A stretch of 61,662 nucleotides of DNA from a virus, in the IMG/VR virus record IMGVR_UViG_3300010885_026530, positions 1 to 61,662 of that record; one strand, written 5' to 3'. The notes below the pieces were generated by a model that was not told the origin of the DNA, ran no database searches, and saw only the letters and a list, made by a program, of their open reading frames with translations. Positions 1 to 61,662 of the stretch are shown here, piece by piece. The translations under genes were made by a program, and so were the position numbers. The number at the start of each line of letters is the position of its first letter. The stretch's first letter is position 1.

Positions 1-1260
1 GTGACGACAACGTGCCACTACCTGCATGTAAGGACTAGCAGTATATCCGTTGGGCATTTCAAAATAGTCATTGACGCATTCTTCTAGGATCACAGGAGCA
101 AATGGTCGGAACTTTTGTCTGCGTTTGATTTCATTGACGCGGTCCTTGATCTTGCTGCCTCTAGGGTCTGCAAGGAGGCTACGGTTTCCCAGTGCGCGGG
201 GACCGAACTCGGCTCTTCCTGATGCCACTCCGACAATCTGTTCAGTAAGTAACTTATCCATAAGCTCCACAACAGGATAAGGCCCAGGAATATCATGACC
301 GAGATAAGGATTTCTCCAGTTAACTCTATGTCCATGAGCCAAAGCGGCAGCACCAAGGCTACTACCGGCATCACCAGGATTAGGCATAATCCAAATATTT
401 TCATAGATGTCTCCAAGATTTCTGTTGGCCAAGCAGTTTAGTGCCACACCGCCCATGTACACAAGATTGGTTTCTCCTGTAAGTTCTTTGGCTTTTTTCA
501 TTACACTTATTATCAAATCTTCAACTACCAGCTGACTGGCACAAGCAATATCTTCATTGCTGGCTGCTTCTAATAATGTAGGCGGGACACCTATGTGAAA
601 GTTTTCACGTAACTTGATATCATGATAGTCTTTGACAACAAAGTTACTTAAAGTTTGATACCATGAATCTTTACCCCAGGCTGCCATGCCCATGGTAATG
701 TATTCTTCGTCCATGGGTCGTAGTCCCACACGGTCAGTCATTGCACTGTAAAACAAGCCAATCGAATGTGGATAACGTTGTCGCCACACACGTTTGTATT
801 TGGCCTTGCCTTTGGAATCATACCGGGCACGGTAGATTGAAATGGTATCTAACTCTCCAATGGCATCTATTACAACAACTGCCGCACTGTCGTAGGGCGA
901 AGTTTGAAATCCAGCGGCTGCATGACTCAGATGATGGTTAAAGCTGATTTCACAACGAGCGGGTGTTTGATACCAAGAGCCAAGATGTTGCTTTAATACG
1001 CCTCGAGTGGTCCAAGGCCCAAAATGTTGTTGTCCAGAATAAATCTGTTGAATATTATGCACCCAAGGACGTTCATAGAAAGCTATGGTGTCATAGTTCC
1101 ATTCACAGAGTTCGTTGAGTAACTCTGGGGATACCGTAGGATCATTTTTAATCTTACTGTAGCGTTCTGAGTGGCCAGCAAAGACTATTTCGCCATCTGA
1201 GTTGATGACAGTGGCTGCGGCATCATGAAACCCTGCACTAATACCTAAGATATGTTTCAT
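1..1260 (-). CDS. Carbamoyltransferase, NodU/CmcH family (C-terminus off the left edge)
   Basis: Enzymes of this family transfer a carbamoyl group from carbamoyl phosphate, through a carbamoyl-adenylate, to a hydroxyl of a sugar or antibiotic. The translation begins with residues 6-17 GISAGFHDAAAT, the conserved ATP-binding-fold start. It carries a metal-binding-type NHHLSHAAAGF near residue 110, then GRAEFGPRALGNR near residue 347 and FAPVILEE near residue 387, both hallmarks of the C-terminal YrdC-like half. 420 codons are open to base 1. Family members are usually about 550-600 residues, so the C-terminus lies outside the window. ATG 1260 overlaps the stop of the 33-aa ORF by ATGA, so the two are probably translationally coupled. 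It is the last visible gene of the leftward radical SAM/glycosyltransferase operon, which suggests the acceptor is a phage-built or host surface glycan. The acceptor itself is inference. Confidence 0.93.
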   Translation of the reverse strand, partial: MKHILGISAGFHDAAATVINSDGEIVFAGHSERYSKIKNDPTVSPELLNELCEWNYDTIAFYERPWVHNIQQIYSGQQHFGPWTTRGVLKQHLGSWYQTPARCEISFNHHLSHAAAGFQTSPYDSAAVVVIDAIGELDTISIYRARYDSKGKAKYKRVWRQRYPHSIGLFYSAMTDRVGLRPMDEEYITMGMAAWGKDSWYQTLSNFVVKDYHDIKLRENFHIGVPPTLLEAASNEDIACASQLVVEDLIISVMKKAKELTGETNLVYMGGVALNCLANRNLGDIYENIWIMPNPGDAGSSLGAAALAHGHRVNWRNPYLGHDIPGPYPVVELMDKLLTEQIVGVASGRAEFGPRALGNRSLLADPRGSKIKDRVNEIKRRQKFRPFAPVILEECVNDYFEMPNGYTASPYMQVVARCRH

Positions 1261-1358
1261 TTGTAGATAAAAGGATCTCGTTTGCGAAGTTCTTTTAGCT
1301 TTTTGCGATAGCGTATTTCTAGTTTGATTCTGCTAATCAAGTTTTTTAGCCATTTCAT
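1257..1358 (-). CDS. 33-aa basic peptide, unknown function
   Basis: A short ORF overlapped at both ends by ATGA: its ATG sits in the stop of the 366-aa gene (1355-1358) and its TGA lies in the start of the carbamoyltransferase (1257-1260). This exact double coupling in a compact operon argues that it is translated. It begins MKWLKNLIS, is rich in Lys and Arg, is predicted helical and amphipathic through the middle, and ends LRKRDPFIYK. I recall, without being able to check, that similar short basic ORFs ending in a DPFIY-type tail precede carbamoyltransferases in other aquatic phages. No domain can be assigned. Possible roles are a small partner of the carbamoyltransferase, a membrane-surface peptide, or a substrate of the radical SAM enzymes. 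None is shown by the sequence. Confidence 0.7.
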   Translation of the reverse strand: MKWLKNLISRIKLEIRYRKKLKELRKRDPFIYK

Positions 1359-2455
1359 TTACTGCCTCCAATAATGTCAATCTGTTGTTGTGCGTAAGTA
1401 CGATCACTCCAGCAGTAATCATACACAGCACGAGCGTCCGTGGTACTCACGCTGTACACATCAAGATGTGTATTTAGGCGCTGCCAGATAGCCTGGTAAT
1501 CATTTGTCCAGAAAGTATCAATGAGATCAACTTGTCCAATCTGTGGATGCCCAATGGTCAGCGCAGGATCTTCGGGATCAAACTCATTGACTATCAACCA
1601 CTCTCTAAACTCTTTAAGCCGTATTTTCTGCCATTCATAGTTGCCGGGATTGTTGGCCCATTCTATATCAAAGTCGCCGGCAGCTTCTGTTTGACTGCGC
1701 AGTGTGGTTGACACTAACTCGCCCACTCTGCTGTCTCTGCCTTCATCTTGAAACACTTCCCAATGATGTTTGCCCACTGCTTTGTTTACTCCAACAAACA
1801 CTCCGCCCAGGGGTCTGTTGATTGTTTCTATACCAAACAACTCATAGTCTTTTTCGTCTAGTACAAAGCGTGGTGCGTTGAGCCAACACATCAGCTGACT
1901 GGGTCTTTGCCACTCAGGTGCTTCTATTTGTTTGCGATAACTCAATGCCCAGGATTCGAACTCATGACACAACAGGTTGAGCTGACGTATATGCCAACGT
2001 GTTTTGGCATCGGCCCGTTGGTAATATTCTTTTGGTGCACCGCTGACTCCTTGAAGATCTTCAAAGTATCTGTGTAACCAGTTGAGCTTTTCTTGTCGTA
2101 TGTTGCGTCCTGCTGTGCGACCATCAATGGCATCGTCTGTGACAGTGTTTGACATGTCAAAGTAATCGTCAATGCGATAGCCAAGGTCGGCACGATTGAT
2201 AGCATCAATGCTACGATTTACTTCATTGAGTATGTGCCAACCGTTTCTTTTATGATCAACAAAGCCAAAGAAACAGTAGTTCTTTTCTAAATGATAGTTG
2301 TTGCGTAGCAAGTCATTGAGAGCTGTGAGCCACTTGTGACTCAACGAGTTATCAAACACATTGATCTTAACAGAAAACAACTCTCGTGTTTGTCTGTTCC
2401 GAAGTTCAATCGTTACTTGGTCTAATGTCTTGCCACCAGGCATATATGTCTGCAT
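1355..2455 (-). CDS. Unknown 366-aa protein of the radical SAM operon
   Basis: I do not recognise a named family. The protein looks soluble: no signal peptide or membrane segment is visible, and Trp, Tyr, Asp and Asn are frequent. An N-terminal block of about 100 residues contains FGFVDHKRNGWHILNEVN. The middle has an INRADLGYRIDDYFD block, and later there are KHHWEVFQDEGRDSR and DFDIEWANNPG. No CxxxCxxC or glycosyltransferase motif is present. The first 50 bases overlap the preceding radical SAM gene in another frame. A second in-frame ATG four codons on (2443) could be the start. Its position between a radical SAM gene and the 33-aa ORF suggests a role in the same pathway, possibly as a substrate-handling or accessory protein. 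Confidence 0.75.
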   Translation of the reverse strand: MQTYMPGGKTLDQVTIELRNRQTRELFSVKINVFDNSLSHKWLTALNDLLRNNYHLEKNYCFFGFVDHKRNGWHILNEVNRSIDAINRADLGYRIDDYFDMSNTVTDDAIDGRTAGRNIRQEKLNWLHRYFEDLQGVSGAPKEYYQRADAKTRWHIRQLNLLCHEFESWALSYRKQIEAPEWQRPSQLMCWLNAPRFVLDEKDYELFGIETINRPLGGVFVGVNKAVGKHHWEVFQDEGRDSRVGELVSTTLRSQTEAAGDFDIEWANNPGNYEWQKIRLKEFREWLIVNEFDPEDPALTIGHPQIGQVDLIDTFWTNDYQAIWQRLNTHLDVYSVSTTDARAVYDYCWSDRTYAQQQIDIIGGSK

Positions 2456-3704
2456 CTTGTTTTAATATGTCGTTCATGGTGAACGAATCATTCCTTATCT
2501 GTTCTAATTTTAACACACGAGTCTTGCCCTTTGCAAGGCCTGCTTGATATTGATCTGGCCATTGTTCTTCAAAGTTAGGGCGATTCTTAAGTTGTAGTAG
2601 CACATCTGTTAAAGCACCATGTGTGGCGGGAATCAAACAATCAACAGTACGATTCAACAGCTCTCTGGGCAGTGCCAACGGGCTCATTACAATGTCTGGA
2701 GTAAACGCAAATACTACTTTGGCCAGAATATCAACTCCTAGTTCATTGGCAGTGCGTTGCATGTTTTCTACTTCGAACAGGCCGGGCAGAGTCAACGTAA
2801 AGTCCAGTCGCATTTGTCTGCGATGCCGAGCTATTTCCAACCCACGACGGAAGTTTTCTAAAAATACGGGCCAGGCCAGACCGGTTCTGATGTATTCTCC
2901 GATTTGTCCTGTTCCGTCGATGCTGGCACAGATTTGGAAGTCACGTATATTTGATAGCAAATCACGATAAAGACTAATCCCATTATAATCCACGCGGCTA
3001 AGGTTGGTATTGTATCTTGCATAAAGTTTAGGTCCATCATTTAGTTCAATAATTCTTTTCATATAACGCCAATGCTGTTCATACATCAGCGGTTCTCCGC
3101 CCACCCAATAGATTTCTTCTATACGATGTTCTTCTACTGCTTGGGCAAACTCTGCTTCTATCTGTGTGTCCTGGAACTTTGTGATTTCACGTTTGACTTC
3201 GGGACGCATCCAGTTGTTTTTGGGATTGGACCAGTCAACCATGTCATGACGCTTTTCCTCAGTTTCCCAAGAGCTTGACAGCATGTCACCACACATACGA
3301 CATTTAAAGTTACAGAGATTACTAAATCTATAATCCCAGCTCACAGGTTTCATTGTAGTGAATCCATCTGGAGCGGTTGATTGCATGGCTTCATCATATT
3401 TGTGACCAAACAACCCCCAAAAATAACTGCGATAGACATCAGTATTTAAGAGCTTGCTGTTGCACACATCACATTCTGGCAAGGTTTCTCCTGCCATCAT
3501 GCGTCGGCGCACTGATTTCATATGCTCACTGTTCCAATGTTCATCTAAGGTAATAGGAATATATTGACCTGTGCCAGCGGCTGTGTCTATGTACTGTTCA
3601 AAGTTCTGTGCAGGTTCTCTGCTGGCACAGCACATACGTCGTTCAGTTTGAGGACTTAGATAGGTATGCGTCCAGGGGGCCATGCAAAGTGTTTCAGGAC
3701 GCAT
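2406..3704 (-). CDS. Radical SAM protein A, N-terminal twitch/auxiliary-cluster type
   Basis: The radical SAM cluster motif CNFKCRMC gives Cys131, Cys135 and Cys138, followed by GGEPLM near residue 200, the usual SAM-binding GGE. The N-terminus has Cys7 in CMAPWTH, then a CC pair at residues 25-26, and CDVC at residues 78-81. These extra cysteines look like a twitch/SPASM-like auxiliary Fe-S site placed before the barrel. Enzymes of this type often modify peptides or sugars through a 5-deoxyadenosyl radical. The start ATG 3704 lies 11 bases inside the preceding GT10-like gene, with GGAG upstream. It shares the CxxPWxH...CC layout with proteins B and C but is clearly diverged from them. The substrate is unknown. 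Confidence 0.9.
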   Translation of the reverse strand: MRPETLCMAPWTHTYLSPQTERRMCCASREPAQNFEQYIDTAAGTGQYIPITLDEHWNSEHMKSVRRRMMAGETLPECDVCNSKLLNTDVYRSYFWGLFGHKYDEAMQSTAPDGFTTMKPVSWDYRFSNLCNFKCRMCGDMLSSSWETEEKRHDMVDWSNPKNNWMRPEVKREITKFQDTQIEAEFAQAVEEHRIEEIYWVGGEPLMYEQHWRYMKRIIELNDGPKLYARYNTNLSRVDYNGISLYRDLLSNIRDFQICASIDGTGQIGEYIRTGLAWPVFLENFRRGLEIARHRRQMRLDFTLTLPGLFEVENMQRTANELGVDILAKVVFAFTPDIVMSPLALPRELLNRTVDCLIPATHGALTDVLLQLKNRPNFEEQWPDQYQAGLAKGKTRVLKLEQIRNDSFTMNDILKQDADIYAWWQDIRPSND

Positions 3705-4599
3705 TGATATACTCCTGTAAAGGATTTATTATGTCTTCCTTTATCACAGTCTTTAAATGATTAAGATTGTAAAATCTATTTTTGTTGTAAACCACACGAT
3801 CTCTTGTTTCGTCATCGTAAGGTTGTATCTGATATTGTTTGACATTTTTCGCAATGATATCTAACTTACCTGCGTTAAAATCTACATCATCGTAACTCTC
3901 ATCAAAGATATTATTGTATGTTTCGAAGCCCCAACTGCGTAGATGTTTCAGAGTGCCATTGGGTCCAACAACCATGTAAGGGTGCATGTAAGCAATGGGC
4001 TTCCAGGTTTTTTCTGTAATAAATCCGCGACCAGTGACCAGGGTTTCTACTGCTATGGAAAATGATGTGGAATCATACCATTCAGGATTAAAGTATCGTT
4101 GCCAGTTGATAAAATCACCAGGCTCTCGTTTTTCCAATGGAAGATCGTTGGGCAACATACGATTATGATAGCTCCAAATAAACTGATCGAGCCAGGGTGC
4201 TAGTTTTTGTAGTGCCATGTCTCTGTGCGGTCGCGGTCTACACATGGGCATGAGTGCAAGTTTGCTGTAGTTTCTTGTGGGATAGTAGCGGTCGTACCCC
4301 AACATCATATACCAATGAGCTTCATTGATCCAAAACCATCGTAGAGAAGAGATGGTATGAAATCGTGGATGTGGATCTCTATATTCCCAAAGCTCTTCAA
4401 CTGCAACACGATAGCCTTGTTCATATAGCTTGTCGGCTAACTCTACGTCAGAGTTATGGTGTGTTACAAACAATGAACTTTTATCATAGGTAGTGTTGGC
4501 ATCCCATTGCCGGAATCTAAACCATTGCAAAAACACTGGCAACAAGTAGCGAGTCATAAACGCAGATTTATATTCAGGTAATAATACTAAGTCGATCAT
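3694..4599 (-). CDS. GT10-like glycosyltransferase 1 (fucosyltransferase-like C-terminus)
   Basis: The C-terminal half carries GFITEKTWKPIAYMHPYMVV followed by LRSWGFETYNNIFDESYDD. An E-x-K motif, then a proline-containing nucleotide-site strand and a GF.T....DES block, recalls the C-terminal half of GT-B enzymes such as alpha-1,3-fucosyltransferases. The N-terminal half is not recognisable. Two more genes in this operon (8518-9531 and 10929-11918) have the same C-terminal block, so these are paralogues. TAATG links its ATG to the stop of radical SAM B, and its 3' end overlaps radical SAM A. The donor sugar and acceptor cannot be read from the sequence. An alternative is a non-catalytic relative used in glycan recognition. 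Confidence 0.65.
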   Translation of the reverse strand: MIDLVLLPEYKSAFMTRYLLPVFLQWFRFRQWDANTTYDKSSLFVTHHNSDVELADKLYEQGYRVAVEELWEYRDPHPRFHTISSLRWFWINEAHWYMMLGYDRYYPTRNYSKLALMPMCRPRPHRDMALQKLAPWLDQFIWSYHNRMLPNDLPLEKREPGDFINWQRYFNPEWYDSTSFSIAVETLVTGRGFITEKTWKPIAYMHPYMVVGPNGTLKHLRSWGFETYNNIFDESYDDVDFNAGKLDIIAKNVKQYQIQPYDDETRDRVVYNKNRFYNLNHLKTVIKEDIINPLQEYINAS

Positions 4600-5804
4600 T
4601 AATATCCAATGGCATTAGCAAGCTCAGGCAGGTAATCGCCTAGCCGTTGCTGACGTTTAAAATCTAAATCCTCAATCTTCATTCGTAAGAGTTTGCCATC
4701 TAAGCTGGCACCATTATTCATAAAATCAATGACTCGATTAATCTCATCTCTAAATGTCAACGGTATCTTGGCCTTTGTTAATCTTTCAGTGGCCACACGT
4801 TTGGCTTCCGCAGGCAAAGTGCCAATACTAAAATAGTAAGCATCATGCAACATATTCCAATACACAAAATCAAAATCCTGTGTGTCAATCCACTGTGCTA
4901 CATCTTCAAGATACATTACATTGAACACATTGATTGTGCAACACACCTGCAAAGTCATGTTGAGATTTCTTTCGCGCATGGCTCGGAACTTTTCAATGTT
5001 TTCACAAACTTCTGTCCAATGTGCGTTGGTACGTTGGTACTCAAAACGCGACTCAACATCGTCAATGCTAAACGCAATCTCTACATGTTTAAAATACTGC
5101 CAAATCTCTTCGGCTTCTTCAGGATACTGAGTGCCGTTGGTATTGTAATGTATTTCTATCTGATGTGCATAGTTTTTCTCAACTAACCTTTTTAAGAGAT
5201 CAAAATGCTCACGAATCATAAAAGGTTCGCCACCTGTGAACTCTATGTAACGAACTTCACTCATGGCAGAATCTAACTGCGCCCAAAACTGTTCGCTTTC
5301 TCTGGGCCAGGCGCCATCACGTAACATTTGATAATGAAAGCTGGTTTTCTTTTCTTCCTTGTCAATGATGAAGTTGAGTTCTTCTGTGGCAAACTGTGAG
5401 CTAGACCATGATCCACAGATACGGCATTTAAGATTGCAGATGTTTCCTAACTTGAGATCCAGAAACATCAAGGGCTTGGCATCTGCTGTCCAGTCTTCTG
5501 AAATGCCCATGTGCTTGAGTCTGTCCAAGGTATGCATACGCTTGCTGGTACGTCCAGCACGTTCTTCATTCCAACAACGACGACAGGTCTGCGGTTGTTC
5601 GCCAGCAAGAAACTGCTCTCTAAGAGATCTCATGTGCCGACTGTTTTGTATTTCCTGGAATCCTGCTTGATTGAGCTTGAACTTGTTGCCCTGATCGTCT
5701 AGGATTTCGTCTGTGGCAAGACAGCACGGGCGTACTGTGCCAATGGGGCTGGCTTCAATGCTGACCCAAGGTAGTACGCAGAATTTATTGTGTGGTATTT
5801 TCAT
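4599..5804 (-). CDS. Radical SAM protein B, N-terminal twitch/auxiliary-cluster type
   Basis: It carries the radical SAM motif CNLKCRIC near residue 122 and TGGEPFM about 80 residues on. The N-terminus has FCVLPW at residue 8, a CC pair at residues 27-28 in VRPCCLA, and CRRCWNEERAG, the same auxiliary cysteine pattern as proteins A and C. ATG 5804 is chosen over an upstream TTG (5813) because it follows the TGA of protein C by one base and begins MKIPHNKFC, directly before the first conserved cysteine. Its stop overlaps the next ATG as TAATG. Expected chemistry is reductive cleavage of SAM to a 5-deoxyadenosyl radical in the cytoplasm. The product is unknown. Confidence 0.9.
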   Translation of the reverse strand: MKIPHNKFCVLPWVSIEASPIGTVRPCCLATDEILDDQGNKFKLNQAGFQEIQNSRHMRSLREQFLAGEQPQTCRRCWNEERAGRTSKRMHTLDRLKHMGISEDWTADAKPLMFLDLKLGNICNLKCRICGSWSSSQFATEELNFIIDKEEKKTSFHYQMLRDGAWPRESEQFWAQLDSAMSEVRYIEFTGGEPFMIREHFDLLKRLVEKNYAHQIEIHYNTNGTQYPEEAEEIWQYFKHVEIAFSIDDVESRFEYQRTNAHWTEVCENIEKFRAMRERNLNMTLQVCCTINVFNVMYLEDVAQWIDTQDFDFVYWNMLHDAYYFSIGTLPAEAKRVATERLTKAKIPLTFRDEINRVIDFMNNGASLDGKLLRMKIEDLDFKRQQRLGDYLPELANAIGY

Positions 5805-5805
5805 A

Positions 5806-7176
5806 TCATTCAAATTGACTATGGTCTTTCAACACTCGGTGTGAGCGAGCAATGGGTAAACGTCGATTGTCAGGTTTATAGCTGGCCAGCTCTACCAACT
5901 CAGGCACAACCTGTTCCAACGATTCATTTCTTGCCCAATCTAAGTCCATCACAGTTTTCCAGAACTCTGGCAACATGTGACTGTTATCTGTGGCCATCAT
6001 AAAAGAAATGGCAGCTTGAAATCCGCCCACTGCACGTTGAATAGGATCTCGCGGTGTCAACCATTCAATATGCTCCTCAAACTCTTTCTTAAAACGTTGC
6101 TTGAGTTCTGCTGGCAACAGATCAATACGATAGTTCATAGGACCTTGCAAAATATTAAGATTAAAGTCTTTGGGTTCAATGAAGCCTTGGTCGATCATAT
6201 AACGATGATACTTCACAAAGTTCCAAATATTCATCAAACTCAGGGTAGGACTAATCATAAAATCAATGTGCGGGCACTCACGTTTGATATCTCGAATGTT
6301 TTGTTCTACCTGCGCCCAGTCTGTTCCTGAGCGTATGACGGCAGCACGTTCACCCATGTCATCCAAACTGGCTGCCACACAAACGTTGGGGAAATGCTTC
6401 CAAAGATCTATCACACTTTCCTTTTTAAAACGCAGTTCAGTCAAGTTAGTGTTGTAGATCAGTCGAACATTGGTATTGCCCTTGGCGATCAACAGTTTAA
6501 GAATACGATTGTGCTCTTCCATGATCAAGGGTTCGCCGCCTGCAAAATAAATCTGATCCAGGTGTGGAACATGCTCTTGCATCTGTTCCCACACGTCTTC
6601 TTCATGACGGCCGGCAAACTGCACACGTGGGCGTAGTTCCTTGCCCCAAAGTTTGATGTCATCATCATACCAGCGACTTGAAAATATTGATCCGCAACTA
6701 CGGCATTTTAAGTTACAAATATTACTAAAACGCACATCCCAATAGTGCAACTTCATGTCAGGCGAAGATCCATCTGGCAGAGTTTGATCAATGAGATCAA
6801 TGTGCTGGCCAAAGTTTTTATTGGAGTTGTTGCGCATGCTGGCAAAACCCGCTGACTCTTGTTCATAGCAATCGCCACACTCTGCGCAGGGCTGATCCGC
6901 TAACATGTTGCGGCGCATCTGTCGCATGGGTTCGTCGTTCCAGATTTCCTTCATTGATTTCTCTTTGAAGTTGCCCACAGGATGTTCGGCCTTGCCTAGA
7001 CAACAAGGATATGCACGACCATCGGGCCATGCGTGTAAGTGGATCCAGGGCAACATACAAAATGTGTCCGAGTGCATCAACTGGTGTTGTTGTTTTTCGT
7101 TTAGTTGTTCTAAAGGAATCCAACTGGGTACTCGGTCCTTCCAGTTGTAGTTGCTAAGGTTACTTTTCTTTGTCAT
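5806..7176 (-). CDS. Radical SAM protein C, N-terminal twitch/auxiliary-cluster type
   Basis: It shows the radical SAM motif CNLKCRSC near residue 150, then AGGEPLIMEEH. The N-terminal auxiliary pattern is especially clear: FCMLPWIHLHAWPDG followed by AYPCCLG, and CAECGDCYEQESAG. An extra 35 or so residues precede the first cysteine. ATG 7176 (MTKKSNLS) overlaps the TGA of protein D as ATGA and is preferred over the TTG at 7191. It is closest in layout to protein B, which it directly precedes in the operon, so the pair probably arose by duplication. The substrate is unknown. Confidence 0.9.
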   Translation of the reverse strand: MTKKSNLSNYNWKDRVPSWIPLEQLNEKQQHQLMHSDTFCMLPWIHLHAWPDGRAYPCCLGKAEHPVGNFKEKSMKEIWNDEPMRQMRRNMLADQPCAECGDCYEQESAGFASMRNNSNKNFGQHIDLIDQTLPDGSSPDMKLHYWDVRFSNICNLKCRSCGSIFSSRWYDDDIKLWGKELRPRVQFAGRHEEDVWEQMQEHVPHLDQIYFAGGEPLIMEEHNRILKLLIAKGNTNVRLIYNTNLTELRFKKESVIDLWKHFPNVCVAASLDDMGERAAVIRSGTDWAQVEQNIRDIKRECPHIDFMISPTLSLMNIWNFVKYHRYMIDQGFIEPKDFNLNILQGPMNYRIDLLPAELKQRFKKEFEEHIEWLTPRDPIQRAVGGFQAAISFMMATDNSHMLPEFWKTVMDLDWARNESLEQVVPELVELASYKPDNRRLPIARSHRVLKDHSQFE

Positions 7177-8525
7177 AATGAGTTGTACCAATCTGCCAGG
7201 GCAGGAAATGTTTTACGGAAGTCTTTACCTCTACGTTGATCATACTGTTCGTGAAACTGCTTAAAGTCGTTGTGTAAACTGGCACGATCAAAGGTATCTG
7301 AATGAGGAGTCTTAACCACGTCGAGATAGTCTATCAACCGCTGTACTTGATTGATTTCCATCTGATGCAGAAGTTCGTTGTGCTGATTATTTGTGAACCA
7401 TTGTTGTAGATTGTCTTTGTATTGTGTTCTAATGTTATCAGGCAGAACCAAGGGGCTCTGAAAACTAGGAAAACGCAGTATGTTCAATGTAAAGGTAGGA
7501 AAGTCTCTACCGTACTGTTGCTTGAACTTCAACATCAAGTCCAAGAAGTCAGGCAAAGTTTCCAGACACAAGGCATTGATAGTACACATCACATGTAGTC
7601 CACGTAGGCGGCCACTGCCAGCTAACATGTGCATGTTGGTCATCCATTGTTTCCACTCAAGTCCGTCGCGTATATACTCAGCGTCTTCATTCAGGCTTTC
7701 ATTGCTGGTATAGATATCCAGTGTGACACCTTGTGCTCGATCCAATAACTTGACAACATCTTCTGTTGACATACCCAAGTTAGAGTTGATTGCTAAACGT
7801 GTGGCAGACTTTCCACGATTCTCTTTGAACCAATCTAACAGTTTCCATGTGTAGCCTGACATCAAGGGTTCGCCACCTGTGATCCGCAGTTCTTTAAGGG
7901 TGCGGTGCAGATCTGAATTCCACCACTTAAAAAACGCTTCCACATAAGGATTACGATCGTTGATGGTATAGAGCTGTGCTGAATCATGTGGATGCGTAAA
8001 ATGATTACGTCCGTCGCTGATTAGTCCTTGATATGATCCATTTTGCTTGATATCGCGCACCCATGTGCTTGAGAAAGCCGGATTGCAATAAGAACAAGCA
8101 AACTGGCAAGTACGGTCAAAAGCGATTTCCAGTGTTTGTAAATCAACGTCTTCCGTGGCAGGTGTTTTGTGTGCATGTTCTAGGTCCTCGTCAGAGTATA
8201 ATACAGTTTTATAAACACGATCGGAAATATTATCGCGACCAATGTCTTCGATCTTCCAACAATACTCACAACCGCTGGGACGCTCGCCGCGTTGCATTTG
8301 CTCACGTTCTTGTTTCTTCTTAGGAGTATTGTGTAACGCTTTGGGGTTGGCTTCTACTTCTGCTACTTCCACTCGGTGCGGCAAGGGATGATGACAGCTT
8401 GTGGTCATGCCTGACCCCAGCCAGATAGTGGCATTATACCATTTGGCTCCGCAGAATGAGTCAGATTTGATGTCAATCACTCTGCGTTTGTATTCAAGGT
8501 CAGTTTCGTTGTTTAATCTAGGCAT
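7173..8525 (-). CDS. Radical SAM protein D, variant subfamily
   Basis: It carries the radical SAM motif CQFACSYC near residue 145 and TGGEPLM further on. The N-terminal auxiliary region differs from proteins A-C: FCGAKWYN replaces C-x-PW-x-H, SCHHP replaces the CC pair, and CEYCWKIEDIGR follows. Protein E (9515-10936) has the same variant pattern, so D and E form a second subfamily. Histidines next to the second cysteine (CHHP here, CYHP in E) could be cluster ligands or substrate contacts. It starts 8 bases inside the preceding GT10-like gene. The family is certain from the motif, but the reaction is not known. Confidence 0.9.
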   Translation of the reverse strand: MPRLNNETDLEYKRRVIDIKSDSFCGAKWYNATIWLGSGMTTSCHHPLPHRVEVAEVEANPKALHNTPKKKQEREQMQRGERPSGCEYCWKIEDIGRDNISDRVYKTVLYSDEDLEHAHKTPATEDVDLQTLEIAFDRTCQFACSYCNPAFSSTWVRDIKQNGSYQGLISDGRNHFTHPHDSAQLYTINDRNPYVEAFFKWWNSDLHRTLKELRITGGEPLMSGYTWKLLDWFKENRGKSATRLAINSNLGMSTEDVVKLLDRAQGVTLDIYTSNESLNEDAEYIRDGLEWKQWMTNMHMLAGSGRLRGLHVMCTINALCLETLPDFLDLMLKFKQQYGRDFPTFTLNILRFPSFQSPLVLPDNIRTQYKDNLQQWFTNNQHNELLHQMEINQVQRLIDYLDVVKTPHSDTFDRASLHNDFKQFHEQYDQRRGKDFRKTFPALADWYNSL

Positions 8526-9531
8526 TGACGAAATCTTTCATTTGCTGTGTAAATGTCTGTTGTTGACTACTATGTATCGCTAGTGCATGATGCTGATTAT
8601 ATAAACGCACTTGGTGTGTTTCTGCCCAAAACTTTGACAAATCTTGTTTGACTAACCAAACCACTTGTTCTACCAGGCGTTCGATACGGTGTTGCCCGTT
8701 ATCTATCTGATCAAAACTTTCGTCAATCCACTCTCCATATGTTTTGAATCCCATATTACGAAGATCTTGATAGAATCCGCGATTGGCGCAGACCACAAAA
8801 GGATGCCCTGCCAACACAGGTTTATAAAACTTTTCCGTCCTAAAACTAGCAGGAGATTCAAATACAGTTTCCGGTACTAAAGTAAACCAGGTATCTCGAT
8901 ACTGTTGCGGTACTATTACACCGTCAACCCATCCAGGATTGTTTTCAGCATCATACCCTGCGGGCAGTGTTTGTGTTGGGACTTGGGTCTCTGAATACAC
9001 ATGATTGAACTCAGGGTGTCCCCAAGTTATATCTCGATCATGATTGCACCATAAAGCCTTGTCAAACAGTCTGCGTTGCTGTAATAGATCAATAAGATAT
9101 TGACGATGTGGTCTGAGTTTTCTATTGGTAAAGAGAAAGCTGTAACGGCAAGTATGTTTATTGAGATCCAGCAATGGAATCCCATAGGGTTGACTACCGA
9201 TGGTTGCTGCCAGAAAATGCTCTGAGTTTAAGTTAACTATTCCATTGGGTGCATCGCCGCCAGTGATCCAGCGTATTTGGCCAGAGAGCATTCTAGTAAC
9301 ATAGTGCTGATTGGATATCATGTGCCATTGCGTGACTGGACTTTCATCTGTTTTTTCAATGATGATTTTACCGCCCATTTCTAGTATATCACACGCCCTG
9401 GGCCACTGACTGACAAATGTTTTTAAACTGATCACGTAAGCGTCTGCAGTCATGCTCAACTGCCCCAACTGGATTTCACTGTCAGGCTTTAAGTAGTTTA
9501 ATGCCAGTCCAGGTTCAACTATGATTTGCAT
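8518..9531 (-). CDS. GT10-like glycosyltransferase 2
   Basis: This is a paralogue of the genes at 3694-4599 and 10929-11918. The shared C-terminal block reads FRTEKFYKPVLAGHPFVV and then LRNMGFKTYGEWIDESFD. The E-x-K motif and the GF.T....DES segment resemble the nucleotide-sugar-binding half of GT-B enzymes of the fucosyltransferase type. The N-terminal half (MQIIVEPGL...) is unrelated by eye to the other two, as expected if each copy has its own acceptor. It lies between radical SAM genes E and D and overlaps both. No signal peptide or membrane helix is seen, so it should act in the cytoplasm. Confidence 0.62.
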   Translation of the reverse strand: MQIIVEPGLALNYLKPDSEIQLGQLSMTADAYVISLKTFVSQWPRACDILEMGGKIIIEKTDESPVTQWHMISNQHYVTRMLSGQIRWITGGDAPNGIVNLNSEHFLAATIGSQPYGIPLLDLNKHTCRYSFLFTNRKLRPHRQYLIDLLQQRRLFDKALWCNHDRDITWGHPEFNHVYSETQVPTQTLPAGYDAENNPGWVDGVIVPQQYRDTWFTLVPETVFESPASFRTEKFYKPVLAGHPFVVCANRGFYQDLRNMGFKTYGEWIDESFDQIDNGQHRIERLVEQVVWLVKQDLSKFWAETHQVRLYNQHHALAIHSSQQQTFTQQMKDFVNA

Positions 9532-10936
9532 GATAGCCGCAATCTACCCACCATTCGACCATTTCTGGAAAGACCTTTAGGAATCGTGTGCCACGGCGTC
9601 GATCGTGTTCGTTGAAGAATCTGTAAAAGTCTGCTTTTTGTCTGCGCACATAATCAGGATCCAGCTTGGCACCATCTCGCATCCAAGCAATGTCTCGATC
9701 CAGTCTGCTGAGTTCGTAGTCTTTGAAACCTTTGAATCTGGTTTCTTCAGTTTCAAGATTTTTCATCATCCACACCCAGGTAGATTCTAACCTGTCTGTG
9801 TAGCTCTCTGGCAGCAGTTGCATGCTTTGCCAGCTAGGTGTACGCAACACAGGAGTATCAAACCACACTCTCTGGTAGGTATTTGAATAGATTTGTCGTA
9901 AGCCCAAGATAGATACCATGAGATCCTGGAAACTGGTAACCGACAGATTATTCATTGTGATAATAAACGTGATGCTGGAGCGGCCTGGAATCTCTGTCAA
10001 GAATTGATTTACCCGATCCCATAACAATCTAAAATCCAATCCATTACGAATATATTCAGCCTTGTCCATCCATGCATCAAGACTCACATACTGCATGAAG
10101 TGTTCAACTTTTTCTTTTTCGCACAGCATTTTGACATAGCCAAGATATCTTTGCCACAGCTTTTCGTCCACTGAAAAGTTTGATGTAACATTTAGATGTA
10201 GCTTGGGGTTGTCGTGTGTGAGAACATAGTCAAACACCTTGTATGTGTTTTTATCCATCAGCGGTTCGCCGCCGGTCATTCGAAAGTGTTCTAGTTCTGG
10301 ATACAAGGTGGGCCACCATGACCAAAATGCATCTACATAGGGGTTGTCTTCTCTGTTGGGTATGGGTCTACGTTCACCTGTAAAATATGCAGGATCGTTG
10401 TGTGGGGTTGATGTAGGAAAAGCACCTTCACGTTCAGCTTCGTCCATCCAACTAGAACTAAACTGTGGACTACAATAACTACATTTTAGATTGCATGCTG
10501 AGTTAAAGTTAACTTCAACATAACTAGGAACAACATCTTGCTCCCAAGGCGCCTGAGTAATCTTTTCAAAATCACGGGCGGCCCACGGCTCGCCCGAACG
10601 GTAGTGGCGATCACTGAGTTTACCGTTGTCTTCCATGGTCCAGCAGTACTGACACTCTCCTGGTCGAGTTCCTTCCAGCATTAGCTTACGCTGTTGTTTT
10701 TTATGCTCAGTGTTGTGAATGCCTGACGGGCTTCGTTGAATATCTTCTATACGGATTTTATGCAATGGAGGATGGTAACATGAGTTGGTATGCCCTGTGG
10801 TCAAATGAAGACTGACCTGTTTCCATTTGGCCAAGCACATACTAGGACTTACTGCATCTAGCTTTTCTTTCATTATCTCAGCATCACTGAGAAACTTTGA
10901 TTTAAAGTCTGATGTTACTTCATCTCCTTTATTCAT
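9515..10936 (-). CDS. Radical SAM protein E, variant subfamily
   Basis: It carries the radical SAM motif CNLKCSYC near residue 150, then TGGEPLM. The N-terminus has MCLAKWKQ, NSCYHPP and CQYCWTMEDNG, matching protein D rather than A-C. Both D and E also have a short HNT.KK basic stretch between the second and third cysteine groups. ATG 10936 lies 8 bases inside the end of the GT10-like gene 3. At 473 residues it is the longest radical SAM protein here. It probably acts one step away from D on a similar substrate; that is inference from the paralogy and adjacency. Confidence 0.9.
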   Translation of the reverse strand: MNKGDEVTSDFKSKFLSDAEIMKEKLDAVSPSMCLAKWKQVSLHLTTGHTNSCYHPPLHKIRIEDIQRSPSGIHNTEHKKQQRKLMLEGTRPGECQYCWTMEDNGKLSDRHYRSGEPWAARDFEKITQAPWEQDVVPSYVEVNFNSACNLKCSYCSPQFSSSWMDEAEREGAFPTSTPHNDPAYFTGERRPIPNREDNPYVDAFWSWWPTLYPELEHFRMTGGEPLMDKNTYKVFDYVLTHDNPKLHLNVTSNFSVDEKLWQRYLGYVKMLCEKEKVEHFMQYVSLDAWMDKAEYIRNGLDFRLLWDRVNQFLTEIPGRSSITFIITMNNLSVTSFQDLMVSILGLRQIYSNTYQRVWFDTPVLRTPSWQSMQLLPESYTDRLESTWVWMMKNLETEETRFKGFKDYELSRLDRDIAWMRDGAKLDPDYVRRQKADFYRFFNEHDRRRGTRFLKVFPEMVEWWVDCGYHANHS

Positions 10937-11918
10937 GGAATATTTCCTTAAACGTTTTTGGATCCAACGACATCAGCAGATTATAGTTGTGTTCCAATGT
11001 TGGTTTCATTTCATTGTGCATCTGTTGTAGTTCATCCAGGGTCATGTTGTTTATTTGTTTAACAACATGAAAAATGCTTTGTACTTGGCAGTCATAAGGA
11101 TCTTCGCCGAATCCTTCGTCCCACCATTGGTGAAAAGTTTGAAAACCAAGTCGACGTAGATTGTTATAGTAATCTTTTGGTCCTTGAATAATGAAAGGAG
11201 TTTTAAGTGCCAGTGGTCTCCAAATTTTTTCAGTTGGATAAAAAGTGTTGCCCGTGAAATATGTTTCGCACACAATCTCTACAAAAAAAGTATGATATAC
11301 CTTGGCAATATTAAGATGCGCAGGACTTAGCATAGGATATGACTCTTCTATATCCTGTATCATAATGGGGCTGGTTTTGATAAGTTCTAGCGCACACTCA
11401 AGTTCTTTGTGCGTATGTGGAACTTTTAGCATGTCATCAAATCCTAAATGATCTCTATGATAAGTTTTATTGCAGTCATAATGAAAGGTCAACGCAGTTT
11501 GAGATGTATATTGATCAAACATGTGGGAAGCCATGCGTAACCGTGTACCATTGCTTCTTCCAATGAACATACCAAATTTTTTAAACTGTGCATCAAAAGT
11601 TTTTGTAGAAAATAGCTGTTGATTGTCCATCACAAACTTCTGCGTTTCGTATATGTACAAGGGAGGTATTTTTACAATACAATATTCGCTGTGTTTTTCA
11701 AGTTGATTACAAGTGTGTATAGTGATATTTTTTTTATTGTAAGAAAACTTTTCACACAGTTTGTCAAGCAGACAATACAATCCCAATGTTTCACAGCATG
11801 GTCCTTCTCCATTGAGAGAAATATCAACTGCTTTTTGTTGTGTCATTGACTCAACAATATCAGCAGTGCGATCTTCTATATTCCAGATCTTGCTGTCAAT
11901 GTTTGGCAAGACAATCAT
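10929..11918 (-). CDS. GT10-like glycosyltransferase 3
   Basis: The C-terminal block reads FYPTEKIWRPLALKTPFIIQ and then LRRLGFQTFHQWWDEGF. This is the third copy of the E-x-K block found at 3694-4599 and 8518-9531. ATG 11918 (MIVLPNIDSK) overlaps the SGNH gene stop as ATGA and is preferred over the upstream in-frame start at 11957, which lies well inside the SGNH gene. The N-terminal half contains a Cys-rich stretch near GEGPCCETLGLYC with no recognised domain. This gene locally uses more AT-rich codons than its neighbours, which may point to separate acquisition. Confidence 0.62.
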   Translation of the reverse strand: MIVLPNIDSKIWNIEDRTADIVESMTQQKAVDISLNGEGPCCETLGLYCLLDKLCEKFSYNKKNITIHTCNQLEKHSEYCIVKIPPLYIYETQKFVMDNQQLFSTKTFDAQFKKFGMFIGRSNGTRLRMASHMFDQYTSQTALTFHYDCNKTYHRDHLGFDDMLKVPHTHKELECALELIKTSPIMIQDIEESYPMLSPAHLNIAKVYHTFFVEIVCETYFTGNTFYPTEKIWRPLALKTPFIIQGPKDYYNNLRRLGFQTFHQWWDEGFGEDPYDCQVQSIFHVVKQINNMTLDELQQMHNEMKPTLEHNYNLLMSLDPKTFKEIFHE

Positions 11919-12613
11919 TGTTTTTCTTTCAGAAAAGTATAAAAATCCTGTGCCCAAATTTTGTTTGCATCAACACCCGGGTGGATGTTGTCAGTGTCGT
12001 AATCATTTATTGATTGAGTGACATCATATAGATTAGTTCGATTGTAAATATGTTTCCAATCAAGCTGTTTTGCAAAATCTCCCATTGACTCTACATAGTT
12101 TTGATAAAAAGCAAAAGCATATGGTATGGATCTACTTTTTAAATAACTCTCAAGACTCAACATATTATAAAAGCTACGTTGCAAATGAGTTTTAAAGTCT
12201 TGGTGTTTGTAGATCTTTTCAAACAGTCCGTGCTTTGTTAACCAGGAATCTTTGTTTAAATGTCCCATTCCGAATACCCAGTTCTTTTGTACATAATCCT
12301 GATCGTTGATGGGTTCAACAATTTTTTCCGGCCAGTCATTTTGCAAACTTTGATACTTGCTTGTATATTTGGTTTGATCAAAATAATCAATGTTGTCAAC
12401 TTGTAGATCCACTCGTTCAAGACCTGACCACATGACTAGAACTAAATCGTAGGATCGTTGTTGTAACTCGGCCATGATACTTCGACTGATGTAGGTATTA
12501 CCTGCACCGGCCTGTGCAAGATTTACTAAGTCAGCGTTGAATAGTTTGGCCATATGGTTTGGCCAAGCAATAGGTCCCCGACTAAAACTACAGCCAGATG
12601 TTAGTATTTTCAT
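11915..12613 (-). CDS. SGNH/GDSL-type hydrolase
   Basis: It begins MKILTSGCSFS, where GCSFS is the block I region with the probable catalytic serine. It continues with NLAQAGAGN (oxyanion-hole Gly and Asn) and ends with DNIHPGVDAN, the D-x-x-H block V with catalytic Asp and His. Such enzymes cleave or transfer acyl groups, often acetyl groups on sugars. ATG 12613 overlaps the preceding stop as TAATG and is better than the TTG at 12619. At 232 residues it is a compact single-domain enzyme with no signal peptide, so it should act in the cytoplasm. In this operon a deacetylase or acyltransferase for a glycan is the simplest reading. Confidence 0.82.
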   Translation of the reverse strand: MKILTSGCSFSRGPIAWPNHMAKLFNADLVNLAQAGAGNTYISRSIMAELQQRSYDLVLVMWSGLERVDLQVDNIDYFDQTKYTSKYQSLQNDWPEKIVEPINDQDYVQKNWVFGMGHLNKDSWLTKHGLFEKIYKHQDFKTHLQRSFYNMLSLESYLKSRSIPYAFAFYQNYVESMGDFAKQLDWKHIYNRTNLYDVTQSINDYDTDNIHPGVDANKIWAQDFYTFLKEKQ

Positions 12614-13542
12614 TACCAACCTTCTTGGCTCCGTATGACATCAATCTCTCTGGTCATTACACCACGATTGTGCCAGTTTGAGCGATAGTGATCTTTGAAA
12701 AATGCACTTTGAAACGGAGGCATAAACGCCATGGGCAGGCCTAGCTGTGTGTTCAGTGGCTCGTGATACTGATCAATCAAATCTGCTGGTTCTCTAGGTG
12801 CTGCCACTGCTTCCCAAATATTTTTGAGGCAATCAAAGTTTTGCACTTCTTTATGATCCCACTCACTGAGCATGGTCATAAACGTACCTTGGCGAGCGCC
12901 GGCAATGGCCCAAAACCCATTTTCAACATCACAGCCCACGTTGTGCCAAATAGAAAGATGATCAAAGTTTCGTTTGTGTACACGATCTTTGAATTCACTG
13001 ACTGTGGGTTTTTTGCCACGATCCAGGCACATCTTTACACCTTCACGAAACCCTGCTCGCCAGGCGTGGAAAGGTGACCCATTGGGATAAGTGGTTGAGT
13101 AGCAATCGTGCATGGGCCAGTACAGCGGATCAAAACAAAACTCTACTTCTGTTTCTGTACGACCGTCTGTGTTTTCATGTGTTTTCATGTTCCATACAAA
13201 CTCACGTGTCCACGAACTGATGCCACCGTTGCCGTACATCAGGCCATTGATGTGATTGTGAGCCCGCCAACGATACACCGCTCGTTCCCATTCATCACTA
13301 TGATATTCCAGTGTGAGATTAAAGAACCGCTCATCTGGCAAGTTGTCACCGTCAATGAGTATAAAGCGTTCTGTCTCGCTGGCATCAGCCGCGGCTTTGT
13401 GTGCGGCATCTGATCCTTTGACGCCATCTACTCGTTTGGCCCAAGGAACCATGTTCTTAATGCGCACCCAAAACTCTTCCTTTTGTGGTTCATCATAACT
13501 CAAGTAAATGCAGTCTAAGTCTGCTATGTCAATCTGATTCAT
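12613..13542 (-). CDS. GT-A-like glycosyltransferase family protein (DGDN motif)
   Basis: The N-terminus reads DLDCIYLSYDEP, then VPWAKRVDGVKGSD and RFILIDGDNLPDERFF. The DGDN segment sits where a DxD metal and nucleotide-sugar site is expected in GT-A folds. The C-terminal half is rich in Trp and His (HDCYSTTYPNGSPFHAWRAG) and may form the acceptor site. I recall this N-terminal block from unnamed aquatic phage proteins but no characterised member. It overlaps its neighbours by 14 and 7 bases. A glycosyltransferase role is inferred from the motif and from the flanking sugar-enzyme genes. The donor is unknown. Confidence 0.65.
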   Translation of the reverse strand: MNQIDIADLDCIYLSYDEPQKEEFWVRIKNMVPWAKRVDGVKGSDAAHKAAADASETERFILIDGDNLPDERFFNLTLEYHSDEWERAVYRWRAHNHINGLMYGNGGISSWTREFVWNMKTHENTDGRTETEVEFCFDPLYWPMHDCYSTTYPNGSPFHAWRAGFREGVKMCLDRGKKPTVSEFKDRVHKRNFDHLSIWHNVGCDVENGFWAIAGARQGTFMTMLSEWDHKEVQNFDCLKNIWEAVAAPREPADLIDQYHEPLNTQLGLPMAFMPPFQSAFFKDHYRSNWHNRGVMTREIDVIRSQEGW

Positions 13543-13873
13543 AAGTTGTTTTCACTTCCCAATGTTGTTTGTTTTCTGCGTTGTTGTCAACGACAATAGT
13601 GATATCTTGCGGGTGGCAAGGTGTACCTTGATCCGCAGGTGCCAGCTTCCAACTGGCCGGATGATTTAACTTTACAATTTTTCCATCCTTGATTCGAATA
13701 TCAAATCGTTGTTGATCAAATGTCACTCGATCTATCACAAGAAATGTACCTGGCAAATCTTCCATGCTGTAGTATAACACATTTCCTGTGTCGTTATAGT
13801 AGAGTCTAAACTCTTGCCTAACTTCGGGCGGTGCCCAATCGTGTGCGTTAGCGGCTTGCCAAAAGGCGTCCAT
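13529..13873 (-). CDS. Unknown 114-aa protein
   Basis: I do not recognise this protein. It is small and probably all-beta in its C-terminal two thirds (GTFLVIDRVTFDQQRFDIRI), with one cysteine (TPCHPQD). The start overlaps the preceding GT8-like gene by 26 bases and the stop overlaps the next gene by 14 bases. It has no signal peptide or membrane segment. Its place between two glycosyltransferase-like genes suggests an accessory function in the same pathway. The frame is well supported by the overlap pattern and by the lack of any competing ORF. Confidence 0.7.
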   Translation of the reverse strand: MDAFWQAANAHDWAPPEVRQEFRLYYNDTGNVLYYSMEDLPGTFLVIDRVTFDQQRFDIRIKDGKIVKLNHPASWKLAPADQGTPCHPQDITIVVDNNAENKQHWEVKTTYESD

Positions 13874-14678
13874 AATGTTCCTCTAGTTCTTTGGCAAAGG
13901 ACTTGTGATGATAATGCACAAGACCCTGTTGCTCTACTGTGTTGATTCTCAATCTACCATCCACCAGCTCCCAAACCATTTCAGCAGTCCAGGGTCTGGC
14001 ATCTGTTTTTAAAAAGTTCACAGCAGGTTTCATGTGTGTCATGGCAGGCCATGCATGGGGCAACGTTACTTGTTCTACTCCTATGTATTTGGCAACCATG
14101 GCATAGATCATGTCTGTGTTGGCTGAAACACTGTCACAATACTTTAATGTTTGTCTTGCTGTGGGCCATTGATCAAAAAATAAACGCACCAAATAAAAAA
14201 ACTCAGCCGCGGTTTGACTAAATCTCCAATAGGTCACAGCGTTATACACATCAGGCAGGTCATTGTCATCAAACAATCTACGATACGCACGAGTTGGACT
14301 GGGTTCGTTAAGATAGTTTTTGATACCACGGCTGACTACAACATCGCGGTGTTCAAACCAGCTCCACCAATGATCAATGTTTTCAACTACCACAGTGTCT
14401 GCTTCAAGTTTGATAGTTTCTCTAAAAGGACTAGCATGAAATGCTTGCCAGTCATTGCTGAGTTTCCATGTGCCGTTGGGGTCTTGATCACCGTAGGGAA
14501 AAGGTCTAACAATATCAAACACAGGATCTGTTTCGTTGGCATCGGTCACCAAACAAATCTTGCATTCAGGCATCCAGTATCGCAAACTCTTGGCCAAGGC
14601 ACGAGCACAGGCAACATAGTTATCTTGCCCGTTGTTGGATGCCAGTATTAGATAACCGCGTTCAAATTCTACTGCCAC
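13848..14678 (-). CDS. GT8-like glycosyltransferase
   Basis: The N-terminus GYLILASNN followed by ACARALAKSLRYWMP and ICLVTDAN resembles glycogenin-type GT-A enzymes, where a short Rossmann-like start is followed by a repeated-visit helix. KLEADTVVVENIDHW is in the position of the DxD site, with ADT in place of the classical DxD. That makes metal binding uncertain and could mean altered or lost activity. It overlaps the downstream 114-aa gene and is directly preceded by a second GT8-like gene with an intact DTD. The two are probably diverged duplicates. Confidence 0.68.
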   Translation of the reverse strand: MAVEFERGYLILASNNGQDNYVACARALAKSLRYWMPECKICLVTDANETDPVFDIVRPFPYGDQDPNGTWKLSNDWQAFHASPFRETIKLEADTVVVENIDHWWSWFEHRDVVVSRGIKNYLNEPSPTRAYRRLFDDNDLPDVYNAVTYWRFSQTAAEFFYLVRLFFDQWPTARQTLKYCDSVSANTDMIYAMVAKYIGVEQVTLPHAWPAMTHMKPAVNFLKTDARPWTAEMVWELVDGRLRINTVEQQGLVHYHHKSFAKELEEHYGRLLASR

Positions 14679-15483
14679 AAATCTTCCCCAAGTCAGGTTT
14701 GTTCATTACATGCAAATCGCAATCACGCAGAATCATTCGATAGTGCCGGGCTTGATTATCTATCATGCGCACATAGTTGAGTTGGAACACATTATCTTCA
14801 AGTTGATTTAGATACACATCATAAAAACTTGTAAACAACGGCCACGGAATACTGGGTACCACAGATGGCAAATGTCCATACACAGTATTAAGTGCTATGC
14901 TGATGGCATAATCGTTGCGATAGGGTTCCTGATTAAACTTGTAAAGACGACTGTAGTGATACCAGTTATCCTCAATCATGTTCATCATATCAAACACAGA
15001 TTCAGCTGTGCGTGTGCGTTTGAAATACAGCACTGTGGCCCACCACATTGGAAACTCTGTTTCTCCAAAACGTGTGTCTCTAGCAAAGTTTCTACGGTCT
15101 GTGACATCAAGAACTTCTCTATGACACAGCAAGTCTTGCTGTGAATCAAATAACACTTTTAATCTGTCAGATGCCACAATATAGTCAGTGTCTAATACTA
15201 GAGTCTCATCATAAGGTGACACATCAAATGCACGACATCTTCCTCGGTTAAACCAGGTAGCTGACGAATCTGCGTTCATGTGATCAAACTTGCGTGTACC
15301 TCCTGACCGACTCTCACGTATGATCACTTGATCAAACATTGATACGTTGTTGGGCGTTTGATCTGTGACCAGCGTAACTGGCAGACCAAGATGCTGTGTG
15401 ATACGAGGTGCTGACCACTGTGCTTGACTTAGATAGTCTACACGGTCATTGTTAAAAGCAAAAAGTACAGCACCACGAGTCAT
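14662..15483 (-). CDS. GT8-like glycosyltransferase with DTD motif
   Basis: The protein starts MTRGAVLFAFNN, continues with LGLPVTLVTDQ and has DETLVLDTDYIV near residue 100, a good DxD metal/nucleotide-sugar motif in a GT-A context. The order (N-terminal strand, TD block, then the DxD strand) matches the gene that follows it. ATG 15483 overlaps the stop of the 103-aa gene as ATGA. The expected reaction is transfer of a sugar from a nucleotide donor in the cytoplasm. The acceptor is not known. An intact DTD here against the altered site in its neighbour suggests this copy is the active one. Confidence 0.7.
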   Translation of the reverse strand: MTRGAVLFAFNNDRVDYLSQAQWSAPRITQHLGLPVTLVTDQTPNNVSMFDQVIIRESRSGGTRKFDHMNADSSATWFNRGRCRAFDVSPYDETLVLDTDYIVASDRLKVLFDSQQDLLCHREVLDVTDRRNFARDTRFGETEFPMWWATVLYFKRTRTAESVFDMMNMIEDNWYHYSRLYKFNQEPYRNDYAISIALNTVYGHLPSVVPSIPWPLFTSFYDVYLNQLEDNVFQLNYVRMIDNQARHYRMILRDCDLHVMNKPDLGKICGSRI

Positions 15484-15791
15484 CGATTTTTACTCAGGGT
15501 TTCTAGTTCTATCATCCAGGCAGTGAGTTGCTCTTGCCAACGATCGTGTGCTAGATGTTGTAGTTCAACCACATTGACTTTTACAGGTGTGTCATAGAGA
15601 TCTACAATCACTGCATCTTCTGTAGGGCAAGCCTGTAGTAAGGTCAGCAGTTCGGCGCCTGCGCACCACATACCCCCACCATAAGCAAAGGTCATTTTGC
15701 TTTGATACTTTTCTTTCAAGAGCTTTTTTTGTGTTGCGTGATCAAAACGGCTCTTGATTTCTTGTGCTAGTTTTTCTGTGTTCAAGGTCAT
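15480..15791 (-). CDS. Conserved phage protein, 103 aa
   Basis: The sequence contains AYGGGMWCAGAELLTLL and VDLYDTPVKVNVVELQHLA, then a helical C-terminus (RWQEQLTAWMIELETL). I recall the second block as common in small unnamed proteins of T4-like phages of aquatic bacteria, but no function is known to me. It is the first gene of the leftward operon. The -10 box lies only 5 bases upstream of ATG 15791, and GGAG is one base from that ATG. A TTG at 15785 with seven-base spacing from GGAG may therefore be the real start, or the mRNA may be leaderless. Confidence 0.75.
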   Translation of the reverse strand: MTLNTEKLAQEIKSRFDHATQKKLLKEKYQSKMTFAYGGGMWCAGAELLTLLQACPTEDAVIVDLYDTPVKVNVVELQHLAHDRWQEQLTAWMIELETLSKNR

Positions 15792-15796
15792 ACTCC

Positions 15797-15825
15797 ATTA
15801 TAACAAAGTATGTACCAAAAGTAAA
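15797..15825 (-). promoter_or_regulatory. Sigma70-like promoter for the accessory operon
   Basis: On the minus strand, TTTACT (15820-15825) and a perfect TATAAT (15797-15802) are separated by 17 bases. It lies between the terminator hairpin and the first gene of the leftward operon. No T4-type late box is seen here, so this operon may be transcribed by unmodified host polymerase early in infection. The very short distance to ATG 15791 is unusual. Confidence 0.55.
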
Positions 15826-15844
15826 GGGCCCGGAGGCCCTTTTT
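15823..15844 (-). terminator. Hairpin terminator after the fibre gene
   Basis: An inverted repeat AAAGGGCC/GGCCCTTT with a four-base CGGA loop sits 20 bases past the stop of the 325-aa fibre gene. On the minus strand it is followed by TTT, AC and TTTT. On the plus strand it ends in five T. It should end transcription of the tail module and separate it from the accessory operon. Confidence 0.6.
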
Positions 15845-15863
15845 CTCGAATCGATTTGCTCGA

Positions 15864-16841
15864 TTACGACCCGGTTTGTGATCCTGACATAGCTGGTGTA
15901 CCCCAACTGACCGTGGTTAGATTGGTGCTTTCGCTTGGTAATAGTGTCATTGTAGCATTTAGTGTGCCATCAACAGTGGTCAATCCACCGGACTTGACAA
16001 TGGTTGTAGCAACTGTGATAATAGAACCTCTATCACCGTTGGAGCCCTGCGTTCCGTTTGATCTAACGTTGATTGTCACGCTGTTACCTTCGTAACCATA
16101 GTAGGAACTTGAACTCTGTGTAAACACCTGTACGTTGGAACTGGTAAGATCGTAATAACCCGTGGTTGAGGCAATGGTTGGTGATCCAGAACCACCAGTT
16201 TTGTTAGTGCCGGTAAATGACCCGCCGGCAATGGTTGCTGTACCTGAACCACCTGTAAGGGTAATTGTGCCAACTGCTGTACATAAATCAGTAATGGCTG
16301 TGTTTTGTGAGGTTGCGCTACCGCCTGAGCGGCTGTAGCTCAATGTAACACGCCCGCCTGCATTGAAGTAATACCTTGCGGCATCCCCTGATGCAAATGT
16401 AATGGTCTGTGTAAATGTAACACTAGTAGCCCAGCTGACAGTACGATCAACACTACCACCAGAAGTGATTGATGTTCCACTGGAAACACAGTTTAATCTG
16501 TTGTTGTAGATTGTTGTGATGTTGGTTGACAGTGCGGCGTAAGCACTGATAGTGTTACCGGCCACTGGGCTGGAAATTGGAGTAATACTTGAATTTTGGT
16601 GTGTGGCTGCTGAAGAAATCCGAGCCAACATTGTTGACCATTGTGTGGCTGTAACTGTCTGACCTGCAGTCACAGCACTCAACACTGGGAGAGTGGTTTG
16701 ACCGTATCCTTTGTCATTGTTGCCAACGCCCCATACGGTGTTTACGTTTGCGACGTTGTTGTCACCTGTGCCGGCAGCATTACCTGTGGCAAAAATGTTA
16801 TAGTCGTCGTCTAATATTACTGAACCAGTTGAATAGGCCAT
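15864..16841 (-). CDS. Virion structural/tail fibre-like protein, 325 aa
   Basis: The N-terminus reads MAYSTGSVILDDDYNIFATG and then GYGQTTLPVLSAVTAGQTVT, a pattern I associate with small fibre or appendage proteins of T4-like phages. The rest is rich in Ser, Thr and Gly with long beta-prone stretches (TGGSGTATIAGGSFTG), as in fibres. It is the last gene of the tail module, before the terminator hairpin, with AAGGA 9 bases upstream of the ATG. No enzymatic motif is visible. It is likely exposed on the virion, and so could be a target of the neighbouring glycan operon; that is inference only. Confidence 0.72.
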   Translation of the reverse strand: MAYSTGSVILDDDYNIFATGNAAGTGDNNVANVNTVWGVGNNDKGYGQTTLPVLSAVTAGQTVTATQWSTMLARISSAATHQNSSITPISSPVAGNTISAYAALSTNITTIYNNRLNCVSSGTSITSGGSVDRTVSWATSVTFTQTITFASGDAARYYFNAGGRVTLSYSRSGGSATSQNTAITDLCTAVGTITLTGGSGTATIAGGSFTGTNKTGGSGSPTIASTTGYYDLTSSNVQVFTQSSSSYYGYEGNSVTINVRSNGTQGSNGDRGSIITVATTIVKSGGLTTVDGTLNATMTLLPSESTNLTTVSWGTPAMSGSQTGS

Positions 16842-16851
16842 GTCTCAATCC

Positions 16852-18288
16852 TTAGTTAATGGTCACAATGGCTTCGACGGTTCCTTCATCTTCGGTATTC
16901 TTAGATGTAAGGGCTCGTCCTATGACATTGAACGCTGTAGCTTCACCTTGGCGAGCCGCCCTGGCCAACCCGTTGCCTGCGCTAATTAAGCGATCACCTT
17001 TGCGAACTTGTCCAACCACTAATACTGGCACACGGCCTGTCATTGCGATTGGTGGGTGTGTGTCGTTGTCACCGGCTGCACCATTCATGGTGTAGGCTGG
17101 TCTTGTACTAATAACACCGAACACGTCGTCTGTGGCGTCTTCCATTGCGGCAGTGATTTCTTTTGCACCACCCAGCATTACCACTGTTCCTGGAGGATAT
17201 GCGGCATCAGCTTCAAATCTTTCTGCCAAGTCAGCGTATTCGGCTGATGTAGCTTTAGCAAATATGGTATTGAAGTAGCCGCCAGAGCTACCAATGTTAC
17301 CAACGCCGTTGGCATTGTTATTTACAATACTGCCCAACGAAACAGCGGCTGTACCAAAGTTGACTGTGTTACCGCTAGAAGAAATAGTTCCACCAACTGT
17401 GAGTCCGTTTAAAATAGTAACGTTGCTGGTAGCACCGTCAATCACGATAGGAGATGTAGTTGAACCACCATCGTTGACTTGAATATAAATGTCGCCGTCT
17501 AATGTTTGATTACGCAGATATACATCTGTGCCTTGTACAAACATACGACCGTCGCTGTCGCCACCAACATACAAACCTGTGTCATTGAGTATGCTCAATG
17601 TACCGCTGGTTGATGTATTGGTATCAGAACGCATAAACTGACTTGATGTCAAGCTGTCGAGGTTGTCTGCGTTGGTTGCTGTACCGTTGAACACTGCACC
17701 AGACACTGTGGTGCTCATGTTTAGACCTGGGCCAATGGTTGCAAATCCTGACAAAGCGGCAGCAGGAGTAAATGTAGCATCCTTGGAGAAGATTGACACA
17801 ATGGTATTGTTAACAAACACTTTTACCACCACGTGGTCTGCACCTGGTGATGAGTCTGTAACTGTGTCAACAATGGCGCCTGAAGTGCCAGTACCAGCAG
17901 TAAACGCTGGACCAACTAGAATGAATCCGGAACCGTTGAAAACTTTGAGCTGAGCGTTGACAGTATCGTACCAAAGATCACCTGTTACCAAGCTCTGTGT
18001 CGGCGCAGATGCACTGGCCAACGCAGTGGAAATAACTTTAAAGTTGGTACCAGTGTAGACCTTAAGAACATCATTGGTCTTGTCCCACCATAGCTGTCCA
18101 ATCAGTGGATCGCCTGGGGCAGTGGTATTAGCACTGTTTTCCAATAAGTGGATGAAGTTTTCATCCAGAAATTCACCATAACCAGCATAGTTTTTGCCCA
18201 CTAGGGTCATGCTGGAATCAGTGTTAATAGTACCGTCCGCGATTACCGCAAAAATAGTACCATCAGTTAGGTTAATTGTATATGCCAT
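16852..18288 (-). CDS. Tail fibre-like protein with C-terminal G2-like domain, 478 aa
   Basis: The N-terminal 110 residues contain two copies of a Trp/Tyr repeat (QLWWDKTNDVLKVYTG and DLWYDTVNAQLKVFNG), a phage fibre module. The middle is a Ser/Thr/Gly-rich beta region. The last 130 residues start AEYADLAERFEADAAYPPGT and end in EGTVEAIVTIN. The AEYADLAERF segment resembles the start of G2-type intramolecular chaperone or protease domains at the ends of phage fibres. Self-cleavage is possible but not shown. Two late-promoter-like boxes precede the gene, so this and the next fibre gene may be transcribed separately from the giant gene. Confidence 0.75.
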   Translation of the reverse strand: MAYTINLTDGTIFAVIADGTINTDSSMTLVGKNYAGYGEFLDENFIHLLENSANTTAPGDPLIGQLWWDKTNDVLKVYTGTNFKVISTALASASAPTQSLVTGDLWYDTVNAQLKVFNGSGFILVGPAFTAGTGTSGAIVDTVTDSSPGADHVVVKVFVNNTIVSIFSKDATFTPAAALSGFATIGPGLNMSTTVSGAVFNGTATNADNLDSLTSSQFMRSDTNTSTSGTLSILNDTGLYVGGDSDGRMFVQGTDVYLRNQTLDGDIYIQVNDGGSTTSPIVIDGATSNVTILNGLTVGGTISSSGNTVNFGTAAVSLGSIVNNNANGVGNIGSSGGYFNTIFAKATSAEYADLAERFEADAAYPPGTVVMLGGAKEITAAMEDATDDVFGVISTRPAYTMNGAAGDNDTHPPIAMTGRVPVLVVGQVRKGDRLISAGNGLARAARQGEATAFNVIGRALTSKNTEDEGTVEAIVTIN

Positions 18289-18310
18289 CTGTTCTACTCC
18301 GCTTTAGAGA

Positions 18311-18318
18311 TATTTATG
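18311..18318 (-). promoter_or_regulatory. T4-like late promoter box (proximal)
   Basis: CATAAATA on the minus strand, 22 bases before the ATG of the 478-aa fibre gene. It matches the T4 late TATAAATA core in seven of eight positions. Confidence 0.6.
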
Positions 18319-18335
18319 ATATCTTAATATATCCA

Positions 18336-18343
18336 TATTTATG
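18336..18343 (-). promoter_or_regulatory. T4-like late promoter box (distal)
   Basis: A second CATAAATA, 25 bases upstream of the first. It overlaps the TAA stop of the 200-aa gene, so part of the match is fixed by the stop codon. Confidence 0.45.
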
Positions 18344-18941
18344 TGCTACTTAGATTAGTCAATGTTTGGATACGCACTGTGTAATCTATCTGAATCTGAC
18401 GATTCAAGCTCTTTTGCACAGGGTGAAAAATCACATGTGTAATCAAGCGCAAATCTGTTGGACTTCCGTTCCAGGTTTTTAAACCCAACTCATCAAACAC
18501 GTATTCCCCGTTGAAGTTAGTTGAGTTATCAAATGCTTGCTGTCCTGCAGGTTCACCGTAGTCTAGCAAGCAACTAACCAAGATATCTGTGTATACAGTT
18601 CCTGTGGTATGTAAGACTGTAAGATTGTTTCTACTAGGATCAGTGTTGGCTGATGAGTTGTTGTCAACTACTTTAGAGTAAGTAGGATTATATAAATCAG
18701 CGTTCTGTCCAGTGGTGTTGGGCGGCAAATAGGTAATAACACCTGTGGGGTCTACCGAGCTTCCGCCGTTGCCAAAGGACATTAAGTATATTTGGCCGAT
18801 TGCTTTATTGGCCAAGCTGTTGGCCATGCTTATTGAAATGTTTTCGTAATGTATGGCATTCTTTTTGTCTACAAATACTTCTTGAGTATTTGGGTCAAAT
18901 ATCTTGACAAAGCCTTCAATTTTAACTGGTACTTGCATCAT
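18339..18941 (-). CDS. Virion structural protein, 200 aa
   Basis: The protein begins with a short beta block GFVKIFDPNTQEVFVDKKNA followed by IHYENISISMANSLA. This block is typical of small appendage or baseplate proteins in T4-like phages of aquatic bacteria; I cannot give it a T4 gene number. The centre has a Gly/Asn-rich region and the end has HVIFHPVQKSLNRQIQIDYT. Its start ATGATG overlaps the TGA of the 57-aa ORF, which repeats the first block. It probably forms part of the baseplate periphery or a fibre connector. Confidence 0.75.
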   Translation of the reverse strand: MMQVPVKIEGFVKIFDPNTQEVFVDKKNAIHYENISISMANSLANKAIGQIYLMSFGNGGSSVDPTGVITYLPPNTTGQNADLYNPTYSKVVDNNSSANTDPSRNNLTVLHTTGTVYTDILVSCLLDYGEPAGQQAFDNSTNFNGEYVFDELGLKTWNGSPTDLRLITHVIFHPVQKSLNRQIQIDYTVRIQTLTNLSST

Positions 18942-19111
18942 GCTCGTGTCTCCACAATGACTTCGTTGGTGTTTGGATCAAAGATTTTTACATGACCCAT
19001 TATGGCAAAACCAGCTCGTTCATTGGGCCGGGCCTGTGGTGCTTTCTGCACAGGATCGATTTTGGGTTGTTGTGCGGATTTATCGTTCATAGAACTATTT
19101 AGCTCGTCCAT
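18938..19111 (-). CDS. 57-aa protein carrying a duplicated KIFDPNT block
   Basis: ATG 19111 overlaps the TAA of the giant gene as TAATG and is preceded by a strong GGGAGGG ribosome site. The in-frame GTG at 19135 is therefore not needed. A polar, Gln/Pro-rich N-terminal half leads to GHVKIFDPNTNEVIVETRA at the very end. This last part closely matches the start of the following 200-aa protein (GFVKIFDPNTQEVFVDK). It looks like a truncated duplicate or a one-block partner that could add a strand to the same structure. Confidence 0.75.
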   Translation of the reverse strand: MDELNSSMNDKSAQQPKIDPVQKAPQARPNERAGFAIMGHVKIFDPNTNEVIVETRA

Positions 19112-22100
19112 TATACCCTCCCTTCTATAAACCAAGCAGCCAAGGTAGGTTGCTCTTGCAGTGGGCGGCCGTTGCTGGCTGTACCAATACCCTGAGCATA
19201 CATCACTTGTGCTTGTTGTATGTATATTTCTACTTCTACTCCGTTGGACGGAGCAGTGTTGAATGTAACAACGATTGGATTAACCGATGATACAGAATAA
19301 TTGGTATCTGTCACTGTTGTTCCGCCCACTTTGACTTGCACCGGTCTTGTCACAGAAATATCTGTTACAAATGTTGTTGTAGCAATGTCAGCTTGACTAA
19401 TAAAGAAAGTATCGCTGGTTAGATCATTGATTACTACCACACGTTTGACTGGTACAGGAGTATCAAACTCCACTGTGATTGGGTTGAGATCTGTGATCGC
19501 ATAGTCATCTGTTGATTGCAAAACCAAATCTGTGGCTGAGAATGATGCGGCCCAGCGGCTGGTTGATCCAGTAGTTGGTACGTTGAGTACTGACGGTACC
19601 CCCACGGTTGGTATATAGGCCAACTGGAACACCAGCCCCGATGCAGGTATAAAATCTAACTGCACAGTTATAGGATTCACGCTGACAATTGTAAAATTGT
19701 CTTGTGGTATTTCAACCAATGAGCCCAGCGTAGGACCAAGATAACATCTCACTGACCCGCCAATGTACACGTCAATTTCATTGACAAATCCAATGTCTGT
19801 GGTATATGTTTGAGTGCTACCATTGCCCAAGGCAACACTTGACAGTGTTTTCTTTTGATAACGTGCTGGCAACATTTCTCCGAACCCAATGTCTATGGCC
19901 ACACTGCCCACTGCGTGTGAATCTATAGCAGTACCAGCTGTTCCGCGGCGTAGACCAGAAACTGTGTTGTTGGTTACGTCTCTGTTGCGATAAGTGATTC
20001 TCTCGCCGTTGATTGTGAGTTGACCAAAAATGTTATTGGTAGGATTAGGCTGACTCAAATCACCAGCGTTGAGTACATGTATCACGTCGTCTGTTTCGCT
20101 GAGAGCCTGTGTTAGTACCGTGCTGTTCTCTGGTGTAATACGATATATGCGTTGGTTTCCTAGCATGTCTTGGAAGATACGGAAACTAATAGCTTCAGGT
20201 GTTACGCTTTGTGTAAAGGATGTGATTGCTACTACCTGCCCTGGGCCAATAATACTGCCACCTATGGTAACAACACTACCGGCCACAGTATAATCTTCAC
20301 CAGCTACCAAACGCCAACCATCCAAGGTGACCCATAGACGTCCTGAATCTGTGATTGGACGACCAGTGTCAAAGTCGTTGCTTGACACAACAGTACCTGT
20401 ACCATAATCAAATGATCCTGGGCCACCAGTGACATTGCCTTCGTCAAATGTTGTGTCATCGTAAGGTTGTCCAACGCTGACTCCACTCTGTGTAGGGCCT
20501 TGGAATACTTGTGTGAGTAAGCCTTGCTCTGAGGTATCGTTCCATGTTGTTATTGCAAACACAGCGCCTGTGGCTGCACCAACTCTCAGTATCAGTTGAT
20601 CTCCGTTGACCAAGTAATCTGCATCCGTAGTCACAGCAATCTTAATCGTTGATCCTGGTGCAGGAGGAGTTGCAAACTCTACGTAACGGTCACTGCTGCC
20701 ATCCCAAAAACTCACAGTGTAGTCAACACTGAGATTGTATAATACACCGTCAATGTATACTACCACGTCATTGTCAGCAATCAAACCCTGTGGTGTTCCA
20801 CCTCGTGTGGGCAGATAGAACGGTCCCATAGAACTACCATCTCCAAAGTACTCAATACTTTCAGGAGGACGCAAACGCTGTCCTTGACGTTCAACAATCA
20901 AGTCAATAGGATTGGTGCCTTGTAAGCTGTTGACCAAGGTGTAATCTGTTGTGCTACCGTCGTAAACAACATATTGTGTTACAGGGAAGCTCCAATATTT
21001 CTGTGGATCTGTTGGACCCAACGCAGTCACAACTACCCAGTCTGTGGCATCATAGGTATTGCTGAACGTGATTCTAGTTTCGTAACCGTTGATTGGTGCC
21101 GAAGTATAGTTGTTGACGATTTCACCGTTGACTAGTATCAACAAGTCTTCAAGAACACTGTCTGGATCAATGATAGTGTACAATAAGAAATCAAACGATG
21201 AACCACTGTTGCTAGTTCTGTTTACACGATATACATTGTTGTTAAATCTAACATAGGTACCTTGTTGATACACAGTAAATGTAGTCCAAGTCACCGCGGT
21301 TATAACAGGAATAGTCAGTGAGTTTTCAATAACATTGCCTGGATAACTTTCTTTGAACAACTGGCTGCCACCGCCGACTCCATAAACGTTGACTTCGATG
21401 ATATCATCAAAGCTGGCATCTGAGCTAGGTATCATAGTCAGTGTGCGATTTGGCCAGTCTACAGTGTAGTCCACTTCAGGAACCAACGATATACGATTTG
21501 TAACGTTTACTGCACGTACTGCCACTGCATGTGCCATGACTTCAGCAAAGCTCACAGTGTCATCTGTGCTGGAATACAACAGATTAATCTGTTTGATGTT
21601 AAACCCATGTCCGTCGCCTTGCCAATCAGCGCCTGGGCGAGTGTAAACTCTAAAGTCCAGTGTATCAAACGTTGATCCAGGCACAAGCTCTTCTGGAGCA
21701 TGGCTCGAATATGTGTCAATAAATGCGCCACCGTCGACATTGATGTCTGTAGACCTGGTTCCTAGATAGGTATCAGTAAATGAACTTTGATAAATGGCAT
21801 CAAGTATGTTTTCAGCATAGGTTGGTCGGCCTTCTGGACCATAGTCAATGTTATCGTAAGGGTTTACGTCAAAGTTACCAACGTCAAAGCCTGTGTTCTG
21901 ATTGAAGCTGGGTCCCATGACCTGTACACCGGGGTAGTCAATGCCAACCATAACCTGTGCTAGTTCTCTGCCAGGCTCGTTAGGAGTTGGTGCATAGAGA
22001 CCAATAACACGATCGGCCGCATCGAGCGTTGCAGAATCTACTAAAGTATACTGAGCAGGGTCAAAGATTGGGCCGCTGTCAAGCTCTGTGCTGTCGTCAA

Positions 22101-25100
22101 CTAAGTTGACACTGTACACTTGATCACGGAAGCGTACCAACTGCCCTTCAGTATATTTGGTATTTGGTTGCCAATCCACAACCTGACTGGTATAGTTGTA
22201 ACGATCGTATTTGAGTGTGGTGGTGAATGTTCTTACTAGCTGGCTTTCCAGCACAGCCACAGCCTTGGCACCCACTCCATTGCCACCTTCTATGGTAATG
22301 ATTGGTGTGGTAGTGTACCCTGAACCAGGATCTATCACAATCAGCTCAACTACTTGACCGGCTGTGTTTACTCTTGCTACAAGTCTAGCTTCACGTGCGG
22401 CATCACCTGTTACTGTGACCACAGGAGGTACTGTGTATCCTGCGCCCAACTCAATGATTGTGGAGCCAGTGAGCAGAAGTTTATAGTTGTCATACCACTG
22501 CTGCCATGGTGTTTCGCCCCAGATGGCCGCGGTACTTGGTTCACTGTTTGAATATTTTGGTGGTACAGAATCATCCAGTGCAGGAGCTTGAAACTCTTGT
22601 ATAGATGCGTCGTAGTATGGTGGGCAATCAAAGTCTGTGATGTTACCGTTGTAGGTATCAAACCCGTCATAACGTAGATTAAACTCTTTGATCTTGACAT
22701 GGTATGGCTTGACTTCTTTGATATAGTCGATCACAAAGTCTTGATTGTCAGTACGGAATATTTGGTAGGGCAATAGATCACGGATCTTGTGGTTGACATC
22801 AATCAATGAAGTCTTAAACAGCCAATCTGGAGCCAGTTGCTCAGTCAATATAAAATCAAACACCAACAGCAACAGTTCGTTGCGGAAAATAGCCCACTCA
22901 TCGACTAATATTTCCTCGTTGATGGCGCGAATTATCTGTCGTGTTTCAATGGCAGGATATTGATCAAAACGTTGGCTGTCAAATGTTTCTACGTCAAAGC
23001 CAAATCGTCCAAGTTCGTAGTTCCAAACTTCTTCTTTGATTCTAACTGTGCCATCTTCTAACACCACACGTTCCCAAACACCGTTAAGGTATTGATATAT
23101 TTCAAACTTAGCAAAGCTATTACGAGTTACTTTGGCGCTGGATCCTTCGGGCAATGTCAGTCGACTCAACTCACTGAATGTAGTCACTTCGGCCACTGGT
23201 CTGACACTGGCGTTATAACCAGGCTTAACCCAGTCAATGTACTCCCAGTAGAGTCGTGTGTCGTAGTTTTGTACACGACTCAACAACAACTCTTTTCTTA
23301 TACCATCAAGGCTAAGAACCACTGTGTAGATAGTCCATAAACCATCGTTGGTTGCGTCTGACGCAACCAAATATTTGTAGCCTGCTGGAACTTCAGACAG
23401 ATCCTGGAATGTGAGTTCTTGATAGTCCAACACACGCTTGTTCCATTCTCCCGATGCCGATGTTGGTTCAGGCTCAGAACTGTTGAGTAGATTGAATGGG
23501 CGGCTGTCGCTGACAGAGAACTGTGCCATTATTGCATTGGCACGTTGAAGATAGTTTTGTAAAGCCAAGAATCGATCAACAAAGAAACTCTGACGTGGGC
23601 GGAACTGCACACCATAACGATCAGCAGGGCTTAATGTTGTGTCAGGAACCTTGTTGCCTAGAGTATCTTCACCGCAGAAACTGTCAAGCATTTTACGGAA
23701 CAAGCCAGGCACAAGGAAACTGCTAGGGTTGTTTGATGCTATAAGATCATATTCAGAGTGGACATTATCGTCATTGGCAATCTTATCAAACTCAACATGG
23801 AATATAGTATCCTGTGCGCCGATATATTGTCTTCCATTATAGATTGCTGTGACACTAGGTCCAAGGAACGCAACATAAGGTATACCCGAGCTACGTGGGT
23901 TTTCAATATACTGTGAAATAGCCTGTGTGCTTAGAGTTTTACCAACTCGAGATGCAACTTCTGGTATTCCACGAACCCAGAAGAAATATCTGGATGTAAA
24001 CAAGCCGTCATTGTTGAGCTTGCTTCCTACTACATAGCTTGTTGTGCTAAACACAGTGCCAGGGCCGCTGTATTCAGCAGGTGGCACTGGACTCTCTATC
24101 CATTGATACACATCCACTCTACTGCCTGGGAAGACCTGACTCCAACGCTGGCTTTCGTAGGCAATGGTTGACTGATGATAGTCAATGAAACGAACTGTGG
24201 AGAGATCCCACCATATTTCTCCAAGGTGTGAATCATTCCATGTATCGCCGTAGTTGTTGACCGTACCAATATTGTATGCCGCAGGATCTACCGCACCAAG
24301 GTAATCAATATTTTGTCTAGCCACACCTAGTATCTTGCCCTGTAATGGATCAATAAAGTCAAAAAACTGTGTGACTTTGCTTTCTAATCTATCGTACATG
24401 TACACCGAGTTGATTAACTTGACATCTACGATTGGTTTTTGTCTGTAGATTATATCCCAGGCTGCCAAACGAGTAGGGTTGTTCAGCTGTGATATTCTAC
24501 CGTAGTCACCCACTGAGTCGCCAAGGTCGTCTTGTGGACTACCAATCAGCAGTATTCCGTTGAAGTAACTGACTGCTGTACCAAAGTTATCAAGAGAGTT
24601 TACATCTTGATCATAGATCTGAGATCCAAACACAAACTTGCTAGGATTGGTTACACTGGCGTTGGCTGCACTCAACAAATCATAAGTGTAAGCAACACCA
24701 CTTTCTGGTAGTAGATCAAAGAAGTTGGTAGACTTACTGTCAAAGAAAGTGGTACCATCATCAAATGTAGTTGGCTTGGCCGCGGTGCCTTGTGGTGATC
24801 CTACTACTAGTGTAAGGCTGTCATCGCTGATACTCAATGATGCGCCAAAGTGTGCATAGGCCAGTTGATTTGGTGCTTCAACTGTTTGCGCATACACCTG
24901 TGGCGTAAATCCAAGATCGTAGTAAGCATCACCAATGCCTGGAAGCACTGTGAGTTGTGTAAATGGCACCGCCGCATTTGAATTTCTAATGGTCAGTGTC
25001 AAATAACCGTTGTTTGCTATGGCCTGTACATTGGGTACTTCGACTAGCCCAATGTTGTTTGGTTCTGCGGCCAGATTAATATCGTTGGCAAATAATTCTA

Positions 25101-28100
25101 CCCAGCTTGATGGTTTCCAGTAGCTGGTATCGTTGATACTAGTTGATGCTGGAACTGTTCTTATAGCTTGATAAATGCTCAATCCGCTAATCACAAAAGT
25201 TCCTGCGGTCCAGCCAACTGCACTGTTCCAAGACTGAGGAGTTGACACTTCAACGTCAACCTGTTGTATTCTCACAGTGTCGCCAGGGGTCAGCGTTGGG
25301 TTTTGATTGTCACTAGTGATGGTTCCGTATAATCTTGCTTGATTTATAAATCTTTCAACGCTGCCACCTTCAGGAACCACACGAGAATCATTGGGTTGAC
25401 CAATATACAAACTACAGTTAGTTGGGCATTGTTGAGCAACACTACCAAAGTTGGCCCCTGCTGTTGGCTCATCGGACATAGCCGATTCCATTAACGCAAA
25501 AGTATTGGTATCTATTTCAATGACATCGCCAACATTTAATGGTATCTCAATATCTACTGTGTTTGAGTCAACTTGAGTAAACTGACCGTTGTTGTTAAAG
25601 CCGTCGGGTATTAAGTATGTTGCATTGACTTTGACACTGGGCGCACCGTTGAAGTTTCTTAATGTAGAATATTCTGTTTGAGTTGTGCTGGTAACTGTAA
25701 ACCGCTCAACACTACGATCAACTATATAAACCTTGCCTGCTAAAAGTTTAGTGTCAGCAGTGTCATTGGGCGCACCAATCACAATCTGGCGACCATCTGT
25801 GGTTGAAGACACAGAATGTCCAAATCGTGAGCTTGTTATAGCGCCTAGTGCAGTGCCATCAATGTAATCTACATACTGGAAATAAGTTCCAGCGTTGACC
25901 AATATTGTTCCAGTCTGCCCTGCCAGTACAAATGTAATGGTTTTTGTTGTAGGGTTAAATGAGTAGTCCATGTTAGGACGCTGTAAAACACTGTTTACAT
26001 ACACACTGAAACTGTAGATATCTGTAACTGTGTACAGATCTTCAATAGCAAATGTTGTTGTGGGTGTTGTTGGGAAGAATGTCTTACTCTGTAAACGAAT
26101 TACTCTTATTTCGTCATCACCATTTGGCGGAGCAAAAAACATCACAGTTCCGTTGGCATAGTCGTAGTCGACTCCAGCTGTTTTTGGAAGATCGTTTACC
26201 GTGACACCAATTTGTTGAGCACCAATGCCGCCCGCGGCAGAATCGTCATCAACAATGATTACATCAGCAATGTAAAAGTCTTCAGTTACTCCATCGCCAA
26301 CAAAGTTCTTAACTTGTTGCTGGACATTAACTCGATTGTAGGCATAAACTCTATTGCCGGTAGGAGCACCAACATAAAGCCAGCGTTCGTCGTTGCTGAT
26401 AGCAACACTGTAACCGTATTCATCATAGTTGAAAATATTGATCTGCGTTCCTGCCGCAGGTATTTTACCTGCTAAGAATACAACAGTTGAGCCCACAATA
26501 TTGTAATCAACCGTTCTAACTTTTACTACGTCGCTGACCACCACACTCACGGTTTCTGGATTGGTCAATGATACTCCAGTTGGCGTGTATGTTGATGTTA
26601 TTCCGTTGCCTGTGGTTTGATATAATCTGTAAGGAACTTCAGTCAACAGCTGACTTTGAATAAAATCACCTGAGTTAATATTGCGGTTGACAGTGGCCGC
26701 ATATCCTTGCTTGGCCCAAGAGTTGGCTGCGCCAATGGCCCCCCATTGATTGCCACCGGTTGCAACAGCGGCGCCATAGTTTACAAAGTTTGCCGCACCC
26801 ATAGTCAACACACCAGTTTCTACATAGTCAACTGTGCCACCTTTGGTATAGGTATAAACTGCGCCAACATCGCCGTTGTAACCGGGTGCGCCTACCAGGG
26901 CGGCCAGGCCACCAAAGCCTTGAGATATGGCAGCGCCAAATCGAGCACTGATTACCGGCTCCGAAGGTACTATGCCAGGAGTAGGTGTAAATGGATCAAT
27001 CTTTTCGTATACTACCCAGTGTCCTGTGCCGTCATCGTCAACCCAGGCACGATTGCCTGGCAACAAGCTATTGGCGTAGATCAGGGTAGAAACATCTGCG
27101 GCTTGACGCACACGCATGGTTTCTAATACAAAGCAAATACCTGTGCCTGTGATCTGTGTCACTGCTCCGCCCAGCGTGAGAGCCACAGTGATTGTGGTCA
27201 GGCTAGGGGTAGATATTACAGTATAAGCACCGTCAACACCTTGCCCAAAATACTTGATCACTATTTTTTGATCAACGCTGAGACCATGTTGTCCAGCAAA
27301 CTGTAATGTGCAGGTTCCGTTGAGGTTGTCTCGAACCTGTACCACGGAATAGATTACCAGATTGTTCCGGTAAATGTTCCAATCATAGGCATTGTCTTTG
27401 GCCACCCACACACTGGTGCCAACATAGATATTCTCAATGTCGTTGATGATAGCATCAAGATCAGTAAAGTTAAACAGTTTGATGTCAGCATCATCCCAGT
27501 TGACATAACCAGCACTGGGGTATTGTATATCTGTTGCATTCAAAAACGTGGTAGGCAGAATGTCTGGATTAGTTATTGGATAGCTCTGTTTCCAAATCTC
27601 ACTTAGCAAAACTGTTTGATCAGCTTCGCTGAATTCTTGAGGTTCAATGATCTCTATAGTTGACGGGTTGCCCAGTAACTTGGCTTCATTGAGTCTAAGC
27701 TCGTAGTAACTACGGTTGGCGTTGGCACCGTAGATTGATCTTTGAATCGCCCAGTTTTCAAATATTTCATATTCAGCAACTTCTTTGCCAAGGTTGGCCT
27801 TGGTGAATATGTCTGTGGCTTGTATAGTACCTTTTACACCCAAGAACTGGCTGTAAACATTAACTTGGCTAATGTCATCCAAGTTCAAGTTCTGCATGTA
27901 GCGACGTGGACGGAATCCAATCAATCCAAATGCAAACAGGTCAGCATCTCGCTCAAGGTTGGCTTGATTGGTGTCATAGAATCCACGTATTTGTTGTGCT
28001 TTGGTGGCAGCATTGGGCAACAGACCTTTTTGTATCTGTGCATAATCACTCTTGAGCCAGAACTGAAAATCAAACTTCTCGCTGGGAGGAATGATTTTTA

Positions 28101-31100
28101 CTGCTGACCAATAAGCATCCTTGTACTTGACAATCTGTCCTTTGGTGTAGCTTCTATTTGGAGACCACTCCTGTACATTGTCTTGGTTGAGAATAAATCC
28201 TTGAGCATCTAAACTGCCGTTCCAGTCATAGGTAGTATAACCTGTGAACAGCAGTCTACTCTGTCTAGCACCAGTGGTTGGATCATAGATCAAGTCATTG
28301 AATACACTGGTATTGTCAATGATAATGATATGCTCAAACTCTGTAAACTTGGCAGATAGGTAGCTAAATGTGCTGTTGTTAATGCCGCGCAGAGTAAGAT
28401 CATTTTCAAAACGTTCTACCACGTAGTCTTGCGACTGCAAAGGTTCTTTGTTTTGATTGAGCAAGATGTCTTCAGGAGCAACTATACTCAATGGTTCAGC
28501 CACTAGACCAGGTTTGATAATATTCAATACGTTGGCAGCAGGGTTGATGTTGATCAAACTACCTGGTGCCCATCCTTGCTGACTCCAGTAGATAAACTCC
28601 TGAACCATTTGAGTCCAGTTTAGTATACGACCTCGATCCTGATCTTCAAACGTCATACCTTGACGAATTAAACAAGCACCATAGCTCATTAAGAAATCTG
28701 CTACAGAGTTGATACCAATAAACTCGTACCCATAAGGTATTTGTACCACTGTGTTGCTGTAGTCATTGAGCACTCTCACTGACTTGTCAGCCACTGTGAT
28801 TGTGCGATAGTTTCCATTAGGAATACTGGTCAGTATTTCAAAGTATGGTCTTGTGGTCGAATACCCGTAGACTGCATATCCAAGCTCAGTTTTTTGTATC
28901 ACCACAGAACTCCAAACCAAAGAATCCATGGTTGGGTTTTTATACAGCAGGATCTGATAGCTCTCGTCTGGCAATAACAGGCTTGTGTTCAAACTATTGG
29001 GGCTAGATTTTTCAGTAAAGATCTTGATGTACTGCTTGTCAGAGTAAGCAGCCATACGATAGCAGAGTCTTACATCGGTCCATACCAATGCTTCATTGAG
29101 TTCTGTTGTGCTATCACGACCTTGTAGTTTGTTATAATCTACGATGTAGTTTATGTAACCATGCTTAGGTGCGCCTTGTCCATAGACTTCGTAGACTCCT
29201 GTTGGAGTTGATCGTGTGCGTCCGTAATAAACAAACTCATCTAACTCAGGATCAAACTTATATGCATCTCTGTCAGCAAAGTAAGTGAAGAACTGCGCAG
29301 GTTTGGTTAACGCCAACAAACGCATTACAGCAAATGGCCAAGCACTGGATTTTTGCCATGATGCTTCTACTGGGCCGTCATCGCCCACTGTCCAGCTTTT
29401 GCGGAAACTGTTGGGAGAATATTCTCCAACAACAACTTCAAATGGAGACAACAAAGCGCCTTCTGAATCACTTGGTATTACTTTTGTTAATCCTGGACGT
29501 ATGTATTTTTCAACAATGTACGATCCAGCAGGATCCATTACTCGACCAACTTCAAGGTCTTCCCATAATACCAAGTTACCTGAAGTATAAGGTGCAGGAC
29601 CGTATTGTTCTTCCCACCAGGCAGGTTTTTCTGAGATACCAAGCATTTCCCATGGTCTAGTGTTGGGCGCATCAGTGTCATAGAAATAGTTGTAGATACC
29701 TCTCCAGGCACCCAACAGCTCTGTGCCATCTAGTTTACTCAGACATGCACTGTAGTTCCAGGTAAACTGATTGTTGGCATTGTATTCTTGTTCACGATAG
29801 TTGAGTTTGTTTGTACCAACCCAGGCCAAGAAACTCACACTCATTATTTGTTCAATTTCTTCTTGTGTGTAATCTGTTTTGCGGAACTCGCCGGGTGCTA
29901 CGTCTTCATAGACCAATGGAACAGGATTGCCTACCAGTTTGAGATTATTATAAATTCTCTTTTCAAACTCAAGTAATACTTCATCACGGAAGTCTTGATA
30001 AGCCACGGTGATTGATCCATCGTGTCCTCTGATCACTGGAGTTGGATCAACGTAAGTGTCATCTATAAAGATTTCAGGAACATACGCAGGATACAACCCT
30101 AGTTTGCTTGGGGTTGAAGGAACAAAGTTTCCAACAGTCAGTGTATATTCTTTTAGTGTTACAACATCGCCTATTTGCAAAGGAACGTCAATGGTTACCC
30201 GTGGACCATCTGTGGCCACTGTGTATTCAATGCCGTTGCCCAAGAGTTGACGACCATTGAGGTAGACCAAAATTGCACGATAGTTTGCTTCAGTAAAGTT
30301 ATAGCTATATAACGTGTCAAACGTGTCGCTGGTAATAGGAGTTACTGTATAGTTTGTTTCTTGGAATGTTTCCCCCGAAGGTACTGTGTCAGTAAAATAA
30401 AATGGCGACAGTTCATTTTTGCCAAAGTTAATGATGGACATGCAATCATCAAGTATTTCAGCCGCGGTCATATTTTGGAAGTTGTTTTTAACCACTGCAT
30501 CCATCACAAGATTTTTGTATTTTTCGTATTCTCTTGATGAAAATTCTAGTGCTCGGAAAAAATCATACTGTGTATTGTTGGCAAACAATGCAGTCAAAAT
30601 AACTGGCGCACTGTTTTGTATGATTGTGTCGCCATAAGGAATAAGATTTCCAAGGTCACGTGTATTGTTTTGCCCGTTGATTATTCCTGAGAATGTGCGA
30701 AGATTCTGACAAATACTTCCGTAGTAGTTTCTAACAGTGCCCAGTGTCAACTCAGTGACTTGATTGTTTAAAGGATTGTTTTCAAGATTCAAAGGAACAC
30801 TGTAGAATCCAGTTGGGCTGGCCACATCGCTGATTATGGAAACTTCAATAGAAGAGTTCAAGGGAGGTGGATTTATAAATGTAATAACAGTGCTGTTATT
30901 GGGTTTGACTTCGTAGGTGTAGTTGTCTGTAGTTAAAAATATAGCATTAACAAAGACCTTTACTGGCACTGCGGTGCTGTCTATTTTTACTGGAACGTCA
31001 ATCACCAGCGGATCGCCAGTGTAGGCAAAGGAGAACCCTTGACGTGATGTGACAGTGGTATATGCTGTGGTCCATCCTATTAACTTGTCAAACTCAAGGC

Positions 31101-33681
31101 GATTGTAATACTGTCTTACAAACCCTGTGCCAATTTGTTCTGTAACTGTAACGGTATCTCGAACATAGTTAAACTCATCAATGTAGAGATTGTTGTCAAA
31201 TACAATGTCGCCAACGTTGTTGATTGTAAGATACTTGAGAGGCTGTCCAATGACTTTGTCCGTGACTCCTTCACCTATGGCATAACTGAACAGTTTGGTA
31301 CCTGTAAAGGATGTGCCTGGGTAAACCAATCTGTCACTGAAACTAAACCCGTTTCCATCAAATACATCAAATAACGGTGCTTGGTTTACACCGGTTTTTT
31401 GTTGTGCTGGTACCCAAGTCAGTCCATTGTACCAAAAACTTTTTCCTTGTTGGGTAATACCGCTGGTAATAATAGTATTTTGTCCGTATAACTGGTCAGG
31501 AGTATTCAAGTCAGCTGGTTGCAAATCAATGATTGGCACACCTGAGCCGGTGGGCAGTATGAACTTGACCAAATATACTTTGTTGCGTACTTCAGGATCA
31601 ATGTCTGCGGCAAAAATCACTCTTGTGCCATTGGCAAACGCATATCCGTCTACACTGTAACCAATGGTGCCATTGATATTACTCAGCGCATCTGTTTCTC
31701 TAAAGTCAATGATATTGACTGGTGCAATCGCTTCGGTGCCATAATCAAACAGTTTGAGGTCTGAGATAAACTCTATAACTGGCCGCTTGGCGCGATATTC
31801 ATTGTCTAGCAATGGCACTGTGCCATTGTATTCAGCTGTGGCATTGATAATATCAACGTGGAACCAGCGATTGCTACGGCTCCAGGCATTTTGATCTCGA
31901 CTAGCACGATTGATTGTAAGATAGTCTGTATCCAACGGTGCATTTAACGATTCATCAAATGGTGTTGCATCATACGGAGTTGAGTCGTACGGTACAGTGG
32001 TTGATCTTGTGTATGTTTCAGGTGTAATAAAGTTTTCAACTGGAAGGAGTTGTATTGACGACCCCACACCTTCAACATAATAGGTGTTTCCCGAGTAGCT
32101 GGCAGGAACTGTTGGTCCTTGAAACTGTACTTTGAGACCATTGGAAAATGTCACACCGTTGGGACTGGTATAATATCTTGACCCAATGATATCAACTATT
32201 TGTGCTATGTTTGGCTGACCAGTGGCAGTTTGATTGAGTAACCAGGTGTTATCTCCCAAGGAGCTTACAAGATACGTGCCATCAGTGACACCACCGCCAC
32301 TGAGAACCATGCCTGGCAACAATGAGCCGCCTATGGCAGTGGTAAAGGTCAACACAGTATCGTTGATATTAGCGTTGATTAATCTTACACTGGGAATACT
32401 TTCGTCTTGCACAACAATAGGAGCAGTGTTGGGATTATCAACCAGTCTGATCAATCCAAACAAGGCTGGATTGTCTTGGTCTTGATAGTACAGCACATCA
32501 AGATTGGCTGTGATCAGTGGTACACGCTCAAATAAGCCTGACGCAGTTTTATAGAAGCTGATGTTTGAATATTGTGTGCCGTATTCTATCAACAGTCGGC
32601 TAAGGTTATTGACTGGACGGTCAACTGTGAGTTTAATATAAGGGTTTGTGGGATCATCGTAGACATACGTAATACGCCATACAGAATATTTCTGTGAGTC
32701 CAGCGTTATTTCCACTGTTTCATCAAAAGGCACAGTGTCATAGGGTTGGCCTGGGCTGTCATACAGTCCAGTGAAGAACCAACCCGAATCACCCAAGAAA
32801 ACAACTGTTCGTCCATCAAGGTCAGTGACTCCGTCAATGCCACCATAGTTTCTTAAAAACTCAGATACGTATTGATTATTGATCTGATCAAAGTCAATGT
32901 TGGTTGCAAATGCCACCTGGCCAGCATCTGCCAAGGTGTAATAAAAGTTTTGTGCTGACTTTTCAGGAATGCTGAACGTTATAGTTCCGTTGTCGTCACC
33001 ATTGTTAATGACTCCCAGCACTTCTCTACTACTTTGGTTGGGAGTCTGAGGAAGTGTTCCTGATATTCCTGGAACTGCTTGTATCCAAAAACGTCGACCG
33101 GTTTGTTGTACATTGAACTCGTAGGTGCCTTGTCTGGCCAGTGTAATGGTTGGATTCTGGCCTGGCACACCACTGAACTCATAGTTTGTGGCATTGCGAG
33201 TGACTGTAAAATCATCAGTTAGTGGAATGGGATCTGCAAATACATCCACAGAGTCTGGCCCACCCGGTAACCAATAATACTGACTAAAGTTAATAAACTT
33301 GTCAAGATCAACAAATGGATCCCAGCTGTAGTATTCGCTTTCCCACAGTCTATCTTGCCTTGATGTGTTGCCACCCTTAACTTTGATTGAATCAATCAAT
33401 CCAGGATATGTCACTGCTGATTCAACAGTGTTGGTGTTGGGTTTTAAAAATACAACGCCAGATTCTAACTGATAATCTGTTCTTGTCTTGGTTGGTTCTA
33501 AAACATAGTTGTCGTTGGGGTTAACACCGGGTCCTACCCTACGACCAATGAAACCTTGTGTGGGTTTCATCTTAGGATCTTGTACCAACTGATCCAAAGT
33601 CGCGCTGAGGAACTGACGGTTGGTAGCCGTACGGAAAATCTCTGGTAGAAAGTCTACTGTTCTAATTCTTGTGTTTGCCAT
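19111..33681 (-). CDS. Giant 4856-aa baseplate/fibre protein (gp7 position)
   Basis: This single open frame covers 14.6 kb. The N-terminus (TVDFLPEIFRTATNRQFLSA and FIGRRVGPGVNPNDNY) and a Trp-rich block SWDPFVDLDKFINFSQYYWL match giant structural proteins that follow gp6 in aquatic T4-like phages. T4 gp7, at this place, has 1032 residues. Inside are: at least ten copies of a beta module of the form VxVNGxxxxxxxDYxVxxxxxxIxFxxPPxxGxxI; seven FG-GAP-like blades between about residues 2240 and 3065; and four W...Y..G..V...Y blocks like chitin-binding modules. The reading frame has no break. It is likely a baseplate wedge protein that also forms long external appendages. The start ATG lies 2 bases after the gp6 stop. 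The role of each module is inference. Confidence 0.85.
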   Translation of the reverse strand: MANTRIRTVDFLPEIFRTATNRQFLSATLDQLVQDPKMKPTQGFIGRRVGPGVNPNDNYVLEPTKTRTDYQLESGVVFLKPNTNTVESAVTYPGLIDSIKVKGGNTSRQDRLWESEYYSWDPFVDLDKFINFSQYYWLPGGPDSVDVFADPIPLTDDFTVTRNATNYEFSGVPGQNPTITLARQGTYEFNVQQTGRRFWIQAVPGISGTLPQTPNQSSREVLGVINNGDDNGTITFSIPEKSAQNFYYTLADAGQVAFATNIDFDQINNQYVSEFLRNYGGIDGVTDLDGRTVVFLGDSGWFFTGLYDSPGQPYDTVPFDETVEITLDSQKYSVWRITYVYDDPTNPYIKLTVDRPVNNLSRLLIEYGTQYSNISFYKTASGLFERVPLITANLDVLYYQDQDNPALFGLIRLVDNPNTAPIVVQDESIPSVRLINANINDTVLTFTTAIGGSLLPGMVLSGGGVTDGTYLVSSLGDNTWLLNQTATGQPNIAQIVDIIGSRYYTSPNGVTFSNGLKVQFQGPTVPASYSGNTYYVEGVGSSIQLLPVENFITPETYTRSTTVPYDSTPYDATPFDESLNAPLDTDYLTINRASRDQNAWSRSNRWFHVDIINATAEYNGTVPLLDNEYRAKRPVIEFISDLKLFDYGTEAIAPVNIIDFRETDALSNINGTIGYSVDGYAFANGTRVIFAADIDPEVRNKVYLVKFILPTGSGVPIIDLQPADLNTPDQLYGQNTIITSGITQQGKSFWYNGLTWVPAQQKTGVNQAPLFDVFDGNGFSFSDRLVYPGTSFTGTKLFSYAIGEGVTDKVIGQPLKYLTINNVGDIVFDNNLYIDEFNYVRDTVTVTEQIGTGFVRQYYNRLEFDKLIGWTTAYTTVTSRQGFSFAYTGDPLVIDVPVKIDSTAVPVKVFVNAIFLTTDNYTYEVKPNNSTVITFINPPPLNSSIEVSIISDVASPTGFYSVPLNLENNPLNNQVTELTLGTVRNYYGSICQNLRTFSGIINGQNNTRDLGNLIPYGDTIIQNSAPVILTALFANNTQYDFFRALEFSSREYEKYKNLVMDAVVKNNFQNMTAAEILDDCMSIINFGKNELSPFYFTDTVPSGETFQETNYTVTPITSDTFDTLYSYNFTEANYRAILVYLNGRQLLGNGIEYTVATDGPRVTIDVPLQIGDVVTLKEYTLTVGNFVPSTPSKLGLYPAYVPEIFIDDTYVDPTPVIRGHDGSITVAYQDFRDEVLLEFEKRIYNNLKLVGNPVPLVYEDVAPGEFRKTDYTQEEIEQIMSVSFLAWVGTNKLNYREQEYNANNQFTWNYSACLSKLDGTELLGAWRGIYNYFYDTDAPNTRPWEMLGISEKPAWWEEQYGPAPYTSGNLVLWEDLEVGRVMDPAGSYIVEKYIRPGLTKVIPSDSEGALLSPFEVVVGEYSPNSFRKSWTVGDDGPVEASWQKSSAWPFAVMRLLALTKPAQFFTYFADRDAYKFDPELDEFVYYGRTRSTPTGVYEVYGQGAPKHGYINYIVDYNKLQGRDSTTELNEALVWTDVRLCYRMAAYSDKQYIKIFTEKSSPNSLNTSLLLPDESYQILLYKNPTMDSLVWSSVVIQKTELGYAVYGYSTTRPYFEILTSIPNGNYRTITVADKSVRVLNDYSNTVVQIPYGYEFIGINSVADFLMSYGACLIRQGMTFEDQDRGRILNWTQMVQEFIYWSQQGWAPGSLININPAANVLNIIKPGLVAEPLSIVAPEDILLNQNKEPLQSQDYVVERFENDLTLRGINNSTFSYLSAKFTEFEHIIIIDNTSVFNDLIYDPTTGARQSRLLFTGYTTYDWNGSLDAQGFILNQDNVQEWSPNRSYTKGQIVKYKDAYWSAVKIIPPSEKFDFQFWLKSDYAQIQKGLLPNAATKAQQIRGFYDTNQANLERDADLFAFGLIGFRPRRYMQNLNLDDISQVNVYSQFLGVKGTIQATDIFTKANLGKEVAEYEIFENWAIQRSIYGANANRSYYELRLNEAKLLGNPSTIEIIEPQEFSEADQTVLLSEIWKQSYPITNPDILPTTFLNATDIQYPSAGYVNWDDADIKLFNFTDLDAIINDIENIYVGTSVWVAKDNAYDWNIYRNNLVIYSVVQVRDNLNGTCTLQFAGQHGLSVDQKIVIKYFGQGVDGAYTVISTPSLTTITVALTLGGAVTQITGTGICFVLETMRVRQAADVSTLIYANSLLPGNRAWVDDDGTGHWVVYEKIDPFTPTPGIVPSEPVISARFGAAISQGFGGLAALVGAPGYNGDVGAVYTYTKGGTVDYVETGVLTMGAANFVNYGAAVATGGNQWGAIGAANSWAKQGYAATVNRNINSGDFIQSQLLTEVPYRLYQTTGNGITSTYTPTGVSLTNPETVSVVVSDVVKVRTVDYNIVGSTVVFLAGKIPAAGTQINIFNYDEYGYSVAISNDERWLYVGAPTGNRVYAYNRVNVQQQVKNFVGDGVTEDFYIADVIIVDDDSAAGGIGAQQIGVTVNDLPKTAGVDYDYANGTVMFFAPPNGDDEIRVIRLQSKTFFPTTPTTTFAIEDLYTVTDIYSFSVYVNSVLQRPNMDYSFNPTTKTITFVLAGQTGTILVNAGTYFQYVDYIDGTALGAITSSRFGHSVSSTTDGRQIVIGAPNDTADTKLLAGKVYIVDRSVERFTVTSTTQTEYSTLRNFNGAPSVKVNATYLIPDGFNNNGQFTQVDSNTVDIEIPLNVGDVIEIDTNTFALMESAMSDEPTAGANFGSVAQQCPTNCSLYIGQPNDSRVVPEGGSVERFINQARLYGTITSDNQNPTLTPGDTVRIQQVDVEVSTPQSWNSAVGWTAGTFVISGLSIYQAIRTVPASTSINDTSYWKPSSWVELFANDINLAAEPNNIGLVEVPNVQAIANNGYLTLTIRNSNAAVPFTQLTVLPGIGDAYYDLGFTPQVYAQTVEAPNQLAYAHFGASLSISDDSLTLVVGSPQGTAAKPTTFDDGTTFFDSKSTNFFDLLPESGVAYTYDLLSAANASVTNPSKFVFGSQIYDQDVNSLDNFGTAVSYFNGILLIGSPQDDLGDSVGDYGRISQLNNPTRLAAWDIIYRQKPIVDVKLINSVYMYDRLESKVTQFFDFIDPLQGKILGVARQNIDYLGAVDPAAYNIGTVNNYGDTWNDSHLGEIWWDLSTVRFIDYHQSTIAYESQRWSQVFPGSRVDVYQWIESPVPPAEYSGPGTVFSTTSYVVGSKLNNDGLFTSRYFFWVRGIPEVASRVGKTLSTQAISQYIENPRSSGIPYVAFLGPSVTAIYNGRQYIGAQDTIFHVEFDKIANDDNVHSEYDLIASNNPSSFLVPGLFRKMLDSFCGEDTLGNKVPDTTLSPADRYGVQFRPRQSFFVDRFLALQNYLQRANAIMAQFSVSDSRPFNLLNSSEPEPTSASGEWNKRVLDYQELTFQDLSEVPAGYKYLVASDATNDGLWTIYTVVLSLDGIRKELLLSRVQNYDTRLYWEYIDWVKPGYNASVRPVAEVTTFSELSRLTLPEGSSAKVTRNSFAKFEIYQYLNGVWERVVLEDGTVRIKEEVWNYELGRFGFDVETFDSQRFDQYPAIETRQIIRAINEEILVDEWAIFRNELLLLVFDFILTEQLAPDWLFKTSLIDVNHKIRDLLPYQIFRTDNQDFVIDYIKEVKPYHVKIKEFNLRYDGFDTYNGNITDFDCPPYYDASIQEFQAPALDDSVPPKYSNSEPSTAAIWGETPWQQWYDNYKLLLTGSTIIELGAGYTVPPVVTVTGDAAREARLVARVNTAGQVVELIVIDPGSGYTTTPIITIEGGNGVGAKAVAVLESQLVRTFTTTLKYDRYNYTSQVVDWQPNTKYTEGQLVRFRDQVYSVNLVDDSTELDSGPIFDPAQYTLVDSATLDAADRVIGLYAPTPNEPGRELAQVMVGIDYPGVQVMGPSFNQNTGFDVGNFDVNPYDNIDYGPEGRPTYAENILDAIYQSSFTDTYLGTRSTDINVDGGAFIDTYSSHAPEELVPGSTFDTLDFRVYTRPGADWQGDGHGFNIKQINLLYSSTDDTVSFAEVMAHAVAVRAVNVTNRISLVPEVDYTVDWPNRTLTMIPSSDASFDDIIEVNVYGVGGGSQLFKESYPGNVIENSLTIPVITAVTWTTFTVYQQGTYVRFNNNVYRVNRTSNSGSSFDFLLYTIIDPDSVLEDLLILVNGEIVNNYTSAPINGYETRITFSNTYDATDWVVVTALGPTDPQKYWSFPVTQYVVYDGSTTDYTLVNSLQGTNPIDLIVERQGQRLRPPESIEYFGDGSSMGPFYLPTRGGTPQGLIADNDVVVYIDGVLYNLSVDYTVSFWDGSSDRYVEFATPPAPGSTIKIAVTTDADYLVNGDQLILRVGAATGAVFAITTWNDTSEQGLLTQVFQGPTQSGVSVGQPYDDTTFDEGNVTGGPGSFDYGTGTVVSSNDFDTGRPITDSGRLWVTLDGWRLVAGEDYTVAGSVVTIGGSIIGPGQVVAITSFTQSVTPEAISFRIFQDMLGNQRIYRITPENSTVLTQALSETDDVIHVLNAGDLSQPNPTNNIFGQLTINGERITYRNRDVTNNTVSGLRRGTAGTAIDSHAVGSVAIDIGFGEMLPARYQKKTLSSVALGNGSTQTYTTDIGFVNEIDVYIGGSVRCYLGPTLGSLVEIPQDNFTIVSVNPITVQLDFIPASGLVFQLAYIPTVGVPSVLNVPTTGSTSRWAASFSATDLVLQSTDDYAITDLNPITVEFDTPVPVKRVVVINDLTSDTFFISQADIATTTFVTDISVTRPVQVKVGGTTVTDTNYSVSSVNPIVVTFNTAPSNGVEVEIYIQQAQVMYAQGIGTASNGRPLQEQPTLAAWFIEGRV
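24479..26965 (-). repeat. Seven FG-GAP-like blades within the giant protein
   Basis: Blade cores, N to C terminal: SARFGAAISQGFGG..VGAP; VNYGAAVATGG..IGAA; YGYSVAISNDERWLYVGAP; SRFGHSVSSTTDGRQIVIGAP; ANFGSVAQQ..LYIGQP; AHFGASLSISDDSLTLVVGSP; DNFGTAVSYFNGILLIGSP. Seven copies is the number needed for an integrin-alpha-type propeller. Other beta modules interrupt the series between blades 2 and 6. Confidence 0.75.
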
Positions 33682-33683
33682 GT

Positions 33684-36600
33684 TTATACAACGCCACTGT
33701 TAGGGGCAGTTCTAAGTTCACTGCTGGTCAATGCATCAATCACTTCAATGTCAGTTACTGTGGCAGCGTTGACAAATATCTCATTGGGTTGACTACGGAT
33801 TTCGTACAAGTCACCAAAACTCTTGAGAGGATCTTGTGGAACCAATACCACTGTGGAGATAATATCTCCCAGCTCTTTGTGCAGATAAGCGGCAAGCTCA
33901 GAGAAATAAAAGGTAAGACCAAAGTCCCATTTGTCAATGGTAAAATATTCATTGAGAGCGGCCACCATACGACTCTTGATTTCGCTGACACTGACCACAG
34001 AGTTTGAACTACGTATTACTTTGAGTGTGGCTCGCAACTCTGCTGGAGATTTTACTCCAAACAAAGGTTTAAACACCACGGAGTTAAGAATCACGTTGTC
34101 AGAAATCATCTTGTACTGTTGTAAACCATTGTAAGATGCAGACAGCTCGTCAATGGTTGGTGGGCTGGGCTCGGGCACTGTGTTTGTTGAATCTTTAATA
34201 TAGTTCTGATAGGCGGTATAGTAGGCCTGTGTAACCAAATACAAGTCAATGATGTTTGATGAGCCAGGATCAATCCTACGACTCAATGGCGCATTGTGGC
34301 GATACTGGAATGCCAAGTCTTGGCGACCCACTCTGGCCAATAAATTTGTGATTTGAGTCAATGTTCGCACACCGTTGAAAGCAATGTCAAGTTCGTAGAA
34401 TGCCAACTCGTTGGTGGCATAGAAATACTGCCCGTCTGCATATTCTGCTTTGACCAACTCAATTTGATCTTTGGTTTGATACTCGCTGATGACCTTGCCA
34501 GCCTCCAAAGGTAGATAACGCTCAAGGTTATCAAAATCTACTGTACGCTGGAAGAATACGTACTTGGTCGAAGGATTTATTGTAGGAGCTACAATAGTTT
34601 GAAAGTAATCTGGATCGTCAGCAACACCATCATTGTCAAAGTCCTTGAAGCTGATACGCACTTGGAAATCATCAACATAGCCATCGCTTTCAATGGGTTG
34701 TCCAATAATGTCCATGAGAATGTCTGAGTTCTGTGGCAAGCTCACATCTGGCAGATTGTTAGTTTTGAGACAGTTGATAAAATCGTTGATCACAGTACCT
34801 GTGCGAGGATCATACACACGCTGTGATCCATCGTAGAAGAAACGTGTTTGTAGCACACTACCCCAGAATCTTTGCAGTGATCGATAGGTCACTGTGTAGG
34901 TCACACCATCTGTGACAAATGCAACCAACCATGAGTTGTCAAGTCCTTGTCCTGATTGATCCTGTGCATTGGCCAGGCTAAACGTGGTACTTGTGTTCAA
35001 GTTGTTGGTGGTGATCACATACCAAGTTGATGTCAAGTTGTCAAATCCAAGTCCAAAGTTTCTATAAAGTTCTATTTGGTCAGTCATTGACTGCTCAACT
35101 GACGTTGGCAAATCTGTAACAAACTTGGGTATAACTTGCACAGGAACAGCATCTGTGGGTATAAAGTTGTTGAGTGTAACTGGCCCAACTCCATCTGGGA
35201 AGTTTCCGTTACCAAAGTTGGTTCCATCTAATACCAGAGCACTGACTGTGGCCCAAAGTACCAACTTATCATTGGGCAGTGAAGGTACACCCAACTTTAA
35301 TCTGTTGTTCTGATCAAAGTAATAACCAGCTGGTGGCACAAACTTGATCAACGACCCTTGGGTCATGTATTTTTTGTTGTCACTGGTCTGCGGACCAATG
35401 GGTGCTGGTGCGCCACTGGCTTTGAACTTGAAATAGCCTGTGGTTTCATTGGCAGCAGTGGTACTTTGTTGCCATTCAATGTTTAGTGTAGAAAGATTTG
35501 GGCGAGGAAAGTTTTGATAATAAAACTCCAGCATGCCTCGGCTGCTTAATACAGGTTCTACTTCGTTGATAATGGCATTGGCAATGTCATTTTGGTCAAC
35601 AAAGGTAAATGTAAAACTTGGACTGGCTGTGTTTTCCCAGATCAAGCCGTCACTGCCAAATATGTTTGTAGATGAGTATTTTCCAGTGATGTCCACTAGA
35701 TCAAGATATCTACTGGTGCCAATGGAACTACGGTTGACAGCTTTAGATTTGATAATAGTACCAAATAATGTAAAGGGCAAGTTGCTGTAGTCTTCGCCGT
35801 TGACCATGCGGTTTTGTGTATAGAAACGAGCAGGAGCACGTTGCTTAATGGCTGCAATGGTTTCCCGAGCTGAGGCATTGCTCACTGGCTGACTCAACCC
35901 GCAGGTAAATGTAATATTTTCTAATCGTCCTGTGCGACTGACGTAGCCAATGGAAATCTGTACCGCTTGCATTTCTTCAGGGTTAATGATGTATTGCAAA
36001 CCGTTGGATGCACGAACATAACTACGGAATGTGCCCACAGGAATTTCAGTGAACACGCCGTCACCAAAGTTAAGGTTAATCTGGTCATTGGTTCTTGATG
36101 TCACAGAAAAGAACTTACGAGCATCGGGCGCCAACTGTTCCACTGCCGCAGAATAGATACTATCTACTTTGTCCCACTCAAATTGAATGTTACCTACATC
36201 ATCAAGTTGATATAACCATACGTCATCGTTGTTGATGCCTTCAATGTTGACAGCCACCACACGATTTGAAATACGTTCACCAAGATTAAAATCTTGATTT
36301 TGCAAGGTACCTTGTTTGAAATAAAAGAAAAATCCAGTGTTAGGGCTACCAAAACCTAATCTATCATTGCGGAACAATACGTTGAAGATGCCCGATGGAC
36401 GTGGTGACGGTTCATACACATAATCTTCATTTTGAAAAGTAGAACTCACAGCTTCAAAACTCATTGACGTGCCATCAACAGTGGATGTAAATGGCACCAC
36501 TGGTAGATACCCAGGAACAAGATTTAAACTGTATTCTTGTGTTTCAATGCCTAGGATGTTTTTTGTAGCGCCTGGTTTGCCAAAACGTTGACTGTCAGAC

Positions 36601-37091
36601 AAGGCCGCATTGACTATGACTGTGAATTGTTCTTGCCAGTTGGGATTTGTAACGTCATTCCAGTTTATGGTCACACCGCTGAGGTTTTGACCATTGTAGT
36701 CTATGACATTTTCTGTGGTCGAAACGTTGAAAACTTTGAGATATCCCTGTGCTTCTTGGTTTCTCTTGGGAGTATAACTCACCAGCTGAGCCAACTGCAC
36801 CACAGAATCTCTACGTTCTGCGGTGTCTAAGAAGTTTTCACGGATATTTAAATCGTTACGAAATGACAGTGCCTGGCCCATAAAGGCCATGACGTCCAAG
36901 AGGGCTACAAACTCTGATGATTCAATGTAGTCATTGAAGTTTTCAGGATAATAGATACGAATATAATCAACAAAGCTCTTTCGTAGAGTCTCGAAGTCAT
37001 AACTTTGAAAGTCTGCTTCTCGATATGTTGTGTAGATCCGTTTCCAGTCTTCTACCCCAAATATTGCTGTTTGTCTAGTAGTCTTGGCCAT
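33684..37091 (-). CDS. 6: Baseplate wedge protein gp6
   Basis: The N-terminus FETLRKSFVDYIRIYYPENF, then SSEFVALLDVMAFMGQALSF and FLDTAERRDSVVQLAQLVSY, is the conserved gp6/J-family baseplate wedge start. gp6 dimers form the ring that joins wedges around the hub in T4. At 1135 residues it is much longer than T4 gp6 (660). The extra length is mainly in a central beta-rich part. The C-terminus (MVAALNEYFTIDKWDFG) is again typical. A T4-like late box lies 16 bases before the ATG. The gene order gp25-gp6 is as in T4-like phages. Confidence 0.92.
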   Translation of the reverse strand: MAKTTRQTAIFGVEDWKRIYTTYREADFQSYDFETLRKSFVDYIRIYYPENFNDYIESSEFVALLDVMAFMGQALSFRNDLNIRENFLDTAERRDSVVQLAQLVSYTPKRNQEAQGYLKVFNVSTTENVIDYNGQNLSGVTINWNDVTNPNWQEQFTVIVNAALSDSQRFGKPGATKNILGIETQEYSLNLVPGYLPVVPFTSTVDGTSMSFEAVSSTFQNEDYVYEPSPRPSGIFNVLFRNDRLGFGSPNTGFFFYFKQGTLQNQDFNLGERISNRVVAVNIEGINNDDVWLYQLDDVGNIQFEWDKVDSIYSAAVEQLAPDARKFFSVTSRTNDQINLNFGDGVFTEIPVGTFRSYVRASNGLQYIINPEEMQAVQISIGYVSRTGRLENITFTCGLSQPVSNASARETIAAIKQRAPARFYTQNRMVNGEDYSNLPFTLFGTIIKSKAVNRSSIGTSRYLDLVDITGKYSSTNIFGSDGLIWENTASPSFTFTFVDQNDIANAIINEVEPVLSSRGMLEFYYQNFPRPNLSTLNIEWQQSTTAANETTGYFKFKASGAPAPIGPQTSDNKKYMTQGSLIKFVPPAGYYFDQNNRLKLGVPSLPNDKLVLWATVSALVLDGTNFGNGNFPDGVGPVTLNNFIPTDAVPVQVIPKFVTDLPTSVEQSMTDQIELYRNFGLGFDNLTSTWYVITTNNLNTSTTFSLANAQDQSGQGLDNSWLVAFVTDGVTYTVTYRSLQRFWGSVLQTRFFYDGSQRVYDPRTGTVINDFINCLKTNNLPDVSLPQNSDILMDIIGQPIESDGYVDDFQVRISFKDFDNDGVADDPDYFQTIVAPTINPSTKYVFFQRTVDFDNLERYLPLEAGKVISEYQTKDQIELVKAEYADGQYFYATNELAFYELDIAFNGVRTLTQITNLLARVGRQDLAFQYRHNAPLSRRIDPGSSNIIDLYLVTQAYYTAYQNYIKDSTNTVPEPSPPTIDELSASYNGLQQYKMISDNVILNSVVFKPLFGVKSPAELRATLKVIRSSNSVVSVSEIKSRMVAALNEYFTIDKWDFGLTFYFSELAAYLHKELGDIISTVVLVPQDPLKSFGDLYEIRSQPNEIFVNAATVTDIEVIDALTSSELRTAPNSGVV

Positions 37092-37106
37092 AATACCTTC
37101 CGTGAA

Positions 37107-37115
37107 GTATTTATG
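37107..37115 (-). promoter_or_regulatory. T4-like late promoter box upstream of gp6
   Basis: CATAAATAC on the minus strand, followed by GGAAGG before ATG 37091. Box, spacing and ribosome site are all in a usable arrangement. Confidence 0.65.
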
Positions 37116-37136
37116 GTTTGAATAAACGGCTCAGAT

Positions 37137-37511
37137 TTAGATGTAGCTGGCTGTGCGAGTTTGTTGGTCAAAGAATACACTCAACAGTTGTGCAGTTTGC
37201 CCCTGTACTGTTTGTATTTCTAACTCAACAAGAATGCCGTTGACCTGTGGGTAGGCTTCGGCGCTGGATAGATAAATCCTTGGATCCTGACCAACAATGC
37301 GTTGCATTTCTTGTACTATGAGTGCGGCTGTTTGTTCAGTTTGTGGTTCAAATATCAGGTTCCACATTGTAGTACCTACATCGGGTCTGCCTACTTTTTC
37401 ACCTTGTCGTATGTTGAAATAGTTAAGCAAGTCGCGCTTGATCAACTGGAAGTCTACAAGTGTAAACTTCTTGTACTGATTAATAGTGTTAAATCCAATA
37501 AAAGTTGCCAT
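37137..37511 (-). CDS. 25: Baseplate wedge protein gp25
   Basis: The protein has VGRPDVGTTMWNLIFEPQTE and then QEMQRIVGQDPRI, the core of the gp25/W lysozyme-like family that joins tail sheath to wedge in contractile tails. Its length of 124 residues is close to T4 gp25 (132). It sits between gp5 and gp6, the expected order. It starts at ATG 37511. A TTAAATAC box ends 6 bases upstream, which is too close for a normal leader, and no ribosome site is evident between. Translation could depend on the upstream gene. Confidence 0.92.
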   Translation of the reverse strand: MATFIGFNTINQYKKFTLVDFQLIKRDLLNYFNIRQGEKVGRPDVGTTMWNLIFEPQTEQTAALIVQEMQRIVGQDPRIYLSSAEAYPQVNGILVELEIQTVQGQTAQLLSVFFDQQTRTASYI

Positions 37512-37517
37512 GGTCTA

Positions 37518-37525
37518 GTATTTAA
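37518..37525 (-). promoter_or_regulatory. Possible late box close to the gp25 start
   Basis: TTAAATAC on the minus strand, 6 bases from ATG 37511 and overlapping the TAA of gp5. The placement would give an almost leaderless mRNA, so this may be a chance match. Confidence 0.3.
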
Positions 37526-39852
37526 GCCGTTTGGATGGGAGGAAGTCCACGTCGTCGACGTTCAGCGTTGATATTGGCCAACACAATGGCATCGTCTCCA
37601 GAATAAGTTAAATCTGCATCTGCTACATTGGAATATATGGTAAACGGCGTGGTGTAGCTAGGAGTAGTGATTTTAGCATCACCAATCACTGACGAAACAG
37701 CGGCATCTATTCCACTGCGATTTATTGTGGAGGTAGATCCTATGCCTGTGGTGCTGTATCCTTTGAGCGCATCGCTAATTTTTTGGTTAGCCAAGTCTAC
37801 AGCATATTGAGCTCCACGAACTAGTTGATTGATTGATGAATTTTTAGTTGCGTCTCCCAGTGTTCCTTGTATCCACTGTTTGACTGTTTCCGCACCGTAT
37901 TTAGATCCTGCCTGTACAATGCCAGCTAGTTTTGAAGGATCTTCACCACCAGTTACTATGCCTGCAGATCTTAACTCACGCAACGATTGTGAATAAAGAT
38001 CAGTTTGAACAGCGGCTTGTAATCCACGGTCTGACAGCAAAGCAGACACGTTATTGACTCCTGCTTGCCCGGTCCACACTGATGGACTAGTTAGTACATC
38101 AACTGCGGTGGCTGTACCATCTTTCAGATAAAACTCAACTGTGCCTGGTTTGAGATAGCCTGCGGCTTCTAACTGAGTCGGTGTCAGTTTGTATTCTCCA
38201 AGACCTTCTTCGCTGAGATCAGTTGGATCTTGTCTAGCGTCAAGTCTAGTCTGGGCAAGCATGCCCGTGACTTGCTCAGGTTCAATCGAGCCAATGCTAA
38301 CTGTGGCCGGAGGTTGGACTTCGTAATCTTCAGCTTGAATTGGATTGAACTCTACGTTCTGTATCTCTACATATTTTCCATCAACTTCGCCCGACACTGC
38401 AACTGGTGCTGTGGATGTTTGTAGTTCTGTTTGATTGTTGATACCACGACCAGCTAGAGGATAAGGTTGATGTGTAGGTGCTCGAGTAACAATCGATGTC
38501 AATGCTCCATTCTGCACTACCCATCCTCGATTTTGTTCAAACTTGACATCAGGCAAACTTTGTTTGAGAATGTCGCCTGGTTTAGGAACGTCAGGAGCAC
38601 TACCACCATTGAGAGAAATACACCCAGCACTGAGTACCATGTTGCTACCTGCATCCCAGGTGCCTGATTTAGAAGACTTAAGACTCAGTGTGCCATCGCT
38701 TTTGATTCCAACATATTCATTGCTGTATAATAACATGGCCTTGGATGATTTAGCAGTAATCAACTCGCTTTCCATGGCAATGGCTCGTTCGCCTTTGGCG
38801 TTGATTACTCCCTTGGCGTTCATATTGATGTTGCGATCAGCATGCAAGTTAATGTCACCATTGCTACGGAGATTAATAGAGTTGGTTGAGTAGATATCCA
38901 CTGTGCCTTGATTGCCAAACTCCAACCATGTTTGTCCGTTGCCGTGTATGATAAAGAAACAGTCTCCTGAATCACTCATTGTGATCTGATGACCTTTGGC
39001 TGTGCGTAGTCTCACCAAGGCATCGTTGCCAGAAAGATCACCGTCATCCATGACAAAAGAATGCCCACCGCGACGTGCAATAACTGTGGCGTCTTGAGGG
39101 TTCAGGCTGCCTGATTGTGCTCGTTGACGCACATCAGCATCGGTCATTCCCCCAAGATAGATAGGTCTTCCTGGAGTACTGATACCATACACTGTGCTGG
39201 GGCTTTCGCGCTGTGCATTGGAGTTTATAGGACCGCGTATGGGATCTTTGATCAATCCTTGCTGTAACAGTACCGCGGCCACAACTGAATGTACTGGTTT
39301 TTTACTGTCGTAAAACTTGGGATTTTCAGCAATCTGTTGATTGTTGACATTGAGCTCAACCACTGGCAGTTGTGGGGCTCCGTTGAAATAGGGTTGCTGT
39401 GCGCTGTTGTCTAGTTTGTAGTTGCGCGAAGCTCCAATGGCAGGCAACATATGATTAACGCCTGGTTCAATCACAGCACCAAGATAATATCCATAGTTAG
39501 AGTCGCCGGATGCAAAAAAGCATATCAGCTGTGTGCCAATGTCAGGCGGAGTAAACCACATGCCGTAGCTTTGTTTGTTTAGAACATAACTACCTTCGCC
39601 TGTTTGTTGGTCTGTGGGAGGATTCGTAGTTCCATAAAATGGACTCACCGGACTCACTGATCTCCAAAGATCTGGATTGGTTTTATCAGGACCGGCAAAG
39701 TCTTCAATCCAAACTTTGACTTGCCCACTGCGAGTACTGTCCAAAACTTGGCGAACTTCGCCCACATACATGCCTACCTGTGTGGGTGCGTTGCCTCGAT
39801 CTAGTTTATAAGCACCAGGTATGCCTGATGAGCGTTGAATGTTATCTGCCAT
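37522..39852 (-). CDS. 5: Baseplate hub protein gp5-like, without lysozyme domain
   Basis: Residues about 25-90 (VGMYVGEVRQVLDSTRSGQV, then VWIEDFAGPD and YGTTNPPTDQQTGEGSYVLN) form the gp5 OB-fold. A later block LRTAKGHQITMSDSGDCFFI and NIDLRSNGD-like repeats (INLRSNGDINLHADRNINMN) look like the triple-stranded beta-prism of the tail spike. T4 gp5 has a T4-lysozyme domain between these parts, but here none is visible. The C-terminal 200 residues (YSQSLRELRSAGIVTGGEDP) are a helical region without a known domain. The protein should form the puncturing hub. Peptidoglycan cleavage may instead come from the tape measure's M15-like domain. Confidence 0.87.
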   Translation of the reverse strand: MADNIQRSSGIPGAYKLDRGNAPTQVGMYVGEVRQVLDSTRSGQVKVWIEDFAGPDKTNPDLWRSVSPVSPFYGTTNPPTDQQTGEGSYVLNKQSYGMWFTPPDIGTQLICFFASGDSNYGYYLGAVIEPGVNHMLPAIGASRNYKLDNSAQQPYFNGAPQLPVVELNVNNQQIAENPKFYDSKKPVHSVVAAVLLQQGLIKDPIRGPINSNAQRESPSTVYGISTPGRPIYLGGMTDADVRQRAQSGSLNPQDATVIARRGGHSFVMDDGDLSGNDALVRLRTAKGHQITMSDSGDCFFIIHGNGQTWLEFGNQGTVDIYSTNSINLRSNGDINLHADRNINMNAKGVINAKGERAIAMESELITAKSSKAMLLYSNEYVGIKSDGTLSLKSSKSGTWDAGSNMVLSAGCISLNGGSAPDVPKPGDILKQSLPDVKFEQNRGWVVQNGALTSIVTRAPTHQPYPLAGRGINNQTELQTSTAPVAVSGEVDGKYVEIQNVEFNPIQAEDYEVQPPATVSIGSIEPEQVTGMLAQTRLDARQDPTDLSEEGLGEYKLTPTQLEAAGYLKPGTVEFYLKDGTATAVDVLTSPSVWTGQAGVNNVSALLSDRGLQAAVQTDLYSQSLRELRSAGIVTGGEDPSKLAGIVQAGSKYGAETVKQWIQGTLGDATKNSSINQLVRGAQYAVDLANQKISDALKGYSTTGIGSTSTINRSGIDAAVSSVIGDAKITTPSYTTPFTIYSNVADADLTYSGDDAIVLANINAERRRRGLPPIQTA

Positions 39853-39859
39853 GGTTTTC

Positions 39860-39867
39860 TACTTATA
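39860..39867 (-). promoter_or_regulatory. Possible late box close to the gp5 start
   Basis: TATAAGTA on the minus strand, 7 bases before ATG 39852 and overlapping the stop of the preceding gene. It is a variant of the late core with very short spacing. Confidence 0.3.
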
Positions 39868-42800
39868 ATGGCCCAACCTGGAACGGACTAAAAGCCGATG
39901 CCTCATCATCATTAGGAGTTGATGTTCCTGGTTTGATCGACGGCGGCCCTGCTTGTTGTGCGGCTATGATAGCGGCTGCATCGCTGGATCCATACGGATC
40001 TGCCCAGTCAGTGGGAGCAGGCAATGCACCATTGTTAAATCTTGATCGGGCAGCCGCTGTTTCATTGGCGGCAATCTGGTTGTCTACTCTGCGAATATCA
40101 GCCTGTTGTCCGCGTACACCCTGTGCTGAAGTTGTTTCTTCGGCATTGGCCCTGGCTGAAGTTGATCCTTGTGCTCGCACTTCGTTGGTGGCAGTGGACG
40201 GATTAAAATATCGTACCGCGCCTTTTAAAACTTGTGTAAACTTGCCCTGTCTAAAGTTACTTTTAACTAAAAGAGCATTGAATACTGTGCTCTGTGGTTC
40301 AAGAGCAATGTCAGCGGTGGTTTGTCCATAGAGCCCACCGTTGGAGTTTATAGTTGCCAGGCCAGTGCCAAGATTATAATCATTCACAGGATTAAACTTG
40401 ATCTCGTACAGCACTTCACTGGCAGCGGTGTTCACAGAGCCATCAGGCATAAACGGCGAAAGGTTGATTGATTTTGGATTGTTGTAGAATACTTCGCTCT
40501 GCTGTATCCAATCAGGATCTCCTATGATGGTTAGATTGGCTTTTTGTATGTCTGCGTCATTGTATAATCTTTCAGCCAGCTGTGCTGCCGGAGTTGTTGT
40601 GTCTCCTGTGCCACCTGTGCCTTCAGAGTTGGGTTTGTTTTGAAACGCTCGTTTTTCATAGATTCTTGAGCTGGAAGTCCAGTCTCCAAAAGGTACACCA
40701 CCTTGGTTGTTGGAGAAAGTTGTGGTGTAGTTGTAGTCTACCTGTATATCCAGATCCAACACTTCAGCATTTTCTCCTGTAAACCAGTAGTTGTAAACTT
40801 TGTGTGTTCCTCTAAACTTGGAAGGCGGAAACACAGCTATCCTAGGATCGTTGATTTGATACGGAGACACAGTATAAACTATCTTGTAGGCAATGTTTCG
40901 TCGTATGTTATCGTACTTTAGTGGAGTTATTTGACATCCTATACGGAACCACTGCACTGTGGCCACAGGTGTTTGAGGCTTTGGTTTTCCTGTGCGCTCA
41001 TCAAATATAACATTCTGTTGACTGGTAATATAAGTGCTGTTACGCATGACTAAGTCAATCAACTGCACTATCTGTGTACCACGTGTGACATTCCATGTTT
41101 TTGAGGTATTGTTATAACTGCTGGCCTGCGGATTTAAAGACTGATTGGCTGTGGTTGGTGGAGGAGTTGCTGTACGCTGTTTGTCTTGGGTACCTGGTCG
41201 AGATATTTTAGCGTCACTTAACCCTTTGACATTGGCCACTACAATTTCAAACTCATCTGCTACTTCTTGTTGCCTGGTGGCAACTTGATTTTTCTGATAA
41301 TCGTTGAGGGCTTGCGCTAGGCCATTGGTATATTGTTTAACAGCAGAAATAGGTGTGGCATTGGGCGGAGGGTTACTGGATCCTTCTTGATCTCGAGCCG
41401 CATCCTGGTTGTTGGCTGTGTTGGTTGAGGCTAGCACAGTTTTTCCGTTAAGCAAGGTTGCTACATCAGGTGCTTGCAGTTCAAAGTCAAAGGGTATAGT
41501 AGCCGACATTTGACTAAATCCTATAGCAGTCTGCGGAACTGTACAGGTAACCACGTATTCAATTACCTTGTTGCTTAACTTATATCTAATATCAGCAATC
41601 TGAAAAGGTATCCACTTTTCAATCACAGCATTGTTATCGCTGCCAACTTCTTTTATGCCCAACTGACTACCATTGACCATCTGTCCGTTGGCATCATATC
41701 CATAGAATCGTATAACCATGAGAAAGTTTTGATTGGCTTCACTCACTGTGGGAGTTGCCGCACCTTGATGTGCGCGAACAGCCTTTCTTAATCTTTGTAT
41801 AAAAGTAACACCCGTGGGCTCAATGACAGTAAAGTTCAGTGTCAACGCATTATGCGCTCGTGTGCCGCCTTGAGTACCAATAGAACTGTCAATGGTAATA
41901 TTGTCAAGATAAAAATCAACGTCAAAGTACTTGTTTCTTTGGCCAGTGGCAAAACCCACACCCTGGTCGATGCCCCCACTCTGTATAATCAACTGTTGTG
42001 TAGGCAATACTTTTCTTTGGGCGATCAGCATTCTTTGGTATTCTTCAATGTTTAGTAGATAGATGCTGGCGCTGTAGTTCATTGATGCCAGTTTGGCCAA
42101 GGGATTTGGTGTGGGAATAATAGGTGATAGAAATTCTGGAGCAATGGCCGGACGGCCGCCTTCGGCAACACCTGAACCCACTACCGCGGCAGGTTGCTCT
42201 CGTTGATCGTCTGACGGTGCGCCCGGGGAACCAGCACCTTGAGATCTTTGTAGGGTTACCACTGGGCGGCCAGCACCGACCACAGCAGATCCATCATCGT
42301 TGCCTATATCCTCAGGACCGCCTAGGAGTCTTGGTAGTTCAGCATTGGTATCCTCTGATACATTTTCTGGTATATCAATGAGCTCACCGTCGTCGTTGAA
42401 TGTTTGCAACGGCGCTTGTGGATTTTGAGTGCGCGAATCATCATCGGCTGCTTTCTGTGCTTCAATGGCATCAGCACCCGATGATGTTACAGCAGGACGA
42501 GGTGTGTTGTATTGTTCGTTGTATTTTGCTTGCCCAAGATCAGTAATCAGCTGTGTTGATGTTAGTCTGACACTATTGATTCCTGCATCTATATCTTTGG
42601 ACCGTGCTGTGTATACTTGTACCTGTTGTCTTTCTGGCTCTATCACAGCATCTCGAGCCATGTCGCTGATTTCTCTTTTGGCGTTGCTGTTGTTGGTAGT
42701 TGCCAGACCAAGAAAGTTGTTTACTTGTCCATATAGATTTTCTGATCTTTGAACATTGCGAACTGCCACAGCCGCTGCCAATTCTCCATTGACTCTACGT

Positions 42801-42877
42801 GCGGTGTCTAGTTGTTTTTCAGCCTGATTTAAAAATCTTTCAGCGGCCTGAGAGCTTAAAAAGAAGTTTATGGCCAT
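39863..42877 (-). CDS. Virion structural protein of the baseplate hub region, 1004 aa
   Basis: The first 150 residues are helical and coiled-coil-like (AAERFLNQAEKQLDTARRVN). After a disordered linker comes a conserved block NYSASIYLLNIEEYQRMLIA, then KYFDVDFYLDNITIDSSIG and TGVTFIQRLRKAVRAHQG. The C-terminal half has GRPKPQTPVATVQWFRIG-like beta segments and IVYTVSPYQINDPRI. Large structural genes of this kind stand between gp53 and gp5 in aquatic T4-like phages. I know no T4 number. It may fill the gp27-type hub adaptor role, by position only. Confidence 0.75.
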   Translation of the reverse strand: MAINFFLSSQAAERFLNQAEKQLDTARRVNGELAAAVAVRNVQRSENLYGQVNNFLGLATTNNSNAKREISDMARDAVIEPERQQVQVYTARSKDIDAGINSVRLTSTQLITDLGQAKYNEQYNTPRPAVTSSGADAIEAQKAADDDSRTQNPQAPLQTFNDDGELIDIPENVSEDTNAELPRLLGGPEDIGNDDGSAVVGAGRPVVTLQRSQGAGSPGAPSDDQREQPAAVVGSGVAEGGRPAIAPEFLSPIIPTPNPLAKLASMNYSASIYLLNIEEYQRMLIAQRKVLPTQQLIIQSGGIDQGVGFATGQRNKYFDVDFYLDNITIDSSIGTQGGTRAHNALTLNFTVIEPTGVTFIQRLRKAVRAHQGAATPTVSEANQNFLMVIRFYGYDANGQMVNGSQLGIKEVGSDNNAVIEKWIPFQIADIRYKLSNKVIEYVVTCTVPQTAIGFSQMSATIPFDFELQAPDVATLLNGKTVLASTNTANNQDAARDQEGSSNPPPNATPISAVKQYTNGLAQALNDYQKNQVATRQQEVADEFEIVVANVKGLSDAKISRPGTQDKQRTATPPPTTANQSLNPQASSYNNTSKTWNVTRGTQIVQLIDLVMRNSTYITSQQNVIFDERTGKPKPQTPVATVQWFRIGCQITPLKYDNIRRNIAYKIVYTVSPYQINDPRIAVFPPSKFRGTHKVYNYWFTGENAEVLDLDIQVDYNYTTTFSNNQGGVPFGDWTSSSRIYEKRAFQNKPNSEGTGGTGDTTTPAAQLAERLYNDADIQKANLTIIGDPDWIQQSEVFYNNPKSINLSPFMPDGSVNTAASEVLYEIKFNPVNDYNLGTGLATINSNGGLYGQTTADIALEPQSTVFNALLVKSNFRQGKFTQVLKGAVRYFNPSTATNEVRAQGSTSARANAEETTSAQGVRGQQADIRRVDNQIAANETAAARSRFNNGALPAPTDWADPYGSSDAAAIIAAQQAGPPSIKPGTSTPNDDEASAFSPFQVGPL

Positions 42878-42880
42878 AGG

Positions 42881-43183
42881 TTAAAATCCCAAGGCAGCTC
42901 GAAGGGTGTCTAGTTTGGGAATATAGATTTCCACACCTTCTCTAAAATCGCCCAAGGGGTCTGGCAATGCATTGGGATTGCGTTGAGCAAACACCCACCA
43001 TAGCCCGGCATCACCATAAAGGTCATAGGCCAAGAGATCAGGGCGTAGATTGTATGTTTGATTGATCTTGAATACCAAATCATCGGCTTGCTTAGGGATA
43101 GGCCTATTGGTCATGAATCCAAGATATATTCCGTTTACTGTGGGTGTAGCATAGTAAGAACTAGTTGCCGCGTAGATAGCCAT
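42881..43183 (-). CDS. 53: Baseplate wedge protein gp53
   Basis: The protein has YNLRPDLLAYDLYGDAGLWW followed by VFAQRNPNALPDPLGDF and the terminal VEIYIPKLDTLRAALGF. This is the LysM-like gp53 core with its YDLYG...WW..F..RNPN signature. Length (100 residues) and position at the head of the gp5-gp25-gp6 series fit. GGAGG lies 13 bases upstream of ATG 43183, which overlaps the preceding stop as TAATG. Confidence 0.9.
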   Translation of the reverse strand: MAIYAATSSYYATPTVNGIYLGFMTNRPIPKQADDLVFKINQTYNLRPDLLAYDLYGDAGLWWVFAQRNPNALPDPLGDFREGVEIYIPKLDTLRAALGF

Positions 43184-44916
43184 TACCAGAACCCTCCTCT
43201 TAAGGCATTGCCATTGGCAAATTTTTCTAGACTAAACTGCTGGCTGACCTGACTGCGTGTAGGCATCGGCAGCAGAGTCAACGACAATGTTATTTTAGTA
43301 GGTACGTAGGTGGGAGAGTTCAAACCAAGATTGGGCGGCGCTGGAGGAATGTTCATGCCCCCTTGTGGTAGGTTTGCTCCAGTGAGCCTTGACCATATAC
43401 TGCTAAGACTATAACTAGGTGCTGTGGAACTGCTTAGAGTTCTGCGGAACATCAGACCATTGCCACCCTGTGTCACACCTGACGACGTGGACTGTCGACC
43501 ACGAGAACGAATATAGTCTACGTCAGATGGTAGATTGTAGTTAAACTGACTGATTACACACGGATGTTCATTGAACTGAAACTCACCCAGTCCTGATAAG
43601 AATACCAAGGGTGGTGGTGTACCTCGTTGTTTGTCTTGTCCATAGAACATCTTGGTAGCACTGCGGAAGAAATGTATCACTGCTAACAAATAGTCAGCTT
43701 CGCCCGAGTCCTGAGCAGTGAAATCAGCATTCATGACTATTTCGCCCACTCGGCTACCTTTGTAAAAGTATCCACGATAGTTTGAGTGTACCAGATCGTA
43801 AGGGGAATACTCTGCAGAGTAAGTCATGTCAATCTTGGGTGTGTATGGAAATACCACACCGTCAGTATTTCTCAGTGGTTCCAAGATACCAGCTGATCCA
43901 AGTCCTGGTGTTTTATACAAGTATGTGGCATTGGGAGCAAGTCGCAAACGCACACGCCAGTCGCCATCGCCAGCGGCTTTGCCAGCGGCTTTGCGTTGAG
44001 CAGACACTGTGGCCTGTTGTTGTGCTTGTTGTTTAAGTGCTTCTATGCGGCTGGCGTCAGCTGACGCGGCGGTGGCTGGTTCAACAAAATCTCCACCAAC
44101 ATACACAGGGTCGTTATTTTCGTCTAGAGTATATCCTGGCAACAGGAAACCGTCATCGTCATACGCAACACCAATGCTGTCGCCTCTAAGTGCCAATGGA
44201 GGATAACCTGTGCCGCCACTGGCAAGATCCTGTGCATTGAGAATGGCCTGTTGTTCAGATAACCCAGATATTACGGGCCGATCAGGATTGTTTAAATTAT
44301 AAACGTCCCACTTGCCTGTTTCAGGATTGTAAATTTCTGTAAAGTTGCCGCCCACTGGTGCTGGTGATCGTGTGGCCGGAGGTGGGGAAGCTACACGGTC
44401 AATTTCCTCTGGCCTTGTTTGTATATTATAAGGGTTATCAGCTGGGACCAGTATTCCGTTACTGTCGTAGACAAAACGATTTTGGGTTTGGCTGTCAGCA
44501 GTTGTTTGACTTGACTGCGCACCTGCGGCTGCAGGATCAGGAGGATCTGTCACTACCACTGGTTTAACAGTTAAAGGTGGTGGCGGAACTCGGCTGGCTC
44601 GTAGTTCCGCAAATACTTTCTGTGATTCAGGATCATCTGTTGTGTTATAGATCACAGTGTTGTTTGCTAATAATCTAGTGTCAGGCGGTCCTGAACCAAA
44701 AGATTGCACTGCACCTGGCGCTGATACAGGGCCACCGTTTGTGGCAATATCTTGACGCACAGCCAACATGATTGATTCTTGTGTGACTACTCCGTTTTTT
44801 ACAAAGTTATCAGCTACATTTTTATTGTCCAATGCTACTACGTAAACACCGGTGTCAGTGTCGATTATGTCGTAGCTTTGTTGAGTTTTGTCGTATACGG
44901 ATATAAGATTGGCCAT
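43183..44916 (-). CDS. Virion structural protein, first gene of the leftward tail operon
   Basis: The conserved C-terminal half holds WRVRLRLAPNATYLYKTPG, VFPYTPKIDMTYSAEYSPYD and ADYLLAVIHFFRSATKMFYG. I recall this arrangement from structural proteins of aquatic T4-like phages, with no T4 name. The N-terminal half is low-complexity and rich in Pro, Asp and Gln. ATG 44916 (MANLISVYDK) is preferred over the 5'-extended frame at 44967. It has GAAGAGAAA upstream and a late box GTAAATAC 15 bases before it, whereas the extended start would lie upstream of that promoter. It is probably a baseplate or tail-end component. Confidence 0.8.
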   Translation of the reverse strand: MANLISVYDKTQQSYDIIDTDTGVYVVALDNKNVADNFVKNGVVTQESIMLAVRQDIATNGGPVSAPGAVQSFGSGPPDTRLLANNTVIYNTTDDPESQKVFAELRASRVPPPPLTVKPVVVTDPPDPAAAGAQSSQTTADSQTQNRFVYDSNGILVPADNPYNIQTRPEEIDRVASPPPATRSPAPVGGNFTEIYNPETGKWDVYNLNNPDRPVISGLSEQQAILNAQDLASGGTGYPPLALRGDSIGVAYDDDGFLLPGYTLDENNDPVYVGGDFVEPATAASADASRIEALKQQAQQQATVSAQRKAAGKAAGDGDWRVRLRLAPNATYLYKTPGLGSAGILEPLRNTDGVVFPYTPKIDMTYSAEYSPYDLVHSNYRGYFYKGSRVGEIVMNADFTAQDSGEADYLLAVIHFFRSATKMFYGQDKQRGTPPPLVFLSGLGEFQFNEHPCVISQFNYNLPSDVDYIRSRGRQSTSSGVTQGGNGLMFRRTLSSSTAPSYSLSSIWSRLTGANLPQGGMNIPPAPPNLGLNSPTYVPTKITLSLTLLPMPTRSQVSQQFSLEKFANGNALRGGFW

Positions 44917-44931
44917 GATATTTCTCTTCGT

Positions 44932-44939
44932 GTATTTAC
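44932..44939 (-). promoter_or_regulatory. T4-like late promoter box for the tail operon
   Basis: GTAAATAC on the minus strand, 15 bases before ATG 44916. It is the first box of the long leftward structural operon and lies back to back with the gp55 promoter. Confidence 0.65.
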
Positions 44940-44976
44940 CGGAATCAAAAACGGCTAAGTTAATCACACAAAAGGT

Positions 44977-45004
44977 TTGACAAAGGCCAGAAGTGTTGTA
45001 TAAT
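44977..45004 (+). promoter_or_regulatory. Consensus sigma70 promoter for gp55
   Basis: TTGACA (44977-44982) and TATAAT (44999-45004) are both perfect matches, 16 bases apart. Transcription should start near 45011, just before the AGGAG at 45016-45020. This would make the late sigma factor an early, host-transcribed product. Confidence 0.85.
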
Positions 45005-45028
45005 AACTACAATATAGGAGAGCACATC

Positions 45029-45928
45029 TTGGCTACAGCATCAATTGGTCTAGTACCAGCAAAAAAAGTAAACTATCTCAACAACAGAGATATCCTGAAA
45101 GAAATACATTTCAGCAAGAACACATATTGCAGTTATGTTGATCCTGTCAACGATCATCAGTACGATATAATCTTGCCCAGCTTGAGTAAGATCAATCAGC
45201 GTACCATTGCTGAAGCAAGAAGAAATCGTGCAGATCGTATCAAACGTGAAACTGGCGAAGTGGTAAACGAAAAAAAGATTGCGCATACCGATCTTGTGTT
45301 TCGTATTACATGCTGGGATCACATACCCAAAGCACCTAAAAAACCCACCAAAGCACAGGCCAAAAAGCAGAAGTTGGATGAGTTATTGGCCTTGGAAGAC
45401 GATGAAATCAGTGAAACAGACGAGCTAGTAGAAGTACCTGTGCTGGATATGAACTATGTACGACTGAACTTTCCTCCTTTCTATCACTACCGTTTGGACG
45501 AAAATAAAGAGCCTTTTTTGGTGGGCAAGTCGCACTGGAAGGGTACCTTAGATGGGGGCGAGTTCTGCAGAGATCATGGCAAAATGACCAATAAATTGGC
45601 TCACATGTTTATCAAACTGTGCGAAAGATATGCTACAAGGAGTAACTGGCGTGGATACACATACAACGAAGAAATGCGGGGGCAAGCCCTGCTACAACTC
45701 AGTCAAATCGGATTGCAGTTTGACGAGTCAAAATCGCAGAACCCTTTTGCGTATTATACTGCCGCTATCACTAACAGCTTTACTCGTGTGTTAAACATCG
45801 AAAAGAAAATGCAGAACATTCGCGACGACATACTTGAAATGAACGGACTCAATCCTTCATGGACACGACAGTTTTCAGAAAGTCATAACAAAACAGCCGA
45901 AGCGGTTGCAAATACCCCTGAAGAGTAG
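45029..45928 (+). CDS. 55: Late transcription sigma factor gp55
   Basis: The C-terminal part contains MTNKLAHMFIKLCERYATRS, then NEEMRGQALLQLSQIGLQFD and NPFAYYTAAITNSFTRVLNI, the sigma region 2-like core of T4 gp55. The protein replaces host sigma70 at late promoters, together with the sliding clamp and gp33 in T4. The N-terminal 130 residues are longer than in T4 (185 residues in all) and include a Lys-rich linker. TTG 45029 is chosen: AGGAG sits 8 bases upstream, and the in-frame GTG at 44993 lies before the predicted transcription start. It opens the rightward operon with gp47 and gp46. Confidence 0.88.
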   Translation: MATASIGLVPAKKVNYLNNRDILKEIHFSKNTYCSYVDPVNDHQYDIILPSLSKINQRTIAEARRNRADRIKRETGEVVNEKKIAHTDLVFRITCWDHIPKAPKKPTKAQAKKQKLDELLALEDDEISETDELVEVPVLDMNYVRLNFPPFYHYRLDENKEPFLVGKSHWKGTLDGGEFCRDHGKMTNKLAHMFIKLCERYATRSNWRGYTYNEEMRGQALLQLSQIGLQFDESKSQNPFAYYTAAITNSFTRVLNIEKKMQNIRDDILEMNGLNPSWTRQFSESHNKTAEAVANTPEE

Positions 45929-45942
45929 TATACTGCTACTCT
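45922..45942 (+). promoter_or_regulatory. Perfect inverted repeat spanning the gp55 stop and gp47 start
   Basis: AGAGTAG / TATACTG loop / CTACTCT. The gp55 TAG is in the 5' arm and the gp47 ATG follows the 3' arm directly. It may control translation of gp47 by coupling to gp55. It lacks a U-run, so it is not a normal terminator. Confidence 0.5.
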
Positions 45943-46959
45943 ATGGCTAACTTATTCAAGAAGGCTATCGTTTTCACTGACATCCACTTTGGACTGAAAT
46001 CGAATAGCCTGGTACACAATCAAGACTGCGAGAAGTTTGTAGATTGGATTATTGAGACTGGCCGGGAGCAGGGTTGCGAAACTGGCATGTTCCTGGGTGA
46101 CTGGCATCATCATCGTGCATCTATCAATCTACAAACACTAAACTTTAGTTTGCAGGCATTGGAAAAACTGTCCAAGGCGTTTTCACAGTTTTTCTTTATT
46201 CCCGGCAACCACGACTTGTACTATCGAGACAAGCGAGACATTCACGGTGCGGCCTGGGCCAAGCACTTGCCCAACATCCATATCTGCAACGACTGGTTTC
46301 AAGAAGGCGATGTTATCATTGCGCCTTGGCTGGTTGGAGATGATCACAAGCGTATTAAAAAAATGTCCAGCAAGTACATGTTTGGGCACTTTGAGCTGCC
46401 GCATTTCAAAATGAATGCCATGGTAGAAATGCCAGATCATGGCGAGATACAGGCCGCACACTTTGGTCACTATGACAAGGTGTTTAGTGGACACTTTCAT
46501 TTGCGTCAAAATAAAAACAATATCAACTACATTGGCAATGCGTTTCCGCACAATTTTGCCGATGCTGGAGATGACAAACGTGGCTGTATGATATTAGAGT
46601 GGGGCACAGAGCCCGAGTATCATGCCTGGCCTGGGCAACCTTTGTACAATGTGTTTGATCTTTCTACCTTGATTGATCGAGGTAATCAACTGTTAAAACC
46701 CAATATGCATGTGCGTGTACAACTGGACATTGAAATCTCCTATGAGGAGGCTGGGTTCATCAAAGATACATTTATAAACAAACACAATCTTAGAGAAATG
46801 GCCTTGATGCCAAACAAACGCACTGCATTGGAAGAAGATATGGCGCCAGGCGATGTCAAGTTTGAATCAGTGGATCAAATTGTCACTGATCAGATTACCA
46901 AGATTGAGTCAGAGTTTTACGATCCTAAGCTATTACTACAAATCTATCAGGCGCTATGA
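45943..46959 (+). CDS. 47: Recombination endonuclease subunit gp47 (SbcD/Mre11-like)
   Basis: Metallophosphoesterase motifs appear in order: FTDIHFG (Asp13, His15), FLGDWHHH near residue 50, PGNHDLYY near residue 88 and SGHFHL near residue 183. These bind two Mn ions in Mre11-type nucleases. With gp46 it processes DNA ends for recombination-dependent replication and host DNA degradation in T4. Length (338) is near T4 gp47 (339). The stop overlaps the ATG of an inserted radical SAM gene, which is not the T4 arrangement. Confidence 0.95.
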   Translation: MANLFKKAIVFTDIHFGLKSNSLVHNQDCEKFVDWIIETGREQGCETGMFLGDWHHHRASINLQTLNFSLQALEKLSKAFSQFFFIPGNHDLYYRDKRDIHGAAWAKHLPNIHICNDWFQEGDVIIAPWLVGDDHKRIKKMSSKYMFGHFELPHFKMNAMVEMPDHGEIQAAHFGHYDKVFSGHFHLRQNKNNINYIGNAFPHNFADAGDDKRGCMILEWGTEPEYHAWPGQPLYNVFDLSTLIDRGNQLLKPNMHVRVQLDIEISYEEAGFIKDTFINKHNLREMALMPNKRTALEEDMAPGDVKFESVDQIVTDQITKIESEFYDPKLLLQIYQAL

Positions 46960-47831
46960 CACCCAATGATATCCGATGGTTGCAAGTAGAAAACACTACT
47001 AGATGCAATGCCTGGTGTCCCGGGTGTGCAAGAAACCAAGGCGGATATCAGCTGAGTGAAAGTTTAAACATAGTGGATCTTGATATTGCACGATTCAACG
47101 AAGTCCTAGATCTTTTGCCAAATCTAGAAACTGTGCAGTTTTGCGGAACCCATGGCGACACCTTGGCCTCCCCCAATGTTCTTGAACACATCTCAGCAGT
47201 GTTGAGTCGCAATAAAAAAATACAAATACACACCCATGGAGGATTTTACAACACTGCCTGGTGGAGTGAGTTGGCCACAATGCTGAAATCACATGTTCAT
47301 GATGTATGGTTTACATTAGATGGATTGTCTGGAGTTCATGAAATCTATAGGCAAGGAACAAACTTTGAAAAGATAATCAAAAATGCACAGGCTTTTATCA
47401 ACGCAGGTGGGCAGGCAACTTGGCAGTTTATACCTTGGCAACACAACGAACATCAGATCAAAGACTGTATCAAACTAAGCCAGGAGCTGGGATTTAAAAA
47501 ATTCAAGCTGATTAAAAATGTCAGAACTAACTTTATTGCTCGACATTGGAAGACCGGTGAGTTGCTAGATATCAAACCGTGGACTTTAAATCCCAGTTAT
47601 AATCTCAGAGAGATTCAGTTTGTTAAAAATCACGTTGAAAAATCGAACTGTATGCACCTAACGGGTCCTAGCATTTATCTCAACGCCAATGGCAACATTT
47701 CAGTCTGCTGTGAGTTTAATATCCAAAGACAATCGCAGTCATTTGATCAGTTACCAGATATCAATCAAGAACTGCGGTCTCAACCTAACCAAACTTGTTT
47801 ACGAGCATGTGGTACACATGTTATTATGTAA
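46956..47831 (+). CDS. Radical SAM protein F, inserted between gp47 and gp46
   Basis: It carries the radical SAM motif CNAWCPGC near residue 17, earlier than in proteins A-E because this protein has no N-terminal auxiliary part. VQFCGTHGD takes the place of the usual GGEP. The C-terminal SPASM-like region has CMHLTGPSIYLNANG, VCCEF and a final CLRACG, so auxiliary Fe-S ligands are likely at this end. It is thus a different radical SAM architecture from the left-hand operon. ATG 46956 overlaps the gp47 stop and gp46 starts 7 bases downstream, so all three share one transcript. I know of no DNA-repair role for such a protein. It may be a passenger of this early operon. Confidence 0.88.
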   Translation: MTPNDIRWLQVENTTRCNAWCPGCARNQGGYQLSESLNIVDLDIARFNEVLDLLPNLETVQFCGTHGDTLASPNVLEHISAVLSRNKKIQIHTHGGFYNTAWWSELATMLKSHVHDVWFTLDGLSGVHEIYRQGTNFEKIIKNAQAFINAGGQATWQFIPWQHNEHQIKDCIKLSQELGFKKFKLIKNVRTNFIARHWKTGELLDIKPWTLNPSYNLREIQFVKNHVEKSNCMHLTGPSIYLNANGNISVCCEFNIQRQSQSFDQLPDINQELRSQPNQTCLRACGTHVIM

Positions 47832-47837
47832 CTTAAT

Positions 47838-49601
47838 ATGATACAAATCAAAGATCTAACTGTTAAAAACTTTATGAGTGTGGGCAATGCCACACAGGCC
47901 ATCAACTTTGATCGTCAAGATCTTACCTTGGTATTGGGCGAGAACTTGGATCTTGGCGGCGACGGCAGTCGCAATGGCACAGGCAAGACCACAATCATCA
48001 ACGCTCTTAGCTATGCGTTGTACGGCAATGCACTGACCAATATCCGTAAAGACAATCTTATAAACAAAGCCAACAGCAAGAACATGTTGGTCAGTTTAGA
48101 GTTCAATATCAACGGTAGAGATTATCGTATTGAACGTGGCCGCAAGCCCAACATACTCAAGTTCTATGTCAACAACGAAGAACAAGCCGCTGATGACAAC
48201 AGCCAAGGAGATTCAAGAGAAACGCAGGATGCCATTGAATCTGCCCTGGGAATGACACATGACATGTTCCGACATGTGCTGGCGTTGAACACATACACAG
48301 AACCGTTCTTGAGTCTCAAGGCCAACGACCAACGAGTGATAATCGAACAGTTGTTGGGCATTACCATGCTCAGTGAACGTGCTGAGCGTATCAAAGAACT
48401 CAACAGAGAAACCAAAGACGCCATTGCTCAGGAAGAAATGCGTATCCGAGCTGTTCAAGAAGCCAACAAAAGAATAGAAGAACAGATTGAAAACCTGCGT
48501 CGTCGGCAGACAATGTGGACAACCAAATATGAAGAAGATATTGCAAAACTCGCGGCCGCGCTTGAAGAGCTCAAGAAGATTGACATTGAAGCCGAGATTG
48601 AAGCTCACAAGGCACACCGGGTATGGGAGCAGAAGCGCAAGGACCTTAACGACTTGGCTGGACAGATCTCCCGCACGAAGCTTGATAAGGACCGCGAGAC
48701 AAAAAGCATTGAGAAGCTTGGCAAAGAGATTGCGACACTTGAAGGTCATACCTGCCATACATGCGGCCAGGCATTCCACGACCATAAGCACCAATCAGTC
48801 TTGGAAGGTAAGCAGGCTGATCTGGCAACGGCAAGAACGGCTTGCTCAGAGCATGCACAGCTTTTATCAGACATGGAGACTGCCCACACCGCCCTGGGCG
48901 TGTTAGGCAAACCACCCAAGATGTTCTATGATCAGGAAGAAAATGCCATACAACATCGTGCCAACGTAGAAAATCTGCAGACTCAACTTGACACCAAATC
49001 ACAAGAAGCAGATCCCTATGGTGAACAAATCGAAGAAATGACCGGGCAGGCACTGCAGACAGTGACCTACGACACACTCAACGAACTCACACGATTGCAA
49101 GAGCATCAGGATTTCCTGCTCAAACTGTTGACCAACAAGGACAGCTTTATCCGCAAGAAGATCATTGAACAAAACTTGAGCTACCTCAACCAGCGACTAA
49201 CATACTATCTAGATCGCATTGGATTACCACACTCGGTGATCTTCCAGAATGATCTTTCAGTGGAGATTCAAGAACTGGGTCGTGATTTAGACTTTGATAA
49301 TCTCAGTAGAGGTGAGCGCAATCGGTTGATACTAAGTATGTCATGGGCATTCCGCGATGTGTGGGAAAGTTTATACCACCCAATCAATGTGTTATTCATT
49401 GACGAGCTAGTGGATTCAGGCATGGACGCACAGGGTGTAGAGAACAGCCTGGCCTTACTGAAGAAGATGAGCCGTGAACGCCACAAGAGTATCTGGTTAG
49501 TATCGCATAGAGACGAACTTGCAGGTCGTGTGGAGAATATTTTAAAAGTAGTCAAAGAAAATGGCTTCACAAGCTACAACACAGACGTAGATATAGCATG
49601 A
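47838..49601 (+). CDS. 46: Recombination endonuclease subunit gp46 (SbcC/Rad50-like ATPase)
   Basis: The Walker A motif GDGSRNGTGKTT lies near residue 45. Long heptad-rich arms flank the zinc hook CHTC near residue 306. The ABC signature LSRGERNRL is near residue 489, and Walker B LFIDELVDSG follows. Length (587) is close to T4 gp46 (560). It forms the gp46/gp47 complex. The stretch 48540-48860, which covers the second arm and hook, uses visibly more G/C-ending codons than the rest of the gene, a possible mosaic joint. Confidence 0.95.
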   Translation: MIQIKDLTVKNFMSVGNATQAINFDRQDLTLVLGENLDLGGDGSRNGTGKTTIINALSYALYGNALTNIRKDNLINKANSKNMLVSLEFNINGRDYRIERGRKPNILKFYVNNEEQAADDNSQGDSRETQDAIESALGMTHDMFRHVLALNTYTEPFLSLKANDQRVIIEQLLGITMLSERAERIKELNRETKDAIAQEEMRIRAVQEANKRIEEQIENLRRRQTMWTTKYEEDIAKLAAALEELKKIDIEAEIEAHKAHRVWEQKRKDLNDLAGQISRTKLDKDRETKSIEKLGKEIATLEGHTCHTCGQAFHDHKHQSVLEGKQADLATARTACSEHAQLLSDMETAHTALGVLGKPPKMFYDQEENAIQHRANVENLQTQLDTKSQEADPYGEQIEEMTGQALQTVTYDTLNELTRLQEHQDFLLKLLTNKDSFIRKKIIEQNLSYLNQRLTYYLDRIGLPHSVIFQNDLSVEIQELGRDLDFDNLSRGERNRLILSMSWAFRDVWESLYHPINVLFIDELVDSGMDAQGVENSLALLKKMSRERHKSIWLVSHRDELAGRVENILKVVKENGFTSYNTDVDIA

Positions 49602-49641
49602 AATGTGCATGTGATCAAGAGTTAATGATAACTATAACTCC

Positions 49642-50082
49642 ATGTCATGGCTATACGAATCACAAGAAATTCAGGAACTACCCGAAGACTGTGCTGGGTT
49701 TGTTTATTTGATCACTAATAAACAAACCGGCAGAAAATATATTGGCAAAAAATTAGCAAAGTTTAAAAAAACAACATACAAAGTAGTCAAACTTAAAAAC
49801 GGCAACAAGAAACGTAAAAAAATTCGTGGTACTATAGATTCAGATTGGCAAACATATTATGGCAGTTCTCCGGAGTTATCTCGAGATGTTGAACTGCTAG
49901 GCATAGAAAACTTCTCACGCGAAATACTGTATTATTGCAAATCCAAATCGGAATGCAGTTACATCGAAGCTCGCGAACAATTCTCCCGACGTGTATTAGA
50001 AAGTGATGATTACTACAACGGGCACATACAAGTGCGTATACACGGTAGTCACATCAAAGGCAAATTAAGTAGCAACGGCTAG
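49642..50082 (+). CDS. SegE-like GIY-YIG endonuclease family protein
   Basis: GFVYLITNKQTGRKYIGKK is the GIY-YIG core, here in the VYLI/KYIG form. It is followed by a basic stretch (KNGNKKRKKIRG), DWQTYYGSSPEL and later CSYIEAREQF, whose Glu may be the metal ligand. This layout fits the short SegE-type family common in T4-like phages. Members are homing endonucleases or relatives that nick DNA. It ends the gp55-gp47-gp46 operon and borders the structured 470-base gap. Activity is not certain. Confidence 0.8.
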   Translation: MSWLYESQEIQELPEDCAGFVYLITNKQTGRKYIGKKLAKFKKTTYKVVKLKNGNKKRKKIRGTIDSDWQTYYGSSPELSRDVELLGIENFSREILYYCKSKSECSYIEAREQFSRRVLESDDYYNGHIQVRIHGSHIKGKLSSNG

Positions 50083-50111
50083 CACAGGCCAACATCGTGT
50101 GCCCTAGACCT

Positions 50112-50125
50112 GGATCACGGATCAC
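50112..50125 (+). repeat. Tandem 7-bp direct repeat GGATCAC
   Basis: Two exact copies of GGATCAC head to tail. GTGATC, part of the complement, recurs in the hairpin at 50537-50553, so long-range pairing within the gap is possible. Confidence 0.5.
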
Positions 50126-50428
50126 AGGGATGGAAGTCTTGCCGCACTAGCAAGCACTCAATCAGTATCCTTGACAGGACCACGATCGCAAACACCTGCG
50201 GTTTGATTGTTTGAATAGAGTAGACAAAAGGGAAAATGACGTAGCAGTGATGCTACACGTTTACATGAAATGTTAGCGTATTTTATGTAAGCCGCCGTTG
50301 TGATAAAGACGGAATGAGCAGGTATCGGACAACCGCCTGTGAAATTGAATATAGTGAATTATAGACAACTATAGACGATTATAGTTCCAACGCTAAGTGA
50401 CTGTTCGTACTCGGATGATGACAGTTTT

Positions 50429-50453
50429 CACTTTGCCCTGTGCGGGCAAAGTG
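50429..50453. other. Ten-base-pair perfect hairpin
   Basis: CACTTTGCCC, loop TGTGC, GGGCAAAGTG. It is the strongest single stem in the gap. Neither strand has a T-run after it, so it is not a classical intrinsic terminator. Confidence 0.6.
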
Positions 50454-50479
50454 TGACCAAGGTATCTGGATGATAACTG

Positions 50480-50531
50480 TTTCGCTTCGCTCATCTCTTA
50501 AAAAACAATGCATTCATGAGCGCAAGCGAAA
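50480..50531. other. Long interrupted hairpin
   Basis: TTTCGCTT, one base, GCTCAT, a 21-base AT-rich loop, ATGAGC, two bases, AAGCGAAA. Fourteen pairs with a small internal loop. It could act as a bidirectional terminator or as a domain of a structured RNA. Confidence 0.55.
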
Positions 50532-50536
50532 TGAAT

Positions 50537-50553
50537 AGATCACGCAGTGATCT
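50537..50553 (-). terminator. Possible hairpin terminator after the DUF6614-like gene
   Basis: AGATCAC/GTGATCT with a three-base loop, adjoining the TAA of the leftward gene at 50553. Downstream on the minus strand the sequence is ATTCATTT, only weakly U-rich. Confidence 0.4.
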
Positions 50554-50888
50554 TAGAACTGATCTGGCCAGTCTCTAAACAATGCATGTTGTATATCGCC
50601 AGCAACGAACTGATTGAATGACTTGTGTTTCTGTTCGAGTTCTCCTTCTAATGGAGCAACACGACGAAAAGCTGAGTCCATCTGACCCATGTCCTTGAAC
50701 TCCATGAGTATCATCCATTCAGGCATGTCAGCTATGGATCTGAATCCCATTTTGCATCTAGTGATGCGATAGCTTTCCATCTTGCCTTCTGATTTCAAGT
50801 GATCGAAGAAACTCTTCATTCCATTGACCCAATCAAGATCTGAAATGTCACCTTCTTTGTTTGCCCATATTGTGTATAAATCTGCCAT
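50553..50888 (-). CDS. DUF6614-like small protein
   Basis: The pattern LYTIWANKEGDISDLDW, then KMESYRITRCKMGF, WMILMEFKDMGQMDSAF and a terminal ALFRDWPDQF resembles my memory of the DUF6614 family, a ferredoxin-like small fold of unknown function. TAATG couples it to the amidinotransferase stop. It is the last gene of the leftward hub/metabolic operon. It may assist the amidinotransferase; this rests only on adjacency. Confidence 0.7.
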   Translation of the reverse strand: MADLYTIWANKEGDISDLDWVNGMKSFFDHLKSEGKMESYRITRCKMGFRSIADMPEWMILMEFKDMGQMDSAFRRVAPLEGELEQKHKSFNQFVAGDIQHALFRDWPDQF

Positions 50889-51925
50889 TATCTGTCCTTA
50901 AAAAAATTCTGCATGTTCCCTCGTCGACTGAGATCGCTGGTAACACAGTGCAACCCTCCATCCCAAAAGAAACGATGTCGGAACGGTACCACATGTGGAG
51001 TAACGCCATAGCGTTCCAGTGCTCGAAATACTTTTTCGTTTTCATTGTACACTAAAACGTTTTTTGGATCAATGATCAACATGTTTAAGTCAAACACAGT
51101 TTCTGCCACATATCCTAACCAGTGATTGAGATACCCGTCAATATATTGAGTCACTGCTGTGTCTGCTACATAGCCCGGAATCCACCATTTGCCTCGGTGC
51201 TTGGCTTTGCTCTGGCGCATGGCTTTGGTAAACGCATTACTCCCTGAGTCGTCAAACGACATGTTGGGTAGATAAACTACTTCCCACCCTGGGAATGTTT
51301 TTTCATAAGATGGTGCGTCATAGGCACTGATAATCAGGCCTGGTGCTACTACGCAACAATTTCCGTCATAGTGTCCTCCGGTGTTGACCACATGATTGCG
51401 AGTTTCTGGAAACTCCTGATCTAAATCTTTTTGATATTCGACCTGGTCTACATCCACTCTGTCAGTGCCAAAGTATCGATCCTGACCCAGTCTAATGATT
51501 TGTGCGCCGTTGATCAAGTCGGGTCTCCAGTTTGATCGTGTTTTGTTGCCCTGTAGCGCAACATGTTCTAGTATGGAATCGTAACAGCCTTTGCCTGAAT
51601 ACAGAGAATTTTGGCGATCTTCAGAATACACAGACTCATAAAACGTAGTGCCTGTCATGGTCATTGTGTCCCTGGGAGTCATTGGCGGTCTTAAGAATCT
51701 TCCATTGTGCAACGGGTCATTGGGCAAGTTGGGTCGCAATACAGTGACCCCAAACTCTTCAAGTTTGCGTTGAATGGCAACAAAATCTTCTTCAGTCTCT
51801 CTTGCAATCTTCTGCATTAACAGTCGTACATGAAGTGTGTTGATATGATCGTAGAATTCAGGCGGGTAGCTACGTCCTAACACACACACTTCCAGCGGGT
51901 CCCAATGTTGATATACTGAATACAT
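50888..51925 (-). CDS. Amidinotransferase / guanidino-group-modifying enzyme
   Basis: The fold family of glycine amidinotransferase, arginine deiminase and DDAH is indicated by N-terminal EVCVLGRSY, by VNTGGHYDGNC with the catalytic His and Asp in HYD, by DDSGSNAF, and by GGLHCVTSDLSRRG at the C-terminus with the catalytic Cys. The spacing looks more like amidinotransferase than deiminase. Reactions in this family move or hydrolyse the amidino group of arginine through a Cys-amidino intermediate. The substrate is unknown. Its neighbours are a GNAT-like gene (1-base gap) and a DUF6614-like gene. A role in making a modified arginine, a guanidino compound or a modified base is inference. Confidence 0.83.
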   Translation of the reverse strand: MYSVYQHWDPLEVCVLGRSYPPEFYDHINTLHVRLLMQKIARETEEDFVAIQRKLEEFGVTVLRPNLPNDPLHNGRFLRPPMTPRDTMTMTGTTFYESVYSEDRQNSLYSGKGCYDSILEHVALQGNKTRSNWRPDLINGAQIIRLGQDRYFGTDRVDVDQVEYQKDLDQEFPETRNHVVNTGGHYDGNCCVVAPGLIISAYDAPSYEKTFPGWEVVYLPNMSFDDSGSNAFTKAMRQSKAKHRGKWWIPGYVADTAVTQYIDGYLNHWLGYVAETVFDLNMLIIDPKNVLVYNENEKVFRALERYGVTPHVVPFRHRFFWDGGLHCVTSDLSRRGNMQNFFKDR

Positions 51926-51926
51926 G

Positions 51927-52361
51927 TTAGGTCATTGGTCCTAGTATTTTAAATCCGTCAAGATTGAACATGTAAGATTCAACTGATTCAAAGTATATAC
52001 GTTTAAATCCACGGTCTCGGTAGATCGCACATTCGTTCTCAAAACTTCGTATGCCTAGCCTTAGTTTGGGATTTCGATAATCCCAAGCGTGATGATCGCA
52101 TACCACGCTGTGTTGATCCCAAACACGATACATGCTCCAAGCCACTAGTTTATCTTGGTCATGATACCCCCAAACTTCAGTGCCGGGTACAAAAAATCTT
52201 CCTGATACCATTGGCATCACACTGTGAAAATTTTTGTGAGCACAATATGCTTGATATATTCTCTGAATGTCATCTACAGGCACAGGATCTAATAGTTTGC
52301 AATCAAGATTGGCTTGATACGTGATCTCTGTCAGATCAATGTATGCAAACAGCATGCTCAT
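51927..52361 (-). CDS. GNAT-like acetyltransferase family protein
   Basis: The C-terminal two thirds (DKLVAWSMYRVWDQHSVV, RLGIRSFENECAIYRDRGFK, IYFESVESYMFNLDGFKILG) show the strand-helix order of the GNAT fold. The usual Q/RxxGxG/A pyrophosphate loop is not clear, and a RLGIR segment stands at that place. Acetyl-CoA use is therefore uncertain. It is coupled by overlap to the 170-aa gene upstream and by a 1-base gap to the amidinotransferase, so a joint pathway is plausible. Confidence 0.6.
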   Translation of the reverse strand: MSMLFAYIDLTEITYQANLDCKLLDPVPVDDIQRIYQAYCAHKNFHSVMPMVSGRFFVPGTEVWGYHDQDKLVAWSMYRVWDQHSVVCDHHAWDYRNPKLRLGIRSFENECAIYRDRGFKRIYFESVESYMFNLDGFKILGPMT

Positions 52362-52870
52362 TTGCGAGGATCCTGTCGGTGTTGGAATAGCTCCTGCAGA
52401 TATTCTTCAGGCCAGGATTCGTAAAAGTTTTTGGTGGCCATCTGCCGGGCCGCATCATTGAGTTTGCTTAACTGTTGTACAAATATAATAGCATACTTGC
52501 CTTGATTCATGCTCACACCGTTGACTATCTCCGGCGCCGCAGGGTGATCTTCCAGGGCGATTATGTCATTGGGCAATAAATGATCAATGTTGGCTGCGTT
52601 GATTTGATCGTGAAAGTCTTGGTAATCCCAGGATGCAGGATCATAGGCCAAGATGACCACGTCTTTGCCGTTCATGCCGTAGAATGTAAAGTCCACAAGA
52701 TCTTTAAACGGAGTATCGCCTACTACCACTTCGTATGAGTTGTCCAGTCGAGCTTTTCTTGCAAATGGGCATGGAGGCCATCCTCCCAGCGCAGGATGCG
52801 GATGCTCTACAAAGCCTTCCATCCAGGCCAGGATGTCTTTTTTGATTTGATCTAGGTTGTCTATGTTCAT
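52358..52870 (-). CDS. Unknown 170-aa protein (HPALGGWPPCPFARKARL motif)
   Basis: I have no firm family for this protein. A striking N-terminal motif HPHPALGGWPPCPFARKARL contains a single Cys flanked by aromatic and basic residues and could be an active or metal site. The middle contains DVVILAYDPASWDYQDFHDQ and the end is helical. I recall similar HPAL.GWP.CPFA.KAR motifs in small proteins of marine bacteria and phages. It lies after the gp51-like gene, separated by 1 base, and overlaps the GNAT-like gene by 4 bases. Confidence 0.7.
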   Translation of the reverse strand: MNIDNLDQIKKDILAWMEGFVEHPHPALGGWPPCPFARKARLDNSYEVVVGDTPFKDLVDFTFYGMNGKDVVILAYDPASWDYQDFHDQINAANIDHLLPNDIIALEDHPAAPEIVNGVSMNQGKYAIIFVQQLSKLNDAARQMATKNFYESWPEEYLQELFQHRQDPRK

Positions 52871-52871
52871 A

Positions 52872-53162
52872 TTAAAAATGTGGTAGTCCTGTTTTTTTAG
52901 TAGTCTCTAAGTTTTCTTTCACAAGATCACTGATGATTTCTCGTTCAGACCACGATAGATTCAATGCTTCTTCGTATGTCAAGCCTCCTCGCATGTACCA
53001 ACACAGTTTTAAAACATCTGCTCTGATGGCTTTGACTTCTTTGTCATGGCTATCAACTATCTTGGAAATGCGCTCAGGACTCGAGGTCAGGAGGCGGAGA
53101 CGAAAAAATTTGAGACATCCATGGTAAATGGAGTTTCGTACTGTTTGGTACAGCCCTGGCAA
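52872..53162 (-). CDS. 51: gp51-like baseplate hub assembly protein (start uncertain)
   Basis: SPERISKIVDSHDKEVKAIR, LCWYMRGGLTYEEALNLSWS and ETTKKTGLPHF match my recollection of the small gp51-type hub assembly protein that follows gp26 in aquatic T4-like phages. The annotated ATG 53162 would overlap the gp26 gene by 76 bases. The conserved part begins only near the gp26 stop, where CTG at 53090 overlaps TGA. No ATG, GTG or TTG lies in frame there. The true start is therefore open. It probably acts as a chaperone in building the hub. Confidence 0.65.
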   Translation of the reverse strand: MPGLYQTVRNSIYHGCLKFFRLRLLTSSPERISKIVDSHDKEVKAIRADVLKLCWYMRGGLTYEEALNLSWSEREIISDLVKENLETTKKTGLPHF

Positions 53163-53929
53163 GTGATGTGCAACGGTTTAAGATCTGTGGACTTTTTCAG
53201 TTCAGCCATGTGATCTCTGATGCGGTCAAACGTGTCCTTTTCACAGTTGCGTATGTACTCTTCAATGTACTCTGGCTCTACTACCATTTCTCCATCGGCC
53301 TGTATCATGGCAATGCTCTGCGCCATGGCCTGAACAGTCATATTGGTGAGCTTGGCAAAGGCCTGGCTCAACTGCTGTATCTTTTCTTCTTCGGGTATGT
53401 TGGCAGTGGGTAATATTTCTATTAACTTTTGATCCTGGAACTGATCCAAGGAGTTGGCATTGACCTGTTGATAACTCAAAGGTTTGAAATAAATCACGAT
53501 GTCACCAATGTTCACAGTGGCGCTGTAGTCGGGACTTTTGATACCGTCAATCACAGTGCGTAGATCTAGACCAAATGCGTTTTCGTGTTCGCAATGCGGA
53601 CAAGCACTTTCAAACTCCATTTCATGACCATAGCTGGCAATGCGGATAGCAACCAGCACAGTGTCAAGGTCAATGGACGGAATCTGCCAACCATCTTTGA
53701 TGGCAGGCACACAGCTGGAAATCACTGTGGCAATGGCAGCACCGTTGAACAGTGCATCACTGGTACGATAAGTGATTTCGTCCATGGCAGTCATTGGGTA
53801 TACTGGTAACTCTCTGTTGGCCGGCATATCCAATGTACCCGGAGGGTAAAAGTTGCCATCAGATGGCAACTTGATATAGATTGCAGGCTGTCTAAAGAAC
53901 CTGCGTAGTGGGTTGTTAGTTTCAGGCAT
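53087..53929 (-). CDS. 26: Baseplate hub protein gp26-like
   Basis: The start RFFRQPAIYIKLPSDGNFYP followed by LPVYPMTAMDEITYRTSDAL and VISSCVPAIKDGWQIPSID is the conserved T4-type baseplate protein signature. Two CxxC pairs, CPHCEHEN near residue 110 and CQGC near residue 263, could bind one zinc. The 280-residue length compares with 208 for T4 gp26. AAGGA lies 5 bases before ATG 53929, and a late-type box is 31 bases upstream. It heads the leftward operon, back to back with the tape measure gene. Confidence 0.85.
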   Translation of the reverse strand: MPETNNPLRRFFRQPAIYIKLPSDGNFYPPGTLDMPANRELPVYPMTAMDEITYRTSDALFNGAAIATVISSCVPAIKDGWQIPSIDLDTVLVAIRIASYGHEMEFESACPHCEHENAFGLDLRTVIDGIKSPDYSATVNIGDIVIYFKPLSYQQVNANSLDQFQDQKLIEILPTANIPEEEKIQQLSQAFAKLTNMTVQAMAQSIAMIQADGEMVVEPEYIEEYIRNCEKDTFDRIRDHMAELKKSTDLKPLHITCQGCTKQYETPFTMDVSNFFVSAS

Positions 53930-53939
53930 TTTTCCTTAC

Positions 53940-53947
53940 CATAAATA
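53940..53947 (+). promoter_or_regulatory. T4-like late promoter box for the tape measure operon
   Basis: CATAAATA on the plus strand, 32 bases before ATG 53980. It lies between divergent structural genes and overlaps the leader of gp26. Confidence 0.6.
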
Positions 53948-53960
53948 TTAGTGTACCCTT

Positions 53961-53968
53961 GTACTTAT
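53961..53968 (-). promoter_or_regulatory. Late promoter-like box for gp26
   Basis: ATAAGTAC on the minus strand, 31 bases before ATG 53929. It is the same G-variant core as the TATAAGTA near gp5. With the opposite box at 53940 it would give overlapping divergent late transcripts. Confidence 0.4.
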
Positions 53969-53979
53969 CTACGTAGATT

Positions 53980-56361
53980 ATGGCTGATATAGAAAACTCA
54001 ACAGAATTACTCAAACAGGCGCTGGACGAACTCAAGACCAGTACCACACTTAGCTCAGCTACGTTGCTCAAGCTGGGCAAAACTGTCAACGCCTTAAACA
54101 AAGATTACAAAGAGTCTGAAAACGCCATAGAAGACGAAACAGACCAGCGACTCACGCTGGCCAAGACATTAAAATCTTTTGCCAAAGATCTAGGATCAGC
54201 GGCGCAGGCAGCCAGAGAAAACAGAGAAGATTTTCGTTCATTAAAGCCTGCTGTTGATGCATTTGGCACAGCAGCCAAATACGGTGCCAGCAAGGTTGGC
54301 GATGCCATAGCTGGCGTGGGCGAGGCCATCAGTGGACTCAGTACATTCCTAGGGCCAAAAGGAAAGATTATAGGAATGGTTGTTGGTGGTGTCGCAGGCA
54401 TCACTGGCGACATCATGAAAAAGTACGGAGAATCTGCTGTAGAGTTTGCGCAGATGTACGGCAAGTTTGCTCTGGACGAAGTACAACGAGTTTCCGGTGC
54501 TTTCCGTGAAATATCCAATGTTGGTGGTCTAGCCGGAACTAGCATTGATGGGTTTGCAGAAAGTGCTCGTGCGCTAGGCCTGAGCATGGATCAGTATGCT
54601 AAGTTAATAGGTAGAAACTCAGAAGGCCTGGCAGCCGCTGGTGTCACTGTGAGTGGTGGTGCCAGAGTACTAGAACAGATAACCACTGCTGGTACAGAGT
54701 TTGAAGATAAGTTTTTAAAACTGGGCTTTAGTTTTGAACAGCAAACTGAGTTCTCGGCCAAGTTTCTAGCCACACAGCGTAACTTAACCAAAATAAACTT
54801 TGATGACACTAAAAAGTTATCTGAAGCCAATCAAAAATATCTTGAACAGATTGATGAACTAGCAAGACTCACAGGACAAAGCAGAGACAAAGTATCCAGT
54901 GAACTGGAAGCCATGAGTCGAGAGTTGCGATTTGGTGCCACCTTGGCCATAGCTGAACAAAAAGGCACAGCTGACGCTATTACAAAAACAGCCAAGCTAT
55001 TGGAAACACAAGGTAGTAAAGAACTGGCTGAAGGATTTAAAGACATTTTTGGTGGAGCTACCACAGAACGTGCTCAAGCACTTATGGCTGCAACTAACAA
55101 TCGTGCGGCCACCATTGCTGAACAGTTAGAAAATGGTCAGATCACATCAGCTGAAGCCATGCGACAGTTTCAGCAAGCAGTGCGAGAAACTAGACAAGCA
55201 CTTGGAGCCGATGAGTTTGAACGTCGTGTTGGTAAACTAGGCACTGTGCTTGATCCTATGCTGGTTGGCATGCGTAGATTGAGTGTGGCTCAAGATCTTA
55301 ATGCTGAAACTTTGGGCACAGCTACAACCGAACAAAAGAAAGACGCAGAAGCCAATGGCAAAAATGTACAAAATCTTGTTGATGCACAAAAAGCTCTAAG
55401 AGACTTTGCTGTACAGATTGATGAAATAGTGATGAAAAAGCTATTTCCTACCATGGCACAAAATGTACGACAGTTAACTGAAGTATTGAGTGCAGGTGCT
55501 AGTAAGTTAGCTGAGATACTAGGAGTTAAGATTGAGGGTGGCCCTACAGCACCCACAGCTCCTACACCAATCACAGGAGCAGATGTTAACAGACGTCGAG
55601 AGGCCGCTGGACAAGCACCGTTGAGTCCTGAAGCTGCCGAAGCACAAGCTGGCAGAGACGCAGTTCAGCGAGAAATGGAACGTCGCAACGAAAATAGTCG
55701 CAGACGTAGACAAGGACTTCCTCCTATTGCGCCTGGGCAAGCACCGGCAGCACCTGCCGCTCCTGGACCACAGTCAACTGCTCCTGGTGCCGGTGTAGTA
55801 GGTAGCCTCAAACTCAAACCAGGAGCAGAAAACAAAGGTAAGTCCACAGATTCCTTGTATGCAGTGGCTGGAGAAGTACACAAGATGCTCAACGGCGACT
55901 ACAAGTATTTCAGCGGGTTTAACGATCGCGAAGGCAGATCCAAACACGCATCGGGTCAGGCTTTTGATCTTGTGCTCAACGATCCTACAAAATATCAAAG
56001 TGTGTTGGGCCAGATCAAGAGTCTGCCAGGGGTAAGTTTTGCTCAGTTTGAACCCAAAGGATTTGTAAACCCCAGTGGTAGTATATCTTCGGGCGACCAC
56101 ATACACACAGAAGTTTCAGCTCGCAACGGATTTGAAGGCAGGATCAGCGGTCCTGCTGGAGGATACAAGCCCAATCTTACCATGCATGGTACAGAAACAT
56201 TAAAAATTGAACCTGCCAAAGCCGGACAGACCAGTACGGAGCAAATAGACAAACAGATTGATGTGATGAATGCACAACTGACTAGATTTGACCAAATGAT
56301 TGATCTACTACAATCCAGTGTGGATACACAACACAAGATATACCGAGCCACCACAGGCTAA
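53980..56361 (+). CDS. Tape measure protein with C-terminal M15-like peptidase domain
   Basis: The N-terminal 500 residues are largely helical with a hydrophobic glycine-rich stretch near residues 105-145 (IAGVGEAISGLSTFLG), typical of tape measure proteins that fix tail length and pass into the cell. A Pro/Ala linker follows. Near residue 650 is SKHASGQAFD, the SxHxxGxAxD zinc motif of M15 (VanY-like) peptidases, and near residue 705 is GDHIHTEV with the third histidine. The domain probably cuts peptidoglycan cross-links at entry. It stands next to gp26 and portal, where T4 has gp29 (590 residues). The last 40 residues form an amphipathic helix. Confidence 0.85.
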   Translation: MADIENSTELLKQALDELKTSTTLSSATLLKLGKTVNALNKDYKESENAIEDETDQRLTLAKTLKSFAKDLGSAAQAARENREDFRSLKPAVDAFGTAAKYGASKVGDAIAGVGEAISGLSTFLGPKGKIIGMVVGGVAGITGDIMKKYGESAVEFAQMYGKFALDEVQRVSGAFREISNVGGLAGTSIDGFAESARALGLSMDQYAKLIGRNSEGLAAAGVTVSGGARVLEQITTAGTEFEDKFLKLGFSFEQQTEFSAKFLATQRNLTKINFDDTKKLSEANQKYLEQIDELARLTGQSRDKVSSELEAMSRELRFGATLAIAEQKGTADAITKTAKLLETQGSKELAEGFKDIFGGATTERAQALMAATNNRAATIAEQLENGQITSAEAMRQFQQAVRETRQALGADEFERRVGKLGTVLDPMLVGMRRLSVAQDLNAETLGTATTEQKKDAEANGKNVQNLVDAQKALRDFAVQIDEIVMKKLFPTMAQNVRQLTEVLSAGASKLAEILGVKIEGGPTAPTAPTPITGADVNRRREAAGQAPLSPEAAEAQAGRDAVQREMERRNENSRRRRQGLPPIAPGQAPAAPAAPGPQSTAPGAGVVGSLKLKPGAENKGKSTDSLYAVAGEVHKMLNGDYKYFSGFNDREGRSKHASGQAFDLVLNDPTKYQSVLGQIKSLPGVSFAQFEPKGFVNPSGSISSGDHIHTEVSARNGFEGRISGPAGGYKPNLTMHGTETLKIEPAKAGQTSTEQIDKQIDVMNAQLTRFDQMIDLLQSSVDTQHKIYRATTG

Positions 56362-56363
56362 CG

Positions 56364-56371
56364 GTAAATAT
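56364..56371 (+). promoter_or_regulatory. Possible late box close to the portal start
   Basis: GTAAATAT on the plus strand, 6 bases before ATG 56378. Spacing is too short for a normal leader, as with the boxes near gp25 and gp5. Confidence 0.35.
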
Positions 56372-56377
56372 AGCACT

Positions 56378-58171
56378 ATGGCAGAAGATAAAAAAGGTTG
56401 GAAAAAATATTTCAAAGTGGCCAATACAGCTGGCCAGATGAGTCCCATTTCGGGCAACATTCCTCGCGGCCCAAACTACGGCACAGGCTACGGCACAGAC
56501 GGGCAAGCACAGACAGAGTTTGCCTTTCGTAACTATGCCAGCAGACTGCCAGAAGTTTATGTAGGTCACCCCAACCGCATGGAACGCTATAACCAATACG
56601 AAAACATGGATGGCGATTCAGAGATCAATGCCTGCTTGGATATCCTGTCTGAGTTTTCCACTCAGACCTGCGAATCGAACAACACACCATTTGAAATAGA
56701 TTTCACCGACACACCCACTGATCACGAAGTAGAAATCATCAAGAAACAGCTACAGCAGTGGACCAAACTCAACAAGTTTGACAACCGCATGTTCAAGATG
56801 TTCCGTAATGTCCTCAAGTACGGTGATCAAGTATTTGTACGTGATCCGGAAACATTTGAAATGTACTGGGTGGACATGACCAAGGTTGCCAGAGTGATTG
56901 TAAACGAAAGCGAAGGCAAACGTCCTGAGCAGTATGTTATTCGTGATATCAACCCCAACTTTCAAAGTCTGGCCATTGCTGCCAAGACCACAAACGATTA
57001 CAACACACAACCACCTTCGGGCGGTTATTCAGCGCCTTACAGCTACACTGCACCCAACGCACCTAACTCGTCGGGGCAAAGTCGTTTTCAAAAGTCTGTA
57101 AACGAAACCTGTATTGATGCCAAGCATGTGATACATCTCACCCTTTCAGAAGGACTTGACTACTACTGGCCATTTGGACAGAGCATACTAGAGATGATTT
57201 TCAAAGTATTCAAGCAGAAAGAACTGTTGGAAGACGCCATACTGATCTATCGTGTGCAACGTGCTCCTGAGCGCAGAGTGTTCAAGATTGACGTGGGCAA
57301 CATGCCCAGTCACTTGGCCATGCAGTTTGTTGAACGAGTAAAGAACGAAATACATCAACGTAGGATACCATCGAACACTGGCGGTCGTGAAAACGTACTG
57401 GATACCACTTATAATCCACTGTCAATCAACGAAGACTACTTCTTTCCACAAACAGCAGATGGACGTGGCTCGTCAGTGGAAACCTTGCCCGGCGGTGAAA
57501 ACCTAGGGCAGATTGATGACTTAAAATACTTCAACAACAAGATGTGCCGCGGACTGAGAGTTCCCAGCTCGTACCTGCCCACAGGCCCAGATGACTCGGA
57601 TCGTCCAATGAATGACGGTAGAGTGGGCACTGCTCTTATTCAAGAGTATCGTTTCAATCAGTATTGCGAGCGTTTACAGCGTCAAATCTCCCAGAAACTG
57701 GATGATGAGTTTAAGATGTTTCTGCGTTGGAGAGGCTTTAACATTGATGCAGGCTTGTTCACTATTACGTTTGCACCACCACAGAACTTTGCGTCGTATC
57801 GTCAAGCAGAGCTAGACACCACTAGAATGACAGCATTTCAAGGGCTGGAACAGTTGCCTTATATGAGCAAGCGTTTTTTAATGAAACGTTATCTAGGACT
57901 CACAGAAGAAGAGATCAACGACAACGAACAACTTTGGAAAGAAGAGCGCGATCAACCTGAACTGCAAACTCAGAGCGGTCAAGATCTGCGTAGCGTGGGC
58001 ATCAGTCCTGCTGATATTGAAGCTGATATTGGTGCTGGAGAAGAAGTTGCAGCCGCTGGTGGTGGACCCGAAGGTGGTATTGCTGCCCCAGGTACCATAG
58101 CTCCCGGGGCACCTGCACCTGGCGGAGTATCGCCAGCTGGTGGAGTAGCCGCTCCTATGCCTACAATCTAA
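56378..58171 (+). CDS. 20: Portal vertex protein gp20
   Basis: The conserved portal segments are visible: GDSEINACLDILSEFSTQTC, DQVFVRDPETFEMYWVDMTK, HVIHLTLSEGLDYYWPFGQS, ILIYRVQRAPERRVF and DDLKYFNNKMCRGLRVPSSY. gp20 forms the dodecameric ring for prohead initiation and DNA packaging. ATG 56378 (MAEDKKGWKKYF) is taken rather than 56300, which lies inside the tape measure gene. Length of 597 residues is close to T4 gp20 (524) with a longer, Pro/Ala/Gly-rich C-terminal tail. Confidence 0.96.
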   Translation: MAEDKKGWKKYFKVANTAGQMSPISGNIPRGPNYGTGYGTDGQAQTEFAFRNYASRLPEVYVGHPNRMERYNQYENMDGDSEINACLDILSEFSTQTCESNNTPFEIDFTDTPTDHEVEIIKKQLQQWTKLNKFDNRMFKMFRNVLKYGDQVFVRDPETFEMYWVDMTKVARVIVNESEGKRPEQYVIRDINPNFQSLAIAAKTTNDYNTQPPSGGYSAPYSYTAPNAPNSSGQSRFQKSVNETCIDAKHVIHLTLSEGLDYYWPFGQSILEMIFKVFKQKELLEDAILIYRVQRAPERRVFKIDVGNMPSHLAMQFVERVKNEIHQRRIPSNTGGRENVLDTTYNPLSINEDYFFPQTADGRGSSVETLPGGENLGQIDDLKYFNNKMCRGLRVPSSYLPTGPDDSDRPMNDGRVGTALIQEYRFNQYCERLQRQISQKLDDEFKMFLRWRGFNIDAGLFTITFAPPQNFASYRQAELDTTRMTAFQGLEQLPYMSKRFLMKRYLGLTEEEINDNEQLWKEERDQPELQTQSGQDLRSVGISPADIEADIGAGEEVAAAGGGPEGGIAAPGTIAPGAPAPGGVSPAGGVAAPMPTI

Positions 58172-58178
58172 TAAATAC
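58171..58178 (+). promoter_or_regulatory. Late promoter-like box after the portal gene
   Basis: ATAAATAC on the plus strand, sharing one base with the portal TAA and only 4 bases before the next ATG at 58183. It is the best sequence match to the T4 core among the close-spaced boxes. Confidence 0.4.
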
Positions 58179-58182
58179 TAAC

Positions 58183-58401
58183 ATGCTACTACTTGAGTTT
58201 TTCCATAAAGATCCTGCAGGTTATCAAGACGTTGAAGACGATAACTCACAGCCTCAGCTTGGACAACTACGCAAAACCAAACTCACTCTGCGCCAAATAA
58301 ACAAACTGCGCAGAATGAATGATGTGCGTACCTTTGAATACAAAGAAAAACTCAAAGACGTCAAACGTCAGTACATGCCCCCTGCCGCTCCTCCTCTGTA
58401 A
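58183..58401 (+). CDS. Small prohead core-like protein, 72 aa
   Basis: A basic C-terminal half, LTLRQINKLRRMNDVRTFEY then KLKDVKRQYMPPAA, is a block I know from small proteins lying directly after the portal gene in aquatic T4-like phages. It is probably a prohead core component. An N-terminal helix (MLLLEFFHKDP) and an acidic stretch precede it. There is no clear ribosome site before the ATG. Assignment to a numbered T4 gene is not safe. Confidence 0.78.
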   Translation: MLLLEFFHKDPAGYQDVEDDNSQPQLGQLRKTKLTLRQINKLRRMNDVRTFEYKEKLKDVKRQYMPPAAPPL

Positions 58402-58416
58402 CAGCGGCCTTATCTT

Positions 58417-58438
58417 GGTAGAACATTCGTTTTCTACC
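58417..58438 (+). terminator. Weak hairpin after the 72-aa gene
   Basis: GGTAGAA/TTCTACC with an 8-base loop, followed by ACTTTTACC. It may attenuate or process the transcript. The T-run is short. Confidence 0.35.
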
Positions 58439-58477
58439 ACTTTTACCCCATAAAACACATAGATTTTGGCGTGTGTC

Positions 58478-58485
58478 GTAAATAT
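58478..58485 (+). promoter_or_regulatory. T4-like late promoter box for the prohead/capsid genes
   Basis: GTAAATAT on the plus strand, 29 bases before ATG 58515. A clear GGAGG (58504-58508) follows, so box, leader and ribosome site are well placed. Confidence 0.62.
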
Positions 58486-58514
58486 CACACAGAGCCATTA
58501 CTTGGAGGAACCTC

Positions 58515-59360
58515 ATGAATAAATTTGAACAGCTCATTGAATACGTCATTAATGACGAAGAGCAAAAAGCACGTGATCTCTTTCACGAGATCGTTGTCGA
58601 AAAAAGCCGCGGCATCTACGAAGAGTTGATGTCTGAAGAAGAAATTGAAGAAACAAAAGACAAAGATCTTGAAGAAAGCGACGACCTTGACGAAGCCAAG
58701 GACGACGAGCTTGACGAAGGTGAAGATCTTGAAGAAAACTTTGAAGGCATGGATACAATGGGCAACGATCAAGCTGATTCTCTCATTGACGACATTGAAA
58801 CCGAAGAACAAGGTCTTTCAATGGAAGGTGAAGACGAAGAAGGCATGGCCGACGAAGAAGGCAGCGAAGATCTTGAAGATCGCGTAGTTGACCTTGAAGA
58901 CAAACTTGACGAACTCATGGCAGAATTTGAAGCTCTAATGGGCGACGAAGGCCAAGAGGGCGAAGACGAAATGGATATTGAAGTTGGTAGCGATGACATT
59001 GAAACCGACAGCGATGGCGATATGGAAATGCAAGACATGGACTCAGAGTTTGAGACCATGGAAGGCACTGAACTTGAAGAAGCCATTAACTTAAAAGCCG
59101 CTCCTGCTCCAGTTAAGTCTGAAGAAGGTGGAATCAACAAGAAGTCTATTGTTGCAGCCAACAGCGGAGCAAAAGGCATGGACGGTAAGCCTGTGATGAG
59201 TTCAGACACACCTGAAAAAGGTCGTTCGGCTCCTACAGCAAAAAACATCATGACTGGTGAAGTGCAAAATGCTCCTGCAAAAAGCACAGTAAAACTAAGT
59301 CCAGCTACCAAGCCACACTTAGCACAAGGCACTGGTGTTAACACCAAGAGCCCTTACTAA
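58515..59360 (+). CDS. Acidic prohead core protein (gp67/gp68-like)
   Basis: The start FEQLIEYVINDEEQKARDLF and EIVVEKSRGIYEELM resembles the short helical start of T4 prohead core proteins. It is followed by about 150 residues very rich in Glu and Asp, as in T4 gp67, and a Lys/Pro-rich tail. Such proteins fill the prohead and are degraded by gp21 during maturation. It lies between the small core-like gene and gp21, the expected place. GGAGG 6 bases before the ATG gives strong initiation. Confidence 0.8.
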   Translation: MNKFEQLIEYVINDEEQKARDLFHEIVVEKSRGIYEELMSEEEIEETKDKDLEESDDLDEAKDDELDEGEDLEENFEGMDTMGNDQADSLIDDIETEEQGLSMEGEDEEGMADEEGSEDLEDRVVDLEDKLDELMAEFEALMGDEGQEGEDEMDIEVGSDDIETDSDGDMEMQDMDSEFETMEGTELEEAINLKAAPAPVKSEEGGINKKSIVAANSGAKGMDGKPVMSSDTPEKGRSAPTAKNIMTGEVQNAPAKSTVKLSPATKPHLAQGTGVNTKSPY

Positions 59361-59378
59361 TAGGTCCTGTTCAAGGTC

Positions 59379-60002
59379 ATGGCTCGTTACCTAAGAGAAC
59401 ACCTTACTTTTGACGCCGCTCGCATAGTTGTTGAGGGTGCTGAAGGTAAGGACCTTTATATGAAAGGTATCTGCATTCAAGGTGGAGTCAAAAACGCCAA
59501 TGAGCGTGTTTATCCTGTGAGCGAGATTGAACGTGCAGTGACAACACTGAACAAACAGATCGACGAAGGAAACTCAGTGCTTGGTGAAGTAGATCACCCA
59601 GATGACCTTAAAATCAACTTGGATCGTTGCAGTCACATGATAGTTAACATGTGGATGGATGGTCCTAACGGATTTGGTAAGCTCAAGATTCTCCCAACAC
59701 CAATGGGTAATTTGGTACGCACCATGTTGGAGAGTGGTGTGAAATTAGGAGTTTCAAGTCGCGGTAGCGGAAACGTTAACGAGGCCAATGGACAAGTCAG
59801 TGATTTTGAAATAGTCACTGTCGATGTTGTTGCCCAACCCAGTGCGCCAAACGCATATCCCCAAGCTGTTTACGAAGGCTTGATGAACATGAAATATGGT
59901 CATCGAGTACTGGAAATGGCCAAAGATGCTGGTGAAGACAACAAAGTACAGAGATACTTAAAGAGCGAGATCTCTCGCTTGATTAAAGATCTCAAGATTT
60001 AG
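59379..60002 (+). CDS. 21: Prohead core protease gp21
   Basis: The herpes-protease-like core is visible: GEVDHPDD with His73 and VSSRGSG with a catalytic serine at 126 or 127, plus FEIVTVDVVAQPSAPNA. It cleaves scaffold and capsid proteins in the prohead. Length (207) is near T4 gp21 (212). The C-terminal residues are basic and helical. It stands between core and scaffold genes as in T4. Confidence 0.95.
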   Translation: MARYLREHLTFDAARIVVEGAEGKDLYMKGICIQGGVKNANERVYPVSEIERAVTTLNKQIDEGNSVLGEVDHPDDLKINLDRCSHMIVNMWMDGPNGFGKLKILPTPMGNLVRTMLESGVKLGVSSRGSGNVNEANGQVSDFEIVTVDVVAQPSAPNAYPQAVYEGLMNMKYGHRVLEMAKDAGEDNKVQRYLKSEISRLIKDLKI

Positions 60003-60011
60003 GAGAAACGC

Positions 60012-61100
60012 ATGCTAGATGCCATCAAACCGTTACTAGATAGCGACCTGATCAATGAGGAAACTCGTACAGCAATCTCAGAACAATGGGAAATCAAGCT
60101 GAACGAAGCTCGTGAAACGGTACGTGCAGAACTAAGAGAAGAGTTTGCACAACGCTATGAGCATGACAAGACAGTGATGGTGGAAGCCCTAGATCGCATG
60201 GTAACAGAAGGTCTTAACGCAGAGATTCAAGCTGTGCAAGCTGAAAAGCAAGCATTGGCAGAAGATCGTGTCAAGTTCAACGTCAAGATGAAAGAATCAG
60301 CCACAAAGTTCAACGACTTTATGGTTTCTAAACTTGCTGAAGAAATTGGCGAACTACGTAAAGATCGTAAAACACACAATGAATCAATCAATAAACTTGA
60401 AAGTTTTGTTGTGAAAGCTCTGGCTCAAGAAATACGCGAATTTGCACAAGACAAGAAGGACGCAGTTGACACTAAAGTCCGTCTAGTCCGTGAAGCTCGC
60501 ACACAGCTTGAGACTTTGAAAGCACGATTTGTAAAAGAATCTGCTCAAAAGATGAGCAAATCTGTAGCCAAGCATCTCAAGGCTGAACTTAGCCAACTAC
60601 ATGAAGACATCAAAGTTGCTCGCGAGAACAATTTTGGTCGTCGTATTTTTGAAGCATACGCCTCGGAATTTGGTGCAACTCATCTCAATGAGAACGCAGA
60701 AATTCGCAAGCTCAATAGCGTTATTGCATCAAAAGATCAGAAGTTGTCTGAAGCCATCAGATTTACCGAGAAGGCCAAAACCCTCGTTGAATCAAAAGAC
60801 CGTGAGATTCGTATAATCCGTGAATCCAATGAGCGTAACAAGCTCATGGACGATTTACTAGGCCCTCTCAATGAGGAAAAAGCCAGTGTTATGAAGAATC
60901 TTCTCGAAAACGTTCAAACAACTCGTTTGAAAAACGCTTTCGAAAAATATTTGCCGGCCGTACTTGCAGATAACAAACCAGTAAAAGCCAAACAAGTGAT
61001 TGCTGAGAGCGTTAGCGAAGTCACTGGTAATAAATCTGCAAAGGTTGTAGCGGATGATCGCAGTAATGTGATCGATCTCAAACGCCTGGCAGGGCTTTAA
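60012..61100 (+). CDS. 22: Prohead scaffold protein gp22
   Basis: This is an almost wholly helical, highly charged coiled-coil protein: RETVRAELREEFAQRYEHDK, LAEEIGELRKDRKTHNESIN and LGPLNEEKASVMKNLLENVQ. The last matches the conserved end of the T4-type scaffold. It forms the inner core on which gp23 assembles and is later cut by gp21. AGGAGA is 6 bases before ATG 60012. At 362 residues it is longer than T4 gp22 (269). Confidence 0.93.
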   Translation: MLDAIKPLLDSDLINEETRTAISEQWEIKLNEARETVRAELREEFAQRYEHDKTVMVEALDRMVTEGLNAEIQAVQAEKQALAEDRVKFNVKMKESATKFNDFMVSKLAEEIGELRKDRKTHNESINKLESFVVKALAQEIREFAQDKKDAVDTKVRLVREARTQLETLKARFVKESAQKMSKSVAKHLKAELSQLHEDIKVARENNFGRRIFEAYASEFGATHLNENAEIRKLNSVIASKDQKLSEAIRFTEKAKTLVESKDREIRIIRESNERNKLMDDLLGPLNEEKASVMKNLLENVQTTRLKNAFEKYLPAVLADNKPVKAKQVIAESVSEVTGNKSAKVVADDRSNVIDLKRLAGL

Positions 61101-61125
61101 TCTTAAGAAGGAATAAGGAGACATT

Positions 61126-61662
61126 ATGTCACAAGAACTATTAGAAAGCCGTTGGGACGAGACCAAAGAAGCCCTCATGGAAGGTTTGCAAGGTTCACGC
61201 CGCAACACAATGGGTGTAGTATTAGAAAACACTCGCAAGTATTTGAAAGAGAACGCAAGTGCTGGTTCTACAGTATCTGGTAACATCGCTACATTAAACC
61301 GTGTGATTCTTCCAGTTATTCGACGTGTCATGCCAACTGTTATTGCTAACGAGTTGGTTGGTGTTCAGCCAATGACAGGTCCAGTGGGCCAAATCCACAC
61401 ATTGCGTGTACGTTATGCACAGAGCTTGACAGACAACTCAGCCGCACAAACATCAGTTACAGCTGGTGACGAAGCGTTGAGCCCATTCAAGATTGCTCAA
61501 GCATATTCAACAGTACCAAAAGATACAGGAACAGCTACCAGCTATCAAGGCGCCGCAACTGCTACCCTTGAAGGCAACGGTGGTAAGCAAATTTCTGTTC
61601 AAATCTTGAAACAAGCTGTTGAAGCTAAGACACGTAAGTTACAAGCACGTTGGACATTTGAA
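61126..61662 (+). CDS. 23: Major capsid protein gp23 (partial, runs off right edge)
   Basis: 179 codons are visible. The translated start MSQELLESRWDETKEALMEG is followed by NRVILPVIRRVMPTVIANEL and GVQPMTGPVGQIHTLRVRYA, the most conserved N-terminal part of T4-type capsid proteins. AAGGAG lies 6 bases before the ATG. T4 gp23 has 521 residues, so about two thirds lie beyond the window. In T4, gp21 removes the first 65 residues; a matching site cannot be placed with confidence here. Confidence 0.97.
   Translation, partial: MSQELLESRWDETKEALMEGLQGSRRNTMGVVLENTRKYLKENASAGSTVSGNIATLNRVILPVIRRVMPTVIANELVGVQPMTGPVGQIHTLRVRYAQSLTDNSAAQTSVTAGDEALSPFKIAQAYSTVPKDTGTATSYQGAATATLEGNGGKQISVQILKQAVEAKTRKLQARWTFE

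Follow-up and report, generated by a model that had tools for sequence, protein, structure and literature searches.

The window, the whole 61,662-base stretch of DNA analysed here, carries at one end a minus-strand operon of an uncultured T4-like giant phage in which five radical SAM genes accompany glycosyltransferase-like genes, a gene for a 33-aa microprotein (g16) and a carbamoyltransferase gene (g17). We give about an even chance to the reading that this operon specifies a phage pathway which builds and tailors a saccharide for the surface of the virion or of the host, and in which g16 docks g17. The operon substrate is probably a glycan or a sugar-nucleotide, and the product may be carried either by the fibres or by the host envelope. 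If this reading is correct, uncultured giant phages have genes for modifying surface sugars by several steps of radical chemistry, and for guanidino and carbamoyl decorations of a kind that elsewhere belongs to natural-product pathways. The microprotein would then represent a new class of such proteins in phages, its ten-residue tail being a near-certain predictor of an adjacent carbamoyltransferase. The g16-g17 couple offers a directly testable protein-peptide pair, the 366-aa protein g15 an unseen fold, and the operon a way into why T4-like phages hold so many radical SAM genes.

Operon architecture and inheritance

By ORF calling, 17 consecutive minus-strand ORFs form a single leftward run from position 15791 to position 1, every junction between them being an overlap of 1-50 bp (Table 1). 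They encode five radical SAM enzymes, six glycosyltransferase-like proteins, an SGNH hydrolase, the 366-aa and 33-aa proteins and a NodU/TobZ-type carbamoyltransferase, along with proteins of 103 and 114 aa. The earlier note had described such an overlapping leftward run as fifteen genes; the run stands, and the number becomes 17 when the 103-aa, 114-aa and 33-aa ORFs are counted. Since the record is 61,662 bases long and its last gene, g17, is cut by the contig end, the operon is only partly visible here. It adjoins fibre-like genes in the window, as had been noted, and these precede the operon in relatives too. The T4-like assignment is confirmed by genes for the baseplate wedge and hub, a late sigma factor, an SbcC-like nuclease, the portal and an S77 prohead protease.

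Table 1. Features of the operon and its surroundings in the window.
Feature	Position	Strand	Remarks
g17, NodU/TobZ-type O-carbamoyltransferase (predicted)	1..1260	-	C-terminus cut by contig end
g16, 33 aa	1257..1358	-	amphipathic basic N-terminal part and tail KELRKRDPFIYK
g15, 366 aa, radical-SAM-associated	1355..2455	-	predicted structure without solved match
g14, radical SAM, N-terminal twitch	2406..3704	-	NF033640 288.4 bits
g13, 301 aa, GT10-like by motif only	3694..4599	-	relatives mostly without g13 at this position
g12, radical SAM, N-terminal twitch	4599..5813	-	NF033640 336.1 bits
g11, radical SAM, N-terminal twitch	5806..7191	-	NF033640 416.4 bits
g10, radical SAM, N-terminal twitch	7173..8525	-	NF033640 305.5 bits
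g9, 337 aa, GT10-like by motif only	8518..9531	-	fast-evolving; 10/11 blocks, median 33% identity
g8, radical SAM, N-terminal twitch	9515..10936	-	NF033640 310.7 bits
g7, 342 aa, GT10-like by motif only	10929..11957	-	exchanged among relatives
g6, 234 aa, SGNH/GDSL-type hydrolase (DUF6071)	11915..12619	-	exchanged; 1/11 blocks
g5, 309 aa, GT-A fold glycosyltransferase-like (predicted)	12613..13542	-	11/11 blocks, median 72% identity
g4, 114 aa	13529..13873	-	conserved; 11/11 blocks, median 39% identity
g3, 276 aa, probable GT8-like glycosyltransferase	13848..14678	-	phrog_1903 E 8.8e-6; 11/11 blocks
g2, 273 aa, probable GT8/glycogenin-like glycosyltransferase	14662..15483	-	11/11 blocks
g1, 103 aa	15480..15791	-	conserved; 11/11 blocks, median 50% identity; no match in Pfam or PHROG
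Terminator and putative promoter	15797..15842	-	intrinsic-terminator hairpin 15842-15823, then TTTACT-17-TATAAT 15825-15797
Fibre-like genes (325 aa, 478 aa)	15864..18288	-	adjoin operon
Amidinotransferase-family protein	50888..51925	-	paralogue of amidinotransferase convergent with g17 in relatives

The operon had been credited with its own sigma70-like promoter and a terminator, and these elements recur: a hairpin and a TATAAT-type box lie 5-7 nt ahead of the first ATG in all 14 loci compared, one of which has TACAAT. The -10 box of the window stops 5 nt short of the first ATG, a spacing that would make the transcript nearly leaderless. No such TATAAT spacing is seen at other gene starts in the window, some of which have ATAAATA-like late motifs in its place. 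The predicted promoter, sigma70-type, conserved and placed behind a terminator, sets the operon apart from the fibre genes.

Block inheritance was assessed in 11 related contigs carrying the full region. All of them keep 13 of the 17 genes in unchanged order, namely g1-g5, the five radical SAM genes, g15, g16 and g17; this core is inherited as a block and is not scattered, which answers the check suggested in the earlier note. The SGNH gene and three of the six glycosyltransferase-like genes, the GT10-like ones, are exchanged among relatives. Their exchange and fast change, set against the stable core, would be expected if acceptor specificity diversifies. Among isolate phages, megablast with the operon gave no matches and tblastn with g5, g15 and g16 gave none either, although divergent short peptides could escape the latter; these searches point to no cultured relative of the operon among the isolates.

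The surroundings of the block were compared further in ten phages of 317-361 kb, hereafter the large relatives. SDR epimerase genes occur in all ten, and in nine an SDR and DegT/StrS aminotransferase pair lies 3-11 kb from the carbamoyltransferase. An amidinotransferase gene is convergent with the carbamoyltransferase gene in 32 of 48 g15-positive loci and in none of 12 g15-negative ones; the 16 g15-positive loci that have no amidinotransferase beside the carbamoyltransferase count against our preferred explanation. The amidinotransferase profile (A6) matches L-arginine:glycine amidinotransferase (AGAT; E 5.1e-24) and inosamine-phosphate amidinotransferase (E 6.5e-18), and its GHGDA and GGxSC stretches align with the matching AGAT stretches (His/Asp and Cys active-site region). 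We infer that the amidinotransferase of the window is linked to the operon.

Enzymes of the operon

All five proteins read as radical SAM enzymes with auxiliary cysteines exceed the curated NF033640 cut-off of 170 bits, with scores of 288-416 bits, and thereby sustain that reading. Each contains a CxxxCxxC motif, and the N-terminal cysteines are at least 90% conserved; in g8 the conserved positions are Cys 34, 53, 95 and 98 and Cys 148, 152 and 155. Each paralogue forms one clade, g11 being the best conserved (median identity 80%). Judged from their sequences, the five genes are separate old paralogues retained as a set. The 366-aa protein g15 occurs in 107 loci, and in 104 of them the stretch also carries a radical SAM gene; fusions between the two were sought and none was found. 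Its structure is predicted confidently (pLDDT 85.5, pTM 0.85), the fold search of the PDB gave no solved match (best E 0.65) and the eight matches in BFVD are all uncharacterised phage proteins. This predicted fold appears new relative to solved structures.

The count of six glycosyltransferases is the least secure point of the earlier description, and for g2, g3 and g5 the profile or fold matches are weak. A joint profile of g2 and g3 matches glycogenin weakly (E 0.008). For g5, the AlphaFold model (pLDDT 85.8) has as its best PDB fold match 2p6w, the PBCV-1 capsid glycosyltransferase (E 2.6e-4, prob 1.00, with a low TM-score of 0.27/0.37), and a GT-A fold glycosyltransferase-like protein is predicted. 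The other three, g7, g9 and g13, have a motif around a conserved EK in common and find no match in Pfam or PDB profiles, Pfam GT10 included; their membership of GT10 was set aside, the label GT10-like is unproven, and this lack of matches for three of the six counts against our preferred explanation. The SGNH hydrolase was rightly recognised, g6 passing DUF6071 with 28.1 bits (cut-off 27).

So was the carbamoyltransferase: g17 matches both Carbam_trans_N (120.1 bits, cut-off 24, E 1.9e-34) and Carbam_trans_C (99.3 bits, cut-off 27, E 2.3e-28). Its PDB relatives by sequence are NovN, GdmN and TobZ, and it is predicted to be an O-carbamoyltransferase. Complete relatives of g17 measure about 490 aa with both domains whole.

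The microprotein and its carbamoyltransferase

The g16 family is viral and ends in ELRKRDPFIYK. This C-terminal tail is nearly invariant and the N-terminal part variable. The tail is conserved in 171 distinct proteins while synonymous variation is free, and conservation of the gene at the RNA level was rejected on these freely varying codons. In 80 carbamoyltransferase loci picked without regard to the presence of a microprotein, one lies upstream of the carbamoyltransferase in 79, and each of the ten large relatives has a single microprotein beside its sole carbamoyltransferase; the order of the two is inverted in four loci. A GatZ/KbaZ-like aldolase carries the tail at its end and a SnoaL-like protein is fused to it, both directly ahead of a carbamoyltransferase, so that a g16-type tail can sit on unrelated proteins in that position. 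In about 29 loci the microprotein stands behind a primase-like gene, mostly with no radical SAM genes in the stretch, which indicates that the pair is able to function independently of the operon. Elsewhere the position directly after the microprotein is taken not by the carbamoyltransferase but by an SGNH gene (some loci) or, in locus L075, by a SAM synthetase gene. All of these loci count against our preferred explanation.

From this distribution, g16 is probably a docking or recruiting partner of g17. The earlier note missed this point: the 33-aa protein is better viewed, with fair confidence, as a partner of the carbamoyltransferase and not as a radical SAM substrate. Residues specific to microprotein-bearing carbamoyltransferases are E63, E136, W290 and one C-terminal V, and these four are too few for mapping a dock. 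More tentatively, RKRDPFIY could be a virus-specific short linear motif, a portable docking tail at the C-terminus by which phage O-carbamoyltransferases are brought to exchangeable anchors or cargoes. These would be the amphipathic microprotein, an acidic microprotein, the SnoaL-like protein and the aldolase, and in the giant phages the motif would tie the carbamoyltransferase into a pathway of five radical-SAM steps of sugar tailoring in which g15, with its unseen fold, takes part.

Literature searches for the tail motif found no report; the g16 family appears undescribed and its pairing with a carbamoyltransferase appears new. Host mimicry by the DPFIY tail was rejected, as 15 of its 16 GTDB matches are due to chance. 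The remaining one is on a phage-like contig, ahead of an SGNH gene.

Proposed pathway, alternatives and known systems

In the proposed pathway, the SDR epimerase and DegT/StrS aminotransferase encoded nearby would supply an activated (amino) sugar, which g2, g3, g5 and the transferases exchanged among relatives would assemble. Together with g15, the five radical SAM enzymes would then oxidise or rearrange the sugar or its acceptor step by step, before O-carbamoylation by g17. The RKRDPFIY tail of g16 would bind and recruit g17, and its variable amphipathic N-terminal part would keep the enzyme at the membrane or within an enzyme assembly. The finished saccharide would be displayed on fibres or the host envelope. 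This reading draws on the g5 fold, nearest to a viral capsid glycosyltransferase, on block inheritance with conserved order and five single-clade paralogues, and on the amino-sugar genes and convergent amidinotransferase near the block, which support a multi-step saccharide pathway. The complete pathway suggested earlier is thus supported as multi-step; within the operon it is not complete, and the analysis gave no indication of a glycopeptide product.

The operon might instead yield a modified peptide or cofactor, g16 being the precursor whose invariant DPFIY tail the radical SAM enzymes cross-link or alter in some other way, as happens to MftA or PqqA, before glycosylation and carbamoylation. 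As in the mycofactocin and PQQ systems, a tiny peptide with an invariant C-terminus shares its operon with radical SAM enzymes, here also with glycosyltransferase-like genes; F and Y are aromatic residues within the tail, and SkfB, a peptide maturase, is among the relatives of the radical SAM profile. Unlike in those systems, however, the peptide tracks the carbamoyltransferase and not radical SAM genes: in 11 of the 80 carbamoyltransferase loci the stretch lacks a radical SAM gene (distant genes being possible), and none was seen in 63 of 72 loci with peptides other than type 1. Neither an RRE nor a peptidase was recognised in the operon with Pfam, NCBIfam and PHROGs (g1, g4 and g15 being left unassigned), the tails on the aldolase and SnoaL-like proteins would be odd for a precursor, and we regard this origin as unlikely. 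We also doubt that viperin-like chemistry on nucleotides or nucleotide sugars makes a small molecule manipulating the host or rival phages. Viperin is indeed the best solved relative of the radical SAM profile (E 3.3e-7), cytosylglucuronate decarboxylase ranking lower, and StrS/StrB/TobZ-like enzyme classes are typical of guanidino- and carbamoyl-sugar natural products; yet viperin models reach at most 38.5 bits on the operon proteins against a cut-off of 180, and many variable glycosyltransferase-like genes with a fixed fibre linkage suit a surface role better.

DNA hypermodification, in which g17 would carbamoylate 5-hydroxymethylcytosine (5hmC) and the remaining enzymes add further base modifications, has a precedent in a phage-encoded enzyme of the same family proven to act on 5hmC (PMC8670742), and many other phages place the microprotein and carbamoyltransferase between primase-like and DnaB-like helicase genes. 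But g17 is only 26% identical to that enzyme, whose reported dCMP hydroxymethylase context is absent here, and the block adjoins fibre and amino-sugar genes. Moreover, PF00303 occurs in four large relatives and ThyX in the other six, one copy each and strictly complementary, and the PF00303 gene inspected in a large relative adjoins DHFR; with this distribution, no member of the thymidylate synthase family is left over to serve as a dCMP hydroxymethylase. Carbamoylation of 5hmC was set aside as the main reading on these grounds, and we consider it very unlikely. Just as improbable, in our judgement, is a piling-up of unrelated modules (carbamoyltransferase with microprotein, radical SAM set, glycosyltransferases) in a plastic fibre-adjacent region. 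The first module does exist without the radical SAM set, glycosyltransferase-like genes are exchanged and hypervariability is documented for regions of this kind (PMC7029224), but the 13-gene order is kept in 11 of 11 relatives although some members fall to 37-50% identity, and the five radical SAM paralogues are kept together.

Returning to the saccharide pathway, T4-like phages are already known to carry cassettes of glycosyltransferase and radical SAM genes next to their fibre genes. The fibre-adjacent hypervariable region of pelagimyophages and cyanomyophages, also T4-like, carries GT8-type glycosyltransferases and radical SAM cassettes for which surface glycan change was proposed (PMC7029224). 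In contrast to those variable cassettes, the five-paralogue set, g15, the microprotein and the carbamoyltransferase keep a fixed order across divergent large phages. The fixed five-enzyme set, the predicted g15 fold and the microprotein pairing appear new. The T4-like ocean virus TARA_ERS488813_N000010 has 12 radical SAM genes, grouped as Fe-S genes, and the passage concerned describes no operon, microprotein or carbamoyltransferase link (PMC5332604); radical SAM genes are similarly numerous here, with 5-15 N_Twi_rSAM matches per genome in the ten large relatives. Carbamoyltransferases inspected in isolate cyanophages, pelagiphages and XacN1 have no microprotein nearby. While g17 shares both Pfam domains with NodU, TobZ, GdmN and NovN, its type is shorter and encoded with a dedicated microprotein. 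As in StrS/StrB/TobZ sugar pathways, genes for a DegT/StrS aminotransferase, an amidinotransferase and a carbamoyltransferase cluster in the relatives, but here they are phage-borne and accompanied by glycosyltransferase-like and radical SAM genes beside fibre genes.

An accessory operon inherited as a block

The phage, represented by a 61,662-base IMG/VR record, is T4-like by its recognised proteins (baseplate wedge and hub, late sigma factor, SbcC-like nuclease, portal and S77 prohead protease). Seventeen minus-strand ORFs, g1 to g17 in transcription order, run without break to the left end of the window, neighbours overlapping by 1-50 bp; the last, the O-carbamoyltransferase g17, is truncated by the contig end. 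Two enzyme classes of the earlier note were confirmed: all five operon radical SAM proteins (g8, g10, g11, g12 and g14) pass NF033640 (twitch-domain radical SAM) and carry CxxxCxxC, with conserved N-terminal cysteines common to all five, and g17, related to NovN, GdmN and TobZ, passes both Pfam domains. The six glycosyltransferase-like proteins proposed there held up in part: g5 has a GT-A fold whose best solved match is a viral capsid glycosyltransferase at low TM-scores, g2 and g3 match glycogenin weakly, and g7, g9 and g13 are putative members by a motif. Elsewhere, a sixth, divergent radical SAM gene looks to be placed within an apparent gp47/gp46 recombination pair (Table).

Relatives were gathered by scanning IMG/VR with g11 alone, which matched 18 contigs at 76-90% identity, several of 317-344 kb. 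Thirteen genes (g1-g5, g8, g10, g11, g12 and g14-g17) keep their order behind the same fibre-like gene in 11 of the 11 contigs that span the region, all relatives being contigs from uncultured phages and such counts phylogenetically non-independent; g6 (SGNH hydrolase), g7, g9 and g13 are absent, substituted or strongly diverged. Rather than being scattered, the thirteen are inherited as a block. When 103 radical SAM proteins of these loci were placed in a tree, each of the five formed its own clade of single origin with starred support, indicating that they are old, non-redundant enzymes; successive pathway steps would look like such a set. Ten large relative genomes contain 5-15 matches each to this family, those outside the operon being scattered.

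The 366-aa protein g15 occurs in 107 loci; in 104 of them the stretch also contains a radical SAM gene, and no fusion of the two was seen. Its predicted model is confident (pLDDT 85.5, pTM 0.85) and resembles no solved structure (best E 0.65). Of the predicted viral proteins, eight match it well, and all eight are uncharacterised phage proteins. T4-like marine phages are described as having glycosyltransferase and radical SAM cassettes in a hypervariable region beside their fibre genes, and these have been read as surface-altering (PMC7029224); 12 radical SAM genes have been noted in one T4-like virus (PMC5332604). The five-paralogue set with g15 as a fixed block is new as far as our searches show.

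The operon also has its own promoter and terminator, as the earlier note had claimed. After the hairpin, TATAAT (TACAAT in one locus) lies 5-7 nt upstream of the first ATG in every locus compared, so that the transcript would begin at or beside this codon; with its spacing kept in 14 loci, the promoter predicts a nearly leaderless first gene. This arrangement was found at none of the other gene starts examined in the window, several of which carry ATAAATA-like sequences that may recall T4 late promoters, and the operon is probably expressed at a different time from the fibre genes.

Features and their locations in the window and in related loci
Feature	Location	Strand	Remarks
Operon g1-g17	window 15791-1	-	
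Hairpin, then TATAAT promoter before g1	window 15797-15842		recurs in 14/14 loci compared at junction
4856-aa ORF	window 19111-33681	-	fibre/baseplate region
Sixth radical SAM gene	window 46956-47831	+	metallophosphatase-like gene on one side, SbcC-like on the other
Amidinotransferase-family paralogue	window 50888-51925	-	near T4 baseplate gene; ~36% identity to carbamoyltransferase-convergent one of relatives
S-adenosylmethionine synthetase gene	L075:26-900	-	straight after microprotein, in radical SAM locus
RKRDPFIY-ending larger proteins	L045, L080, L229		SnoaL-like-sized proteins and GatZ/KbaZ-like aldolase; carbamoyltransferase directly after in L045 and L080

A microprotein paired with the carbamoyltransferase

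The 33-aa microprotein g16 ends in a nearly invariant tail, KELRKRDPFIYK. The pattern RKRDPFIY matched at least 120 IMG/VR stretches; among the matches listed, 99 of 120 have a g17-family carbamoyltransferase on their strand and no more than 5 kb away, the commonest junction being a 4-bp overlap at the stop codon. Conversely, the peptide (sought with variable positions free to be E, V, L, M, F or W) was found upstream of the enzyme in 79 of 80 loci picked on carbamoyltransferase sequence alone, 11 of these 80 stretches having no radical SAM gene. Each of ten genomes of 317-361 kb has a single match and a single carbamoyltransferase gene, ~2.3 kb apart at most, and a reversed control pattern gave zero matches in them. 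Gene order is inverted in four loci. Since synonymous sites of the tail codons vary, conservation acts on the protein and not on the RNA.

The N-terminal parts of tail-bearing microproteins are amphipathic basic or acidic, and the tail also ends a SnoaL-like protein (assigned by Pfam in L045) and a GatZ/KbaZ-like aldolase, each immediately before the carbamoyltransferase; a further tail-bearing protein, in L229, is SnoaL-like by size and tail only. The simplest reading is a docking element, which we infer to bind the carbamoyltransferase and bring it to a variable anchor; in g16, the variable remainder would be that anchor. The motif was not found in the literature searched, and the microprotein family, its near-obligate pairing and the portable tail appear new within the searches made here. 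Isolate phage carbamoyltransferases inspected have no g16-like neighbour; 15 of 16 tail matches in GTDB genomes were dismissed as chance, the remaining one being on a phage-like contig.

About 29 loci among the matches listed have the microprotein directly behind a primase-like gene, with a DnaB-like helicase gene downstream in 23; there, microprotein and carbamoyltransferase are placed in the replication module. In six others (L071, L102, L125, L132, L135 and L144) the tails end RKRDPFIYKN(H/V/K), no carbamoyltransferase was found within 5 kb, and the neighbours are GT10-like, transketolase-like and nucleotidyltransferase-like genes.

Proposed product and the DNA-modification alternative

The cluster's downstream half lies beyond the window and was read from relatives. 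In 32 of 48 g15-positive loci, versus none of 12 g15-negative ones, the carbamoyltransferase gene is followed by a convergent gene for an AGAT/StrB-family amidinotransferase with conserved active-site stretches. Beyond it come GT10-like genes, genes for large repeat proteins and, overlapping each other, an SDR epimerase and a DegT/StrS aminotransferase gene; this pair is 3-11 kb from the carbamoyltransferase in nine of the ten large genomes and ~25 kb away in the tenth. This linkage of amidinotransferase and amino-sugar genes is, to the extent of our searches, also new. The enzyme classes are consistent with an amino sugar that receives guanidino and carbamoyl groups along with other tailoring; the operon's substrate and product are inferred, as are the time and place of its action. 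An S-adenosylmethionine synthetase gene adjoins the microprotein in L075, and no such gene was found in the ten large relatives.

Another phage carbamoyltransferase is proven to carbamoylate 5hmC in DNA (PMC8670742), and g17 could do likewise. This alternative is disfavoured, because g17 is only 26% identical to that enzyme and because the PF00303 gene of the large relatives most likely encodes an ordinary thymidylate synthase, given that every one of the ten genomes has either a PF00303 or a ThyX gene and never both, and that a DHFR gene adjoins the PF00303 gene inspected. The PF00303 or ThyX gene, one per genome, is often close to a sugar epimerase gene.
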